DNA of 64,000 nt from Cordylochernes scorpioides (Eukaryota; Arthropoda; Arachnida; Pseudoscorpiones; Chernetidae). Position numbers and translations under genes: made by a program. Location: positions 122,463,453 to 122,527,452 of the forward strand of contig CP092863.1 of the NCBI GenBank assembly GCA_030710605.1, in the 5' to 3' direction. Below, one piece after another: positions 1-64,000 of the stretch; the first letter of the stretch is position 1, and every line of letters starts with the position of its first letter. Under the pieces are notes generated by a model. That model was not told where the DNA came from, searched no databases, and saw only the letters and a program-made list of their open reading frames with translations.

Positions 1-489
1 GGCAAAGCAATTATCAAATTCTTTTTTTTTTTTTTCAAAAATGCAACCATTATTTTAATCTTTTAAATGGCGAGTGGATTTTTGCTTAAAACCCCGTCCC
101 CGAAATGGTATTAAGAAGTTCTAATAAAAATTATCCAATTAGAGTTTTAAAATATCTAATTAACCTATTAATTTGAGTTTAATTTAATTTGTCTTTTATT
201 TATAAAAAATAATTATTTTTTTGTATTATTATTAATATTTATGTAATATTGTAGTCCCTCCTTTTGTTAGATATTGTTAATGAGAGAATTATTTTTTTCA
301 GTTGATAATTTTTGGTTTTAATTTCATAATTTTTTTTTTAAATCATTGAATTATTATTAATATTATTTTGCATTTTTTTTCTAAATTACGAAATAATTAA
401 ACACGACCATTGACTATTATTTTCTAATTATTACGAATTTGTTAATTAATAAAAAGTAAGGGTTACATCATTATATAAAAAGCACTTTT
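1..489. other. AT-rich stretch, no gene seen
   Basis: Extremely AT-rich with A and T homopolymer runs. I see no coding signal, RNA gene or recognisable repeat other than the edge of the F3 fragment that follows. Confidence 0.6.
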
Positions 490-655
490 TGATTATGCAA
501 ATAAAAATTGTTGATGGCTTGCGCCATCTATCGGAATAAATATAAACTAAATGTTTAATTATTAATTATTCCAGAATATTGGCTAGATGCCCTTTCTCGA
601 TTAATCAAAAATAATCTACCACGTATGCGTTCCATGTTGTTGTCAAAATGTTTAT
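490..655 (-). mobile_element. Penelope-like 3'-end fragment, family F3
   Basis: Shares the F3 tail (GATGGCTTGCGCCATCTATC, then a TTAATTATTCCAGAAT block and GATTAATCAA) with the copies near 11.8, 12.6, 37.1 and 54.4 kb. On the minus strand the tail is preceded by a decayed hammerhead at about 618-650 in which ACCACG stem I and an ATGCGT remnant of the ACGCGT palindrome remain but the CTGATGA core is lost. Assignment to PLEs is by family resemblance to the better copies. Confidence 0.6.
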
Positions 656-1383
656 GTTTATACTCCAGTAACTCGTCTTTTCAAAACTGCTTTTCATTTT
701 TCTCAAAAACGAAGGGAAAATACAAATTATTAAAGAACCTTTTTCTATATATTTTTTTGTTCTTTACGCATTCCCGAGTTTTAGCCATCTAAACCTGGGT
801 CATCCTGTAATACAGTAGAGAATTAATAATACGCCGTATATACACCTGATGGAACAAAAATTGCAATCTTTTGGTGGCGTTAAAGGGATTTTCCTATTTA
901 CATATGTATTCCAATATGTAATTTGCATATATATTTACACGTATGTAAATAAAGATTGGAGGAATCGAAGATGTAAATGACAAAGGCCCAAAGTAGCATA
1001 CGCTATCTCTACCAAATCCATTTCGATGCAGACGAATAAAGTCACCGAGTAATCCTAAGGGAAATCGCGGACGTGTTGCCAGATGCGACGCAATAAATAT
1101 AAAAAGCGTCACTCTGAGAGACATCAAACATTTTACGGCCTGCCCCAGGTCAAAATTCGGAGATAAAATGGCTTTAATAAACCCCTCGTAAAGTTGAAAT
1201 TTACCACGCTGGGTCTACATTGATCTGACACACTCCATTGCCAATATGCAATTGGGCTGAGAACGGAAGAAGAAATTGTGAAGGGATTAGTTTGTATCTA
1301 ATAGGAATCATACAAATTGAAAATAAAAGGTATTTATTTGCATATTATGTGAGTAATAGTTTGATGTTGCATATAGAAGTATA
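656..1383. other. Intergenic, no feature recognised
   Basis: Slightly less AT-rich around 960-1270 but without splice-bounded open frames or a known repeat. A 77-residue open frame at 894-1127 has no recognisable family and looks like chance. Confidence 0.5.
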
Positions 1384-1470
1384 CTAGCCGAATGACCCGG
1401 GCAACGCCCGTGTTTTACCCGATTGAATGTTTTGATTCAAATTATAAATTATAAATTGGCGCCTTAAATA
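1384..1470 (-). mobile_element. Helitron 3'-terminal fragment (minus strand)
   Basis: Read on the minus strand this ends in a CGGGC-GTT-GCCCG hairpin followed about ten bases later by CTAG and a T, the Helitron 3' signature. The same end occurs at 9684 and 23425 (minus) and 15320 (plus). No matching 5' terminus is visible nearby, so this is a fragment. Confidence 0.7.
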
Positions 1471-1639
1471 AATGCATATTTTAGTTAATAACTATAGCCT
1501 ATGTGCTTTATCTGTCTATGTACTGTTGGCTTCCGTAGGCGTCTCTTACTGGGGAAAAGAAAGAGAGGATTCCATTTGGTTATTAACTAATATATGCATT
1601 TATTTAAGGAGCGACCCGCTCCAACACAATAGTTACAGA

Positions 1640-1682
1640 AATGGGGGGGGGGGGCATGAGGGGGGGGGGGGGGGGGGGGGGG
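1640..1682 (+). repeat. Poly-G tract
   Basis: Two long G runs separated by CATGAG. The proline- and glycine-rich open frames crossing it on both strands are products of the homopolymer. Confidence 0.95.
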
Positions 1683-1783
1683 CAAAGGTGGCGTGATCGT
1701 AGCCGACCAATAGAAGGGCGCCATTCCAAAAAAAAAAAAAACCGTGACAGAGGCCACGCATGACGCTCGTAACTGTATATAGA

Positions 1784-1822
1784 ATGCCCGTTGAAGAGCA
1801 GAAATTTTGCTCGAAAGCTTGC
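1784..1822 (+). ncRNA. Hammerhead-like motif, family F5
   Basis: Core CCGTTGA, stem II GAGCA/TGCTC, then GAA, palindrome AGCT, T, and a 3-bp stem I (TGC/GCA). The spacing is that of a type I hammerhead, but core position A6 is T and the first base is C-C-G rather than C-T-G. It marks a PLE 3'-end fragment of family F5; catalysis is doubtful. Confidence 0.5.
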
Positions 1823-1959
1823 AAAAATCAAAATTTAAAAAAACCCTTTACCTTAATATTGTTTATTTTTTTCTTTTTCGAATATACATATTATACTGAA
1901 ATTTATATTTATTATGTTTATCAATAGCTTTCTAGTGATATAGGTTATCAAATCTCATC

Positions 1960-2035
1960 TCTACAGACCTTACTGCAATGATAGGAATTATTAGATGAGA
2001 GGGCTTGGCTCATCAATAGTGAACCCTCTCAGTGT
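1960..2035 (-). repeat. Family M core fragment
   Basis: Contains ACTGCAATGA followed by GAGAGGGCTTGGCTCATCA and GTGAACCCTCTC, the minus-strand form of the M core found complete at 27439-27640. Truncated on both sides. Confidence 0.65.
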
Positions 2036-2119
2036 TTCTCCAAATTAAATTATTAATAAAATGTGGTTCATTATTGTGTGTGTGAGAGATTGAGACTACT
2101 TCATTTCAATGTCTATTAA

Positions 2120-2400
2120 AAATAAAGAAAGAATCTCCTGACCAGGAGCACATGTGCTTTACAGAAGGCAGAGCGCCATTTGGTGGAACAGAAAACAACT
2201 AAACATTGATATAGCCTTTTCCCTGATATTTGGCCAACCCAATTTCTTGATAAATCAAAAAAACCATCCACGAACGCGTTTCGCGCTGTTGGCGCTCGTC
2301 AGCCTGGAGTAGGCTGTACCACTGAGACCAAAAAGAATTTTGGTTCCAGAGGCTTCCTGAGAAACCAAGAAATGGGTATTTAAGGCCAAGTTTGCGTAAA
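2120..2400 (-). mobile_element. Penelope-like 3' end, family F2
   Basis: Minus-strand copy of the F2 unit: a CTTGGTTTCTCAGGAAGCC block, a hammerhead motif, a TTGATTTATCAAGAAATTGG block, and a tail with the AGATGGCGCTCTGCC-like motif and CACATGTGCT before a T-rich end. Other copies lie near 37.3, 40.6-41.0, 55.3, 59.0-59.4 and 62.1 kb. I infer PLE origin because this hammerhead plus tail arrangement is that of PLE terminal repeats; no ORF is attached here. Confidence 0.75.
2267..2308 (-). ncRNA. Hammerhead ribozyme motif, type I (F2)
   Basis: On the minus strand: stem I TCCAGG/CGTGGA with one mismatch, core CTGACGA, stem II GCGC-CAACA-GCGC, GAA, stem III palindrome ACGCGT, cleavage base T. 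All invariant core positions (C3, U4, G5, A6, G8, A9, G12, A13, A14) are present. The stem I mismatch may weaken it. Confidence 0.8.
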
Positions 2401-2562
2401 TACTATATAAGATCATATAAGGTTTTAAATATAAAATAAATATAAGCGAGAGAAAGAATGATGAGCCAAGCCCTCTCAAACAGTTATAAAGATCACTATA
2501 CAAAATAAATAATGTAATAGATTAGTAACCTGATCCTTTCAACTCAAACAAATGGTCATAAA

Positions 2563-2673
2563 TCTTTAAATAAAAAACATATATTGGATCAAAATATCAT
2601 TTATTTTACCAATATTTCAGTTGGCTGAACGCCAACCTTTATCAAGGTATTATAACATATTGAAGTGTGTCCT
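2563..2673 (-). mobile_element. F1 PLE fragment, left arm of a palindrome
   Basis: Minus-strand F1 3' end: hairpin GTTGGC-GTTCA-GCCAAC, GAAATATTGG, then ATCCAATATATG. It is the inverted partner of 2995-3135; both 3' ends point outward. A SINE lies in the spacer. Confidence 0.75.
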
Positions 2674-2994
2674 GGGGGGGGGGGGGTCGGTGGAAGGCTG
2701 GTATAAACCGTTGGTTTACAACCACTACGACCCAGGTTCGATTCCCGCATTGGGCACTTTTTTCTGATTTAAAAAAAAATGCTCCAATGTTCCCCTATTC
2801 TTGCAAAAGTACAACCCCACCAGTGAGTGCAAGTAACCAAACGGAGCTCTGGCACATTTATTTGTAAATGCAAAGTCGAATTATTTTTCACGTGTGTAGA
2901 CATGTGGTGCACTTACAGTAAAAGCAGACGACTACTTCTACCCACCATGATTATCATGGCCTGTACTACATGTACTAGGGATAAGCAAAAAAAA
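2674..2994 (+). mobile_element. tRNA-derived SINE (copy S1), with target-site duplication
   Basis: Full-length SINE of about 320 bp. The head has a pol III A box (TGGTATAAACCG, about 2699-2710) and a B box (GGTTCGATTCC, 2735-2745). The body carries the family-specific blocks GTGCAAGTAACCAAACGG, GTAGACATGTGGTGCAC and the inverted repeat CCATGATTATCATGG, and the element ends in an A-rich tail. The direct repeat AGTGTGTCCT occurs immediately before (2664-2673) and after (2995-3004), which proves retroposition into the spacer of an F1 palindrome. The run of G at 2673-2686 precedes the tRNA-like part. The family (not one I can name) recurs at 6571, 22691, 36336, 57900 and 61693. Confidence 0.85.
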
Positions 2995-3135
2995 AGTGTG
3001 TCCTATGTTATAGCACCTTGATAAAGGTTGGCGTTCAGCCAACTGAAATATTGGTAAAAATAAATGATATTTTGATCCAATATATGTATTTTTATTTAAA
3101 GATTTATTTTATGGATTGCTCTGTTTTCAAAATAG
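2995..3135 (+). mobile_element. F1 PLE fragment, right arm of a palindrome
   Basis: Plus-strand F1 3' end: ACCTTGATAAAGGTTGGCG, GCCAACTGAAATATTGG, GATCCAATATATG, then the terminal block ATGGATTGCTCTGTTTTC. Mirror of 2563-2673. Confidence 0.8.
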
Positions 3136-3602
3136 TAATAAATATATTTATAAAAGTGATTAAATCTATGACAAATTTCTCTGCTAATTACAACTTCATA
3201 CAGATCTTCAACATTAGTAACTGTCTATTGTCTAAGAAATGTAAGCATTCCTACAGTAGGTGTCTCGAGTGTGTGTCTCATGTGTTGATGGTAGATCCGA
3301 AGATTTCAAAGGTATGTTTAAATTTGATGTAACAAAGTGAAATAGAAGATGTCCAAGCCATTCCATTTGTAGACAATTGTAGACATCTTTAATTAGCGGA
3401 TTGATATATATTACTTCCAACTTTTAGAATTATTTAATTTATTAATAAAATATTTACGCAACTTTTTTAATTCATCAATGTATTATAAGATTATAAAAAC
3501 TCAAAAGGAGCTTTTTCTATGAAAGTTAAGAAGAGAAGTTCCTTTCGAGTTTATAATATTATAGTAATGGTAAGCGCGAAAGTTGATGTCTACATTATCT
3601 AT

Positions 3603-3690
3603 GTATTGGCGAAACCGCTGGGAGGGGTTACAACTGATGAGCCAGGCCCTCCAAACTATTTTTACATTGTAATAAAGACAGCGGAATGTT
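3603..3690 (+). repeat. Family M core fragment
   Basis: TTGGCGAAACCGCTGGGAGG, ACTGATGAGCCAGGCCCTCC: the conserved M core, 5' truncated and with a decayed right end (AAAGACAGCGG instead of AAGGACAGTAG). Confidence 0.75.
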
Positions 3691-3699
3691 TGTTTATTT

Positions 3700-4155
3700 G
3701 AAAAACAAAAAACATTCGTGTATGAAGGTTTTATTTATTATATAGATAGATAGATGGCGCTTTATTTACATATATTATTACATAAATATGTCTACAACTC
3801 GCGTATATACTTCCTATTTTTTTTTTATTATTATTTTTTTATACTTCCTATTTGTTATATATCATTTTTTTATGGAGTCTTCTACATTTACATATGGACA
3901 GACACCAGTCAATTTTATGATTATATGCAAATTGAAAATATTATTATAATTAGGAAGTGTTTATATTTGTTTTTGATCAAAATAAATTGTTTTGTGTGTC
4001 ACGCGCGTTTGTCTTCCACATATGTACAATATGCAAATATTTATCAAACAAAAGGTTTGTAGAAGTTCTATGCAGCTATGGAATGAGGTGAACTAAGAAA
4101 ACCCAGCGATTGGCTATTTCTAGGCTAATATAAATTTAAAGTCTAGTTTGAGAAA
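3700..4155. other. AT-rich stretch, no gene seen
   Basis: No repeat or coding signal recognised. The 102-residue open frame at 3754-4062 is a low-complexity Y/F/I-rich product of AT-rich DNA. Confidence 0.5.
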
Positions 4156-4159
4156 ATAA

Positions 4160-4975
4160 ATATAAATCCTAATACAGTATATGAAAGATAAATGCATCGT
4201 GTTATCTAACCATACCTCGAAGAAATATGTAGATTAGTTAAATACATAAATACCACACATTCTATTAACTCTGCAGCAGAGATACAGTATATGGAAGATA
4301 AATGCATACCTCGAGGAGATATATGTAGATTAGTTAAATACATAAACACCACACATTCTATTAACTCTGCAGCAGAGATACAGTATATGAAAGATAAATG
4401 CATACCTTGAGGAGATATATGTAGATTAGTTAAATACATAAACACCACACATTCTATTAACTCTGCAGCAGAGATACAGTATATGAAAGATAAATGCATA
4501 CCTTGAGGAGATATATGTAGACTAGTTAAATACATAAACACCACACACACATTCTATTAACTCTGCAGCAGAGATACAGTATATGAAAGATAAATGCATA
4601 CCTCGAGGAAATATGTAGATTAGTTAAATACATAAACACCACACATTCTATTAACTCTGCAGCAGAGATAAAGTATATGAAAGATAAATGCATACCTTGA
4701 GGAGATATATGTAGATTAGTTAAATACATAAACACCACACACACATTCTATTAACTCTGCAGCAGAGATACAGTATATGAAAGATAAATGCATACCTCGA
4801 GGAAATATGTAGATTAGTTAAATACATAAACACCACACATTCTATTAACTCTGCAGCAGAGATACAGTATATGAAAGATAAATGCATACCTCGAGGAAAT
4901 ATGTAGATTAGTTAAATACATAAACACCACACATTCTATTAACTCTGCAACAGAGATACAGTATTTAAAAAAAAA
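4160..4975. repeat. Tandem array, ~96-bp unit, about 8 copies
   Basis: The block ATTCTATTAACTCTGCAGCA recurs at about 4259, 4355, 4451, 4551, 4645, 4745, 4839 and 4933, a period of 94-100 bp with small indels (AC dinucleotide gain, ATAT gain). Each unit also carries TACCTCGAGGA-like and TAGTTAAATACATAAA blocks. Repetitive open frames on the minus strand follow the repeat and are not genes. Confidence 0.92.
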
Positions 4976-5857
4976 AAGAAGAGAAGCAGAAGGTAAAAAT
5001 GTCATTTCCCAAACGACAGCACTCAAAATGACAACTAATTTGTTTCTCTACTCATAAGCCTCAACATTTTTTTTATTCTGTGATTAAGTTAATAAATATT
5101 GGACAACCCTGGAGCCTATAAAATGTCCTACCCCCTGATTGGATTGTTTCCGTTACCTGGGAAACAGGCTGTTTGAATAAATATAGAAAGACTAAGTCCC
5201 CCCCCCCCCCCCACTACTTTCCCCCCGGAAACCTCATTGGGTGCATATTGGTCCTTAATTACGTCATTTCCTGCCAGCCAGCGTTGCCGATTTTTTTGTA
5301 GAGTTGGAAATATTTCTCTCTCTGTGATTTTTGTTTAAAAACTTTAATATCGTTGTGAAAACCCGCAAATATAAAATCGATATAGAACTATTTTCATTTA
5401 TATATGTGTGGAATTTACCTTTTAGATTTTTTTTTCTAAATTTTTAACAAAATATATTAGGGTTAACTATATTATTAGTTATTTATTTTTGTGGCAAATA
5501 TATGAATGCTCTCTCTCTCTTTCATATATATATTGTCACTGTATAATATTTGCATATATATTTCCAATTCATCATGTAAATTATCATATAATAACTATTA
5601 TGTAAATAGAAGCCAAAACTGACAATATAAAAGAAGCTTGTTTTGGTATGTAGGTAGAATAAACTTTCAATAGAAAACTACGCGTGTATCCTAATACTTA
5701 TTTACATCCGTGACAATATGCATATTTATCAATTATTTCTATTCGGCCAGCACGTATCATCCACCACACAGGTATATTTTCAAATAAATTTTGTTTTTCA
5801 AATTAAAATAATGTAATATATATTTTCTCTCAATATATAAATACGTATTTAATATAT
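4976..5857. other. Intergenic; one poly-C tract
   Basis: A poly-C run lies at about 5198-5212. Otherwise AT-rich, with a short CT microsatellite near 5508-5520. No gene or named repeat seen. Confidence 0.5.
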
Positions 5858-6119
5858 GTGGTCCATCCTTCCTCTACTTTACTTCTCTAAGTTACCGCAG
5901 TGAGGCGCTGGTTGCGAGTGAAATAGGGAAAATGTGTTAATAATTTGTTAATAACTTCAAGGATATTCGAGATAGAAGCCTGAAAATTTACCTATAAGTT
6001 TTTCCAGATTCAACTCTATATACTGTTAACATTCCAGCCATATTAGTTACGTATTGTGGACGTGTATAGCCGACAAACATACACACATACATACATACAC
6101 TGACTTATATTTATAGGGA
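5858..6119 (-). mobile_element. Helitron 5' portion (minus strand)
   Basis: Nearly identical to 9823-10085. On the minus strand it begins A|TCCCTATAAATATAAGTCAG followed by a TATG/TATGTG-rich stretch. The 3' half with the CTAG hairpin end is missing, so the copy is truncated at 5858. Confidence 0.75.
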
Positions 6120-6570
6120 TATAAAAAGTTGCATAAGAAACTTAACCCTGGAAACTTCATTTATTTTATAATAATTATTTTTATCTATTTATATCTATTT
6201 TTAATCATATATTTATCATTATATAATATTATTTATATAATCTTATATGGACATTGAAATAAATCAATCTCAATCTCTCTATCTTTTAGTGTTACGTACA
6301 GATTGTGAGCGTCGCCATTTTTTATATACTCTCTCATAAAGTATTCAATAATTAATGATAATCTATGATATCATCATGCTGAGAATAGTTATGTGTTTTT
6401 TTAGAATAATTATAAAATTGAAAGGGCAAAAAATTAAATAATCTAAGATTGTTCAAACACATATGATATAATAGTGCCATCTATAAGTAAAAATGTAAAC
6501 AATTTAACCCTAATATATATTACTTCATCTTTGATTTTTGATCATCCAATAAAGTATTAGAGATCAAAGA
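6120..6570. other. AT-rich stretch, no gene seen
   Basis: No coding signal. A block AAACTTAACCCTGGAAACTT near 6138 recurs as a variant near 14217, so a further low-copy repeat may start here. Confidence 0.4.
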
Positions 6571-6878
6571 GGGGGTCTGTGGAAGGATGGTCTAAACCGT
6601 TGGTTTTCGACCGCTACGACCCGGGTTCGATTCCCACATTGGACATTTTTTTTCTTATTAAAAAAAAGTGTTCCAATGGCCCCCGATTCTTGCAAAAGTC
6701 TAACCCCACCAGTTAGTGCAAGTAACCAAACGGGGCTCTAGCACATTTGTAAGTGCAAAGTCGAACTGCTTTTTACATGTGTAGACATGTGGTGCACACA
6801 CAGTAAAAGCAGTCGCCTTCTTCTACCCACCATGATTATCATGGCCTGTACCACGTGTACTAGGGATAAGCAAAAAAA
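6571..6878 (+). mobile_element. tRNA-derived SINE (copy S2)
   Basis: Best-preserved SINE head in the window: A box TGGTCTAAACCG (about 6588-6599) and B box GGTTCGATTCC (6624-6634) spaced as in a tRNA gene. The body matches S1, including CCATGATTATCATGG near 6829, and ends in an A-rich tail. A short AAAGAG occurs at both edges, but I do not call it a certain target-site duplication. Confidence 0.85.
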
Positions 6879-6880
6879 GA

Positions 6881-6990
6881 GCTCTAAGAAGCGGTATGGT
6901 AGATCAAACTGGCGAAACCGCTGGGAGGGTTCACTACTGATGAGCCAAGCCCTTTCACTATTTTACATCGAAGTTAGGACATTAGGAAAT
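6881..6990 (+). repeat. Family M fragment next to SINE S2
   Basis: GCGGTATGGTAGATCAAACT, GGCGAAACCGCTGGGAGG and ACTGATGAGCCAAGCCC are present; the right end is decayed (TTAGGACATTAGG). The SINE tail abuts its left edge, suggesting insertion into or next to an M copy. Confidence 0.7.
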
Positions 6991-7307
6991 TGTTTTATTG
7001 GAAAATACATCTAAATATTTTTCATTATCACGTTATAGGTATTTTTGGATTTTTCATAAACTTTCTTTTCTGTAATTTGTTTTCCTCTACCTAGTCTCTC
7101 TTAAATCCGTTAAGATAGCTTTGAATTTAACTTTATGCAAATTTTGGGATTTTTAATTTGCATTTCCTTATATCTATATAAGCATAGAAATTATTTAACT
7201 TTTAGTAATTATATATATATAATTTTATTTTGTCCATAATATAAATATATATCAAAATTTTCTCCCCATTGAATATAACAAAATATTTTTAAAGACTTAA
7301 TTCTATT

Positions 7308-7442
7308 GACGTTATGTGGCGCTGAGTTTGTTGTTGACACACATTAAATATGTTATAATACCTTGATAAAGGTTGGCGTTCAGCCAACTGAAATATTGGT
7401 AAAAAATATGATTTTTTGATCCAATATATGCCTTTTTATTTA
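7308..7442 (+). mobile_element. F1 PLE fragment
   Basis: Single (not palindromic) F1 copy that also includes the upstream block GTTATGTGGCGCTGAGTTTG seen in the arms of the 19.74-20.05 kb palindrome, then the hairpin GTTGGC/GCCAAC, GAAATATTGG and ATCCAATATATG. Confidence 0.8.
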
Positions 7443-7952
7443 AAAAAAATATACAATATATTTCCATTATTAATAAATTTGTTTGGGGTTTTTTGCTCCC
7501 AAATCTCTTAGCCTTTCGTAGTTTTGTATTTGCATATAATAAATTCTAATATCAAAAATATTGGCATATATATAAATTGCATAGTTTACAAATATTCATT
7601 TATTATAAATTAAATATAGCCAATAATAAATAGGGAAAAATCAATAGAGTCCTATGAACTTCCAAAATATAAAACTTATTCATTTTTTAAATAAAGATAT
7701 TTATAAATTACATATATAATTTTTTTATACGAATTAAAAACAAAACCAAAAAAAAGCTTCAGACAAAATATAATCTACTTGAAAACTTGAAGTATGAAAA
7801 ACAACTAAATAAAATTTTTGAACCCTATCGCGGCTGTCGTTTGGACGGGAAAAAGAATGGCGGGAAAATCGAAGTGTGTTTTGCCATCATCTGCTGCTAA
7901 GTGACGGAACGCCTATTTTCGGGACAGAAGATGGATGTGTCGTTAGGATCCG
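7443..7952. other. AT-rich stretch, no gene seen
   Basis: A less AT-rich piece at about 7820-7960 has no open frame or repeat match that I recognise. Confidence 0.45.
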
Positions 7953-8635
7953 TTTGGTGTTGATTAGAGGACCTCTTTGTCATCATACTGTATGGATTTC
8001 TTAACTCTTACTACACTCTCTCAAATATATACGAATATATATATCCTTTATCTATACTAAAAGTTATGATATAAAAAAAAAATTGTAATAATTATTTCTA
8101 ATTAATAAACGAATAAATTCTGTCAATACAGATAGATACCATAGGTTAACAAAACAACGGGTGAAAGGAAATGGTGCGTTTTATACAATGGCTGATTTGC
8201 ATATTAAATTGTTACCTTGCTTACTATGGATATATTTTCTTATTTACATATTAGTTAAATGTCGTGTATATAATTTTGTGGTGAAATTCATTTTGGTGTT
8301 GATTAGAGGACCTCTTTGTCATCATACTGTACGGATTTCTTAACTTTTTTACTACACTCTCTTAAATATATACGAATATATCCTTTAACGACACTAAACG
8401 TTTAGCGTATGATATATATATTTGTAATAATTATTTTTAATTAATAAACGAATAAATTCTGTCAATACAGATCCATATAGTGACCCATAGGTTAACAAAA
8501 CAATCGGGGAAATGGTGCGTTTTATACAATGGCTGATTTGCATATTAAATTGTTACTTTGCTTACTATGGGTATATTTTCTTATTTACATATTAGTTAAA
8601 TGTTGTGTATATAATTTTGTGGTGAAATTTATTTT
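7953..8635. repeat. Tandem duplication, ~338-bp unit x2
   Basis: The unit starting TTTGGTGTTGATTAGAGGAC at 7953 restarts at 8291. Both copies contain ACACTCTC, a TTCTGTCAATACAGAT block and GGCTGATTTGCATATTAAAT. They differ by scattered substitutions and small indels. Confidence 0.9.
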
Positions 8636-8944
8636 ATACAAAACTTTTTATTTTAAATTTTGTGCTTAGGTTTTCAAAGGTTCCAAAACCACTTTATTAG
8701 GTACCACTCAAAAAGAACAACCTAGTTTATGTTATTTACAATAATGAATAATATATGAAGGTTTTTTTTAAAGGGGGGAGTGAATATGATATCTATTAAT
8801 TTTTAGAAATTAGGCGATCTGTTTTTCGAAATATCGGGAAATACATATATTTAATCCAATATAGATGTCTTTATTATTCATGTGTATATATATGTTTATT
8901 CATATATATATATGTTATATAAAAATATGTTTTTAAAATATATT
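8636..8944. other. Intergenic with a 55-bp dispersed repeat
   Basis: The segment at about 8682-8735 (CCACTTTATTAGGTACC, then CAACCTAGTTTATG) recurs at 36955-37005. Otherwise AT-rich and featureless. Confidence 0.5.
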
Positions 8945-9240
8945 TCATGGATACAATCTGTTAAATCGACTACCAGAGGTCACTCTTCCCCTATAAAACT
9001 CATTGTTGTTGTTTCCCGATGGCCAGCTCAAAACTTTTGTACATTATGTAAATAATCTTTTGTTTTCCTTATTCTACTCGCCTTAAGCCAGGCATTACTT
9101 TTATCAAATTATGTCTTTATATATATATCCCTTTAACTCAATTAAATTACTGATCAAAACTATTTTTATTATCATACTTTAAAGATTTCAACCACGACTG
9201 TATTTCCATACCATAATCTTAAACATTATCTAAATTCAAG
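8945..9240 (+). repeat. Dispersed repeat family F7
   Basis: Carries TCTGTTAAATCGAC, CACTCTTCCCCTATAAAA, a GGCCAGCTCAAA block, CATTATGTAAATAATC and CTCGCCTTAAGCCAGGCA. Related copies: 23036-23330 and 60935-61190 (same strand) and 15955-16215 (opposite strand). I cannot assign it to a transposon class. Confidence 0.7.
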
Positions 9241-9524
9241 CAGAAAATCTCTTTTCTTTCTTTATTTATAACATATATACTACAGGTAAAAAAAAATATT
9301 TTAAACATTTTTATTATGCAAGTAATTTGTATATATTTAAATCAATCAACACTTTTATTAAGACCTTTAGCCATATATAGATATTCTCCCCTGAGATATA
9401 ACGGCAAATGAGGGGGAAAAAGAAAAAAGAAATTCGAGTATGCAAAATTATATGAGGTAACATGATAATATATTTTCAATTATTTTTATATGTAATATAC
9501 ATTTTTTTTCTCTCGTATTTTCAC
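9241..9524. other. AT-rich stretch, no gene seen
   Basis: Nothing recognised. Confidence 0.4.
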
Positions 9525-9645
9525 ATGAACAGCGTATTTAGGTATTTTTCCTTAAATACCCGTTTCTTGATTTCTCAAGAAGCCTCTAGGACCAAAGTTT
9601 TGGTATTTCATGTACAGCCTGCACCACCCTGATGAGTTCCCCTTA
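9525..9645 (+). mobile_element. F2 PLE fragment, 5' part
   Basis: Plus-strand F2 upstream block (AAATACCCGTTTCTTGATTT, GCCTCTAGGACC) and ACCACC-CTGATGA, the 5' strand of hammerhead stem I and the core (about 9623-9635). It stops there: stem II, GAAA and the cleavage site are absent. Confidence 0.7.
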
Positions 9646-9683
9646 TGAATATGATCCTTGCGCACGCGCAACTTTATAATCTA

Positions 9684-10085
9684 CTAGCCGAATGACCCGG
9701 GCAACACCCGGGTTTTACCCGATTGAATGTTTTTATTCAAATATTATTCGTTACAATTATAAATTGACGCCGTGAATATCACTCTTGTGAAACGTCCAGC
9801 TCCACCAATCCCCGTCGCCCCACGTGGTCCATCCTTCCTCTACTTTACTTCTCTAAGTTACCGCAGTGAGGCGCTGGTTGCGAGTGAAATAGGGAAAATG
9901 TGTTAATAATTTGTTAATAACTTCAAGGATATTCGAGATAGAAGCCTGAAAATTTACCTATAAGTTTTTCCAGATTCAACTCTATATACTGTTAACATTC
10001 CAGCCATATTAGTTACGTATTGTGGACGTGTATAGCCGACAAACATACACACATACATACATACACTGACTTATATTTATAGGGA
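9684..10085 (-). mobile_element. Non-autonomous Helitron, complete, 402 bp (minus strand)
   Basis: On the minus strand the element starts with TCCCTATAAATATAAGTCAG directly after an A and ends with a CCCGGGTGTTGCCCGGG-type hairpin, a ten-base spacer and CTAG directly before a T. A|TC...CTAG|T without target-site duplication is the Helitron rule. No coding capacity, so movement would depend on a Rep/helicase supplied elsewhere. The internal segment matches 5858-6119 nearly base for base. Confidence 0.85.
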
Positions 10086-11006
10086 TATATCCATAAATAC
10101 AACATACAACAAAGATTTTACCCTCGCAGATAGAGAACAGTATAAAATTATTCCATTAAAAAATTAGCTTCGAAATTCAATATATATAACCCCATGTTTA
10201 CTAAATTTTCCAATGTCATTATATTTAAAAATAACGAAACCAAAACTATCAATCTATATTTACGACCAAACGATAGGTAAAAAAGATCGCAGACGACGGT
10301 CATCAAACAGGTGCAGCCATTTTGGCGCACACACCACGGAGTAGAGATAACCTTACAGTTAAGCCTAATTCATAAGAAAAAGGAGAGAGAGTGAGAGAAA
10401 AGAAACGTGTTAATTAATTATCTTTTGGCCAATAATTTTTGGCGGTAAAAATAAAAGCTGTAATGAAAAATCGATTCTTTAGGCCTAATTAGGTCTAACC
10501 CTAAAAATTTTTAGGGGTACTGCCTTCGCTCAAAAGTAATTAAAGAGCCGCTAGAAGAGAGAAAAAAGTTTGGAAGGTTTTGACCAGGTGTTTGAACCCT
10601 CACGAATCTGTTTCTCTAACTGAGGGTTTCATTGTTTTATTTATAAAAAAAAAAAACAAGTTTTCGTGCTTGAAGTTTAGCCTTGCAATTTTGTGACGTT
10701 TATTTATTATTATTTTTTTTTTTAAGTGACAATGTTTATTCCCTCGCGTTAATTATTTTTAATTTAATTTCTCATTAGAATTATGAGTAACACACACACA
10801 GCAACCTGTTATATTTTAAGACTTAATTTTTATTTTTTTTAAATAAAAAATGATATTCATTTAATTTAATTAAAGTTCTCTTTTGTATTTTTATTCTTTT
10901 TGTTTCTCTCGTATGTTAAAACGTACTTAAATAAATAAATATTTATATTTTACATTTTTTGTCGTATATATATATTTTTTTTTATTGTTTGTTAAATATA
11001 TTTTTT
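10086..11006. other. Intergenic, no feature recognised
   Basis: AT-rich; includes a less AT-rich stretch at 10500-10630 without an extended open frame. The 60-residue frame at 10148-10330 is unconvincing. Confidence 0.5.
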
Positions 11007-11046
11007 CTTGAAAAAAGATACTTAGGCCAGTATAAATCTTTTTATT

Positions 11047-11088
11047 ACCTCGACGTTTCGACAAAAAGCTTTTGTCCTCGTCAGGAGC
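11047..11088 (-). ncRNA. Hammerhead ribozyme motif, type I (F4)
   Basis: Minus strand: 3-bp stem I (CTC/GAG), core CTGACGA, one unpaired G, stem II GACAAAA/TTTTGTC, GAA, palindrome ACGT as stem III, cleavage base C. All core residues canonical; the short stem I is a weakness. Confidence 0.75.
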
Positions 11089-11160
11089 AAACAAAAATTA
11101 AAACATAATTATCTAAAAGAATAATTTTTAACGCCTTGCTATATGTTTTAATTTTTGTTT

Positions 11161-11201
11161 GCTCCTGACGAGAACAAAAGCTTTTTGTCGAAACGTCGAA
11201 G
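11161..11201 (+). ncRNA. Hammerhead ribozyme motif, type I (F4)
   Basis: Core CTGACGA at 11165-11171, stem II CAAAA/TTTTG extended across a one-base bulge, GAA at 11190-11192, ACGT palindrome, cleavage base C at 11197. Stem I is reduced to two pairs, so activity in isolation is doubtful. Confidence 0.7.
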
Positions 11202-11422
11202 TAATAAAAATATTTATACTGGCCGAAGTATCTTTTTTCAAGAAATATGCATGCCGGCCAGGCAGCCTCTATTTTCACGATAAATATTTTTTATATAAAA
11301 AAGGATTCGTTTTGAAAAGTTTTTATATTATAGAAATATCACATTATATATATATATATTATTTGAAAATAAAAAAGTATAAACGCTTTTTACAAACTAC
11401 AAGTGGTATATGAAATTTAGAA

Positions 11423-11690
11423 ACTATTTTAAACGCGTAAGATTCTTTTTGAAATTAAACAATTTCTACTGCCCTTACTGAAATGAAAAAAATTAATGGA
11501 TGGGCCTGGCTCATCAGTGGTGAACCCATCCAGCAGTTTCTCCAGTTTAATCTACCATGCTGGAAGTGTTAACCACTGATAAGCCAGGCTCTCCCATTAA
11601 TTTTTTTCATTGCAGTAAGGGGCAGTATAAATTGTTTAATTTCAAAAAGAATCTTACGCGTCTATAAAAGTTTCTAATTTTCATAACAGA
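11423..11690. repeat. Family M inverted pair
   Basis: Two partial M copies facing away from each other. TTCTACTGCCC...ATTAATGG on the left is mirrored by CCATTAAT...GGGCAGTAT on the right, and both continue outward into the same flank (ATTAAACAATTTCTACTG, then AAAGAATCTTACGCG), so the repeated unit extends beyond the GGACAGTAGA motif. Confidence 0.8.
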
Positions 11691-11751
11691 TGGCGCGCTA
11701 GTGCATCGTATAATATATAGTATATAATACTTATAATATTCACTAAGATTA

Positions 11752-11978
11752 GAAAAAAGGCATCTCCTTATCGTACAACTGAAATTCGCTGATGGCTTGC
11801 GCCATCTATCGGAATAAATATCAACTATTCTCGTTGATTTTTAATTATTCCAGAATTGGCCAAATACAATAATTATACAATAATTAAAAATCAACGAGAA
11901 TAGTTGATATTTATTCCGATAGATGGCGCAAGCCATCAGCGAATATCAGTTGCACGATAAGGAGATGCCTTTTTCTTA
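11752..11978. mobile_element. F3 PLE tails, head-to-head palindrome
   Basis: Left arm (minus, from AAGGCATCTCCTTATCGT) and right arm (plus, ending ACGATAAGGAGATGCC) share over 100 bp, including GATGGCTTGCGCCATCTATC and TCAACGAGAATAGTTGATAT. Both copies are truncated before the hammerhead. 3' ends point outward. Confidence 0.85.
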
Positions 11979-12187
11979 ATTTATGCACCATATCCCAGTA
12001 CAATATTACATTTGTACTATTTATTTATTTATATTGTACTAAGATATTAAACGTTTTTATACTTTTTACAGTTTATATATCTTAAAGTTTGAATTAAACA
12101 CTTACATTGGCGATAACATTAATAACTGTTATAATATTTGTCATAATATTGAATGATAAAAACACATATATAATATTTTGAGTTGTT
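11979..12187. other. AT-rich spacer, nothing recognised
   Basis: No gene or repeat seen. Confidence 0.4.
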
Positions 12188-12394
12188 GATCGAGACCAAA
12201 GGTAGACGCGACGAGTTTATTTAAAAGTCTGCGAGCTTTCGGACAATGACTTCCTTCAACAGGTCATATTACGTGAATACAAGAAGTAGTTTCTTTTTAG
12301 TAGTTTCTTGTATTTGCATAATGGCCTGCTGAAGAACGTCCGAAAGCTCGCAGCTCTTCTAAGCAAAGAAACACGTTTGGTCTCTTCCAACAAT
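12188..12394. mobile_element. F5 PLE 3' ends, head-to-head palindrome
   Basis: Left arm (minus) has GACCTGTTGAAGGAAGTC and GTCCGAAAGCTCGCAGA; right arm (plus) has GCCTGCTGAAGAACGTCC and GAAAGCTCGCAG. Both are hammerhead-like (CTGTTGA or CTGCTGA core, GAA, AGCT palindrome, cleavage base C). Outer ends pair as GAGACCAAA/TTTGGTCTC. Confidence 0.7.
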
Positions 12395-12569
12395 GATATC
12401 TAACAATTCCTTCTTTTATAACAATATGAGTCAAAAGCCGATCCATTGAATATATTTATATAAAAAAAGGCGTACCTATATCTGAGAAAAAACAAAAACA
12501 ATTTTATATTTAAAAATTTCGAAGGATTTTTCTCTCTTTATCAATTTATTGTACAATTAAATTAATTTT

Positions 12570-12660
12570 AGGGAAAAAAAGGAAGCATCTCCTTATCGTG
12601 CAACTGAAAGTTGCTGATGGCTTGCGCCATCTATCGGAATAAATATCAATTATGCGTTTA
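12570..12660 (-). mobile_element. F3 PLE tail, probably split by the F4 pair
   Basis: GCATCTCCTTATCGTGCAAC and GATGGCTTGCGCCATCTATC match F3. The next F3 block (TTAATTATTCCAGAAT) does not resume until about 12892, after the F4 pair, which suggests F4 inserted into an older F3 copy. I see no clean duplication at the junctions. Confidence 0.65.
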
Positions 12661-12667
12661 TTTAGAT

Positions 12668-12875
12668 GAAAAATAGACACTTTGGCCAGTTGGAGGTTTT
12701 TTATTTTCTCAACGTTTCGACAAAAATCTTTTGTCTTCGTCAGGAGAAGTAAATAAAAATAAAACATTTGGAAAGGCCTTGAATGAAACGTTGAGAAAAT
12801 AAAAACCTCCAACTGGCCGAAGTGTCTATTTTTCATATAAATATGAATGCCGGCCAGGCAGCCTCTATTTTTACG
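12668..12875. mobile_element. F4 PLE fragments, head-to-head palindrome
   Basis: Arms 12668-12718 and 12785-12834 are exact inverted copies through GAAAAATAGACAC and CCAGTTGGAGG. The right copy is 5' truncated inside the hammerhead, starting at GAAACG; the left is longer. The right arm is followed by the F4 tail CCGGCCAGGCAGCCTCTATT. Confidence 0.85.
12706..12748 (-). ncRNA. Hammerhead ribozyme motif, type I (F4), best F4 copy
   Basis: Minus strand: stem I TTCTC/GAGAA (5 bp, perfect), core CTGACGA, one unpaired A, stem II GACAAAA-GAT-TTTTGTC (7 bp), GAA, palindrome ACGT, cleavage base T. Every invariant core position is canonical. Likely active, perhaps best as a dimer because stem III is a four-base palindrome. 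Confidence 0.85.
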
Positions 12876-13202
12876 ATATTCTTTATCTTTATTAATTATT
12901 CCAGAATTTGCCAAAATAATTTTTTTATGCAATAAATTGATAAAGAGGGAACAATCTCTCGAAATATTTTGAGAACAAAATTGTGTTTTTTTTTTCTTTC
13001 TTTAACAGATCCAGATACGCGCCTTTTTTATATAAATGTAAAACAAACCAAATTTTGGGAGGATAGTATTTATGCTATAAAAGAAGCACCTCTCCCTTTA
13101 AAAGTTTATTAAACCAATATTTCTTTTGTATATAAACCAAGTACAGAATGTACAGATTTTTGTAAATATATTTATATAGATGGAAATTTTGCCGGGAGGA
13201 AA

Positions 13203-13346
13203 TTAATCTAAAGAGACAAGGATCGCCTCTCCCGTCAAAATAGACGTCTAAAATCAGACGCCATCTATTGCGGCGACGGTCAATAGATGGCGTCTGGTTT
13301 TGGACGTCTATTTTGACGGGAGAAGCGACCCTTGTCTCTTTATATA
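13203..13346. repeat. Long hairpin element, ~65-bp arms
   Basis: Inverted arms read AAAGAGACAAGGATCGCC, CCGTCAAAATAGACGTCTA and CAGACGCCATCTATTG, with a ten-base loop (CGGCGACGGT). Related single arms: 23880-23930 and 31538-31605. Class unknown; it could be a palindrome of another retroelement tail. Confidence 0.75.
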
Positions 13347-13358
13347 TATTCATAAATA

Positions 13359-13536
13359 CAGTTAAACCTGTCTATAGCGCCCCCTCTTGGGACTCACCAA
13401 AATAGGGTGCTATAGAGAGGGAGTGCTATAGACAGGTCACTTTTAATATAAATCGCATCGTACTACGTATTTAAAATCAGGCGCTATAGAGAGGAAGGCG
13501 CTATTTAGAGGGAGGCACTATAGACAAGTTTAAGTG
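13359..13536. mobile_element. pogo/Tc1-type MITE, 178 bp
   Basis: Terminal inverted repeats CAGTTAAACCTGTCTATAG and, on the opposite strand, CACTTAAACTTGTCTATAG, flanked on both sides by TA (13357-13358 and 13537-13538). An internal pair GTGCTATAGAGAGGG and TGCTATAGACAGGT resembles a nested end. CAGT...-like ends with TA duplication fit the pogo branch of Tc1/mariner elements. No coding capacity. Confidence 0.75.
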
Positions 13537-13539
13537 TAT

Positions 13540-14384
13540 GTATGTTTTTTTTTTAATTATAAATTTGATATATGCATTATTTTCTGTATAGAAATATTTA
13601 TCTATTAATAATTAAAAGAAATAATATGAATAAAAATCTTAGAACATATATATAAGACCTCTTACTGTACACCTATATATATATCATGTTAATTAAATAT
13701 TATTAGTCATGTCGGAACCAAAAAAAAAATTATAAAATTAATACGAAAATCCCTCGAGGGAATTAATTTGACAGTTATCCAATTTAGATAATTAATTTGA
13801 CCCTTTTTTTAAGAAAAAAGGCATAAAATCACTTTAAAATTTTCATTACTATTAAATAATTTAAATTTTTATTATAAATATATATATATATAATTAGAAT
13901 TAATGTTGTTACTCTCTGATACATTATTCTAAAATATAAAATTTATTTTTTTTAATTTGCATAAATATGACATACAAAAATATGATGGAAAAAATCAATT
14001 TTGCATATGTTGGTTTATATTTAGGTTATAAATGATTGATTTCAAACACAACTTTATTTTTATAAATAAAATACTAGTAAAAAAAGGTATTTTAAATATG
14101 TATATAATATAACGTGTATATAAAAAATATATATTTATTATTAAGTTGTTAAAGTGATAATCCTGTTGAAAGACTGACAAGTCCGAAAGTTTGAAAATAA
14201 AAAAATTGTTCAAGAAACTTAACCCTGTAAGCTTCATTTATTTTATAATATTATAAATCAGGGAGGAACCTTTATATAAAAAACAGCTCTATATATAGTT
14301 TTCCAATGATTCTTGAAATAAAATTGCAAAAGTTGAACATACAATATAACAATATAGATAATTACAATAAGTTCGAAACTATTT
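13540..14384. other. AT-rich stretch, no gene seen
   Basis: Nothing recognised apart from the short block near 14217 shared with 6138. Confidence 0.45.
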
Positions 14385-14545
14385 TAAAGGCGTAAGATTC
14401 TTTTTAAAATTAAACAATTTCTACTGTCCTTACTGCAATGGAAAAATTAAAGGGAGGGAATGGCTCATCAGTGGTGAACCCTCCCAGCGGTTTCGCCAGT
14501 TTAATTGTTTAAATGATAACAGATGGCGCGCAAGTGCATCGTAAT
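14385..14545 (-). repeat. Family M fragment
   Basis: Minus-strand copy: TTTCTACTGTCCTTACTGC, GGCTCATCAGTGGTGAACC, CTCCCAGCGGTTTCGCC, flanked by the AAAGATTCTTACGCC-type flank also seen at 11.4 kb. Confidence 0.8.
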
Positions 14546-14985
14546 TACAATAAGTATCTTTATTAATTTTGAAGATCTTTCGTTGGTTGAAAGTTGGTTT
14601 TGAAAAAACCATAACTACATCAGACAATTATTTATTCAACCCTCGATATTTCAGTAACTTATTGTCATTTTCCTCAAGTGAATGGTTTTTTTTAATTCTA
14701 TCTCAACTTATATACATACAGGGTTTTTTATTTGTTTTCTGTACACCAGTCGTTAACTTTCTCCTGATCTAATATACATGGAAAACGTGTTTTAATAGTA
14801 AATAGAGAAAATCTGTAAGACATATTCAGTCAAGAAAAATTGAAATTGACAGGTTCTGGGCAAAGATAGTTGTTTTTTAGTCAGAAAATGATGATGACAA
14901 TATTGCTGGATCATGTTTGATTATCAGATACAAAATTATATCGGTAAAATTCCAAAAAGCAGAGACCACGGGCGAAGTTAGTTCA
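14546..14985. other. Intergenic, no feature recognised
   Basis: The 67-residue open frame at 14569-14772 has no recognisable family. Confidence 0.4.
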
Positions 14986-14989
14986 TTTT

Positions 14990-15320
14990 TTTGTACGCAG
15001 GAACAAAATTCTAACAGAAAAACATTCATTCGAGCAGAAGACACAAAGCCAGATCATTTCTCTATAAAAATATCGTTTCTCAGACACAAAGTTTGGAGCG
15101 GGACGTTTCACAAGAATGACATCCACGGCGCCAATTTATAATTGTAACGAATAGTATTTGATAATCCAAATAATAGAAATTTAAAATATCATTGTGGTAA
15201 TTTACATTTTTATATTTTAAAACATACAAAGTTTGGAGTGGGACGTTTCACAAGAGTGACATCCACGGCGGTATTTGAATAAAAACATTTAAACGGATAA
15301 AACCCGGGTCATTCGTCTAG
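14990..15320 (+). mobile_element. Helitron 3' part (plus strand)
   Basis: Ends in AAACCCGGGTCATTCGTCTAG with CTAG at 15317-15320 before T, the plus-strand counterpart of the 1384/9684/23425 ends, although the terminal hairpin is decayed. Inside, GTTTGGAG(C/T)GGGACGTTTCAC appears twice (about 15090 and 15230). Confidence 0.65.
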
Positions 15321-15519
15321 TAATATATATTTTTTAACTGGGACATTTTATTTACAAAATGAAATTCCAATTTATTATAAAATTCACATAAAAACACAGC
15401 TATATATTAGAAAATATAAAATAATTTCATATATGCAAATAATTATGCAAATTTATTCGATTTAATATAATATTTAAAAATTTTTGAAAAATATAGTTAA
15501 AATATATCTATTATTATCA

Positions 15520-15672
15520 AATACTATTCTTTACAATTATAAATTGCCGCCGTCACTCTTGTGAAACGTCCCGCTCCAAACTTTGTGTCTGAGAAACGAT
15601 ATTTTTATAGAGAAATGATCTGGCTTTGTGTCTTCTGCTCGAATGAATGTTTTTCTGTTAGAATTTTGAAAC
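15520..15672 (-). repeat. Inverted copy of the 15.0-15.16 kb segment
   Basis: Reverse complement of about 15005-15165: TTACAATTATAAATTG, TGTGAAACGTCCCGCTCC, CTGGCTTTGTGTCTTCTGC. Arms are about 150 bp and nearly identical. The matching 37-residue open frames on the two strands are a consequence, not evidence of a gene. Confidence 0.8.
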
Positions 15673-15729
15673 CATTTAAAGAAAATATTTATAACTGTAA
15701 ATACATGACTATTTAAAATTATATCCATT

Positions 15730-15770
15730 ATTCCTGTAGAAGGGCAGCTTACGCCCGAAAGCTCGAATTT
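15730..15770 (+). ncRNA. Hammerhead-like motif, family F5
   Basis: Stem I ATTC/GAAT (4 bp), core CTGTAGA, unpaired A, stem II GGGC/GCCC, GAA, palindrome AGCT, cleavage base C. Architecture is that of a type I hammerhead; A6 of the core is U, which is expected to abolish or strongly reduce cleavage. Confidence 0.55.
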
Positions 15771-15954
15771 ATTTTTCAAATAAAGAAACTTATCCTTTTT
15801 GAATCTTTTCGTTATTATAAAATATATCTATATTATATTTAAAAAAAAAAAGATATTTCAGTTGTATTTTGGAATTAGATGGATATATTGAATTATTATT
15901 GTTTGTTGTGTGTTTGATTTTGGTATACATGAGTATATATATGTTACAATATTG

Positions 15955-16215
15955 TCTTGCAGTCATGGGAATAATAAAAGAGTTTTGATCAGAGATTTCT
16001 TTATTTGACTTAAGGACTATATATGAAAAACATAATTTGACAAAAGTACCGCCTGGTTTAAGGCGAGTAGAATAAGGAAAACAAAAGATTATTTACATAA
16101 TGTACAAAGATTTGAGCCGGCCATCGGGAAACAACAACAATGAGTTTTTATAGGGGTAAGCATGACCTCTGGCGGTTGATTTAGCAGAGTATTTAGATCT
16201 ATGAAATATATATAT
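15955..16215 (-). repeat. Dispersed repeat family F7 (inverted copy)
   Basis: Reverse complement of the 8945 and 23036 copies: GCCTGGTTTAAGGCGAGTAG, GAGCCGGCCATCGGGAAAC, TGACCTCTGGCGGTTGATTT. Confidence 0.7.
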
Positions 16216-16880
16216 ATTTTTAAATAAAACAATATTTTAATATAACATATATATATATATAAGTAAATACTAAATATATTTTTGTCTTTTTTCTCTAAAG
16301 TATATACAGGGCGTATAACAACAATTTTTTAAAAAAGTCCTTGGTCAAATATAATTTTTGGTAAAATATTAAATAAAGTCGCTAATCACAGAGTGCGGGG
16401 AAAGCAGCGGCCACATTTGATGACGGGAACCATCAATCAAAAATGTCATTTTCTCCAAGTTTATTTATGAAATGTCACATTATGAATGCATATAGTTAAC
16501 TTTTTTTCCCATATAATTTGTGATCCAACGATAGGAATTTTTTATATATAGATATAATATATAAATTGGCGGGGCGACGTTTTATAGTCATCTATTAAAT
16601 GTCAGACGAATTTATGACCCTTTTTTTTTCATTTTCCCGATAATTTATTTTTGTGCTCTTAATTTAAATTTTTATTAAATAAATTTGAAAGAATGAGTTG
16701 CGTTTGTTTTAAAATGTGCGTTGGTTAAGTTTATAGTCGTTTGATATTTAAATAATTTATTATTATTATTTTGACTTTTTTGTGTGATTTTGTGTTTTGC
16801 CTTCTGCATGCAAAATATTTATCTATTATATATGTATCTAACTTATTTTAATTATAAAATTAAACATATAGGTATATATT
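16216..16880. other. AT-rich stretch, no gene seen
   Basis: No coding signal or named repeat. Confidence 0.4.
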
Positions 16881-16949
16881 TTAAAGATTGAGCAATCCAT
16901 AATAATATCTATAAATAAATATAAAGCATATATTGGATCTGAATTTATT

Positions 16950-17002
16950 AAACGGCCAATATTTCTAGGGGCAACACGCCTCTCTTTATCAAGGCTTTTG
17001 AT
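16950..17002 (-). ncRNA. Hammerhead-like motif downstream of the PLE ORF
   Basis: Minus strand: stem I GCC/GGC, core TTGATAA, a stem II-like GAGGC/GCCCC hairpin, GAA, ATAT palindrome, T. It sits on the coding strand about 200 bp past the ORF, where PLE terminal repeats carry hammerheads. Core C3 and G8 are replaced (U and A), so it is probably inactive. It links the F1 fragments to a PLE ORF. Confidence 0.5.
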
Positions 17003-17205
17003 TTAAACTAAATCACGTGGGCATGTGATTCACTCATGCTATACAAGATCAAAGTAAGAAACTATCTGATGAAAATTTCACTGTATATAAAATATATGTA
17101 CAATGGTTAGATTTAATAATAATTCAAAGAGTATACAATTAAATAACCATTTGATTAAATAAATGAAAAGATTGATAAATATTAGAAAATAAAAATGAGT
17201 ACGGA

Positions 17206-18310
17206 TTATGATCCAATATGTTGTGTTGATAAATATAAATAAAAATATATTAAAAGTATAAATATATGCAAAAATAATAAAAAAATAAAAAAATAAAAAT
17301 AATAATTAAATAATTTAGGAAGATATAAATTCTCTATAAATTTCTGGTAGGTCGATTTTCTATTTATGCTTTCTGTATCTTTTATAGAGGCCCAGCTTTC
17401 TAAAAATAACCTGTAATGTTTTTCTTTAATATTCTGGTATAATATTGATGCTTTGTCAAAATCGGGTATATGACTATTGTTTAGCGCATGGTCTACTAGG
17501 ATAGATAATGGTTTAAGGATACGTAGAGCTGCTTTGTGCTGGTTAATGCGTTCTTTCAATGCTTTGCTGGTTTCTCCAATGTAAGTGGCTGGACAGGTTT
17601 TGCATGGAATTTTGTAAATAATATTGCTTTTGTTTTCCTTTTTACTATTATTCTTGATGTTTGAGTGGCGTAGAATTTGTTTCAAATTTGGTGCAGATTG
17701 ATATGTGGTAATTATATTATATTTCTTCAATACTCTGGCGATTCTTTCTGATCCGTAACTGTATGGGAGAGGGCAATATCTTTTATCGGATTGAACATTG
17801 CTATTGTTTGAAGATGGGATTCTGGGAGTGTAAAAATGCTTCTTGATGAATTTCTTCGGATAATTATTGCCTATCAACTCTTTAAAAATTATATTATTTT
17901 CTTCTTTTCTTTCAATATTCCTATTTGAGCAATGTGTAGTTAATCTTTTGGAAAGTGTTTTTACAACCGCGATTTTATTATGAATCGGACCAAAAAAGCT
18001 AAAATTTAAATAGTTTCCTGTGTGCGTAGGTTTTCTGTATATGGTGGTTTCTATATGAAGTTCTTTTCTTATTAGTTGAATGTCTAAAAATGCTAAAGAA
18101 TTATTGTTTACTATTTCGTGTGTGAACTTTAAATAAGGTTTGAGATTATTCAGAAAATATAGGAAAGTATCAATTTCTGCTTCAGTTATGCAAAATACAT
18201 CGTCTATATATCTCATCCATAATAAAACTTTTAAATTATTTGCTTCAGTAATAATTTTGTCTATTTCATTCATGAAAATGTTTGCCAATGCTGCTGAAAT
18301 AGGGTTATTT
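17206..18310 (-). CDS. PLE reverse transcriptase / GIY-YIG endonuclease, 5' truncated
   Basis: The C-terminal half of a PLE polyprotein, which copies element RNA into DNA at a nick made by its own GIY-YIG nuclease. Counting from the first internal Met (18288), YIDD at residues 27-30 is the catalytic RT motif, and AFLDI (66-70) plus YRKPTHTGNY (84-93) are the PLE-type RT thumb region. The linker ends in a zinc-finger-like CxxC (229, 232). The nuclease has Y225 and YIG (236-238), R247, E297 and N309 in the expected order. In-frame residues PISAALA upstream of that Met match the conserved GxPISxxLAN motif, so translation was originally continuous to about 18310; RT motifs before this are missing. 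Full PLE proteins are roughly 800 residues. No internal stop or frameshift over 360 codons suggests a fairly recent insertion. The last ~35 residues are hydrophobic and AT-run-encoded and may be readthrough into the 3' region. Confidence 0.9.
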
Positions 18311-18659
18311 AATAATAAATTATTTAATTATTTTTTTTATTTTTTTATTATTTTTGCATATATTTATACTTGTAATATATTTTTATTTATATTTATCAAC
18401 ACAACATATTGAATCATAATCCGTACTCATTTTTATTTTCTAATATTTATCAGTCTCTTCATTTATTTAATCAAATGGTTATTTAATTGTATACTCTTTT
18501 AATTATTATTAAATATAACCATTGTACATATATTTTATATACAGTGAAATTTTCATCAGATAGTTTCTTACTTTGATCTTGTATAGCATGAGTGGATCAC
18601 ATGCCCACGTGATTTATTTATAGGTATATATATAAAATAAAAGGATTTAAAAGCGCGAA

Positions 18660-19065
18660 TGTTTCTTTTATACATAAAACAAACTTCTACTGTCCTTACT
18701 GCGATGAAAAAATATATTGGGAGGGCTTGGCTCATCAGTGGTGAACCCTCCCAGCGGTTTCGCCAATTTAATCCACCAGACCGCTTCTCAGAGCTCTAAT
18801 ACTGTATTGGATCATTCTGCTTTTATATGCTGCACTGAAGGATGGAATCTTAGGAATGGGTGTTAAGTAAACTATGGACATAATCTTATAGGACAGTAGA
18901 ATTACATTCGAATATTGGCGAAACCGCTGGGAGGGTTCACCACTGATGAGCCAAGTCCTCCCAATATATTTTTTCATCGCAGTAAGGACAGTAGAAGTTT
19001 GTTTTATGTATAAAAGAAACATTCGTGCTTTTAAATCCTTTTATTTTATATGTATAGATGGCGCG
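18660..19065. repeat. Family M: complete minus copy plus inverted partial copy
   Basis: 18686-18900 is a complete 215-bp M element on the minus strand (TCTACTGTCC...GGACAGTAGA). Directly beyond it a 5'-truncated plus copy runs to about 18990. Both outer flanks share GTTTTATGTATAAAAGAAAC and GTGCTTTTAAATCC in opposite orientation, so the palindrome extends past the M ends. Confidence 0.85.
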
Positions 19066-19124
19066 TTATTGCTTTGTGTTAATATAGGTATATGAAAATT
19101 CGAAACTATTATAGACACGTATGA

Positions 19125-19250
19125 TTCTTTTACAAATTAAATAATTTCTACTGTCCTTATTGCAATGGAAAAATTAATGGGAGGGCCTGGCTCATCAGTG
19201 GTGAACCATCCCAGTAATCCATAAATATATCTTTATTTAAAAAGACATAT
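19125..19250 (-). repeat. Family M fragment joined to a short F1 end
   Basis: M core (TTCTACTGTCCTTATTGC, GGCTCATCAGTGGTGAACC) stops at about 19204, where AATCCATAAATATATC, a degraded F1 terminus, begins. Confidence 0.6.
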
Positions 19251-19734
19251 ATATTGTTGCATCATGGCTAATGAACCTATTTTATTTTAAATTGTAATAT
19301 TATTTTTCATATATTTTAAATTCAAATTCATATTTTATATTTATTTATTTTATTAAACAGAATATATGTATTATAAACAGAATATATGTATTATAGAATA
19401 ACAATTTGTATTTTGGTACACTGTGTGACTTCACTACTCTCTTTGATGTGAGAAATAAATAATTCTGGAGGCTACTTAAAGTTATCTCCACTTATATAAA
19501 TTTGTAGGATGGTTGAAACACGGTAAGATACAAGGCACAGGAGAGAATCAAGGTTGAAGAGTCTGCCAACCTGGTGCAACAATATATTGGATCAAAAAAT
19601 AATGTATTTAACAATTATACCAACATATGTATTATTTTATCATCATGATTTGTTGTTATAACAATTATAGATTGTATTTTATGTACAGCGAATTTTCCAT
19701 ACCAATATACATACCTACATAATTATTTTATTTT
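19251..19734. other. Intergenic, nothing recognised
   Basis: AT-rich with a locally mixed-composition piece at 19430-19580; no open frame or repeat match. Confidence 0.4.
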
Positions 19735-19739
19735 GAAAA

Positions 19740-20042
19740 TAGAGCAATCCATAAATAAATCTTTAATTAAAAAGGCATATATCAAAATATCATTTATTTT
19801 ACCAATATTTCAGTTGGCTGAACGCCAACCTTTATCAAGGTATTATAACATTTTAAAGTGTGTCAACAACAAACTCAGCGTCACATAACGTAACATTATG
19901 TGGCGCTGAGTTTGTTGTTGACACACTTTTTAAAATGTTATAATACCTTGATAAAGGTTGGCGTTCAGCCAACTGAAATATTGGTAAAATAAATGATATT
20001 TTGATCCGATATATGCCTTTTAAATTAAAAATTACTTTTATA
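19740..20042. mobile_element. F1 PLE palindrome, ~150-bp arms, almost no spacer
   Basis: Arms meet at about 19890: TAACGTAACATTATG at the centre, then CAACAACAAACTCAGCG and CGCTGAGTTTGTTGTTG in mirror positions, each followed outward by the F1 hairpin GTTGGC/GCCAAC, GAAATATTGG and ATCCAATATATG-type end. The 3' ends face outward. Confidence 0.9.
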
Positions 20043-20699
20043 TTAATCTTAAATATATATTTTTTTAGTTTTATGTTTGGCAAGAACAAGCAAGTTTCAT
20101 AAGCAAATTCCTCAATAGAATTTACAAATTTAGACACAGGATTATTCATATTGTCAAGTAGCTCCATCCAGATGGGACAACTGTCAATCATCCCTGGACC
20201 CCGGGGGGGGGGACCACAGGTGTGGGGGCTTCTGGGAAGCTGATCTGTAAATAAGGAAAACGGGACGGTGGCTAACGCCGTTCATTCAGGATTAGCTTTA
20301 ACTGGGGGTAAGTTGTACAAAACTCTCTCTCCCTATAATTACCCCTTATAATAAATTAATTATCCCCAAACTTGCCCTTGCTTTATTTATCTCCGCGACA
20401 ATATGAATATTTGCATATGATGGATTAGCGCGCGCCATCTGTTGTAAGCGATTGTAACTATAAGGACAGTAGAAAATTTATTTATTTTAAAAAGAATCAT
20501 ACGCATCAAAAATAGTTTGAAATGACTTATAATTTAATACATAATATTTTGTATTTTTTTTATATTATTTTTCACACATATATATACACACACAAAGCTT
20601 TAATAAGACCACCGGTCTTATACAGATTCACCACAGAAAGAAAGGAAGCTTTTTCCTATATTCAAATATAAGTAATTTAAACTATATAAATATATATTT
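20043..20699. other. Intergenic; contains a GC-rich patch
   Basis: 20190-20330 is locally GC-rich with a short poly-G run near 20204. A possible M tail (AAGGACAGTAGAAAATTT) lies near 20462. No coding signal recognised. Confidence 0.45.
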
Positions 20700-20910
20700 T
20701 TGGAAATAGAGCAATCCATAAATAAATCTTTAAATAAAAAAGCATATATTGGATCAAAATATAATTTATTTTACCAATATTTCAGTTGGCTGAACGCCAA
20801 CCTTTATGAAGGTATTATAACATAGGATAAAGGTTGGCGTTCATCCAACTGAAATATTGGTAAAATAAATTATATTTTGATCCAATATATGCTTTTTTAT
20901 TTAAATATAT
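20700..20910. mobile_element. F1 PLE palindrome, short arms
   Basis: Left arm from ATAGAGCAATCCATAAATA through ACCAATATTTCAGTTGGC; right arm GGTTGGCGTTCATCCAACTG, ATATTGGTAAAATAAAT, GATCCAATATATGC. About 20 bp separates the hairpins. 3' ends outward. Confidence 0.88.
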
Positions 20911-21670
20911 ATATGGCGTTTTTTTTCAAAATTCCTATTTATCGAGATTTCATATTCGTCACTCTATATATATATATAACAACAGACGACTATAGACAAC
21001 ATTCAGGGGGGTAAGAAACATGGGGTGGTGTTCATCCAATCAGCAAAAGTCACGTGCCTTTCATCATAAACCAATCAGAAACCGATAAGCTTATTATGCA
21101 GACGAGAGTTTAAAATTCAAGTGGCGCCGTGAAAATTGTGTCTCCCCCTCTCACAACAAGGGTAGCGGCAGAATTTAACATTCTATACTGACGCCTCACT
21201 ACGGCAAGTTTGTAAATTACTTTATATTTTATCAGTGATAACATCTGACAACCCTGGTAGCATTTCATCTCCCCCCTCCCCCAATTATATTTGAGTTAGT
21301 AGCCATTTAAAAATATTAGGCACCAAATACTTTATTTGTCAAAATTTATACAATATTTGCATATTGCACATAATTGCATATATTCGTAATAGAGGCGAAT
21401 ATAATGTACATTGAATTGTAATATATGCAAATTGATCGATTATCAGTTATTTGCATAATGCAGAGTTATGAGCAGACGATATTTTGGTATACGCCTTAAG
21501 GGTTAAATAGTGTCCGTTTTATTCGCGCTTTGATTGGCTGATTGAAGTCACGTGACAATGAATCGGTTGGAACTGGTTAACTGTTCAACACCATGCGATC
21601 TTAATCAGCCAATTAGCGTTGAGTTTTAGCCAGAAAATCTTAATATTAAAACACACACCAATGCGATCAA
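20911..21670. other. Intergenic, nothing recognised
   Basis: Mixed composition, including CCAATCAG/GATTGGCTGA-like motifs near 21035 and 21530. No splice-bounded open frame found. Confidence 0.45.
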
Positions 21671-21671
21671 T

Positions 21672-21866
21672 CATGCGATCATGGACAAAACTTAAGGAAG
21701 TTGTACCTTTTAGCATGTATATCGGGATTGAGACAATAACTCTGAAAGATATTACAGTGACCTTTATTAAAGACACACGAGATAACCAATATACACTCAT
21801 GGACAAAACTTAAGGAAGTTGTACCTTTTAGCATGTATATCGGGATTGAGACAATAACTCAGAAAG
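21672..21866 (-). repeat. Satellite/MITE-B fragment, ~1.7 monomers
   Basis: Two consecutive minus-strand starts of the 118-bp monomer (CATGGACAAAACTTAAGG at about 21680 and 21797); the second is cut within ATAACTCAGAAAGG. Confidence 0.9.
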
Positions 21867-21869
21867 GTA

Positions 21870-22265
21870 CCAGGTAATCCAGACGGGTATGTAAATCGAT
21901 TGTAGATATGTAAATATGTTACACCCTTCTAGGGCGGAATAACAGGTAGACAAGGCGGGTATGTAAATCGGTTGTCTTCTTCCTTCTTATCTCCACTCAA
22001 TCATATTAAGGTGTCAAGCTTGTAAAGCTTGAGATTTTTGATGGTGTCTGCCGGGGAAGAGTAGAGCTCATCAATGGATGAGTCAATACAGTCAAAAATG
22101 TGTTTTGGGGTGAATCGGTAGTAGATATGTAAACACGTTACACACCACTAGAGTAGAATACCAGGTAGACCAGGCAGGTATGTGTAAATCGGTTTAGATA
22201 TGTAAATATGTTATACACCACTAGAGCAGAATACCAGGTAGACCAGGAGGAATATGTAAAATTTC
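21870..22265. repeat. Short tandem repeat (~75-85 bp) split by a 130-bp insert
   Basis: TAGATATGTAAATATGTTA and ACCAGGTAGACCAGG recur around 21890-21965, 22110-22190 and 22195-22255. A segment at 21980-22109 (R130) interrupts the array between AAATCGGTTGT and GAATCGGTAGT, which look like a diverged target duplication. Confidence 0.75.
21980..22109. repeat. R130 dispersed repeat, copy 1
   Basis: About 130 bp with GTCAAGCTTGTAAAGCTTGA, GGTGTCTGCCGGGGAAGAG and CATCAATGGATGAGTCAATA; the second copy is at 36648-36780 in the same orientation. Class unknown. Confidence 0.8.
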
Positions 22266-22539
22266 CATGCCAAGAGTAAACACGAAGTCCCAACAGGGTC
22301 CCGTCAAGAAATGACCCCACACATAATTACCCGGCCTCGCTAATTACCCGACTTGAGTTAATGAACGCCAATTAAAGCTGTCGATAATCATAATGGTTTA
22401 TGTCCATTTCCCGGTTCTCACCTGGTTGTCGCCTTGCCTTAAGTAGGCTTCCTACAGTCGTAGAACTGCTACGTTTTTATCGAGAAATTTCGTTATTTAG
22501 TCAAGAGTTTTTTAATCTTTTCAAATAAAACACATCTCC
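22266..22539. other. Intergenic, nothing recognised
   Basis: No repeat or coding signal. Confidence 0.4.
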
Positions 22540-22840
22540 CACTGTCCTTAAATGCTATGCATATATATAAAATCATCTAATACAATGGTAGAAATATAAA
22601 AAGTGTTATATTATAGATTAAACTGGTGAAACCGCTGGTAGGGTTCACAACTGATGAGCCAGGCCCTCCTAATATATTAATCATTGCAGTCTGCTTTTCA
22701 CATGTGTAGACATGTGGTGCACTTAAAATAAAAGCATTCGCTAACTACCCACCATGATTATCATGGCCTGTACCACATGTACCAGGAATAATTAAACAAA
22801 TCATTGCAGTAGGAGAGATAATTTTGTCTGAAAAGAAATA
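22540..22840 (+). repeat. Family M copy interrupted by a SINE
   Basis: CCCACTGTCCTTAAATGC on the left, core AACTGGTGAAACCGCTGG and ACTGATGAGCCAGGCCC, then TCATTGCAGT at 22681; the M sequence resumes at 22799 with TCATTGCAGTAGGAGAG. Confidence 0.75.
22691..22798 (+). mobile_element. tRNA-derived SINE (S3), 5' truncated, with target duplication
   Basis: 3' half of the SINE: CTTTTCACATGTGTAGACAT, CCATGATTATCATGG, an A-rich end. AATCATTGCAGT flanks it directly (22679-22690 and 22799-22810), a 12-bp target-site duplication inside an M copy. Confidence 0.85.
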
Positions 22841-23035
22841 TTCGTGATTTAATAGTGACATTTAGTTAAAATAGATGGCACGCCTTGTGTTCAACCATAT
22901 TTCTTTGTTGTGGTTTAAAGCTTGTTGAGTGAGATGTCTGTAAAGCAACAATCTACCAATCGAATATGGAAATAAGGAAGAATATATATATATATATGTT
23001 ATATTAAAATATTATTCTATTCAAAATTATATTTC

Positions 23036-23330
23036 ATAGATCCAAATACTCTGTTAAATCGACCGCCAGAAGTCACTCTTCCCCTATAAAAACTCATTGT
23101 TGTTTTATCCCGTTGGCCGGCTCAAATCTTTTGTACATTATGTAAATAATATTTTGTTTTCCTTGTTCTACTCGCCTTAAGCCAGGCAGTACTTTAAGCA
23201 AATTATGTTTTTTTTTATATAGTCTTTAAGTTCAATTAAAGAAATCACTAATCAAAACTCTTTTAAATATTTTTGCCACGACTGCATTACCATAATCCTC
23301 AACATGATCTAAATTCAAGCAAAAAATCTC
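23036..23330 (+). repeat. Dispersed repeat family F7
   Basis: TCTGTTAAATCGACCGCC, CACTCTTCCCCTATAAAA, GGCCGGCTCAAATC, CTCGCCTTAAGCCAGGCAG. Same blocks and order as at 8945. Confidence 0.75.
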
Positions 23331-23424
23331 ATTTGTTTTTATAACATATATATATAAATATTGTCACAAAGTATTTATTAATTTCATTATTTTTATTAAC
23401 AGAGTGGTCATTTTTATGTTTATA

Positions 23425-23535
23425 CTAGCCGAATGACCCGGGCAACGTCCGGGTTTTACTCGATTAAATGCTTTTATTCAAATACTATTCGTTACAATTA
23501 TAAATTGGCGCCGTGGATGTCATTCTTGTATAATA
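23425..23535 (-). mobile_element. Helitron 3'-terminal fragment (minus strand)
   Basis: CTAG at 23425-23428 next to A (T on the minus strand), hairpin CCCGG..CCGGG region, then TTACAATTATAAATTGGCG. 5' end missing. Confidence 0.7.
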
Positions 23536-23568
23536 TATAAATGAGTTTTTAAAATTGTAAAAAAAAAA

Positions 23569-23639
23569 TGCATCGGCCGGGAATCGAAACCGGGCCGCCC
23601 GCGTGGCAGGCGAGCATTCTACCACTGAACCACCGATGG
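23569..23639 (-). tRNA. tRNA-Gly (GCC)
   Basis: Read on the minus strand this is a 71-nt metazoan tRNA-Gly: D-arm GTGGTTCAGTGGTAGAAT, anticodon loop CT-GCC-AC with a five-pair stem, T-arm with GGTTTCGATTCCC, acceptor 3' strand CCGATGC plus discriminator A. No intron. An uninterrupted T run (A run on the plus strand, 23561-23568) follows the 3' end and would stop RNA polymerase III. One oddity: position 1 is C where G is expected, so it faces C72 and the first acceptor pair is lost. It could be a functional gene with a weakened end or a young pseudogene. It stands alone beside a Helitron fragment. Confidence 0.9.
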
Positions 23640-23753
23640 TTATGAGAAATGGTTATATTTGGATATTTATTCCATTCACAAAAGCAAACGGTGACAGAAT
23701 TGATTAAGAAAGAATTGATTATGACGCTGATAACTGTATATATTAATTTTGCT

Positions 23754-23880
23754 ACTCTGTAAATTTACCTCGTGGCTTATATTTTGTTTACCATATAAAG
23801 TTTGTTCTTGCCTGAAATAAAATTGTTGTCTTATCCCGAAGTTGGTCTTCCTTAATTTTCCACGTGGCAATATATAGGTC
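23754..23880 (+). repeat. Dispersed repeat family F8
   Basis: AGTTTGTTCTTGCCTGAAAT, GAAGTTGGTCTTCC, AATTTTCCACGTGGCAATAT. Copies at about 30720-30900 (plus) and 44460-44640 (minus). Class unknown. Confidence 0.7.
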
Positions 23881-23999
23881 GCCTCTGCCGTCAAAATTGA
23901 CCTTAAAACTAACCGCCATTAATAGGTATAGTGTATAGGGTTATGATAAACATATAAAATAACAGATAAACTGACCTTTTCTTTGAAATTTAACTGATA

Positions 24000-24935
24000 T
24001 TTATTTAATTTGCAAAAATTCGTAAATTTTCTGATATTTTTTTCACATCAAGCAATGACGAATACTAGCCGAAATGTCCAAGGAGTATGAACAAGGTGTT
24101 ATATAGTATATAGGGATATAAATATGTATTTAAAAAATAACATAAACTGTCCTCTCTTAAATTTTAAAACTGGTATATATTCATTTTGCATAAAATCGTG
24201 AATATTTTTTTTTTCACATCAAGCAATGACGAATACTAGCCGAAATTACCAAGAGGTGTTAATAGGTATTTATTGTATAAGGGTATAAAAATTATTTTAT
24301 AAAATAACAATAAAAACTCTATTATTTAATTTTAACACTGGCATATATTCAATTTTGCATATAATAGTGATTTTTTTTCATATCAAGTAATGACGAATAC
24401 TAGCCGAAATTATCAAGAGGTATTAAAAGGGCTTTATTGTATAAGGGTATAACAAATTATTTTATAAAATAACATTAAAACTCTATTATTTAATTTTAAC
24501 ACTGGCATATATTCAATTTTGCATATAATCGTGAATTTTTTTTTTCATATCAAGTAATGACGAATACTAGCTGAAATTGTCAGGAGGTATTAAAAGGGCT
24601 TTATTGTATAAGGGTATAAAAAATTATTTTATAAAAAAGCATTTAAAAACTCTATTATTTAATTTTAACACTGACATATATTCAATTTTGCATATAATCG
24701 TGAATTTTTTTCATAACAAGTAATGACGAATACTAGCCGAAATTTTCAAGATATATAGGAATGGATTTAATTGTATTTAGGTATAAAAATATAATAAATA
24801 ACAATTAAAAAATTGTCTTTCCTTTAATTTTAACACTGGCATATATTCAATTTTGCATATAATCGTGAATTTATTTTTCATACCAAGCAATGACGAATAC
24901 TAGCCGAAATTGCCAAGAGAGGACAGGATTTATTT
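24000..24935. repeat. Tandem array, ~167-bp unit, 6 copies
   Basis: ATGACGAATACTAGCCGAAA recurs at 24056, 24226, 24390, 24558, 24723 and 24890 (spacing 164-170). Other unit blocks: ACTGGCATATATTCAATTTT and TTGCATATAATCGTGAAT. The ACTAGCCGAA string equals the first bases of the minus-strand Helitron ends at 1384, 9684 and 23425, so the array may derive from Helitron ends. Confidence 0.92.
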
Positions 24936-25527
24936 ACATATAAGGGACGAGTATGCACTCGATCAAGACACAGGAGTTAGGCCTACCTAGGGATTATCTA
25001 TCACAGATTTCAATTTAAAAGCTGTGCGTACAGACCCGCCATCGAACGTTCTTTAATTATCCGTCCCTAATACGTCCTTCGCGTGCTCGTCTGCTCACAA
25101 ATTAACCCCACAACAATCGTTTGCTCGAATAAAAAAAGAAGCCTGTTGGTCTCGGTACTTTATCATCATATTTTGTTGGGGTGGCCATACATTTGTGCAC
25201 TCCACCTACCGGCTATTTTTGGAAAATAGCCAACTTTCTCTTTCTTTTTTGGTGTTTTATTTCTTTAAAAATTTTCCATCTTTGAGATTTTGGTCTAAAA
25301 GTAAAACTTTTCGTTTTATTTTTATTTTTGTCAGAATGCTAATATTTACGAATAATTTATCTTAATACGGTTTAGATATTGTGTTACTTTGCGGGAAAAT
25401 TATATTAGAATGAATGAAAAATTTCCCCAGCCTTACTTTTTAAACAACAAATATGTACAAAGGTAACTGAATTTTCTCAATAATATGTAGAAAAATAGTT
25501 ATCTTATTTTTATAATAAAAACGATAC
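24936..25527. other. Intergenic, nothing assigned
   Basis: 25020-25210 is more GC-rich and contains AATAAA-like and CTGTTGGTCTCGG stretches that could be the end of an LTR, but I see no partner LTR or primer-binding site. Confidence 0.4.
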
Positions 25528-25622
25528 AATAACTAACATTACTATAAAGGACAACACCTAGTTACAGAGTCAAATTGTCCTTCAGAGAGAGGTGTCCTCT
25601 TACTGGAGTATTATTCTACTGT
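25528..25622 (+). repeat. Single pogo-like MITE unit
   Basis: AAAGGACAACACCTAGTTAC, AGAGTCAAATTGTCC, AGAGAGGTGTCCTCTTACTG: one unit of the array that is tandemly repeated at 43112-44160. Confidence 0.85.
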
Positions 25623-25632
25623 ATCTACACTT

Positions 25633-27264
25633 ATAAATAAAAACTTAAGTAAATGGAAAGTATTTGATGTCACCGGTCGTCTGTTTTTTATTATATATTT
25701 TTTTAAGGAGACAGAGGCTGTTCACACTTGGTTACCTCGTGTGTCTTCAATAAATGTCACTGTAATATCTTTTAGAGTTATTGTCTCAATCCCGATATAC
25801 ATGCTGAAAGGTACAACTTCCTTAAGTTTTGTTCATGAGTGTATATTAGTTATTTCGTGTGTCTTCAATAAAGGTCACTGTAACATCTTTCAGAGTTATT
25901 GTCTCAATCCCTATATACATGCTGAAAGGTATAACTTCCTTAAGTTTTGTCCATGAGTGCATATTGGTTATCTCGTGTGTCTTTAATAAAGGTCACTGTA
26001 ATATCTTTCAGAGTTATTGTCTCAATCCTGATATACATGGTAAAAGGTACAACTTCCTTAAGTTTTGTCCATGAGTGTATATTGGTTATCTCGTATGTCT
26101 TCAATAAAGGTCACTGTAATATCTTTCAGAGTTATTGTCTCAATCCTGATATATATGCTGAAAGTTACAACTTCCTTAAGTTTTGTCCATGAGTGTATAT
26201 TAGTTATTTCGTGTGTCTTCAATAAAGGTCACTGTAACATCTTTCAGAGTTATTGTCTCAATCCCTATATACATGCTGAAAGGTATAACTTCCTTAAGTT
26301 TTGTCCATGAGTGCATATTGGTTATCTCGTGTGTCTTTAATAAAGGTCACTGTAATATCTTTCAGAGTTATTGTCTCAATCCCGATATACATGCTGAAAG
26401 GTATAACTTCCTTAAGTTTTGTCCATGAGTGTATATTGGTTATATCGTGTGTCTTCAATAAAGGTCACTGTAATATCTTTCAGAGTTATTGTCTCAATCC
26501 TGATATATATGGTAAAAGGTACAACTTCCTTAAGTTTTGTCCATGAGTGTATATTGGTTATCTCGTGTGTCTTCAATAAAGGTCACTGTAATATCTTTCA
26601 GAGTTATTGTCTCAATCCCGATATACATGCTGAAAGGTAAAACTTCCTTAAGTTTTGTCCATGAGTGTATATTGATTATCTCGTGTGTCTTCAATAAAGG
26701 TCACTGTAATATCTTTCAGAGTTATTGTCTCAATCCCGATATACATGCTGAAAGGTAAAACTTCCTTAAGTTTTGTCCATGAGTGTATATTGATTATCTC
26801 GTGTGTCTTCAATAAAGGTCACTGTAATATCTTTCAGAGTTATTGTCTCAATCCCTATATACATGCTGAAAGATACAACTTCCTTAAGTGTTGTCCATGA
26901 GTTTATATTGGTTATCTCGCGTGTCTTCAATGAAGGTCACTGTAATATCTTTCAGAGTTATTGTCTCAATCCCTATATACATGCTGAAAGATACAACTTC
27001 CTTAAGTTTTGTCCATGAGTGTATATTGGTTATCTCGTGTGTCTTCAATAAAGGTCACTGTAATATCTTTCAGAGTTATTGTCTCAATCCCTATATACAT
27101 GCTGAAAGATACAACTTCCTTAAGTGTTGTCCATGAGTTTATATTGGTTATCTCGCGTGTCTTCAATGAAGGTCACTGTAATATCTTTCAGAGTTATTGT
27201 CTCAATCCCGATATACATGCTGAAAGGTACAGCCTCTTCAAAATTTGTCTTCATCAGTGCAGTG
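25633..27264 (+). repeat. 118-bp satellite array 1 (13 monomers) inside an expanded MITE-B
   Basis: The left edge is the MITE-B left end (AACTTAAGTAAATGGAAAG, GGTCGTCTG, T run, GGAGACAGAGGCTGTTCACA). TCTTCAATAAAGGTCACTGT then recurs every 118 bp from 25744 to 27160 (13 starts), and the array closes with a decayed MITE-B right end. Units 118 x 3 bp apart are most alike near 25859/26213, and two bp-identical variants near 26830 and 27066 are 236 bp apart, showing local multimer duplication. Overlapping ~81-residue open frames are a by-product of the period. Confidence 0.95.
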
Positions 27265-27438
27265 TATGTGTGCAAAATATCAAATTATTTTTGTATTTTA
27301 TCTAATAACACATATATATATCAAGAATAATCATGATATAATATATTCCCCATATAACCATTACAATTCACACTATGCTATTTTTAACCCTACACAAAAT
27401 ATATTATTTATTATTTATATTTATAATTATATGTAATT

Positions 27439-27640
27439 CTACTGTCCTCAAAGCTTATGTCCATAGTTCATCTAAAATACCCATTCCAAGAGTCAAGCAT
27501 CAGTATCACTATAAAAGGAAGTTCCAAAAATTCAATATAACAGCGGTATGGAAGATTAAACTAGCGAAACCGCTAGGAGGGTTCACCACTGATGAGCCAG
27601 GCCCTCCCATTAATTTTTCCATTGCAGTAAGGACAGTAGA
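27439..27640 (+). repeat. Family M element, complete, 202 bp
   Basis: Terminal TCTACTGTCC and GGACAGTAGA; inside CAAGCATCAGTATCAC, AGCGGTATGGAAGATTAAAC, GCGAAACCGCTAGGAGGG, ACTGATGAGCCAGGCCCTCC, CCATTGCAGTAAGG. Nearly identical to 56669-56870. No coding capacity. Confidence 0.85.
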
Positions 27641-28540
27641 AATTATTTTATTTTAAAAGGTTAATAATAGTTTCGAATTTTGACAAAATCTATTTAGTAT
27701 ATTAAAATTTCAGTGACACGTGTTGGAAGTTATTCTATTCCTAAACTATCTCAAGATATTTCATATTTATCGAGAGAAGAGAGGGTTTTTTATAAAAAAA
27801 TAAACTTATATATAAAGAGAAGAATAAAAAAAAAGATCTCAAACTCGCATCCTTCACCCTTCAAGCGTTGAAAAACCCGGCGGTTTGGAAAAAGTTGTTA
27901 TTTTTCCCTCCAAGTTTATATCTTTCAAGTTTAAAAGGTCCTTTTTTTGAAAGAAGGAAGCTACAGCCATTAAACTTAAGCTGCTGAGGTAAGTTTGTAA
28001 TTGTCGTCGCGCGCACAACCTTTTTTTTTTTTCCAAAGATGAAAACAGTAAGTAAAAATCGTTTGATATAATAAAAAAAAAAATTAACGAACAAAGTGGT
28101 TTAAAGAATTAATATTTCTTTATTTTAAGAAAAATAATATAAAAAAAAGATGTGTTTGCTGGTTGTAATTGAGGAGGATTCTAATTTGCACATACGGTGA
28201 AATTTTTCACGGTACGGTTGGGTAGGCGTCTGGAGCAGACATTAGTGTGTCTCTGGTCAAATTGATTTATTTTTTTTTTTATTCATAGAATATTTCGATC
28301 TCTGAAAATTTTGGTCTGTGAGGAATCTCATCTTTCCCACATTAATACATGTATAAATACAATTATATTTGCATAAATACTTGTGTTATATTCATGATTC
28401 TTTTTTGTTATAAAATGAAAGGTTTCAAGTGATAATCGCTCTTCAACGGGCTTAATTAAAATATCGACTATATATATTTTTTACAAAATGAAAATTTCTG
28501 GTCAACTGGTTCAACTCAGCAATCAAAAGCTTTGCACTAG
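27641..28540. other. Intergenic, nothing recognised
   Basis: AT-rich; the 60-77-residue frames at 27854-28094 on the minus strand are low-complexity. Confidence 0.45.
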
Positions 28541-29090
28541 TCCATACTAGTGAGCTGGACTCCCCGGGTAGTTGGTGCTTTGCGCTCCCTGGGTTATAAA
28601 TACATCTCTCTCTCTATCCGGAGCGATATACTGTTCTCTACCAACTCCCAACCCGCCCAGAAGTCCTCCTCTACGTGGGGAGAAGCAACACAAGTAAGGG
28701 ACTGCCCTGTAGTACGGTGTCGTGAGCCGCTACGGTAACTGTGAACAGGGAACTCTGAAATGTGGCTGACTAACGGGGCAATGGCACACCTATTCCATGG
28801 AGCAGATTGAGAATTTGACAATAAAAACATTTTATAGCATATATAGCAGATGGACAAGACACCACCAACTCCCTCGTCCCGCTGTGGGTTGAAACGACGA
28901 GAGAAACTTGTAGAAAATCTGAAGTCGGGTCTATCCAATCAACAAGCAGCTGTAGTGTAAAGTGATCCAGTAAATAAACACGTGACTTACAGTATAAGTA
29001 AATGAGGGAAGACAACAAAAAGTTACAGTAATTGTGTTTCTTCCGCCCAATTAACATCTTAATTCAGGTTACATCGTTCCCTTCTTCTAG
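28541..29090. other. GC-richer unique segment; weak promoter/first-exon candidate
   Basis: One of the few non-repetitive, near-balanced segments. On the plus strand TATAAATAC (28593-28601) is followed by a CT-rich run and, about 100 bp later, by AACACAAGTAAGG, which could be a 5' splice site. That could be a first exon, for example an upstream exon of the K2P gene, but there is no coding or expression evidence. The 114-residue minus-strand frame (28594-28938) has no recognisable family. Confidence 0.25.
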
Positions 29091-29185
29091 GGGGGAATGG
29101 AATTAATGATGTTTATTGGGGGTGAGTTAGTGTGTTGTGTGTTTTGGGGAAATGGAATTAGTGATGTTATGGCTGAGGTAATTTA

Positions 29186-29207
29186 TCTATATATATATAA
29201 AAATGAA

Positions 29208-29242
<35 letters not shown>

Positions 29243-30101
29243 GTGTGTGTGTGTCCTCTATGGATTCAAAAACCATACATCCAATCGCCGTGAAATTTTG
29301 GGATATTATGAGGTGTATCCCCGGAAAAGTTTACGAAAAAAAATTTCTTGAATATCTTGAATATCCTTAGAGTTATTTGCAGATTTGTATATTTAACTCG
29401 CAAGCAGCCCTACCATTGAGACGGAGATAGGCTTAGTTTGCTGCTCCTGATGACCTTGGGTCATCGTGTGAGTCACAGCATGATGCTACAAAAACACTCT
29501 CTCTGGGGATTTTACAGCGTCGACAACCTGTAAGATTGCCTCTCTCATATATTATACTTTAAACATCTGCTTAATTAAAGCATTTTTCATTTGAAAGAGA
29601 CTGCTCTCTTAACCCCCTTTAGACAACATTAAATGATATCCCGTGTCGATGATTTTGTAATGTATAGAATTAGGAAAGACAAAATTCAGGATGACACGGC
29701 TCACAGGGAACGGTAAAAATGTTCACTTTATCGAGGAAATACAAAATTCGGGATGACACGGCACACAGGGACCGGGAAAAAATGATCACCTTATCGAGAG
29801 ATTCACGACCATGATTTTATTCAACTTATCGAGTATTTTTCAAGGGACCGGGAAAATATGTTCACTAGATAAAACGATTAATTTGTAATATAGAAAATTA
29901 GGAAATACAAAATTCAGGATGACACGGCACAAGGGACCGGGAAAGAATGATCACTTTATCGAGAGATTCAAATTTACGAGTTTCAAATCATCAAAATATA
30001 TCTTACTTTTTTATATGTTTATAGAGAATTGTTTTAACAAATGTTCGTTATACAAACCTTTACTCGGGTAAAACCCGGGCGAAGCCGGGCACATCCGCTA
30101 G
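29186..30101 (+). mobile_element. Non-autonomous Helitron, complete, 916 bp
   Basis: 5' end TCTATATATATAAAAATGAA directly after A, a typical Helitron start, then a (TCTG)n/(TG)n tract (about 29209-29254). 3' end: hairpin CCCGGGCGAAGCCGGG, spacer ACATCCG, CTAG directly before T. No target-site duplication. Internally a block with GGATGACACGGC and GGGACCGGGAAA is repeated three or four times between 29640 and 29960. No Rep/helicase ORF. Confidence 0.88.
29209..29254 (+). repeat. (TCTG)n / (TG)n microsatellite in the Helitron 5' end
   Basis: Tetranucleotide TCTG repeats grading into TG repeats; a known site of microsatellite growth near Helitron 5' ends. Confidence 0.95.
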
Positions 30102-30223
30102 TTTATAAATAAATATAATTCATTTCTAATAGTCGAGTGTGTGCAAATTTCCTTTATTTTTGACCTAAATAAGTTTTTATATGCAAATAGTAAAAAATAA
30201 TCGCTACCTAAGAGTCAAGTATA
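30102..30223. other. Short spacer
   Basis: AT-rich spacer between Helitron and MITE-B; nothing recognised. Confidence 0.4.
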
Positions 30224-30435
30224 CATTCATGAACAAATCTTAAGAAAGTGGAAAGTCTTTGATGTCGGCGGTCGTCTATTTTTTTTTTCTTTTTTCAAGG
30301 AGACAAGCAATTTTGTTCACACTTGGTAATCTCGTGTGTCTTCAATAAAGGTCACTGTAATATCTTTCAATGTTTTTGTCTGAATTCCGATATACATGCT
30401 GAAAGGTACAACTTCCTTAAGTTTTGTCTATGAGT
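30224..30435. mobile_element. MITE-B, single copy
   Basis: Left end ATTCATGAACAAATCTTAAG after TA; GGAAAGTCTTTGATGTCGGC, a T run, GGAGACAAGC, then the region homologous to the 118-bp monomer exactly once, and the right end CTTAAGTTTTGTCTATGAGT before TA. Decayed relative to 39289-39496. Confidence 0.85.
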
Positions 30436-30719
30436 TAAATTTCTGTATGATTCTGAGGTTTGTCTTTTTTAATTTTCTAATTTACAATATTTTAACTAAG
30501 AAGCCAAAATTATAATTGAAATGTTTTTCACTGATTCACATTTCAAGGAGTTAACTCGTGTGGTGTTTAAAATACATGTATATAATTATAATACATTTTT
30601 TTATGTATCAGAAAAATATGTTTAATATAGACACGTTTCACTTGATAATATGCTTTAAAAACATTAATTCTTAAGATCTATCCGTGTTGTAAGCTAAAAA
30701 ATATTTTGCACAATTTTGT

Positions 30720-31130
30720 AACAAAGTATTTATTATTTTATTAGCAGAGTATTATTTTTTATGTTTATATTTTGCTATACTCTGTACACTTCCCTCATTT
30801 GCTTATCTATTGTTTATCATTCATAGTTTGTTCTTGCCTGAAATAAATTGTTGTCTCATCTCGAAGTTGGTCTTCCCTAATTTTCCACGTGACAATATAT
30901 CAATCAGTAGATTTGCAAAAGGTTTCTTTATTAATCTATACAGTGGTAGGCTTTCAAACCATAGCTTATTCCCAGGCCAATTGTTTCTAAATTTCATATC
31001 ACCTGAGAATGATCTAACGTTTGAAAGCTTGCCATTGTAGATTAATAAAATTATTACAAATCCTCTTATCTGTATACAGAGGTTATATTTCTGCAAAGTT
31101 ATCCTTAAAGAAACTTGAATAAAAATCAAT
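30720..31130. repeat. F8 copy followed by a decayed F5-like inverted pair
   Basis: 30720-30900 matches F8 (GTTTGTTCTTGCCTGAAAT, GAAGTTGGTCTTCC, TTTTCCACGTGACAATAT). 30905-31120 contains mirror-image blocks (TTTATTAATCTATACAG and TGTAGATTAATAAAAT; GGCTTTCAAACC and GTTTGAAAGC), suggesting an old F5-type palindrome. Confidence 0.55.
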
Positions 31131-31274
31131 TTTAAAAGTGAATCAAATTTATTTAATGGATTTACAATGAATTTCTTGAACTCTCAGAGAAATACTGACA
31201 ATATGTAAATATTTTAGTATCTACGCTGTTAATTTACCAAAGACAATAAGTTCTCGGAGAAATTTTACACTTAC
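31131..31274. other. Intergenic or intronic, nothing recognised
   Basis: Nothing visible apart from the neighbouring splice-bounded candidate exon. Confidence 0.4.
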
Positions 31275-31321
31275 CTGGTGGCAGAGCCCTGTTTGGTGAC
31301 TTGATCCTTCCATTGGGGCAT
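31275..31321 (-). other. Candidate 47-nt exon on the minus strand
   Basis: On the minus strand a pyrimidine-rich tract CATCTCTCTGTGTTTTGCAG is followed by 47 nt of balanced composition and then a perfect donor GTAAGT. Both splice signals are consensus and the composition contrasts with the AT-rich surroundings. All three frames are open over so short a stretch: one reads MPQWKDQVTKQGSATR, another CPNGRIKSPNRALPP. I recognise neither, so the gene is unknown. If real, it belongs to a minus-strand gene with long introns, opposite in direction to the K2P exon 4 kb away. It could also be a chance match. Confidence 0.4.
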
Positions 31322-32099
31322 CTGCAAAACACAGAGAGATGCTAGGTACAGAACCGGTTTTTTTTAACGTAAATTAACCAAGAATTGAAACTTGTGTGGA
31401 CTCCTCTAAAAATAATTAGTTCAACAGCAAGTCATCTCGCATAATAGAAGCAAAAAAAATAATCTTCAAACTATAGATGTACTAAAAAAAACTCTTTATA
31501 CTTTTTACTCTCGCTCTCTCACTAAAAAAAAAGTCACCTTTCCCGTCAAACTAGACATTAAATAAGCGCTAACACTAAACACCATCTATTGATCGTCTCC
31601 TAAAACACCAGTGACAACACCAGTTTCGGAAATTTCAGAACGTCTATCAGGACACCATGATTTCAGGATTAGCATGCGTATGTCAAATTTTGTTTTGGTT
31701 TCTTTAGAACCACGAAGGAATCACGAAATATTTTTAATCTTCCAAAGAGGTGTTCAGGTAATAGAAGAGACTATGGACAAATTCCATAGTTAAAATTTGG
31801 GTAGATATTTTTCCAGAAGGAAATTGTAGGGCAGTAAGAAGCATGGATGAACGTAAGTTCTCTAGGTATCACGTTCTCTGTAGGTTTCGATGCCATTTGG
31901 ACATATTTACATATTTCCATTGAAAGTCCGATCATACTTTCTTTTCTGATCATCACAACTGATCTCTTGGAATTTTTCGATCAAATTTTAGTCCAAGAGA
32001 GAGAGAAAGATTTCTCCCAAGATGAACTCATATGTAAATAAAATCTCCTTCCAGAATGATTCTTAATCAAGAAAAATGATAATTATTTCTCATTTTTTC
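31322..32099. other. Intergenic or intronic, nothing firm
   Basis: 31538-31605 resembles one arm of the 13203 hairpin (CCGTCAAACTAGACATTAA, CACCATCTATTGATCG). 31610-32040 is mixed-composition with short frames but no recognised domain or splice pair. Confidence 0.4.
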
Positions 32100-32335
32100 T
32101 CTATCAAAGATAGATATTAGTAAATTAAATTTTATTGCCATCTATCGTTGAAATTTTACACAAATAAATTTACTGGCAGTGAGTTTCTTTTAAATATCAT
32201 CAAATGATGAGCCAAGCCCTCTCATTCAATAACTCATATCATTGCAGTAAGGTCTGTAGAGATAATATTTGATGATATTTAAAAGAAACGCATTGCCAGT
32301 AAATTTATATAGGTAAAATTTTAAAGATAGATATA
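32100..32335. repeat. Inverted pair around a family M core fragment
   Basis: TTTACTGGCAGTGAGTTTC and AAATATCATCA on the left are mirrored by GATGATATTT and GAAACGCATTGCCAGTAAAT on the right. The centre holds GATGAGCCAAGCCCTCTC and CATTGCAGTAAGGTCTGTAG, a variant of the M core and end. Confidence 0.7.
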
Positions 32336-34107
32336 TTCCAGTTGGTGTGTGTGTGTCTCGAGAACCACGCCATCACCATCTCATCAGCGGCGAAATACGT
32401 GATGTCGCTGGAGACCCACTGGTGATTCTCCACCTAACTCTGCAGCGCTGGCAGTGGCGCCATATTCATTGTACATAGTGTATATAATCCATATTATCTT
32501 TTTTTTAAATAGTGCAGACTGTGTATTTTGAATGTATTGACAAGATGTCAATAAAATTATTTTAATTGTAAATTGTCTATCAAAGATAAAAGGCACAAAA
32601 GATATCCAACAAATAAAGGATTTTTCGTATCTTTTATATTGTTTTTTACCAATATCCCAGTTAAACTACAAAAGGCATTCTAATCGGCAAAAATATAAAT
32701 TCCATCTAATAACTCAACAATGCGTAAAGAAGAAGAATAAATTCAGTGAATCCATAAATAATTCTGACAGCTTAAAAAATTCCGAAGAGAGTAAAAAAAA
32801 AAAAAAATTTTTTTTTTTTTAACCTATAAATATTTGATCTCGTCTACTGCGCATATGATGTGCGCAGGGTAGATTCCTATTTGACGAATGCTTCATAGCC
32901 ATTGGTGTGGTGAAGGACGATAAAGGCCAAAAGAAAAAAATTTGGAATGAGATTCAAACGAATATCATAATATATGGCGAGTAGATTTTTTATGAAGGGG
33001 TCATTTATTTATAAATAAAATTAATGTAGCTGAGGGAAGGACACGTCATCTTTTGTTGTTATTTAATGCAAACATTTGTCTCGTCTGGTCTATCTTTTTA
33101 CTTAAAAAATGCCAACTATAACTCTTTAAAACGATGCATTTCTTCAAAACAACAATATGTTGTGGCGTTGTATATATGGATGAGAAAAATAATATCAAAA
33201 TCTGTTTCAAAATTTGAGAAATGAAATTTTTTGTATATAATATAATCGTCTGCTTATATATTATAAATTATCGTCTGCCTATAAATATATATATGAGCAG
33301 ACGATAATATACCAAACGATTTTTTAAAAATATTTTCTCTATATTATTATATTCTTTGTTATATATATAAATTTCGAAATATATATAAAATATTGTATGT
33401 ACATATTCTCTTATATACATATGTAAGCCTTTAAAATGCATTTTAAAAAGCATTTCTTTATATCGTCTCTACTTAAAGCGTACATTTTCAGAATAGCGAA
33501 TATGCCAATACTCCCGTTTTTTGACAAAAAGATCTATAAAATGCGCAATATATACGATGGATCGATTTTTTAAATAAATTGATAAAAGGTACAATTAGTT
33601 AATGATATAATATCAACAGAGAAAGAATGTAAAAAGTCGAATATTAAAGATGAATCAAACGACAATTTGATCAAAACAATCAAAACTTATTTGCATAAAA
33701 GTACTGATAGGCAACGAAATAAAATATATGCAATTAATAAAATGATTTGTAAAATTGATAATCTGTAAATCAGATAACAACATTAGCTTATATACATATA
33801 TAAACCTTTTCCCTCCAGTTTAATTTATTGTTTGCACTTAAGAATGGAATGGGCGGGAAATTTTTGGCGGGAAATAAATACAAAGATTAATACACACGAG
33901 AGTCGTCTGCAACCAATTTGTTCCGAGTTATGTGGCATCTGTGGCATTTGGGAAAATATCAAGGAATTTGGGAAATGTTCTCGTAATTGGCTTCCATGGA
34001 GCGAAGCTATGTAACACTGCCCATCTTAGGCCTAATTCACTTTGGTCTCTGTCTCTCTTGAATTTTTGGCCCTGTCATTAATATGCAAATATATATGTGG
34101 AAGATAT
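32336..34107. other. Intergenic or intronic, nothing firm
   Basis: 32340-32470 is less AT-rich (CTCATCAGCGGCGAAATACG, then GCCATATTCATTGTAC) without a supported gene. The rest is AT-rich with A/T runs. Presumably part of a long intron of the K2P gene. Confidence 0.4.
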
Positions 34108-35120
34108 ATTATCCCCTTCCTTCGGTGCTTTCCTCTACTGAGGGTGGGTCACATGGTCTCTCCATATCTCCCTCCTTCAATGCCTTCCTCTACTGAGGGT
34201 GGGTCACATGGTCTCTCCATATCTCCCTCCTTCAATGCCTTCCTCTACTAAGGGTGGGCCACATGGTCTCTCCATATCTCCCTCCTTCAGTGCCTTCCTC
34301 TACTGAGGGTGGGCCACATGGTCTCTCCATATCTCCCTCCTTCAATGACTTCCTCTACTGAGAGTGGGCCACATGGTCTCTCCATATCTCCCTCCTTCAA
34401 TGACTTCCTCTACTGAGGGTGGGCCACTTGGTCTCTCCATATCTCACTCCTTCAGTGCCTTCCTCGACTGAGGGTGGGCCACATGGTCTCTCCATATCTC
34501 CCTCCTTCAATGTCTTCCTCTACTGAGGGTGAGTCACTTGGTCTCTCCATATCTTCCTCCTTCAGTGCCTTCCTCTACTGAGGGTGGGCCACATGGTCTC
34601 TCCATATCTCCCTCCTTCAGTGTCTTCCTCTACTGAGGGTGGGCCACATGGTCTCTCCATATCTCCCTCCTTCAATGTCTTCCTCTACTGAGGGTGGGCC
34701 ACATGGTCTCTCCATATCTCCCTCTTCAATGTCTTCCTCTACTGAGGCTGGGCCACATGGTCTCTCCATATCTCCCTCCTTCAATACCTTCCTCTACTGA
34801 GGGTGGGCCACATGGTCTCTCCATATCTCCCTATTTCAGTGTCTTCCTCTACTGAGGGTGCGCCACATGGTTCTCCATATCTCCCTCCTTCAATGTCTTC
34901 CTCTACCGAGGGTGGGCCACATGGTCTCTCCCTATCTCCCTCCTTCAATGTCTTCCTCTACTGAGGGTGGGCCACATGGTCTCTCCATATCTCCCTCCTT
35001 CAATGTCTTCCTCTACTGAGGGTGGGCCACATGGTCTCTCCATATCTCCCTCCTTCAATGTCTTCCTCTACTGAGGGTGGGCCACATGGTCTCTCCATAT
35101 CTCCCTCCTTCAGTGCCTAT
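34108..35120 (+). repeat. Minisatellite, 55-bp unit, ~18 copies
   Basis: Unit has CTTCCTCTACTGAGGGTGGG, CCACATGGTCTCTCCATAT and CTCCCTCCTTCAATG. Copies are 90% or more alike with point changes and an occasional 1-2-base loss. It ends about 370 bp before the K2P exon, so it lies in the intron. Confidence 0.95.
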
Positions 35121-35121
35121 A

Positions 35122-35489
35122 CAATAGAGTAAGGCTTTCGTGTAGTGTACCTTTGTTAACCACCATGTATGTATATTATCTCGAATACTACGTTGCTGTA
35201 GACGGGTATACTTTTAGAGATAAACCGAGGATATTAGTTAATGTTTCTAAATTCTATTTCCCAGACATTATATGCAATAGAGTAAGGCTTTCGTGTAGTG
35301 TACCTTTGCTCACCACTATGTATGCATGTTATCACGAATACTACGTTGCTTTAAACAGGTACCTTTATAGAGATATACCCAGGTTAGCACATTTTATTTT
35401 TCTTAATTCTATTTCCCAGACATTATATGCAATAGAGTAAGGCTTTCGTGTAGTGTACCTTCGTTCACCTCTGTGTGTGTATTGTGCAG
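35122..35489 (+). repeat. ~154-bp tandem triplication reaching the K2P splice acceptor
   Basis: CAATAGAGTAAGGCTTTCGT recurs at 35122, 35275 and 35430, each time followed by GTAGTGTACCTT. The first two copies are full; the third runs directly into TGTGTGTATTGTGCAG, the acceptor of the K2P exon. The 95-residue open frame across copies 1-2 has no homology and follows the repeat. Confidence 0.9.
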
Positions 35490-36133
35490 GTTACGGCAAT
35501 ATCGCCCCGAGGACCAACTGGGGGAAGGTGGTGACCATCCTATACGCCATCTTCGGCATTCCGCTCATGCTTCTTTATCTCACCAACATCGGGGACATAC
35601 TGGCCAAGGCGTTCCGTTACATCTACGCCAGACTGTGCACGTGCCCACGCACCACAGCCACCAGGTCTTCGGGGGGCGACAACTTCCGTGTGCATCATGT
35701 CGTGGCCGACAAGATGCGCGAGGACGAAGTACGCATCGAAGCCCTTCCAGATGATCTGTCACCAGCTGAAGACATCTCCCCGCAGGTCCATGTCCCCATT
35801 TTTCTCTGTCTCGTCATTATGGCGTCTTATATCTCCGGTGGAGCCATTCTCTTCTCATTTTGGGAGGAGTGGGACTTCTTGGATGGCTACTATTTCTGCT
35901 TCGTGACGCTGAGTACGATCGGGTTTGGTGATCTAGTCCCTGGAGATAGTATGGTGACGGACTCGGGTTCGCAGAACAAGTTGATTATCTGCTCATTGTA
36001 TTTGCTCATGGGTATGGCACTTATTGCCATGTGTTTTAACCTGATGCAGGAAGAGGTAATCCACAAGGTGAGGATGTGTGGAAGACAGATGGGAATCCTG
36101 AAGAACACAGATGAAGACGAAGGTTATTCCTGA
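35490..36133 (+). CDS. Two-pore-domain (K2P, TWiK-type) potassium channel, terminal exon
   Basis: C-terminal half of a K2P background potassium channel of the plasma membrane, which dimerises to give a four-loop K+ filter and sets resting potential. The exon follows a GTGCAG acceptor, completes a split Gly codon (phase 1) and encodes 214 residues. Numbered from that Gly: GYGNIAPRT (1-9) is the outer half of pore loop 1; M2 about 13-35 (VVTILYAIFGIPLMLLYLTN); cytosolic loop 38-100, rich in charged residues; M3 about 102-124; pore loop 2 with TIGFGD at 143-148; M4 about 166-190; then a short tail ending DEDEGYS. M1, the extracellular cap and the first pore helix must be on upstream exons, which I did not find in the 35 kb before it, so the intron is long or the exons are hard to see. 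The reading frame is clean and the exon is much more GC-rich than its surroundings. Closest in feel to arthropod 'TWiK family 7/18-like' proteins; the exact orthologue is not determined. Confidence 0.95.
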
Positions 36134-36335
36134 GAATGGGCCACCTCTAAGTCTCTAACCAATTCTCGAGATGAGATGTCGTGGTTCGAGGTCGAAGTTA
36201 TCCGGGAATCCCTAGCTGACGAGGAACTTTAGACCACGTTACGTCTTTCCTTCAACCACTTCATCTGCAGTATACCTGTCAACAGTGATCACTTATCTAT
36301 CTATTTTGTTAACTTATCTCAAGTATATAATACAT
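36134..36335 (+). other. Probable K2P 3' untranslated region
   Basis: Balanced composition directly after the TGA. No AATAAA is obvious before the SINE that begins near 36336, so the transcript may end within or beyond it. Confidence 0.45.
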
Positions 36336-36640
36336 GGCCCATTATAATCATGGTGGGTAGTTAACGAAACTTTTACTGAAAATTCCTACCCCTAGTGGTA
36401 CAGGTCCATGATAATCATGGTGGGTAGTTAGCAATTACCCTTTTTACTGCAAATTGCCCATTATGTCTATGTACACATGTAGAGGGCATTTCACCTTTTA
36501 CAGTTACAAGTATGATGATATAATGCTTTGATTGCTTGCACTTATTGATAGGGTTGGATGTGGTAAGAATTGGAAGTCGTTGAGAGGCAAATTATTCTTA
36601 GTGAAAAAGATTCCCAATGTGGGATTCGATCCCACGTCGT
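36336..36640 (-). mobile_element. tRNA-derived SINE (S4), decayed, in the K2P 3' region
   Basis: Minus-strand SINE: B-box-like GGGATTCGATCCCA at about 36619-36632, degraded body, and the CCATGATAATCATGG hairpin twice (near 36340 and 36408), so the 3' part is duplicated. Its orientation is opposite to the channel gene. Confidence 0.7.
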
Positions 36641-36647
36641 CTTCTCC

Positions 36648-36780
36648 TTCTTCTTTCTTATCTCCACTCAATCATATTAAGGTATCAAGCTTGTAAAGCT
36701 TGAAACTTTTGATGGTGTCTGCCGGGGAAGAGTAGAGCTCATCAATGGATGAGTCAATACAGTCAATAATATGTCTTGGG
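36648..36780. repeat. R130 dispersed repeat, copy 2
   Basis: GTATCAAGCTTGTAAAGCTT, GGTGTCTGCCGGGGAAGAG, CATCAATGGATGAGTCAATA: same as 21980-22109. Confidence 0.8.
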
Positions 36781-37024
36781 GGTTGCAGGCTGAGAATTGC
36801 ACTTAGTACATAGTATCCCGTGTCGTGGTAATCTAAATTCGACAGTTTATACCTCACTCGTTCACTATCTCCAAACTGATCTTCTAAACACAGGTAGGGA
36901 ATAACATCTCTAGGCTACCTCTCTCTCCATTGTACATCACAATTTTCTTGCTCCAAAACCACTTTATTAGGTACCGCTCAAAAAGAACAACCTAGTTTAT
37001 GATAATTGCAACAATTAATAATAT
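36781..37024. other. Intergenic with a 55-bp dispersed repeat
   Basis: 36955-37005 (CCACTTTATTAGGTACC, CAACCTAGTTTATG) matches 8682-8735. Rest unassigned. Confidence 0.45.
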
Positions 37025-37228
37025 TATGAAAAAAGGGCATCTCCTTATCGTGCAACTGAAAGTTGCCGATGGCTCGCGCCATCTATCGGAATAAATATCA
37101 ACTATTCTCGTTGATTTTTTAATTATTCCAGAATTGGCTAAATACCCATTCTTGATTAATCAAGAAGAGCTAACCACGGACGCGTTTCAGGCTGTTGGCC
37201 CTCATCAGCGTGGTAAGCTGTACCTCAA
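37025..37228 (-). mobile_element. Penelope-like 3' end, family F3, with hammerhead
   Basis: Minus strand: hammerhead, then TTGATTAATCAAGAATGGG, CCAATTCTGGAATAATT, AGATGGCGCGAGCCATCGG, TTGCACGATAAGGAGATGCC. The clearest F3 copy, and the one that shows F3 and F2 share the same hammerhead layout. Confidence 0.8.
37173..37214 (-). ncRNA. Hammerhead ribozyme motif, type I (F3), canonical
   Basis: Minus strand: stem I ACCACG/CGTGGT (6 bp), core CTGATGA, stem II GGGC-CAACA-GCCT, GAA, palindrome ACGCGT, cleavage base C, giving the preferred GUC site. Compared with the F2 motifs, the outer stem I pair is A-U instead of U-A and the second stem II pair is G-C instead of C-G; both are compensated on the opposite strand. 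Confidence 0.88.
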
Positions 37229-37249
37229 TTTTTCAATTAATAATATGTA

Positions 37250-37395
37250 AAATAAAAAAGGCATATCCTGACCAGGATCACATGTGCTTTTCAAAAGGCA
37301 GAGCGCCATCTGGTGGAACAGAAATCAACTAATAATTGATTTAGCCTGTTCCCTGATATTTGGCCAACCCAATTTCTTGATAAATCAAGAAAAGC
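37250..37395 (-). mobile_element. F2 PLE tail (5' truncated)
   Basis: ATATCCTGACCAGGATCACA, AGAGCGCCATCTGGTGGAAC, GGCCAACCCAATTTCTTGAT; it stops before the hammerhead. Confidence 0.8.
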
Positions 37396-37734
37396 AAATG
37401 AATAATATATGATGGTTATTCACATATTAAAACAAAATGTTAACGTGGGTGTTACCTACTCGTCCGTACGTATTTTTATCTCATTTTTAAATGAAAACTG
37501 AATTGGATAACATTTTTGTAAAATTCTAAAACGACCCTCATCATAATTAAAAAATGTAAATTCTCAAAGACAAAAAATAAAGAAATTTCGAGGGATATTC
37601 CCCTCAATGCATTGTTTACAAGATAAAAACATTAATTGAAAAAACATCCTAAAATATTTAGACTCAAATTGAAATATTGAGAATAAAACAGCATGAAGAA
37701 AAGAATGCTCCGTATAAGATGGTAAAATTAAGAA
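37396..37734. other. AT-rich stretch, nothing recognised
   Basis: No gene or repeat seen. Confidence 0.4.
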
Positions 37735-37800
37735 AATGGTAATCTCCCGACCGTGCAACTGAATGTTGTTGATGGTTTGGGCCATCTAGCGGTGAATCTC
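37735..37800 (-). repeat. F3 tail remnant
   Basis: CGTGCAACTGAATGTTG, GATGGTTTGGGCCATCTAGC: a diverged F3 end. Confidence 0.55.
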
Positions 37801-38019
37801 TAATTAATAATATAGATTTGATTCACGCGATTTAGCTCATCACAAGGGGCAATAGCTACACAGTGAAAAGAATGAAATTATCTTACACGAATTGTACTTT
37901 TTCCAATAAAAACAAACGTTGCGGAAGAGAATTGCTCAATGCCTATATTTACATATTTATTCCACTTATTTCCATAATTTGATTAAATACCAATAATCCA
38001 TCCTACAGTATATACGTAT

Positions 38020-38170
38020 ATGCAAAATCGTCCAATACAACAGTAGAACTGTAAGAAAGCGCGGTATGGTAGATTAAACTGTTGAAATCACTGGAAGGGT
38101 TCACCAACTGATGAGCCAAGCCCTCCAAATGTTTCATCAGGACAGTAGAAAGTTTGTTTAATTTGAATAA
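38020..38170 (+). repeat. Family M fragment
   Basis: GCGGTATGGTAGATTAAACT, GGGTTCACCAACTGATGAGC, CAGGACAGTAGAAAG; the GGCGAAACCGC segment has decayed to TTGAAATCAC. Confidence 0.75.
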
Positions 38171-38229
38171 TAAAAAAAATCGTAAATAAGTTAAAACAAG
38201 CATCTAGGGCTGCGTATCTTTTATTTCAT

Positions 38230-38290
38230 AATTATAACACAAGCTTTCGGGCTCATCGTGTTTTACAGTTTCTCTCATTCCCTGTATATA
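38230..38290 (-). repeat. F5-like terminal remnant
   Basis: Minus strand CACGATGAGCCCGAAAGCTT: stem II/GAAAGCTT part of an F5 motif, core degenerate. Confidence 0.35.
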
Positions 38291-39288
38291 GTTAACATAT
38301 ATGTATATATATATGTTAATATGGTACATTTAGGCCTAACACACCTCAACTGAACACAATTGGACAATTGACGACACTGCTTGACAGAAGAGGATATATC
38401 TCAGAGTAGAAGTTGATTTGCATAGCCAACAAAACTATTCCTTATTTGCTGAGTGGAAAGCGAGATTTTTTACAGATCGTATGTTGAAATCCGTGGTAAG
38501 TACACTTAACGATTAAGTGTACAGTAGTTATTTATTCCGATAGGCGGTGCAAGCAATCATCAACTTTTATTTGCATACTTATATGTATTTCTAATCCTTA
38601 ATTTTGAAATGCAAATTTAAGTAAATTTTAAATCGTTATGTGTTTAGAGAAGGAAGGGTCAAAAATGGAGTTATATGGAATATAAGAAATATTGTCAAAT
38701 TTTGTGACAACATTGAAGAAATGAAACGCTTGCGAAAAAAAAAAGTTTTTTTTATTAATAAAAAAGTGAAAAAATGTCATTTTTCACAATTGATCAATCT
38801 TTCTATACAATAATTCTAGGAGTGAGAGAGACCACTGTTGACAGGTTTCACTGCATTTAAACAACAACAAAACTCATTCGATGAACTGAAATAACAAAAT
38901 TTTTCACCTCTTTTTTAACGCCTATGATACACAATCCCATAATTCATCCGTTTTATCAAATTGGTCTTTAAAAAAACATTATATAAAAAATTGAAATTTG
39001 CATAGCGTAGCCCGGTTGATATTTTGTTCTTGTTTACATATTAATTTATTCTTTTTTTGAAAATCTATACAATTGGTTTATCACGCTTTTTATTGAAGAT
39101 ATAAACACAAAGTTGCATATGTTACCCATGTTGGAAAAAAAACATATTTACATATATATCAGGTATATGGATATATGTTTATTATTATTATTTATGATAT
39201 ATATGAGATTTTAAATTGTTACAGAGCCATTCTCTAACACGTATTTAATTCTGCAAACAAATTACCACTATATCGATTGTTATATATA
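38291..39288. other. Intergenic, nothing firm
   Basis: 38510-38575 includes an inverted F3 tail remnant (TTATTCCGATAGGCGGTGC). Remainder AT-rich and unassigned. Confidence 0.4.
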
Positions 39289-39496
39289 CACTCATAGACA
39301 AAACTTAAGGAAGTGGAAAGTCTTTGATGTCGCTGGTTGTCTATTTTTTTTTTTTTTTTTTGGAGACAGAGGTTGTTTACACTTAGTTATCTCGTGTGTC
39401 TTCAATAAAGGTCACTGTAATATCTTTCAGAGTTATTGTCTCAATCCCGTTATACATGCTAAAAGGTATAAATTCCTTAAGTTTTGTCCATGAGTG
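39289..39496. mobile_element. MITE-B, best single copy, 208 bp
   Basis: Terminal inverted repeats of about 26 bp: CACTCATAGACAAAACTTAA on the left; CTTAAGTTTTGTCCATGAGTG on the right. TA on both sides (39287-39288, 39497-39498). Order inside: GGAAAGTCTTTGATGTCG, T run, GGAGACAGAGG, ACACTTAGTTATCTCG, then one satellite-monomer equivalent. TA target and end type suggest a Tc1/mariner-family MITE. It is the plausible ancestor form of the 118-bp satellite. Confidence 0.9.
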
Positions 39497-40502
39497 TATT
39501 AAAAAATAAATTTGTGAAAAATTTTTAAAAATCACACACCTTGTAAATTAAAAAATATATATATAAATAAAAATTGCCCAAACCATTTTTTCTTTCTAAA
39601 ATTCGAAATATTTGCTAATATTTTTTTGTTTATTACTTTATATATATATATTCATTTTTTTTAAATAAATATTCACGATTAGATAATATAATTTAAAAAA
39701 CATCAAAAAAGTGAAAATGTATTTTTAAAAAAATTATATTTGAAATATTAAAAAAAAATAAATACATTTTAATGTATGTATTACAAATACCAACAATATA
39801 AATATGCTCCACACAAAGAATTTTTTTTTTTTAATCACGGAAAAAAAAATTAATTTATTATATTTTGACCATGTCTTTTTTCTCTATAAATAACCAATAA
39901 AAAAAAACTTAGATGCATATATATATATATTCTGCCACTATATTCCAATAACTATATATATGAATTAATTTACATATCTTCATTGAATCCACACTCACAG
40001 CATCTATTTAAAAAAACAAAATAGTTTAGATTTTTTATAATAATAATAAAAAACAAATTCTAAAGCGATTTAAACTATATTTAATCTTTTTTTTTAAATC
40101 TTAACTATCACAAAGGGTTTAAAACAGAATCATCCTTTTTACTATTTTTTTTTTTTTTTAGTTTTATGACTACTTGTCCGTATCAAATTGTATAACAGGT
40201 TATCAAAATTTTATAAAATATATAATAAATGTTTTTTAAAAAAAGATCTAAAAAAAGTACACAGCTAATTTCTTTCCTTCATCTTTATTGTTTTGTGAAG
40301 GAAATGATAATTGAAAAACAAAATTTATAATGTGTTCATTTTCTGATATAATACATAAATAGTAATGTTATGGTTGTTTATGTTTATTTTGGTAATCAGC
40401 TGGAACCTAACCACGTGGACTACTTTTTTGGCGGGAAAAAGAAAAAGTTCGTTTGCTTCAACTTAATTATAAACACTTTTGAAATAAATAATTATTTAAT
40501 TC

Positions 40503-40505
<3 letters not shown>
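39497..40505. other. Very AT-rich stretch, nothing recognised
   Basis: Long A and T runs; no gene or repeat signal. Confidence 0.45.

Positions 40506-40540
<35 letters not shown>
40506..40540 (+). repeat. (GA)n microsatellite
   Basis: About 16 GA dinucleotides followed by AAAGT. Confidence 0.95.
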
Positions 40541-40542
<2 letters not shown>

Positions 40543-40566
40543 TACTTCAAAAAATATTATATATAT

Positions 40567-41040
40567 ATATTAAAAATAAAAAAGGCATATCCTGACCAGG
40601 AGCACATGTGCTTTTCAGAAGGCAGAGCGCCATCTGGTGGAACAGAAATCAACTAATCATTGATTTAGCCTGTTCCTTGACATTCGATATCACTTCCTGA
40701 TCATTCCTCCTCTTTTTCTTACATTTTTTCCCATCTTCTCGTTTTTAAGGGTAATTTTGCAAACTTGGTCTTAGCTACCCATTTCTTGGTTTCTCAGAAA
40801 GCCTCTTGGACCAACCTTTCTTGGTTCGTTTATGTACAGCCTGCACCACGCTGATGAAGGTCAACAGCCCGAAACGCGTACATGGTTAGGTTTTTCTTGA
40901 TTTATCAAGAAAATGGGTTGGCTAATATATATATAATGGAATAAATTAAAATCAAATTTTAGTTCATATTTATTTTGATAGATGGCGTTCTACCGTTTAA
41001 AATGTTCTTATGAAAGGTCAGGATATGTCTTTTTTTCATA
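40567..41040. mobile_element. F2 PLE, head-to-head: minus tail then plus copy with hammerhead
   Basis: 40575-40690 is a minus-strand F2 tail (ATATCCTGACCAGGAGCACA, AGAGCGCCATCTGGTGG). 40735-41040 is a plus-strand copy (TACCCATTTCTTGGTTTC, hammerhead, TTGATTTATCAAGAAAATGG, GATAGATGGCGTTCTACCG, GGTCAGGATATGTC). 3' ends point outward. Confidence 0.8.
40845..40886 (+). ncRNA. Hammerhead ribozyme motif, type I (F2/F3-like)
   Basis: Stem I ACCACG/CATGGT with one A/C mismatch, core CTGATGA, stem II AGGT-CAACA-GCCC (outer pair lost), GAA, palindrome ACGCGT, cleavage base A. Core residues are all canonical; helices are weaker than in the 37173 copy. Confidence 0.8.
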
Positions 41041-42429
41041 ATATATATATATATATTGTTGCATATATACATATATATAAAGTATATGTAAATATGCAAT
41101 GAATACATGTAATTAAAATATTACAAAGAAGAGACAGTTAAGACAAGGAAAATCAATTTTTTGCCTTTTTCTGATTTGAATCATTCTATTTTAAAAAGAA
41201 ATAATAAAAATGCATAACAGAGTAAGGATAAACAGTTAAAACAAGCTTTTAAATCGACACTGTTAAGAAGTCATATTATTTTTTTTCCAGAAAACAACAA
41301 CAACAAATAGTATTATAAAAACCTGGAATTCTTCCACTAAAGTTTCATAAAAAAAGGAAAAGTATATATGAAAAATCAAGTTTAAAAAAGTGGGATTTAT
41401 AATAGTTTTTTTATAAAAATTTATGTTGTTTTCTATCTTTATATTTCTTAATTTGTATTTTAAAAAAAAGAGAAAAAGAGTGAGTTTGTATCCTGCCGCA
41501 TGGTAGTTCGTCCTAGTTAATCCATGCATTATATACTTCCGCCAAAAAAATAGTCCAGTAAATGTTATTCCAGTTTGACCGTTATGTTGACACATACGCC
41601 ATTGAACAATTATTTAAACGTCTGCGTGACATTCGATCAAAAATAAAAGCTAAAAAAAAATAGTTATAACTAGTTAACAAAAAAAATGTTTTAAATTACT
41701 ATAAAATTCTATGTATAATTCGCCCCTAATATTTCTGTTTAAAACTGATACAGATTTTTCAAAACTAAATGTGATGTTCGACGCTCCGAAAACAGAAGAT
41801 TTTGTTAACCAAACGAAAAAAAAAAAAAAAAGGCGGGAAAGTTAAAATTGCAAATTTTATGCAATTTAAAGCGAAAGTTTTAAATGAGAGACAGAAAATG
41901 TTTATGAAAATTGCCTAAACCAAATTTAAAATTTACAAAAAAAAAAATTCTATGACAAAATAACACGCTATAAATTAAAATATGCATTTCAAATCTTTTT
42001 CTTTTTTTTTTACATTTTGACTTTTGACTTATAAAATTGTGGTGCAACTATTTAAAAGATACAATTCTAAAAAAATGTTTCAATTTCATTTTTTTTGTTT
42101 AAACATATTTTAAAATATATCTCATACGCGAACTATATTTTTCATTAATAAATAATTTTATTTCCCAGTTTCCTATTTATGTAAATAAATGATAGTTATT
42201 TATTTGTATTATTTGTATATATTTATATATAAAGTAATTATCATATAATTTTATATTTTTTCGTTTTTTGTGTTCTTAATGGTACCAAATATTTTGGATA
42301 TATTATATTTCTTTAATAAAAATGTGTTTATATTTGAGGGAAAAAAACTCGCACACACATACGTACATACATATATATATATGTATGAAAAAAATAATTT
42401 AAAAAATAGAAAAATGGTCAAATGTTGAT
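41041..42429. other. AT-rich stretch, nothing recognised
   Basis: No gene. A 110-residue open frame at 41263-41595 (minus) is low-complexity F/K/I-rich and without recognisable motifs. Confidence 0.45.
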
Positions 42430-42715
42430 ATTAAAAATAAAATAGACATATATCCAGACAGCTCATATGAGTTTATTTTTAGTGGCTTTTTTTTTATTTT
42501 TTTAATCAACGTATAGTTGAATTTTGTTACAATAGATGGCGCTCTGCCATCTAAAAAGCTCATGTTAGCGGTCAGTATATGCCTACTTTATTTTTAATAT
42601 ATATAAACATATATTAAAAATAAAAAAGGGACATATCCTGACTAAGCTTACATGAGAATTTCTAGATGGCTGAGCGCCATCTAGTGGAACAAAATTCAAC
42701 TAAACGTTATATATA
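42430..42715. mobile_element. F2 PLE tails, several orientations
   Basis: A decayed minus tail at 42430-42480, a plus tail at about 42510-42600 (AGATGGCGCTCTGCCATC, TTTATTTTTAATATAT) and a minus tail at 42608-42710 (ACATATCCTGACTAAGCTTA, GAGCGCCATCTAGTGGAAC). The last two are tail-to-tail. Confidence 0.7.
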
Positions 42716-43111
42716 ATATGAATTAGGTTATAACGCCTAAATAATGTAATTTTGTCAAAAAAAATCTAAATTTATAATTAAATAAATCAACTTATAATTC
42801 AATTTTTAAGAATACAGCATAAAAAAGAGCAATAAAGAATATTTTAAACTTCACTATAATCCCACCCTATTTATTTAAATTAATTACCTCTCATATATTG
42901 TTTGGAGCCAAACACTCCATATATATATATGTGTGGAAAAAACCTGCTATTCATTTTATTATTTTTTTCCAAAAAAATATAATAATAATAAATTTTAAAA
43001 AGGATAAAATTGAATATGTTTTTAAATTAAAAAATGGTCTACTTTATAAACATGTGGCTTGGAAATTATTTGCATATTACACACACAAAGATATAAATTC
43101 GGATAAAACTG
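42716..43111. other. AT-rich stretch, nothing recognised
   Basis: No gene or repeat signal. Confidence 0.4.
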
Positions 43112-44160
43112 CATAGTAGATAATCTCTCTGTAAAAGACAACATCTAGTTACAGAGCCTAAATGTCCTTTAGGGAGAGGTGCCCTCTTACTGGAGATTTG
43201 CTACAGTAGAACTACCTCTCTGTAAATGACAACACCTAGTTACAGAGGCAAATTGTCCTTTAGTGTCTTACTGGAGTGTTGCTACAGTAGAACTACCTCT
43301 CTGTAAAGGACAACACCTAGTTGCAGAGCCTAAATGTCCTTTAGGGAGAGGTGTCCTCTTACTGGAGAGTTGCTACAGTAGAACAACCTCTCTGTAAAGG
43401 ACAACACCTAGTTGCAGAGCCTAAATGTCCTTTAGGGAGAGGTGTCCTCTTACTGGAGAGTTGCTACAGTATAACAACCTCTCTATAAAGGACAACACCT
43501 AGTTACAGAGTTAAAGTGTCCTTTAGGGAGAGATGTCCTCTTACTGGAGAGTTGCTACAGTAGAACAACCTCTCTGTAAAGGACAACATCTAGTTACAGA
43601 ATCAAAGTGTCCTTTATTGTCCTCTTACTGGAGAGTTACTACAGTAGAACAACCTCTCTGTAAAGGACAACACCTAGTTACAGAGCCTAAATGTCCTTTA
43701 GGGAGAGGTGTCCTCTTACTGGAGAGTTTCTACAGTAGAATATCTCTGTAAATGACAACACCTAGTTACAGAGTCAAAGTGTCCTTTAGTGTCTTACTGG
43801 AGAGTTGCTACAGTAGAACTACCTATCTGTAAAGGACAAAACCTAGTTACAGAGTCAAAGTGTCCTTTAGTGTCCTCTTACTGGAGAGTTGCTCTAGTAG
43901 AACAACCTCTCTGTAAAGGACAACACCTAGTTACAGAGTCAAAGTGTCCTTTAGTGTCTTACTGGAGAGTTACTACAGTAGAACAACCTCTCTGTAAAGG
44001 ACAACACCTAGTTACAGAGTCAAAGTGTCCTTTAGTGTCTTACTGGAGTGTTGCTACAGTAGAACTACCTCTCTGTAAAGGACAACACCTAGTTACAGAG
44101 CCTAAATGTCCTTTAGGGAGAGATATCCTCTTACTGGAGAGTTGCTAAATAGTAAAATGG
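43112..44160 (+). repeat. Tandem array of pogo-like MITE units, ~91/82 bp, 12 copies
   Basis: CTCTCTGTAAAGGACAACA recurs 12 times between about 43124 and 44070. Each unit is an imperfect palindrome (CCTCTCTGTAAAGGACA against TGTCCTTTAGGGAGAGG). Between units stands CTACAGTAGAACAACCTC, whose TA-CAGTAGAAC matches the end type of pogo/Tigger elements. Long (91 bp) and short (about 82 bp, lacking GGGAGAGGTGTCC) variants alternate. Open frames through the array are by-products. Confidence 0.9.
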
Positions 44161-44459
44161 TAAAATATTTCGGCAATGGAAACTTTTCTTTGTAGAGAGG
44201 TGTTTTTTTACCAGAGATCTGATAATTATGGAAAAAATATATAGCCAACATTATCAAAAATCCCATAATTATTTAACTAAACAGTCACCTATATAAGAGA
44301 AACAAACAGAACCATATACAAATCAGAATAAAAGAACATAGCAAAAGAAATGATGACCTTAAATCACTCATAGTCCAACACATAAAATAACCTGGTCACA
44401 ATTTCAAACTACAGAATGTTGAATGACATCATCAGAACATAGAAAACAGAAAGATTATA
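44161..44459. other. Intergenic, nothing recognised
   Basis: A last decayed array edge (TTTGTAGAGAGGTGTTTTTT) near 44192; nothing else. Confidence 0.4.
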
Positions 44460-44640
44460 ATGCCACGTGGAAAATTAGGGAAGACCAACTTCGGGATGAG
44501 ACAACAATTTATTTCAGGCAAGAACAAACTATGAAATGGTAAACAAAAGATAAGCCACGAGGGAAATTTACAGAGTAGCAAAATATAAACATAAAAAATA
44601 ATACTCTGTTAATAAATTAATAAATGCTTTGTTACAATAT
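44460..44640 (-). repeat. Dispersed repeat family F8 (inverted copy)
   Basis: GCCACGTGGAAAATTAGGGA, GACCAACTTCGGGATGAGAC, CAGGCAAGAACAAACTATG: reverse complement of the 30720 and 23754 copies. Confidence 0.75.
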
Positions 44641-44819
44641 TTATAAGTTTTCATATCACCTCAATAAAATAGTATAAACCTTGACCTCACAGTTTATCCA
44701 TATAACAAAACAATTGTCACATGTTCCACCACAACAGTGAAGGTATCAGTAAGTTGACATTGAAGTATCAGTGAATATTTGAAGTTAATTTTGATTCCAG
44801 GAGGCAGTCAAATCATTAT

Positions 44820-45045
44820 TTCGTCAATGGTGACGCGCGATCTGCTTCCACCCATTCCCAACAGCAGCAACGGCTGCATTGTCCGTAACAGTAACGGGCC
44901 TGCCGCTTCGCTCGTCATCATGCACGTTTTGCCATCCTTCCAAAGACCATGAACGCCATCGGCGAACCATTTAGATGCTCATACACCCTTCACCATACAC
45001 TAACACTAAATTGCAATGAATATTGAACGCAGTTTCATTTTTCGC
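44820..45045 (-). pseudogene. Mariner-type transposase fragment (N-terminal, broken)
   Basis: Translating the minus strand from about 45043 gives one frame resembling the N-terminal DNA-binding domain of mariner transposases: VYGEGCMSI, an in-frame stop, then MVRRWRSW, and NVHDDERSGRPVTVTDN, which is the hallmark HDDERSGRP linker after the first helix-turn-helix. The frame fades after AAVAAVGNG. No catalytic domain or terminal repeats are visible, so this is a remnant. It belongs to a mariner lineage different from the 51201 element, whose linker reads NDDQHTGRPRS. Confidence 0.8.
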
Positions 45046-45175
45046 CGTGAAAAAAAAAAACGAATTACAGAACGGAGTTCGCAAGCGTGATTTTGAAGGT
45101 CACGCGCTTCCAACGCATCCTAGTGACCATTTCTTACACTACTAACTAATTTTTACAACCTTTCGTTCGTATAAA
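45046..45175. other. Flank of the mariner fragment
   Basis: Balanced composition up to about 45150 suggests it may also belong to the dead transposon, but no ends are recognisable. Confidence 0.35.
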
Positions 45176-45720
45176 AAAATAGGGAAACTTATTTATTGGA
45201 TGCCCTCGTACTTGGTAGAAACGCCTGTAGAAGAGTTATTTAACTCGAAAGCTTGACAATGTTATAAAATTAGAAAAGAAACTTTTTTCTGAGTTCTTTT
45301 TATCAGGTATTTAAAACTTTACAATAGAAAATTCTCTGTGGGATGCTATAGATACAGAAAAATATAAATAATTGAATAAAAATAATAATCGAAGAATGAT
45401 TAAAAAGGAAATTGAAGGGTTAAAGAAGCATTAGACAAAGTTGTTGTTCAATTTTTGTTACCAGTAGAACATTCCTGAAAACCAATATGGTTGTATGAAG
45501 TAAAATACATCTGCTTTTGTCATTAAGACTGGGAGTACTACTCAGTTACAGCTCACTGACTTAGCTCTGATATGAAATGTCTGACATGAGGAACAGACAC
45601 CATGTACAGCCACTCCTAACATGGAGTACATCCTGTATCCCTGGAGTCCTTACAGGGTACTATCAAGCTTTCGAGTTAAATAACTCTTCTACAGGCGTTT
45701 CTACCAAGCGAGCTTGTTAC
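45176..45720. mobile_element. F5 PLE ends, tail-to-tail pair
   Basis: Plus-strand motif at 45218-45255: CGCCTGTAGAAGAGTTATTT, AACTCGAAAGCTTGAC, with a 5-bp stem II GAGTT/AACTC. The mirror-image motif is at about 45663-45712 (minus). Here the 3' ends face each other across about 400 bp, unlike most pairs in this window. Confidence 0.65.
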
Positions 45721-45811
45721 TGCTCCCCACTCTTTTTTCACCTGGACTTGGATCGAGAAAAGGCCGGTTTTACACCTATCACAATCCTAGGCCCTAAACT
45801 GGACTTTAAGG

Positions 45812-46358
45812 CAGTCGAAATTATTTGATGTCGTCGGTAGTCTGTTTTTCTTTTTTTTTTAATTAGACACAGAGGATTTTTTCACACTTGGTTATCTTGT
45901 GTGTCTTCAATAAAGGCCACTGTAATATCTTTCAGAGTTATTGTCTCAATCCCGATATACATGCTGAAAGGTACAACTTCCTTAAGTTTTGTCCATGAGT
46001 GTATATTGGTTATCTCGTGTGTCTTCAATAAAGGCCACTGTAATATCTTTCAGAGTTATTGTCTCAATCCCGATATACATGCTGAAAGGTACAACTTCCT
46101 TAAGTTTTGTCCATGAGTGTATATTGGTTATCTCGTGTGTCTTCAATAAAGGCCACTGTAATATCTTTCAGAGTTATTGTCTCAATCCCGATATACATGC
46201 TGAAAGGTACAACTTCCTTAAGTTTTGTCCATGAGGGTATATTGGTTATCTCGTGTGTCTTCAATAAAGGCCACTGTAATATCTCTCAGAGTTATTGTCT
46301 GACTCCCGATATACATAGAAAGAAGCTACAGGTTCCTTAAGTTTTATCCATGAGTGTA
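45812..46358 (+). repeat. 118-bp satellite array 2 (4 monomers) inside MITE-B
   Basis: Left MITE-B end region (ATTATTTGATGTCGTCGG, T run, GACACAGAGG, CACACTTGGTTATCTTG), four monomers starting near 45900, 46018, 46136 and 46254, then the right MITE-B end CTTAAGTTTTATCCATGAGTG before TA. The last monomer carries private changes (GACTCCCGATATACATAG). Those changes reappear in the first monomer of array 3, proving the two belong to one palindrome. Confidence 0.93.
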
Positions 46359-47500
46359 CTCCTTCTTGGTGACTTCTACGGCAAGCAGTGAGGGAAGAAA
46401 GAATTTATAGCGCATGCGCGTAGATATGTATGCGCGTTTGGATAATAGTGGCGACGGTTGCCCAAATATTTTCATTTTTCGGCATACAAGTTAAACATTA
46501 TATATTATATTGATGTGAATATTACTATCTTGGTTTATATTTAGAAATTATTTTTGGCAGTATGTTTATATATATATTATCCAAAATGATCTGTGCAGAC
46601 CTTAATGCAATGATCGAAATTTTTTATAATTTGGCGAGACACCGTTGATAGGGTTCACTACTGATGAGTCAAGCCCTCTCACACACACACACACACATTT
46701 ATAATAATTTATAACAATGCATTTACAATAATGGACGAAAATTAAGGTGTCTCGCCAAATTATAAAAAATTTCGATCATTGCATTAAGGTCTGCACAGAT
46801 CATTTTGGATAATATATATATAAACATACTGCCAAAAATAATTTCTAAATATAAACCAAGATAGTAATATTCACATCAATATAATATATAATGTTTAACT
46901 TGTATGCCGAAAAATGAAAATATTTGGGCAACCGTCGCCACTATTATCCAAACGCGCATACATATCTACGCGCATGCGCTATAAATTCTTTCTTCCCTCA
47001 CTGCTTGCCGTAGAAGTCACCAAGAAGGAGTACACTCATGGATAAAACTTAAGGAACCTGTAGCTTCTTTCTATGTATATCGGGAGTCAGACAATAACTC
47101 TGAGAGATATTACAGTGGCCTTTATTGAAGACACACGAGATAACCAATATACACTCATGGACAAAACTTAAGGAAGTTGTACCTTTCAGCATGTATATCG
47201 GGATTGAGACAATAACTCTGAAAGATATTACAGTGACCTTTATTGAAGACACACGAGATAACCAATATACACTCATGGACAAAAACTTAAGGAAGTTGTA
47301 CCTTTCAGCATGTATATCGGGATTGAGACAATAACTCTGAAAGATATTACAGTGACCTTTATTGAAGACACACGAGATAACCAATATACACTCATGGACA
47401 AAACTTAAGGAAGTTGTACCTTTCAGCATGTATATCGGGATTGAGACAATAACTCTGAAAGATATTACAGTGGCCTTTATTGAAGACACACGAGATAACC
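45897..47500. repeat. Large palindrome linking satellite arrays 2 and 3
   Basis: The sequence from 46640 leftward to about 45897 is repeated in reverse complement from 46750 rightward, nearly base for base, through unique DNA (GCATGCGCGTAGATATGTAT, GGCGACGGTTGCCC) and into the satellites on both sides. Arms are about 0.75 kb, the central spacer about 100 bp, containing a (CA)n tract (46679-46698) and half of an M-like core. Confidence 0.92.
46590..46800. repeat. Family M relative at the palindrome centre
   Basis: GATCTGTGCAGACCTTAATGC on the left and its mirror GCATTAAGGTCTGCACAGATC on the right bracket GGCGAGACACCGTTGATAGG and ACTGATGAGTCAAGCCCTC, a diverged M core (GAAAC changed to GAGAC). 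Confidence 0.7.
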
Positions 47501-50500
47501 AATATACACTCATGGACAAAACTTAAGGAAGTTGTACCTTTCAGCATGTATATCGGGATTGAGACAATAACTCTGAAAGATATTACAGTGGCCTTTATTG
47601 AAGACACACGAGATAACCAATATACACTCATGGACAAAACTTAAGGAAGTTGTACCTTTCAGCATGTATATCGGGATTGAGACAATAACTCTGAAAGATA
47701 TTACAGTGACCTTTATTGAAGACATACGAGATAACCAATATACACTCATGGACAAAACTTAAGGAAGTTGTACCTTTCAGCATGTATATCGGGATTGAGA
47801 CAATAACTCTGAAAGATATTACAGTGACCTTTATTGAAGACATACGAGATAACCAATATACACTCATGGACAAAACTTAAGGAAGTTGTACCTTTCAGCA
47901 TGTATATCGGGATTGAGACAATAACTCTGAAAGATATTACAGTGACCTTTATTGAAGACACGAGATAACCAATATACACTCATGGACAAAACTTAAGGAA
48001 GTTGTACCTTTCAGCATGTATATCGGGATTGAGACAATAACTCTGAAAGATATTACAGTGACCTTTATTGAAGACACGAGATAACCAATATACACGCATG
48101 GACAAAACTTAAGGAAGTTGTACCTTTCAGCATGTATATCGGGATTGAGACAATAACTCTGAAAGATATTACAGTGACCTTTATTGAAGACATACGAGAT
48201 AACCAATATACACTCATGGACAAAACTTAAGGAAGTTGTACCTTTCAGCATGTATATCGGGATTGAGACAATAACTCTGAAAGATATTACAGTGACCTTT
48301 ATTGAAGACACACGAGATAACCAATATACACTCATGGACAAAACTTAAGGAAGTTGTACCTTTCAGCATGTATATCGGGATTAAGACAATAAATTTGAAA
48401 GATATTAGTGTGACCTTTATTGAAGACACACGAGATAACCAATATACACTCATGGACAAAACTTAAGGAAGTTGTACCTTTCAGCATGTATATCGGGATT
48501 GAGACAATAACTCTGAAAGATATTACAGTGACCTTTATTGAAGACACACGAGATAACCAATATACACTCATGGACAAAACTTAAGGAAGTTGTACCTTTC
48601 AGCATGTATATCGGGATTGAGACAATAACTCTGAAAGATATTACAGTGACCTTTATTGAAGACACACGAGATAACCAATATACACTCATGGACAAAACTT
48701 AAGGAAGTTGTACCTTTCAGCATGTATATCGGGATTGAGACAATAACTCTGAAAGATATTACAGTGACCTTTATTGAAGACACACGAGATAACCAATATA
48801 CACTCATGGACAAAACTTAAGGAAGTTGTACCTTTCAGCATGTATATCGGGTTTGAGACAATAACTCTGAAAGATATTACAGTGGCCTTTATTGAAGACA
48901 CACGAGATAACCAATATACACTCATGGACAAAACTTAAGGAAGTTGTACCTTTCAGCATGTATATCGGGATTGAGACAATAACTCTGAAAGATATTACAG
49001 TGGCCTTTATTGAAGACACACGAGATAACCAATATACACTCATGGACAAAACTTAAGGAAGTTGTACCTTTCAGCATGTATATCGGGATTGAGACAATAA
49101 CTCTGAAAGATATTACAGTGACCTTTATTGAAGACATACGAGATAACCAATATACACTCATGGACAAAACTTAAGGAAGTTGTACCTTTCAGCATGTATA
49201 TCGGGATTGAGACAATAACTCTGAAAGATATTACAGTGACCTTTATTGAAGACATACGAGATAACCAATATACACTCATGGACAAAACTTAAGGAAGTTG
49301 TACCTTTCAGCATGTATATCGGGATTGAGACAATAACTCTGAAAGATATTACAGTGACCTTTATTGAAGACACGAGATAACCAATATACACTCATGGACA
49401 AAACTTAAGGAAGTTGTACCTTTCAGCATGTATATCGGGATTGAGACAATAACTCTGAAAGATATTACAGTGACCTTTATTGAAGACACGAGGTAACCAA
49501 TATACACGCATGGACAAAACTTAAGGAAGTTGTACCTTTCAGCATGTATATCGGGATTGAGACAATAACTCTGAAAGATATTACAGTGACCTTTATTGAA
49601 GACATACGAGATAACCAATATACACTCATGGACAAAACTTAAGGAAGTTGTACCTTTCAGCATGTATATCGGGATTGAGACAATAACTCTGAAAGATATT
49701 ACAGTGACCTTTATTGAAGACACACGAGATAACCAATATACACTCATGGACAAAACTTAAGGAAGTTGTACCTTTCAGCATGTATATCGGGATTAAGACA
49801 ATAAATTTGAAAGATATTAGTATGACCTTTATTGAAGACACACGAGATAACCAATATACACTCATGGACAAAACTTAAGGAAGTTGTACCTTTCAGCATG
49901 TATATCGGGATTGAGACAATAACTCTGAAAGATATTACAGTGACCTTTATTGAAGACACACGAGATAACCAATATACACTCATGGACAAAACTTAAGGAA
50001 GTTGTACCTTTCAGCATGTATATCGGGATTGAGACAATAACTCTGAAAGATATTACAGTGACCTTTATTGAAGACACACGAGATAACCAATATACACTCA
50101 TGGACAAAACTTAAGGAAGTTGTACCTTTCAGCATGTATATCGGGATTGAGACAATAACTCTGAAAGATATTACAGTGACCTTTATTGAAGACACACGAG
50201 ATAACCAATATACACTCATGGACAAAACTTAAGGAAGTTGTACCTTTCAGCATGTATATCGGGTTTGAGACAATAACTCTGAAAGATATTACAGTGACCT
50301 TTATTGAAGACACACGAGATAACCAATATACACTCATGGACAAAACTTAAGGAAGTTGTACCTTTCAGCATGTCTATCGGGATTGTGATAATAACTCTGA
50401 AAGTTATTACAGTGACCTTTATTGAAGACACACGAGATAACCAATATACACTCATGGACAAAACTTAAGGAAGTTGTACCTTTCAGCATGTATATCGGGA

Positions 50501-51200
50501 TTAAGACAATAACTTTGAAAGATATTAGTGTGACCTTTATTGAAGACACACGAGATAACCAATATACACTCATGGACAAAACTTAAGGAAGTTGTACCTT
50601 TCAGCATGTATATCGGGATTGTGATAATAACTCTGAAAGTTATTACAGTGATCTTTATTGAAGACACACGAGATAACCAATATACACTCATGGACAAAAC
50701 TTAAGGAAGTTGTACCTTTTACCATGTATATCGGGATTGAGACAATAACTCTGAAAGTTATTACAGTGACCTTTATTAAAGACACACGAGATAACCAATA
50801 TACACTCATGGACAAAACTTAAGGAAGTTGTACCCTTCAGCATGTATATCGGGATTGAGACAATAACTCTGGAAGAAATTACAGTGACCTTTATTGAAGA
50901 CACACGAGATAACCAATATACACTCATGGACAAAACTTAAGGAAGTTGTACCTTTCAGTATGTATATCGGGATTGAGACAATAACTCTGAAATATATTAC
51001 AGTGACCTTTATTGAAGACACACGAGATAACCAATATACTCTCATGGACAAAACTTAAGGAAGTTGTACCTTTCAGCATGTATATCGGAATTGAGACAAT
51101 AACTCTGAAAGATATTACAGTGACCTTTATTGAAGACACACGAGATAACCAATATACACTCATGGACAAGACTTAAGGAAGTTGTACCTTTTAGCATGTA

Positions 51201-52524
51201 CAAGGTGCGTTCATTAATTTCCAGGACTGCTCTGTATCTTTGAAAAAATAAAACAAATAAAAAAACTAATTTAATATTTTTCAAAATATGCCCCTCCTGC
51301 CTCAATACACCTGTTCCATCTTTTTTTCCAATTGTCGAAGCAGGAGATAAAATCACTTTTTGAGAGGTTCGTCAAGGTTGCCTTCGATTCAGCTTGTATC
51401 ATATCAACGTTGTCAAATTTCTTTCCTTTAAACTTTATTTTCAATTAAGGATAGAGGAAAAAGTCATTGGGGTCTAAGTCGGGGGAATAGGATGGATGAG
51501 GGATCTGTATGGTTAAATGCTTGGCCAAGAACTGCAAAACAACATGGGCTGTGTGCGGCCGCGCATTATCGACGTGAAGTATCCAGTCATTGTTTTGCCA
51601 TCTTTCAGGTCTTTTAAGGTGCACTGCCTCCCTTAAGCGCCTCATTATCCCCAAATAAACCTCTTGATTAATTGTACGTCCGAAAGGAATAAAATCATGG
51701 TGAACCAAACCATTAAAATAAAAAAAATGTAACAAGCAATGTCTTGACTTTGGATTTTGTAAATCTGGCCTTTTTGGGTTTCGGTTCCCCTCTTTCAATC
51801 CATTGGCTGGATTGACGTTTGGTTTCCGGGTCATACTAATACACCCATGTCTCATCCCCGGTAAGGATTTTTTCATCCATTCTGGATCGGTCCAAGTCAT
51901 TTCAATCATGTTTTTGCAGACATCCATTCTAACCTCCTTTTGTTCCTCTGTTAGAATCCGAGGAACAAATTTTGAAGACGTCCGGATCATGTCCAAATCT
52001 TTTGTTACTATTTGATGACACAGTCCTACAGATAGTCCAGTCTCTGAAGATAAGTCTTTGATATAAATTATTCTGTTAGATTTAATTAATTCCTTTATTT
52101 TGAGCTTGTTTTCCTCGCAACGTAATGATCTTGGACGCCCAGTATGCTGATCATCGTTTACCTTTTCCCGACCTTTTAGGAAGCGTGAAAACCATTCGAA
52201 AGTTCTTGAACGGGATAAAGCTGCATCGCCAAAAGCTTCTTTAATCAATTCATACGTCTCAGTAGCAATTATTTTCAATTTAAAACAAAACTTAATGCAG
52301 ATTCTCTGCTCTTAGAAAATGGCCATTTTAAAATTAGAAATGCGAACCTTACAAGGAAGTTGTTTTGTTCTATTTTTAGATCGGCGCGTGCGCCACGAGA
52401 CTCGTGCTTTCAGTCAGGTGTGGTCGAATGTCCAATATTTAACTCTGTATGAAATTTTTTTCTTTAGTTTTTTTATTTATTTTATTTTTTAACCAGTGTC
52501 CTGGAAATTAATGAACGCACCTTG
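51201..52524 (-). mobile_element. Mariner element, 1,324 bp, inserted in a satellite monomer
   Basis: Perfect 27-bp terminal inverted repeats (CAAGGTGCGTTCATTAATTT... at 51201-51227 and its complement at 52498-52524), flanked by TA on both sides. Removing the element and one TA restores the satellite consensus GCATGTATATCGGG exactly. It carries a broken transposase on the minus strand. Confidence 0.95.
51271..52325 (-). pseudogene. Mariner transposase (D,D34D), inactivated
   Basis: Degenerate remains of a ~350-residue transposase that would cut and paste the element at TA sites. From the N-terminus: EQRICIKFCFKL and ATETYELIKEAFGDAALSRS (first helix-turn-helix), TGRPRS linker, a second HTH around KELIKSNRIIYIKDLSSETG, then the catalytic domain. 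First catalytic Asp lies in LTGDETWVY (codon 51854-51856) but in a shifted frame; second Asp in HVDNARPH; third in SPDLDPND, 34 residues after the second, diagnostic of D34D mariners. Damage: a stop shortly after the likely start Met (near 52313), a frameshift in the A run at about 51868-51873, a stop after WVY (51836-51838), a return shift in the T run near 51720-51730, and a stop after FFLYP (near 51442). Homology continues to FEKY and a final stop at 51271-51273. The transposase cannot be made; perfect ends mean the element could be moved only by another source. Confidence 0.92.
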
Positions 52525-53840
52525 TATATCGGGATTGAGACAATAACTCTGAAAGTTATTACAGTGACCTTTATTGAAGACACACGAGATAACCAATATA
52601 CACTCATGGACAAAACTTAAGGAAGTTGTACCTTTTACCATGTATATCGGGATTGAGACAATAACTCTGAAAGATATTACAGTGACCTTTATTGAAGACA
52701 CACGAGATAACCAATATACACTAATGGACAAAACTTAAGGAAGTTGTACCTTTCAGCATGTATATCGGGATTGAGACAATAACTCTGAAAGATATTACAG
52801 TGACCTTTATTGAAGACACACGAGATGACCAATATACACTAATGGACAAAACTTAAGGAAGTTGTACCTTTTACCATGTATATCGGGATTGAGACAATAA
52901 CTCTGAAAGATATTACAGTGACCTTTATTGAAGACACACGAGATAACCAATGTACACTAATGGACAAAACTTAAGGAAGTTGTACCTTTCAGCATGTATA
53001 TCGGGATTGAGACAATAACTCTGAAAGATATTACAGTGACCTTTATTGAAGACACACGAGATAACCAATATACACTAATGGACAAAACTTAAGGAAGTTG
53101 TACCTTTTACCATGTATATCGGGATTGAGACAATAACTCTGAAAGATATTACAGTGACCTTTATTGAAGACACACGAGATAACCAATATACACTAATAGA
53201 CAAAACTTAAGGAAGTTGTACCTTTCAGCATGTATATCGGGATTGAGACAATAACTCTGAAAGATATTACAGTGACCTTTATTGAAGACACACGAGATAA
53301 CCAATATACACTAATGGACAAAACTTAAGGAAGTTGTACCTTTCAGCATAGATATCGGGATTGAGACAATAACTCTGAAAGATATTACAGTGACCTTTAT
53401 TGAAGACACACGAGATAACCAATATACACTAATGGACAAAACTTAAGGAAGTTGTACCTTTTACCATGTATATCGGGATTGAGACAATAACTCTGAAAGA
53501 TATTACAGTGACCTTTATTGAAGACACACGAGATAACCAATATACACTAATGGACAAAACTTAAGGAAGTTGTACCTTTCAGCATAGATATCGGGATTGA
53601 GACAATAACTCTGAAAGATATTACAGTGACCTTTATTGAAGACACACGAGATAACCAATATACACTAATGGACAAAACTTAAGGAAGTTGTACCTTTCAG
53701 CATGTATATCGGGATTGAGACAATAACTCTGAAAGATATTACAGTGACCTTTATTGAAGACACACGAGATAACCAAGTGTGAACAAACTTGTCTCTGATT
53801 CTTTCAATAAATCAGCGGACTGATGACATCTATTAGTGTA

Positions 53841-54354
53841 GATCTCTGCAGAGATAATATTTGATATTATATATATCCAAAAATACATAGTGCCAAAAAT
53901 AGTCGTAAATTTATATATCAATAGATATCAAAACAAATTATAATAGAATGAGGGTTTGTCATTTTTATTATTAAATCTCATATGAGAATCACTAAAAAAA
54001 TCAATTAATTTTCTTTTTCTTTGTCACTTTAGAGCCAAATCTTGAAGAATATGTTTTTTTTTTACGATAGACTGTTAAGTAGATTCGTCTTCATCTCCTT
54101 ATGTAGAGTGTTCTTCTTCTTTTATCACAAATACAAGATTCTAATTAACTCTTGTGAGACGCTGGTAAAAAACAGAGATATAAGAAACACTTGAACGAGC
54201 ATTCTGTAAAGTTCTCACACAGAATATAAAAAAGGACTTATGCTTTGATTGAAGATTGCCTTACTTGAGTTATCATCCTGCTGTTAAAACTGTAACAAAA
54301 GTAGAAAAAAACAGTACAAACGTGATAATGTACTAGGATCATGTGGATAAATTA
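53841..54354. other. Intergenic, nothing recognised
   Basis: AT-rich, no gene or repeat signal. Confidence 0.45.
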
Positions 54355-54356
54355 AG

Positions 54357-54632
54357 AAAACCGCATCTCCTGATTATGCAACTAAAAGTTGATGATGGCT
54401 TGTGCCATCTCTTGGAATAAATATCAATTAATCGTTGATTTTTTTAATTATTCCGGAATTGACCAAATACCTGTTCCTTGATTAATCAATCACGCGTATG
54501 TGATTAGTGTTTTTCGATTGATCAAGAGAAAGGGTATTTAGCCAATTCATGAATAATAAAAAATATCAGTTTATATTTATTCCGACAGATGGCGCAAGCC
54601 ATCAGCAACTTTTAGTTGAACGATTAGAATAT
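54357..54632. mobile_element. F3 PLE fragments, head-to-head pair
   Basis: Left (minus): GCATCTCCTGATTATGCAAC, GATGGCTTGTGCCATCTC, TTGATTAATCAATCACGCG. Right (plus): TTGATCAAGAGAAAGGG, TATTTATTCCGACAGATGGC, GCAAGCCATCAGCAAC. The central CACGCGTATGTGATTAGTG is a decayed hammerhead zone. 3' ends outward. Confidence 0.75.
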
Positions 54633-55305
54633 GATGGTATTTTAAATATCTAGTCTCAAAATATTCTTTTGTAGATAGATTTACCTGTTAGGATATATTC
54701 TTACTTGACTACGTTCAAAATCAAGACATCTTAACATATTTCTTTTATAACAGAATGGAATTTTTTTTACTTATTAACCTATTTTACATTAATAGAAATT
54801 TAAAACAAAAAACGTTACATACAAATTAGAAGCAAACTCTCTACAAAACTAAAAAACAAAAACAAACGAGAGTTCTAAATATAGCAATTACAATGTTGCC
54901 AAATATAATTAAACAAAACAAAAACTATTCATAAAAATATATGTTTAAATATATTTTCACAATCTGTACAGAAGCCGTTGGCCGGATCCCAACAGAATAT
55001 ACCTTTTTTAATGTAAAAAAAAGTGTCAGTTTGTCACAAACATTACTATATTATAGCTGTTTAAATGTTTGTTGTTAGTATCCATCAAATAGAGTTTGAC
55101 TTGTGGTAACTCTATGGACAAATATTCCCCAATGTGATCTGTTAGTGACCATCACTCTCATCTAGTGACCTTCTGGTAGCTTTCTTGACCTCTTCTAGCC
55201 ACGGTTGTTGTGGTCCATTCCTTTTCACCCACCAGTAAAGTTTTTACTGAAGTGACAAAAATAATTCATCGTTTTAATATTTTTTTTCTATTGTTTTTTC
55301 ATGTT
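54633..55305. other. AT-rich stretch, nothing recognised
   Basis: No gene or repeat signal; 55080-55240 is less AT-rich but has no open frame with family resemblance. Confidence 0.45.
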
Positions 55306-55309
55306 TTAA

Positions 55310-55605
55310 GCGTCTTTACACAAATTTGGCCTTAAATACCCATTTCTTGATTTCTCGGGAAGCCTCTGGGACCAAAAAATATTTTTGGTCGCAGTGGTTA
55401 CAGCTTACTCCACACTGACGAGCGCCAACAGCGCGAAACACGTTTGTGGATGGCTTTTCTTGATTTGTCAATAAATTGGGTTGGCTAAATATCACGGAGC
55501 AAGTTAAATAAACGTTTAGTTTATTTTTGCTCCACTAGATGGCGCTCTGCCATCTAAAAAGCACATGTGCTCGTGGTCAGGAGAGATGCCTTCTTTATTT
55601 TTAAT
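55310..55605 (+). mobile_element. Penelope-like 3' end, family F2, most complete plus-strand copy
   Basis: GGCCTTAAATACCCATTTCT, GCCTCTGGGACC, hammerhead, GGCTTTTCTTGATTTGTCAA, GGGTTGGCTAAATATCACGG, TAAATAAACGTTTAGTTTA, CTAGATGGCGCTCTGCC, CACATGTGCTCGTGGTCAGG, TTATTTTTAATAT end. Confidence 0.82.
55409..55450 (+). ncRNA. Hammerhead ribozyme motif, type I (F2), with compensated stem I
   Basis: Stem I TCCACA/TGTGGA: the innermost pair is A-U where other F2 copies have G-C, i.e. both strands changed together. Core CTGACGA, stem II GCGC-CAACA-GCGC, GAA, ACACGT (palindrome with one change), cleavage base T. Core canonical. Confidence 0.85.
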
Positions 55606-55750
55606 ATATTATTTTATTCCTACAAATCTGATAATGATTCCCTGTTATTCTTCTATCTGATGTATAGGTGTTTATCTAAATCTACATACTGTGTTCATTG
55701 ACATGTAAATACTTTAATATGTACTCTCAATTTGAATATTTGAATGTAAT

Positions 55751-55966
55751 TCTACTGTCCTATAAGCGTATGTACATAGTCTTATTGGAAACCATTTCTA
55801 AGATTCCATCCTTCAGTGTAACATATATAAGCAGAATGATCCAATACAGTATTATAGCTCTAAAGAAGCGGTCTGGTGGATTAAATTGGCGAAACCGCTG
55901 TGAGGGTTCACCACTGATGAGCCAAGCCCTCCCAATATATTCTCTCATCACAGTAAGGACAGTAGA
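55751..55966 (+). repeat. Family M element, complete, 216 bp
   Basis: TCTACTGTCC...GGACAGTAGA ends; internal AAGCAGAATGATCCAATAC, GCGGTCTGGTGGATTAAATT, GGCGAAACCGCTGTGAGG, ACTGATGAGCCAAGCCCTCC. Closest to the 18686-18900 copy. The downstream flank GTATAAAAGAAATATTCGTG is also shared with the 19.0 kb copy. Confidence 0.85.
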
Positions 55967-56034
55967 AGTTTGTATTATGTATAAAAGAAATATTCGTGCT
56001 TTTAAATTCTTTCATTTTATATATACTTTCTTAT

Positions 56035-56168
56035 TAAAAATAAAAAAGCATATCCTGACCAAGAGCACATGTGCTTTTCAGATGGCAGAGCGCCATTTAA
56101 AACTCTTTTAAAGTCAGATGGCGCTCTGCCTTCTGAAAAGCACATGTGCTCTTGGTCAGGATATGCTT
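56035..56168. mobile_element. F2 PLE tails, head-to-head palindrome
   Basis: CATATCCTGACCAAGAGCAC, CAGAGCGCCATTT / its mirror AGATGGCGCTCTGCC, GTGCTCTTGGTCAGGATATG; about 65-bp arms and a spacer of about 15 bp. Confidence 0.88.
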
Positions 56169-56254
56169 TTTTATTATTTTTTTAATTTTTAATATCAACA
56201 TCTGACCCACTTTTTTTTTCTATTGTTTTTTTTCATATTTCTTATTTTGAAAAT

Positions 56255-56480
56255 AGAGCAATCCATATTTAATTCATTAGACAATTAAAAGGCATATATT
56301 GGATTTAATAAAAGATTTATATTGCCAATATTTTGGCTGGCTGAACGCCAACCTTTATTGAGTTTGTGTATACAAAGATGTAATGCCTCGATAAAGGTTG
56401 GCGTTCGGCCAGCCGAAATATTGGCAAAATAAATATTTTATTAAATCCAATATATGCCATTTTATTATCTAATACTTTCT
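56255..56480. mobile_element. F1 PLE palindrome
   Basis: Left arm (minus): AATAGAGCAATCCATATTT, CATATATTGGATTTAATAA, CTGGCTGAACGCCAACC. Right arm (plus): GATAAAGGTTGGCGTTCGGC, CAGCCGAAATATTGG, TTAAATCCAATATATGCC. 3' ends outward. Confidence 0.88.
56388..56430 (+). ncRNA. Hammerhead-like motif (F1), covarying helices
   Basis: Stem I TGCC/GGCA where other F1 copies have TACC/GGTA; core TCGATAA; stem II GGTTGGC-GTTCG-GCCAGCC (7 pairs, one wobble); GAA; ATAT; T. The paired change in stem I shows the fold was once selected. Core positions depart from consensus (U3-like and A8), so activity is doubtful. Confidence 0.5.
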
Positions 56481-56668
56481 TGTATAAATTGTCGTTGAAA
56501 AAATTGGGAAATAAAACAGTCTTTAATATCTTATAAATTTGATATAGATTATGTAAATAAGACCGTTTGGGACATATCGCTTCGATTTGAATACATAAAT
56601 CAGGAATTTATAAAAGAGATAAAAACTTTCGCGTAAAATAAGTTATATATTTATAATTATATGTAATT

Positions 56669-56870
56669 CTGCTGTCCTAAAAGCTTATGTCCATAGTTCA
56701 TCTAAAATACCCATTCCAAGAGTCAAGCATCAGTATCACTATAAAAGGAAGCTCCAAAAATGCAATATAACAGCGGTATGGCAGATTAAACTGGCGAAAC
56801 CGCTGGGAGGGTTCACCACTGATGAGCCAGGCCCTCCCTTTAATTTTTCCATTGCAGTAAGGACAGTAGA
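56669..56870 (+). repeat. Family M element, complete, 202 bp
   Basis: TCTGCTGTCC...GGACAGTAGA; almost identical to 27439-27640, including the flank TATTTATAATTATATGTAAT on the left. The shared left flank implies that the mobile or duplicated unit is longer than the M ends. Confidence 0.85.
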
Positions 56871-57690
56871 AATTGTTTTGTTTTAAAAAGAATATTACGC
56901 CTCTAAAATAGTTTTGTAATTTAATTTAAAATAAGTTTGTTTACAAGTATTAGGAAAAATGCGAGATTTCGAGCTTTCTCTCTTTGTCAGTCATAAATTA
57001 AAATGAAGAATGAAACACGGACGTATGTGTTTCTGTATTTCTATGTAAGATGTGGGGGCGTATTGGTATGATGAGTTTGACGAGGAAGTATCCGTTTGAG
57101 AGATCAGAGTTACGGTTATGTAGTGGCGCTATGTCAGGGGAATAAGGTGAAGGTGCTAAGCCGGAAACCATTGGGCGGCAGCTCACGTCTGTCGGGGCGA
57201 CGTGGCCGCCCTACATATGGCCGACCAGAAGTAGGCTTAGCTCACACCGCAAACGTTACATTGCTCCATATTGAAATATATTTGATCGTCTGCGCTCTCT
57301 TTTAAAACTGTCGTTTGGTCGTGAATATCAGTCGTCTGCGATACTTTTTTTTATATCTCTTTTTTAAACCGTATTTAAACTGATTTTTTTATTATTCTAA
57401 AAAGGCACTGCTCAATATAATTATAGTTAATAAGTTATAATTAGTAATTTTGATTTAAGTTTTTTATGTATATATGAAACAAATATATACTGTTATTTAA
57501 AATATTTGAGAGAATTTAAAAATGAATGTGTTTTAACGTCTTTTTTTTTTTTTTTTTTTTTGAATAATAATTCCAATTTTATTTAGAATCATGCATTAAC
57601 GCGCTATCTTCATTTGAAAATATATACTATTTCAGAAAATGTTCATTTTTTGGACATGATAATTTTCTCTTTATCTTTACTACGATTATA
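56871..57690. other. Intergenic; poly-T tract
   Basis: 57000-57310 is balanced-composition unique sequence with open frames but no recognised domain. A T run lies at about 57541-57561. Confidence 0.4.
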
Positions 57691-57694
57691 TACT

Positions 57695-57830
57695 ATAAGG
57701 TCCTGGCTCATCAGTGGTGAACCCTCCCAGCGGTAGATTAAACTGGCGAAACTGCTGGAAGGGCTCAATACTGATGAGTCAGGCCCTCTCAATATCTCTC
57801 TCATATCAGTAAAGGCAGTAGGAATTTTTT
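57695..57830. repeat. Two family M core fragments, inverted and abutting
   Basis: GGCTCATCAGTGGTGAACCC-TCCCAGCGG (minus) runs directly into TAGATTAAACTGGCGAAACT and ACTGATGAGTCAGGCCC, CAGTAAAGGCAGTAGG (plus). Confidence 0.8.
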
Positions 57831-57899
57831 TACTTAAAAAAATAATATGTGATTAAAATAGTTTATAATTTTGAATATAGATGGCACACGTATATTGCA

Positions 57900-58088
57900 T
57901 ATTGATTCTTGCAAAGGTCCAACCCCATCAGCGAGTGCAAGTAACCAAACGGGGTTATGACATATTTGTAAGTGCAAAGTCGAACTGCTTTTCACATGTT
58001 GAGACATGGGATACACTTACAGTAAAAAGCAGTCGCTAACTATCCACCATGATTATCATGGCCTGTACCATGTGTACTAGGGATAATA
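57900..58088 (+). mobile_element. tRNA-derived SINE (S5), 5' truncated
   Basis: GTGCAAGTAACCAAACGGGG, GTGCAAAGTCGAACTGC, CCATGATTATCATGG, TGTACTAGGGATAATAA. Lacks the tRNA-like head. Confidence 0.8.
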
Positions 58089-58954
58089 ATTTTAAAAATG
58101 TATATATACATACAATACAATACTCCATTTTTTCCCCTTTTACTCACAAACACATAATTACTCAAATACGATATATTTACATATTTTCATATTTACATAT
58201 TGCGCTCTATATATGCAAATCGATTTTTTTAACCAAAAATTGACATCTCTTAAAAGCCTGAAAATATAAAATGGGAACCCAACTTTCCACTAAGACTCTA
58301 AAAAAATAAAAATTGCAGATAATCATATTAGCTCTGTAGCAGAGGTTTAAAGAAAGGAAGAACAGAGATAAAAAAAAATAGAAAAGAGGAAAAAGTGAAT
58401 AGGCGGCTAGAGAGGGTTGTGGAATTAAAATAAATGGTTTGTGCCGGGGAAGTAAAGTTAAATGGCAAATCTATCCCATAATATCCTATGCAACATTTAC
58501 CACCAACTATGTCGTGCCATGGATGAATGCATAAGCCTTTTCTCTTAGTTCTCGTTTTTTAAAACTTTTGGTAAAGAATTGTCCATTTATTTCAATGATA
58601 TACTTTTATGGATAATAAAAATTTAATCGTTCGAAGCATTTTTTTTTTAGGAGTAAATGGTTTGTTTGTTTTTTTAGAGAGAATGTGTATTGATATTATT
58701 TATTGGTTAGAGAGATAGTAGGAATATAAATGGTATTGTTGGTTTTTAAAGGTAAGAGGGAAATTGTATGTTACTCTTTTGGTTTTCCTCTTTTTAGGAT
58801 TAAGAGGTTTTTTTTAATGATTAATATTATATTGGAAAGATAGATTTGTGTGTAGAACTGTAATGAAACATTATTTTAATATATTTTCATCAGTTATTTA
58901 AAGATATTTTTTAAAATTTCCAAAAATATATGTTCTATATGTATATATTAGATA
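58089..58954. other. Intergenic, nothing recognised
   Basis: AT- and G-mixed sequence (58360-58480, 58640-58830) without a convincing gene. Confidence 0.4.
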
Positions 58955-59165
58955 GTAAAAAGGCATATATTGGATTGGAGCGCCAACAGCGCGAAACGCG
59001 TTCGTGGATGGCTTTTCTTGATTTATCAAGAAATTGGGTTGGCCAAATATCACGGGGCAAGCTAAATAAACGTTTAGTTTATTCTTGCTCCACTAGATGG
59101 AGCTCTGCCATCTAAAAAGCACATGTGCTCGTGGTCAGGAGATGACTTCTTTATTTTTAATAAAT
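58955..59165 (+). mobile_element. F1 end fused to an F2 copy truncated inside its hammerhead
   Basis: AAAAAGGCATATATTGGAT (F1 terminus, minus) joins at 58975-58980 to GCGCCAACAGCGCGAAACG, so the F2 copy starts at hammerhead stem II and lacks the core. It continues to the full F2 tail (ending TCTTTATTTTTAATAA). Confidence 0.8.
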
Positions 59166-59221
59166 ATATGTATATATGAAAAACAATAGAAATAAAAAAA
59201 CAAGTGGGTCAGGTGTTGATA

Positions 59222-59460
59222 TTAAAAATAAAGAAGGCATATCCTGACCACGAGCACATGTGCTTTTTAGATGTCAGAGCGCCATCTAGTGGAGCAAAAA
59301 TAAACTAAACGTTTATTTAACTTGCTCCGTGATATTTGGCCAGCCCAATTTCTTGATAAATCAAGAAAAGCCATCCACGAACGCGTTTCGCGCTGTTGGC
59401 GCACGTCAGCGTGGAGTAGTCTGTACCACTGTGACCAAAAATCAACGCCATGCCCCCTCA
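59222..59460 (-). mobile_element. Penelope-like 3' end, family F2 (tail-to-tail with the previous)
   Basis: GGCATATCCTGACCACGAGC, CAGAGCGCCATCTAGTGGAG, GGCCAGCCCAATTTCTTGAT, then the hammerhead region and GTCTGTACCACTGTGACC. Confidence 0.8.
59374..59415 (-). ncRNA. Hammerhead motif (F2) with a broken core
   Basis: All helices perfect (TCCACG/CGTGGA; GCGC-CAACA-GCGC; ACGCGT), but the core reads CTGACGT: invariant A9 is U. A natural point mutant of the 62245 copy. Confidence 0.8.
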
Positions 59461-59629
59461 ATATTTTTATCTTTCGTTTCGTGTTTCTATAAATTTATCT
59501 TTTTTTTTATAGAACAAAATACTTAACGATGAATATGATAATAATAAAATTACTTGAAAACTTTCTCCATAGATTGTATAAACGATAAGGAAGAGTAAGG
59601 AGAAAAGATTTTTATCCAATTAAACTTGT

Positions 59630-59668
59630 GACAAGCTTTCGGGCAGTCACGCCCTTCAACAGGTAATA
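59630..59668 (-). ncRNA. Hammerhead-like motif, F5 (left arm)
   Basis: Minus strand: core CTGTTGA, unpaired A, stem II GGGC-GTGACT-GCCC, GAA, AGCT, T. No convincing stem I. A6 is U. Mirror copy at 60187-60222 (plus). Confidence 0.5.
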
Positions 59669-60186
59669 AAAAGAACAATTGACTATTAAAATAGGAAACA
59701 AACTGAGCTTTAAACAAAAATGATACAACTGCAGCCTGGCCGCGAGAAAACGTGAGGTGGGGGGGGGGGGGGGGGGTTTATCCGGTTTTTAAGTTAATAC
59801 ATATATCATGATATTGGTTAGGTAAATCTATATGTCGATTAATACTGTCATTAGAAATGGATAAAATGGCCTCTATGATTAATCTCTGGTGTTTACTGGG
59901 AATGTTATTGTACAAGGTGGTGGGAGAATCTAAATTGAAAGAATGGCCCATAATTCCCAGTAAACACCAGAGATTAATCATAGAGGCCATTTTATCCATT
60001 TCTAATGACAGTATTAATCGACATATAGATTTACCTAACCAATATCATGATATATGTATTAACTTAAAAAACAAATAAACCCCCCCCCCCCACCTCACGT
60101 TTTCTCGCGGCCAGGCTGCAGTTGTATCATTTTTGTTTAAAGCTCAGTCTGTTTCCTATTTTAATAGTCAATTGTTCTTTTCATTA

Positions 60187-60222
60187 GCTGTTGAAGGGCG
60201 TGACTGCCCGAAAGCTTGTCAC
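60187..60222 (+). ncRNA. Hammerhead-like motif, F5 (right arm)
   Basis: Same elements as the left arm: CTGTTGA core, stem II GGGC-GTGACT-GCCC, GAA, AGCT, T. About 110 bp beyond the PLE coding remnant, on the same strand, as expected for a PLE terminal repeat. Confidence 0.5.
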
Positions 60223-60268
60223 AAGTTTAATTGAATAAAAATCTTTTCTCCTTACTCTTCCTTATCGA

Positions 60269-60599
60269 ATATGATAATAAATTCACATTTTTCACATATA
60301 AATGGCGGTATGTAAAAGATATATATTTGCATATTTCCTATAGTCTATTATACAATGAAATCAGATTTGCATACCGTGACCGAACCAACAAGTACCAACC
60401 CACCACCAAATTAACTCCGGTAATTTCCTCGGAAATGTTGCCAGCTACATTATTTAGTTCCTGCGGTGGTGTATCTATCGACAAATGTCAAAACTCCAAA
60501 CTTGTTTCTAATTGGATCAATTGACAGCGTAGAGGGAAATATTTATCGACCGAAACTAATTTGAATTGTATATATAACACACACCCATTCTCTTCTATA
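60269..60599. other. Intergenic, nothing recognised
   Basis: 60360-60525 is mixed composition with a short open frame lacking recognisable motifs. Confidence 0.4.
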
Positions 60600-60845
60600 T
60601 ATATATTTTAAATTTGAAAGCTTTCGAGCAAATATACTGCTCTTCAACAGGCTGATACTCTATGTACAATCTCTAAATAATCTTTATACAAAATAATTTA
60701 AAACTTTTGTTGTAAACAATTATTTTGTATAAAGATTATTAAGAGATTGTACATATAATATTAGCCTGTTGAAGAACAGTATATTTGCTCGAAAGCTTGT
60801 AAATTCAAAATTAAAAGAAACTTTACCTGATATTTATTTTTACTT
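60600..60845. mobile_element. F5 PLE ends, head-to-head palindrome
   Basis: Left (minus): GCCTGTTGAAGAGCAG, TTGCTCGAAAGCTTTC with stem II GAGCA/TGCTC. Right (plus): GCCTGTTGAAGAACAG, TTGCTCGAAAGCTTG. Between them TTTGTATAAAGATTATT and AATAATCTTTATACAAA mirror each other. Confidence 0.8.
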
Positions 60846-60934
60846 TTTCAAATAATTTCTGGGTCACTATTACTCACACATATATATATGTTATATAAAA
60901 ATTATTTAATTTTAAAATTATAATTCCCAGATCA

Positions 60935-61190
60935 AATTACTCTGTAAAGTCTATCGCAAGATGTCACGGATTTTCCATATATAAACTCATTTAGTGTTGT
61001 TTCCCACTGGCCGGCTCAAATCTTTCTGTAGATATGTAAATAAGTCTTTCATTTTCTTTATTCTTACGCCTTAAATCAGGCAGTACTTTTCTCAATTTAT
61101 GTTTTAAATATTTCATAAGTTAAATTAAAGCAATATTGATCTAAAATATGTTTTGTATTTTCTAAGATGATGTCCACGACTGCAATACCA
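60935..61190 (+). repeat. Dispersed repeat family F7 (diverged)
   Basis: CTGTAAAGTCTATCGCAAG, GTTGTTTCCCACTGGCCGGC, ACGCCTTAAATCAGGCAG; the most diverged of the four copies. Confidence 0.6.
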
Positions 61191-61682
61191 TGAAATTATC
61201 TTATATCAAAATAATATCATTTAGTACCAATGTACAACCTTATCTCAACAATTCCAAAATCAGCAGAAATAATTTTTGTAATATATATATATATATATTA
61301 AATAATCTAAAAACTCAAATATTTCTATATTTTAAAAAATATATATTTTATTCATTGATAATTCAACTTTTGGTTATCATCGTTTTTAGAAAGACTTTCA
61401 GTTTTGTTGTAAATATGCGTAGTTAACATATCTATCTTTTTAAATCACTAATATAGGATTAACTTTATAATGTGAAAATAACTAATGTGTAATATTTCCT
61501 CAAGTAATTGAAAATAAAAGCTACTTGATGGTAAATAATTATCTTTTTCTTATCACGACTGCACCTTCAACCCTTTATCTTATCGATCCTTTGTCTTATC
61601 AACCCTTTATCTAACAACAACAACAATTATTCATAACATATATATATATACACCTTCTTCCACATATGTCACTAATATAGTT
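61191..61682. other. AT-rich stretch, nothing recognised
   Basis: No gene or repeat signal. Confidence 0.4.
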
Positions 61683-61692
61683 AAGAATAATT

Positions 61693-61997
61693 TCAAAAGA
61701 GGTCGGTGGAAGTATGGTCTAAACCGTTGGTTTTCGATCGCTACGACCAGGACTCCAATCCTGCATTTGGCACTTTTTTTTTAATTGAAAAAAAAAAGCT
61801 TCAATGGCCCCTATTCTTACAAAATTCCAACCCCATCAGCGATTTCAAGTAACCAAACGGGGCTCTGTCAAATTTATAAGTGCGAAAGTTGAACTGTACA
61901 TGTGTAGACGTGTAGTGTACTTACAGTAAAAGTAGTCGTCAACTTCTAACTACCATGATTATCATGGCCTGTACCACGTTTACTAGGGATAATAAAA
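61693..61997 (+). mobile_element. tRNA-derived SINE (S6), with target-site duplication
   Basis: A box TGGTCTAAACCG near 61715, decayed B box (GGACTCCAATCC), body AGTAACCAAACGGGGCTCTG, CATGATTATCATGG, and an A-rich tail. AAGAATAATT flanks it at 61683-61692 and 61998-62007. Confidence 0.85.
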
Positions 61998-62094
61998 AAG
62001 AATAATTCAATCATGTCAGTTATGGCGAGTATATGAGTGTATGTACCAATATATATATATATGGCACATATCCCTTTAAAATAAATATATATAT

Positions 62095-62375
62095 TAAAAA
62101 TAAAAAAGGCATATCCTGACCAGGAGAACATGTGCTTTACAGAAGGCAGAGCGCCATCTGGAGGAACAGAAATCACCAAACATTGATTTAGCCTGTTCCC
62201 TGATATTTGGCCAACCCAATTTCTTGATAAATCAAGAAAAACCATCCACGAACGCGTTTCGCGCTGTTGGCGCTCGTCAGCGTGGAGTAGGCAGTACAAC
62301 TGCGACCAAAAATAATCTTTGGTCCCAGAGGCTTCTTGAGAAACAAAGAAATAGGTAGTTAAGGCCAAACTTGCG
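62095..62375 (-). mobile_element. Penelope-like 3' end, family F2, with intact hammerhead
   Basis: GGCATATCCTGACCAGGAGA, CAGAGCGCCATCTGGAGGAAC, GGCCAACCCAATTTCTTGAT, hammerhead, GGTCCCAGAGGCTTCTTG, TTAAGGCCAAACTTGCG. Colinear with the 2120 and 55310 copies. Confidence 0.82.
62245..62286 (-). ncRNA. Hammerhead ribozyme motif, type I (F2), consensus copy
   Basis: Minus strand: stem I TCCACG/CGTGGA (6 bp), core CTGACGA, stem II GCGC-CAACA-GCGC, GAA, palindrome ACGCGT, cleavage base T. No deviation from the hammerhead consensus. Stem III is a self-complementary hexamer too short for a stable intramolecular loop, which in known PLE and retrozyme hammerheads goes with cleavage as a dimer. Confidence 0.88.
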
Positions 62376-63030
62376 TAAATACGCTTAACATTTTAAGAAA
62401 TGATAGAAAAATATCTATATATGTGTGTGGAGAGGGTAAGAGGAACCAAGTGGGTTAAAAAGTATCGCAGGCAGTGGAATCCTGCGGCAATCATAAGATG
62501 GCCATTAGAAAGGGCGGACTTAAAGCCTGAAGATTACCAAGAAACGCGGGGAAGAATATTTAAATGCGTTTAATTTATTTAATGAAAATCTCAGAAGAGA
62601 GATCGTTTGAATTCGAAGTAAGTAAAATTTGCATAGTCTCATAGCGGATATATGTAACTAGGGCGTTATGCAGATATGTAAATTGAATGGCTACCACCAC
62701 CTCTTCACACCATTGAACTCCATTATGGATCAAAACCAAGAGAGTATGTAAACACATTCCTATGTAAATAAATAATGTCGGGATTCTTTGTTGTTGTTTT
62801 TGTCTGTTTCCAAAACTTTTTTTATTAGCAGTCTCTTTAATTAAAAGGAGAGAACAAGAATAAAAATGATAAAATATTCCCTTTCTAGATGTTTTTTTTT
62901 TTTCAAAGGAGTAAAAAAACATATTTTTGTTGATTTCTTATTTCCTTTTCATTAAGACAAAAGAAATGCGAATCTGAGAGAAGGAGGAAACAAAAATGTG
63001 AGACATCTGATAATCAAAGTGAGGACTGAA
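62376..63030. other. Intergenic, nothing recognised
   Basis: 62440-62560 and 62640-62760 are balanced-composition stretches without a supported gene. Confidence 0.4.
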
Positions 63031-63032
63031 TT

Positions 63033-63768
63033 ATACTCATGGACAAAAAGTGGAAAGTCGTTGATGTCGCCGGTCGTCTGTTTTTTTTTAGACAGAGGCT
63101 GTTTACACTTGGTTATCTCCTGTGTTCTTCAAGAAAGGTCACTGTAATATCTTTCACAATTATTGTCTCAATCCCGATATACATGCTAAAAGGTACAATT
63201 TCCTTAAGTTTTGTCTCCATGAGTGTATATTGGTTATCTCGTGTGTCTTCAATAAAGGTCACTGTAATATCTTTCAGAGTTATTGTCTCAATCCCGATAT
63301 ACATGCTAAAGGTACAACTTCCTTAAGTTTTGTCCATGAGTGTATATTGGTTATCTCGTAGTGTCTTCAATAAAGGTCACTGTAATATATTTCAGAGTTA
63401 TTGTCTCAATCCCGATATACATGCTGAAAGGTACAACTTCCTTAAGTTTTGTCCATGAGTGTATATTGGTTATCTCGTGTGTCTTCAATAAAGGTCACTG
63501 TAATATCTTTCAGAGTTATTGTCTCAATCCTGATATACATGCTGAAAGGTACAACTTCCTTAAGTTTTGTCCATGAGTGTATATTGGTTATCTCGTGTGT
63601 CTTCAATAAAGGTCACTGTAATATCTTTCAGAGTTATTGTCTCAATCCCGATATACATGCTAAAAGGTACAACTTCCTTAAGTTTTGCCCATGAGTGTAT
63701 ATTGGTTATCTCGTGTGTCTTCAATAAAGGTCACTGTAATATCTTTCAGAGTTATTCTCTCAATACAA
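63033..63768 (+). repeat. 118-bp satellite array 4 inside MITE-B
   Basis: Left MITE-B end ACTCATGGACAAAAAGTGG (internal deletion of CTTAAGGA), GTTGATGTCGCCGGTCG, T run, GACAGAGGCTG, then six monomer starts from about 63122 to 63720; cut in the middle of the last monomer at TTATTCTCTCAAT, so there is no right end. Confidence 0.93.
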
Positions 63769-63789
63769 ATTTGTAGCATTGCGCGAGCA

Positions 63790-63830
63790 AAATAGGCTTG
63801 AGGAAGAGTTAACATTCGAAAGCTTTCTGA
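63790..63830 (+). ncRNA. Hammerhead-like motif, F5 remnant
   Basis: CTTGAGGAAGAGTTAACATT, CGAAAGCTTTC. GAA and AGCT are kept but stem II is imperfect and the core is TTGAGGA. Abuts the truncated satellite. Confidence 0.35.
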
Positions 63831-64000
63831 ATATTTAATAAATAAACACATTGCAATTCGTCTATTACTTACAAGTACCCTTAGATTAAATAATAGATCA
63901 TAATTATTTGTTCTTCCCCCCTATTTGATACATTGTAAATAACATTGCTGATTATTGCCACTATTACTGTTATTTCTGTATATACCTTCTTCTACTCGGA
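63831..64000. other. AT-rich window end, nothing recognised
   Basis: No feature seen. Confidence 0.4.

Follow-up and report, generated by a model that had tools for sequence, protein, structure and literature searches.

The window analysed here, a stretch of 64,000 nucleotides from the pseudoscorpion Cordylochernes scorpioides (contig CP092863.1), contains 20 copies of F2/F3, a discrete repeat some 325 nt long in which a hammerhead ribozyme motif is embedded. The copies are mostly 5'-truncated, with variable 5' ends and a common 3' tail, and 14 of the 20 do not include an entire hammerhead. The two longest are a near full-length F2 element of 324 nt at 62088-62411(-) and a near full-length element of 327 nt with a C-type 3' half at 55283-55609(+). 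An F2 element lies at 2110-2403(-), an F-type element at 40743-41049(+) is placed head-to-head with 40564-40687(-), and the element at 59217-59443(-) stands tail-to-tail with 58978-59166(+), a copy that is 5'-truncated within the hammerhead core and abuts an inverted PLE-like tail. At 37018-37238(-), an F3 copy flanked by the 13-bp repeat ATATTATTAATTG lies inside the tail of an F2 copy, 37243-37396(-), which itself begins just 3' of the hammerhead. The copy at 9550-9636(+) consists of the 5' half alone and ends inside the hammerhead core CTGATGAG, and that at 12574-12765(-) is fused, its minimal hammerhead of PLE type (C3 at 12743) being linked to the 3' half of an F3 repeat. The same window holds a remnant of a Penelope-like element (PLE) at 17206-18327(-), comprising a reverse transcriptase end (YIDD) and GIY-YIG, and, at 11002-11247, two D-type repeats in head-to-head orientation whose hammerheads are minimal and of the C3-G8 kind (C3 at 11084(-) and 11165(+)).

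The original prediction had placed a hammerhead layout of 42 nt at five sites, and we find it at all of them, with the catalytic strand being minus at 2267, 37173 and 62245 and plus at 40845 and 55409. A pattern built from the copies matches six sites in the window with at most three mismatches, against 0 in 100 shuffles, the sixth being 59375-59409(-), where CTGACGT replaces CTGACGA (core A9 to U). When the sites are examined for the type I features (CUGANGA, GAA, A15.1-U16.1, H17, and stems I and II), 62245, 37173 and 55409 have all of them, and 2267, 40845 and 59375 have at least one defect each. The helix III hexamer is the palindrome ACGCGT in five of the six copies, which supports the predicted type I hammerhead with a minimal palindromic helix III. 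The candidate active copies are the F2 hammerhead at 62245-62286(-), with an intact core, a GUU cleavage site and the palindrome, and the F3 (subfamily B) hammerhead at 37173-37214(-), which has an intact core, a GUC cleavage site, the palindrome and an outer stem I of AGCU/AGCU. Core and stems are also intact at 55409-55450(+), where the hexamer is the non-palindromic ACACGT. At 2267-2308(-), stem I of the hammerhead contains a G.G mispair. At 40845-40886(+), a C.A in stem I is accompanied by an A.C where stem II begins at its base, and this hammerhead is probably weak or dead. A stricter descriptor accepts three of the five predicted sites (62245, 55409 and 37173), with a mean of 0.07 and a largest value of 3 in 400 dinucleotide shuffles.

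Each of the compensations reported earlier was recovered, namely UA/AU at the outermost and GC/AU at the innermost pair of inner stem I, and CG/GC at the second pair of stem II. The apparent covariation does not vanish in the six-copy alignment, in which both partners are altered in four of 15 pairs; the covariation score of 0.289, against 0.168 shuffled, was equalled in 0 of 500 shuffles and was 0.000-0.067 when slid. Between the 62245 and 37173 hammerheads, differences occur only at N7, H17 or paired positions at which pairing is retained. Descriptor, core letters and compensation support these two as the best candidate ribozymes, as had been proposed. In the Rfam search of the window, no hammerhead appears at gathering scores, and below gathering RF02275 (Hammerhead_HH9) is found at four of the six sites among the matches listed [19.7-22.4 bits, the highest at 62245, where gathering requires 52; E = 0.49-3.7 over the entire window]. 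Among hammerhead families, HH9 at these four places was all that was listed at E up to 10, and E is 0.0011 when the search is restricted to a local stretch of 141 bases. The alignment to HH9 runs end to end and includes the outer part of stem I, but besides the gap between 22.4 and 52 bits, the helix III region is five positions shorter here.

In all five comparisons that involve the F3 copy, which are not independent of each other, the hammerhead is more conserved than the downstream part (P = 0.0009-0.012); without that copy, it is significantly so in just two of 10 (P = 0.019 and 0.034). The downstream hairpins show 17 double-change cells versus 5.6 shuffled, with the number of double-changed pairs (5) matched by 102 of 500 shuffles and that of further pair types (11) by 488 of 500, and for 17 copies RNAalifold gave no more than a hairpin of five pairs, without double-sided change. 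Circular folding of four copies gave z values of -4.2, -5.1, -2.7 and -2.6, predicting the highly self-paired RNA that is characteristic of retrozymes, and the hammerhead is visible by eye in the minimum-energy structure of only two of the four. The predicted gain from dimerisation is 7.1 kcal/mol for 62245, 4.4 for 37173 and 5.4 for 55409, and hence does not single out the palindromic copies, since the non-palindromic 55409 also gains.

The 13-bp target-site duplication at 37018-37238 (1 of 1000 shuffles) is the one convincing duplication among 12 copies tested of the 20; a 9-bp repeat at 55283 was reached in 59 of 1000 shuffles, and an 11-bp AT repeat at 58978 (9 of 1000) was set aside, as it lies 30-40 bp away from the copy. 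The 40 TRF rows of the window contain no F2/F3 tandem array, and the only same-strand F pair (37018/37243) resembles a nested insertion, flanked by the duplication. The tail word ATATGYCTTTTT occurs 8 times in the window versus 0.16 expected, in four F2/F3 tails, twice inside PLE-tail profile matches and in two tails that are PLE-like by resemblance. Among 15 pairs of close neighbours, which span the F2/F3, PLE-tail and D repeats, nine are arranged head-to-head. A mir-980 match at 56062-56152 falls where copies 56031-56099 and 56115-56175 form a foldback, and was rejected as a miRNA; several further miRNA matches likewise fall on foldbacks.

The PLE remnant combines reverse transcriptase and GIY-YIG in a single ORF, as is expected of a PLE, with GIY-YIG at 27.3 bits (cut-off 22.6) and RVT_1 at 17.7 bits, under its cut-off of 29.6, so that the reverse transcriptase part rests on a weak match and the YIDD letters. 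It is the sole PLE coding remnant seen in the window and is not flanked by F2/F3, the nearest copies being 12574-12665 and 37018-37238, which speaks against the original view of F2/F3 as PLE terminal repeats. Its 3' side bears a different, minimal hammerhead-like motif (16950-17002(-)), of a type carried by the PLE tails, in which the core pair U3-A8 replaces C3-G8. In a structure-based layout of 13 PLE-type motifs, 10 have U3-A8 and three have C3-G8. The 13 include 20810(-) and 12544(-), which were added, and leave out 11312(+), the one of 12 matches in which no stems were visible, 20826(+), which is cut short within the core, and 13123(-), of which there is just a 3' part. Besides that of the remnant, the U3-A8 motifs lie at 7354-7406(+) in a PLE tail, and at 2602-2654(-), 3009-3061(+), 12500-12552(-), 12929-12981(+), 19795-19847(-), 19939-19991(+), 20767-20819(-) and 56379-56431(+). 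One U3-A8 copy used as an Rfam query gave no hammerhead match, and we found no natural U3-A8 hammerhead in the literature searched, a scope outside which the two main PLE-hammerhead papers fall. This motif is the most unusual feature of the window. We suggest tentatively, and with rather less than even confidence, that the PLEs here may use a natural hammerhead with C3-G8 exchanged for U3-A8, as a working variant or as a platform for reverse transcriptase binding after loss of cutting; the exchange would then have been kept, along with stems I and II in which most changes are compensated, in several diverged PLE-tail lineages, including that of the remnant.

Could the layout be a chance or convergent palindrome? 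The sub-gathering Rfam scores and the three descriptor matches in the largest of the shuffles point that way, but six related copies where shuffles gave none, the HH9 match to the local stretch and, above all, the double-sided compensation make this hardly credible, and the covariation refutes a chance palindrome in practice. It is somewhat easier to imagine, yet still improbable, that these are dead fossil repeats in which shared ancestry alone has kept the layout and no cutting takes place at present. The core or stem defects at 2267, 40845 and 59375 and the many copies without a whole hammerhead would agree with this, but every core letter and stem is present in three copies, and the changes between 62245 and 37173 are confined to N7, H17 and positions where pairing persists.

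More weight, although we consider it unlikely as well, is due to the reading of the original prediction, that F2/F3 are solo pseudo-LTRs belonging to an autonomous PLE, with the coding part outside the window. PLE pseudo-LTRs carry type I hammerheads, as PMC7761336 and PMC11167929 state, F2/F3 tails look like PLE tails (a PLE-tail profile weakly matches two F2/F3 copies, E = 0.005 and 0.009), and a PLE coding remnant is at hand. However, similarity ends at about one common 5' point in three copies, so that the unit looks complete; it is another motif that flanks the remnant; and the frame starting 3' of the 62245 hammerhead, open there, has a stop in the 55409, 59443 and 37173 copies (by eye). 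A coding reading of the 148-aa frame that runs across the hammerhead at 62245 was likewise rejected, the frame being without a Pfam match and closed in three other copies (by eye). A non-autonomous, retrozyme-like and probably PLE-mobilised element fits better, because of the tail motif held in common, the fusion seen in one copy and the tendency to form foldbacks, and from these sequence features mobilisation of F2/F3 by PLEs appears likely.

Judged from their sequence, the F2/F3 repeats do encode hammerhead ribozymes inside a short retroelement, and we propose, with a probability of roughly 0.68, that F2/F3, about 325 nt long, is a non-autonomous retroelement operating in the manner of an animal retrozyme, with a PLE reverse transcriptase copying its RNA. 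The transcript would fold to a self-paired RNA with the type I hammerhead near its middle. Helix III would be a single A-U pair under a palindromic CGCG tetraloop, and with so tiny a helix, efficient cutting would probably need two hammerheads pairing via ACGCGU, the transcript being multimeric or paired, by analogy with precedents from newts and PLEs. RNA of unit length would be set free by cleavage 3' of GUC, GUU or GUA and might be closed into a circle by a ligase of the host; the PLE reverse transcriptase would copy this RNA from the fixed 3' tail (..GGATATGCC/TTTTTTAT..) into AT-rich DNA. To go by the copies, a frequent early stop of copying may lead to 5' truncation, and frequent copying back on itself to head-to-head foldbacks.

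PLE hammerheads reportedly have a minimal helix III and likely act as dimers. F2/F3 would share both properties, and has PLE sequence beside it; the D-type motifs at 12743(-), 11084(-) and 11165(+) look to be of this kind. Unlike PLE hammerheads, F2/F3 is without an attached PLE ORF here, and its stem I is still in two parts with an internal loop between them. In one PLE that has been studied, according to PMC11167929, hammerhead cutting required the protein and was dispensable for insertion in vitro.

Short hammerhead retroelements of this kind are already known in animals, and by its sequence F2/F3 resembles those non-LTR retrozymes of animals whose helix III is newt-type and dimer-prone. 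Retrozymes, as characterised by Cervera and de la Pena 2020 (PMC7229834), are 170-400 nt long with GC under 50% and, if a target-site duplication is present, one of over 4 bp. F2/F3 agrees with them in the type I hammerhead, in unit length, in GC (0.336-0.427 over six copies), in having no LTR and in the predicted self-pairing of its RNA, with a target duplication of more than 4 bp convincing at one of the 12 copies tested, and the axolotl HHR_Amex1 described there has the same helix III, a single pair with a palindromic tetraloop. The published animal retrozymes occur in tandem, whereas F2/F3 copies are dispersed, 5'-truncated or foldback and non-tandem. A PLE protein scan of viral contigs matched its pattern 24 times, but no match was confirmed as a relative. 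Of five patterns, four run on viral and one on bacterial and archaeal contigs, one matched, in four stretches without the motif stems (by eye) that we judged to be chance; as these collections are viral, bacterial and archaeal, absence from them says nothing on animals.

If the proposed reading is true, F2/F3 would be a newt-type, dimer-prone retrozyme residing beside PLE remnants, with one fused copy joining both, and would lend sequence support to a suspicion already in print, that animal retrozymes are driven by PLEs, which PMC7229834 names as a strong candidate for this role. The U3-A8 motif, in turn, would offer natural material on whether the core pair of the hammerhead is exchangeable and on whether PLEs keep their hammerhead for cutting or for binding.

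The hammerhead observation of the original prediction is right: the layout is present at all five coordinates named there, which we use to label the copies, with the ribozyme on the minus strand at 2267, 37173 and 62245 and on the plus strand at 40845 and 55409. A pattern derived from the copies (up to three mismatches, whole window) matches six sites, and 100 shuffles yield no match. At the additional site, 59375-59409 on the minus strand, the core ends in T (A9U); since a naturally occurring A9U hammerhead is described as functional in an excerpt of PMC10085705, this copy need not be dead. Three sites (55409, 62245 and 37173) pass a stricter descriptor, against a mean of 0.07 and a maximum of 3 in 400 shuffles. 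Over the six copies and 15 pairs (four in outer stem I, six in inner stem I, four in stem II and one in helix III), 94.4% of the cells are paired, and the covariation score of 0.289 is reached in 0 of 500 shuffles, slid structures scoring 0.000-0.067; four pairs change on both sides, a number reached in 5 of 500 shuffles. The three compensations first named all appear in this alignment. The 42-nt layout omits an outer part of stem I (AGCC/GGCU type), which also compensates, UA replacing CG at 37173. Mispairs occur at 2267 (one, in stem I), 40845 (one each in stems I and II), and 62245 and 59375 (one outer-stem mispair each).

Helix III, laid out as GAA-A-CGCG-U-H, consists of one A-U pair and a palindromic tetraloop, and resembles the helix III published for an axolotl hammerhead family that is itself similar to amphibian satellite hammerheads (PMC7229834, in part). 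Cofolding two copies gains 7.1 kcal/mol (62245), 4.4 (37173) and 5.4 (55409) over two monomers; because the palindrome is broken in 55409 (ACACGT), this prediction is no test of the palindrome's role.

The hammerheads lie near the middle of F2/F3, a dispersed repeat. With a profile built from nine copies (E below 1e-15), we find 20 copies in the window, six of which hold the whole hammerhead. Three others (58978, 54492 and 644) start within it or keep a decayed piece of it, copy 9550 has the 5' part and ends within the core, and in the remaining ten the match starts downstream. The tail GGTCAGGATATGCC-TTTTTTATTTTTAATAT, or its subfamily form, is common to the copies, while their start points vary; upstream, similarity is lost at about one point in three copies and 25-35 nt earlier in two others, the longest two copies measuring 324 and 327 nt. 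With the F3 copy (37173) as reference, all five comparisons, which are not independent, show stronger conservation of the hammerhead than of the downstream part (p 0.0009-0.012); among the ten comparisons without that copy, p falls below 0.05 in only two. The hairpins on the 3' side of the hammerhead, GATGGC/GCCATC among them, have 89.2% of their cells paired across 17 copies; double-change cells number 17, where shuffles give 5.6 (0/500 as high); the five double-changed pairs are reached in 102 of 500 shuffles and the 11 further pair types in 488 of 500. From this 17-copy alignment RNAalifold predicts no more than the short hairpin. Circular folds of four copies give z values of -4.2, -5.1, -2.7 and -2.6, and by eye the minimum-energy fold contains the hammerhead stems only for 62245 and 55409.

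The proposal that F2/F3 are terminal repeats of Penelope-like elements (PLEs) is not demonstrated. The PLE remnant itself, ORF 17206-18327(-), scores 27.3 bits for GIY-YIG (cut-off 22.6) and 17.7 for the RT end, below the cut-off of 29.6, with YIDD visible in translation; its 3' region is repeated inverted at 18316-18619 (94.9% identity) as a foldback. The two kinds of element do share sequence: ATATGYCTTTTT occurs eight times against 0.16 expected, in four F2/F3 tails, twice within PLE-tail profile matches (7426, 19780) and, at 58968 and 19250, in PLE-like tails assigned by resemblance. Copy 58978 adjoins an inverted PLE-like tail, and 12574-12765 is a fused copy of a minimal PLE-type hammerhead and an F3 3' half. 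Such hammerheads with a canonical core (CUGACGA, GAAACGUY) are carried by D-type repeats at 11002-11109(-) and 11142-11247(+), which stand head-to-head, and at 12661-12765(-). In an anole PLE (PMC11167929), copying by the enzyme begins internally, with a preference for AT-rich DNA; the hammerhead cuts only with protein present, and cutting is unnecessary for insertion in vitro. The description that suits F2/F3 best is of an element that works in the manner of a non-LTR retrozyme, a kind of object already known; we tested for tandem arrangement, a retrozyme trait, and did not find it in the window, so that membership is not claimed outright.

One F3 copy, 37018-37238(-), lies within the tail of an F2 copy, 37243-37396(-), and is flanked on both sides by the 13-bp ATATTATTAATTG, matched in 1 of 1000 shuffles and the best result among the 12 of 20 copies covered; copy 55283 has a 9-bp flanking repeat (59/1000). 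An 11-bp AT repeat at 58978 (9/1000) was set aside, lying 30-40 bp away from the copy. Among 15 neighbour pairs of F2/F3, PLE-tail or D repeats within 200 bp (two double-profile places merged), nine are head-to-head (four F, three PLE-tail, two D), three tail-to-tail and three same-strand; the gap between halves is 2-17 bp in five of the nine, and head-to-head pairs may have arisen by folding back of nascent cDNA. An Rfam mir-980 match above the gathering score (56062-56152(+)) coincides with a foldback of two F2/F3 copies and, for that reason, is probably not a microRNA gene. Two copies run on 3' of the tail into TTTCTATTGTTTTTTCA-like sequence (56202-56233(+) and about 59175-59215(-)), which also opens copy 55283 (55283-55301(+)); a pattern search matches at 55285 and 56217 only (0.17 expected), and the run-on may stem from a template that was multimeric or circular.

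The word TAGATGGCGC, which may resemble the CTCF core, has 28 sites window-wide (up to one mismatch; 1.1 expected), in F2/F3 and other repeats, e.g. 14520, 19055, 20432 and 57878. In the region covered by 47031-51200, 51445-52311 and 52523-53776, a mariner-type transposase ORF (Pfam HTH_48, Transposase_1) lies between arrays of a 118-bp satellite; the satellite, whose unit end is presumably akin to a mariner terminal repeat, recurs at 25728, 45888 and 63109. A 55-bp minisatellite (34130-35112) in a GC-rich stretch directly precedes ORF 35441-36133(+), of ion-channel kind (Ion_trans_2), which we read as a two-pore potassium channel.

The PLE tails carry a minimal motif in hammerhead order, (stem I) UUGAUAA A (stem II) GAAAUAUU (stem I), with C3 changed to U, G8 to A, an A-UA-U helix III and a predicted AUU cleavage triplet. 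It occurs at 2602-2654(-), 3009-3061(+), 7354-7406(+), 12500-12552(-), 12929-12981(+), 16950-17002(-) on the RT/GIY-YIG remnant, 19795-19847(-), 19939-19991(+), 20767-20819(-) and 56379-56431(+). Among 13 PLE-type motifs selected by core pattern and laid out by structure, the core pair is U3-A8 in ten and C3-G8 in three (12743-, 11165+, 11084-), and one extra nucleotide before stem II gives the best fit in all 13. Between-lineage changes in the stems are partly compensated in this layout; several motifs have mispairs, above all 16992, 12937 and 12544. U4 is changed to C in one U3-A8 motif and G5 to C in one. Strict scanning recovers four U3-A8 sites, where each of 60 shuffles is expected to give 0.017, and six of the ten motifs belong to one family (91-94% identity), so that independent lineages are few. 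Exchanges of the C3-G8 pair were reportedly tested in vitro by Przybilski and Hammann in 2007; a literature search that did not extend to the main PLE-hammerhead papers turned up no naturally occurring hammerhead with U3-A8. The U3-A8 motif of the PLEs is the part worth following.
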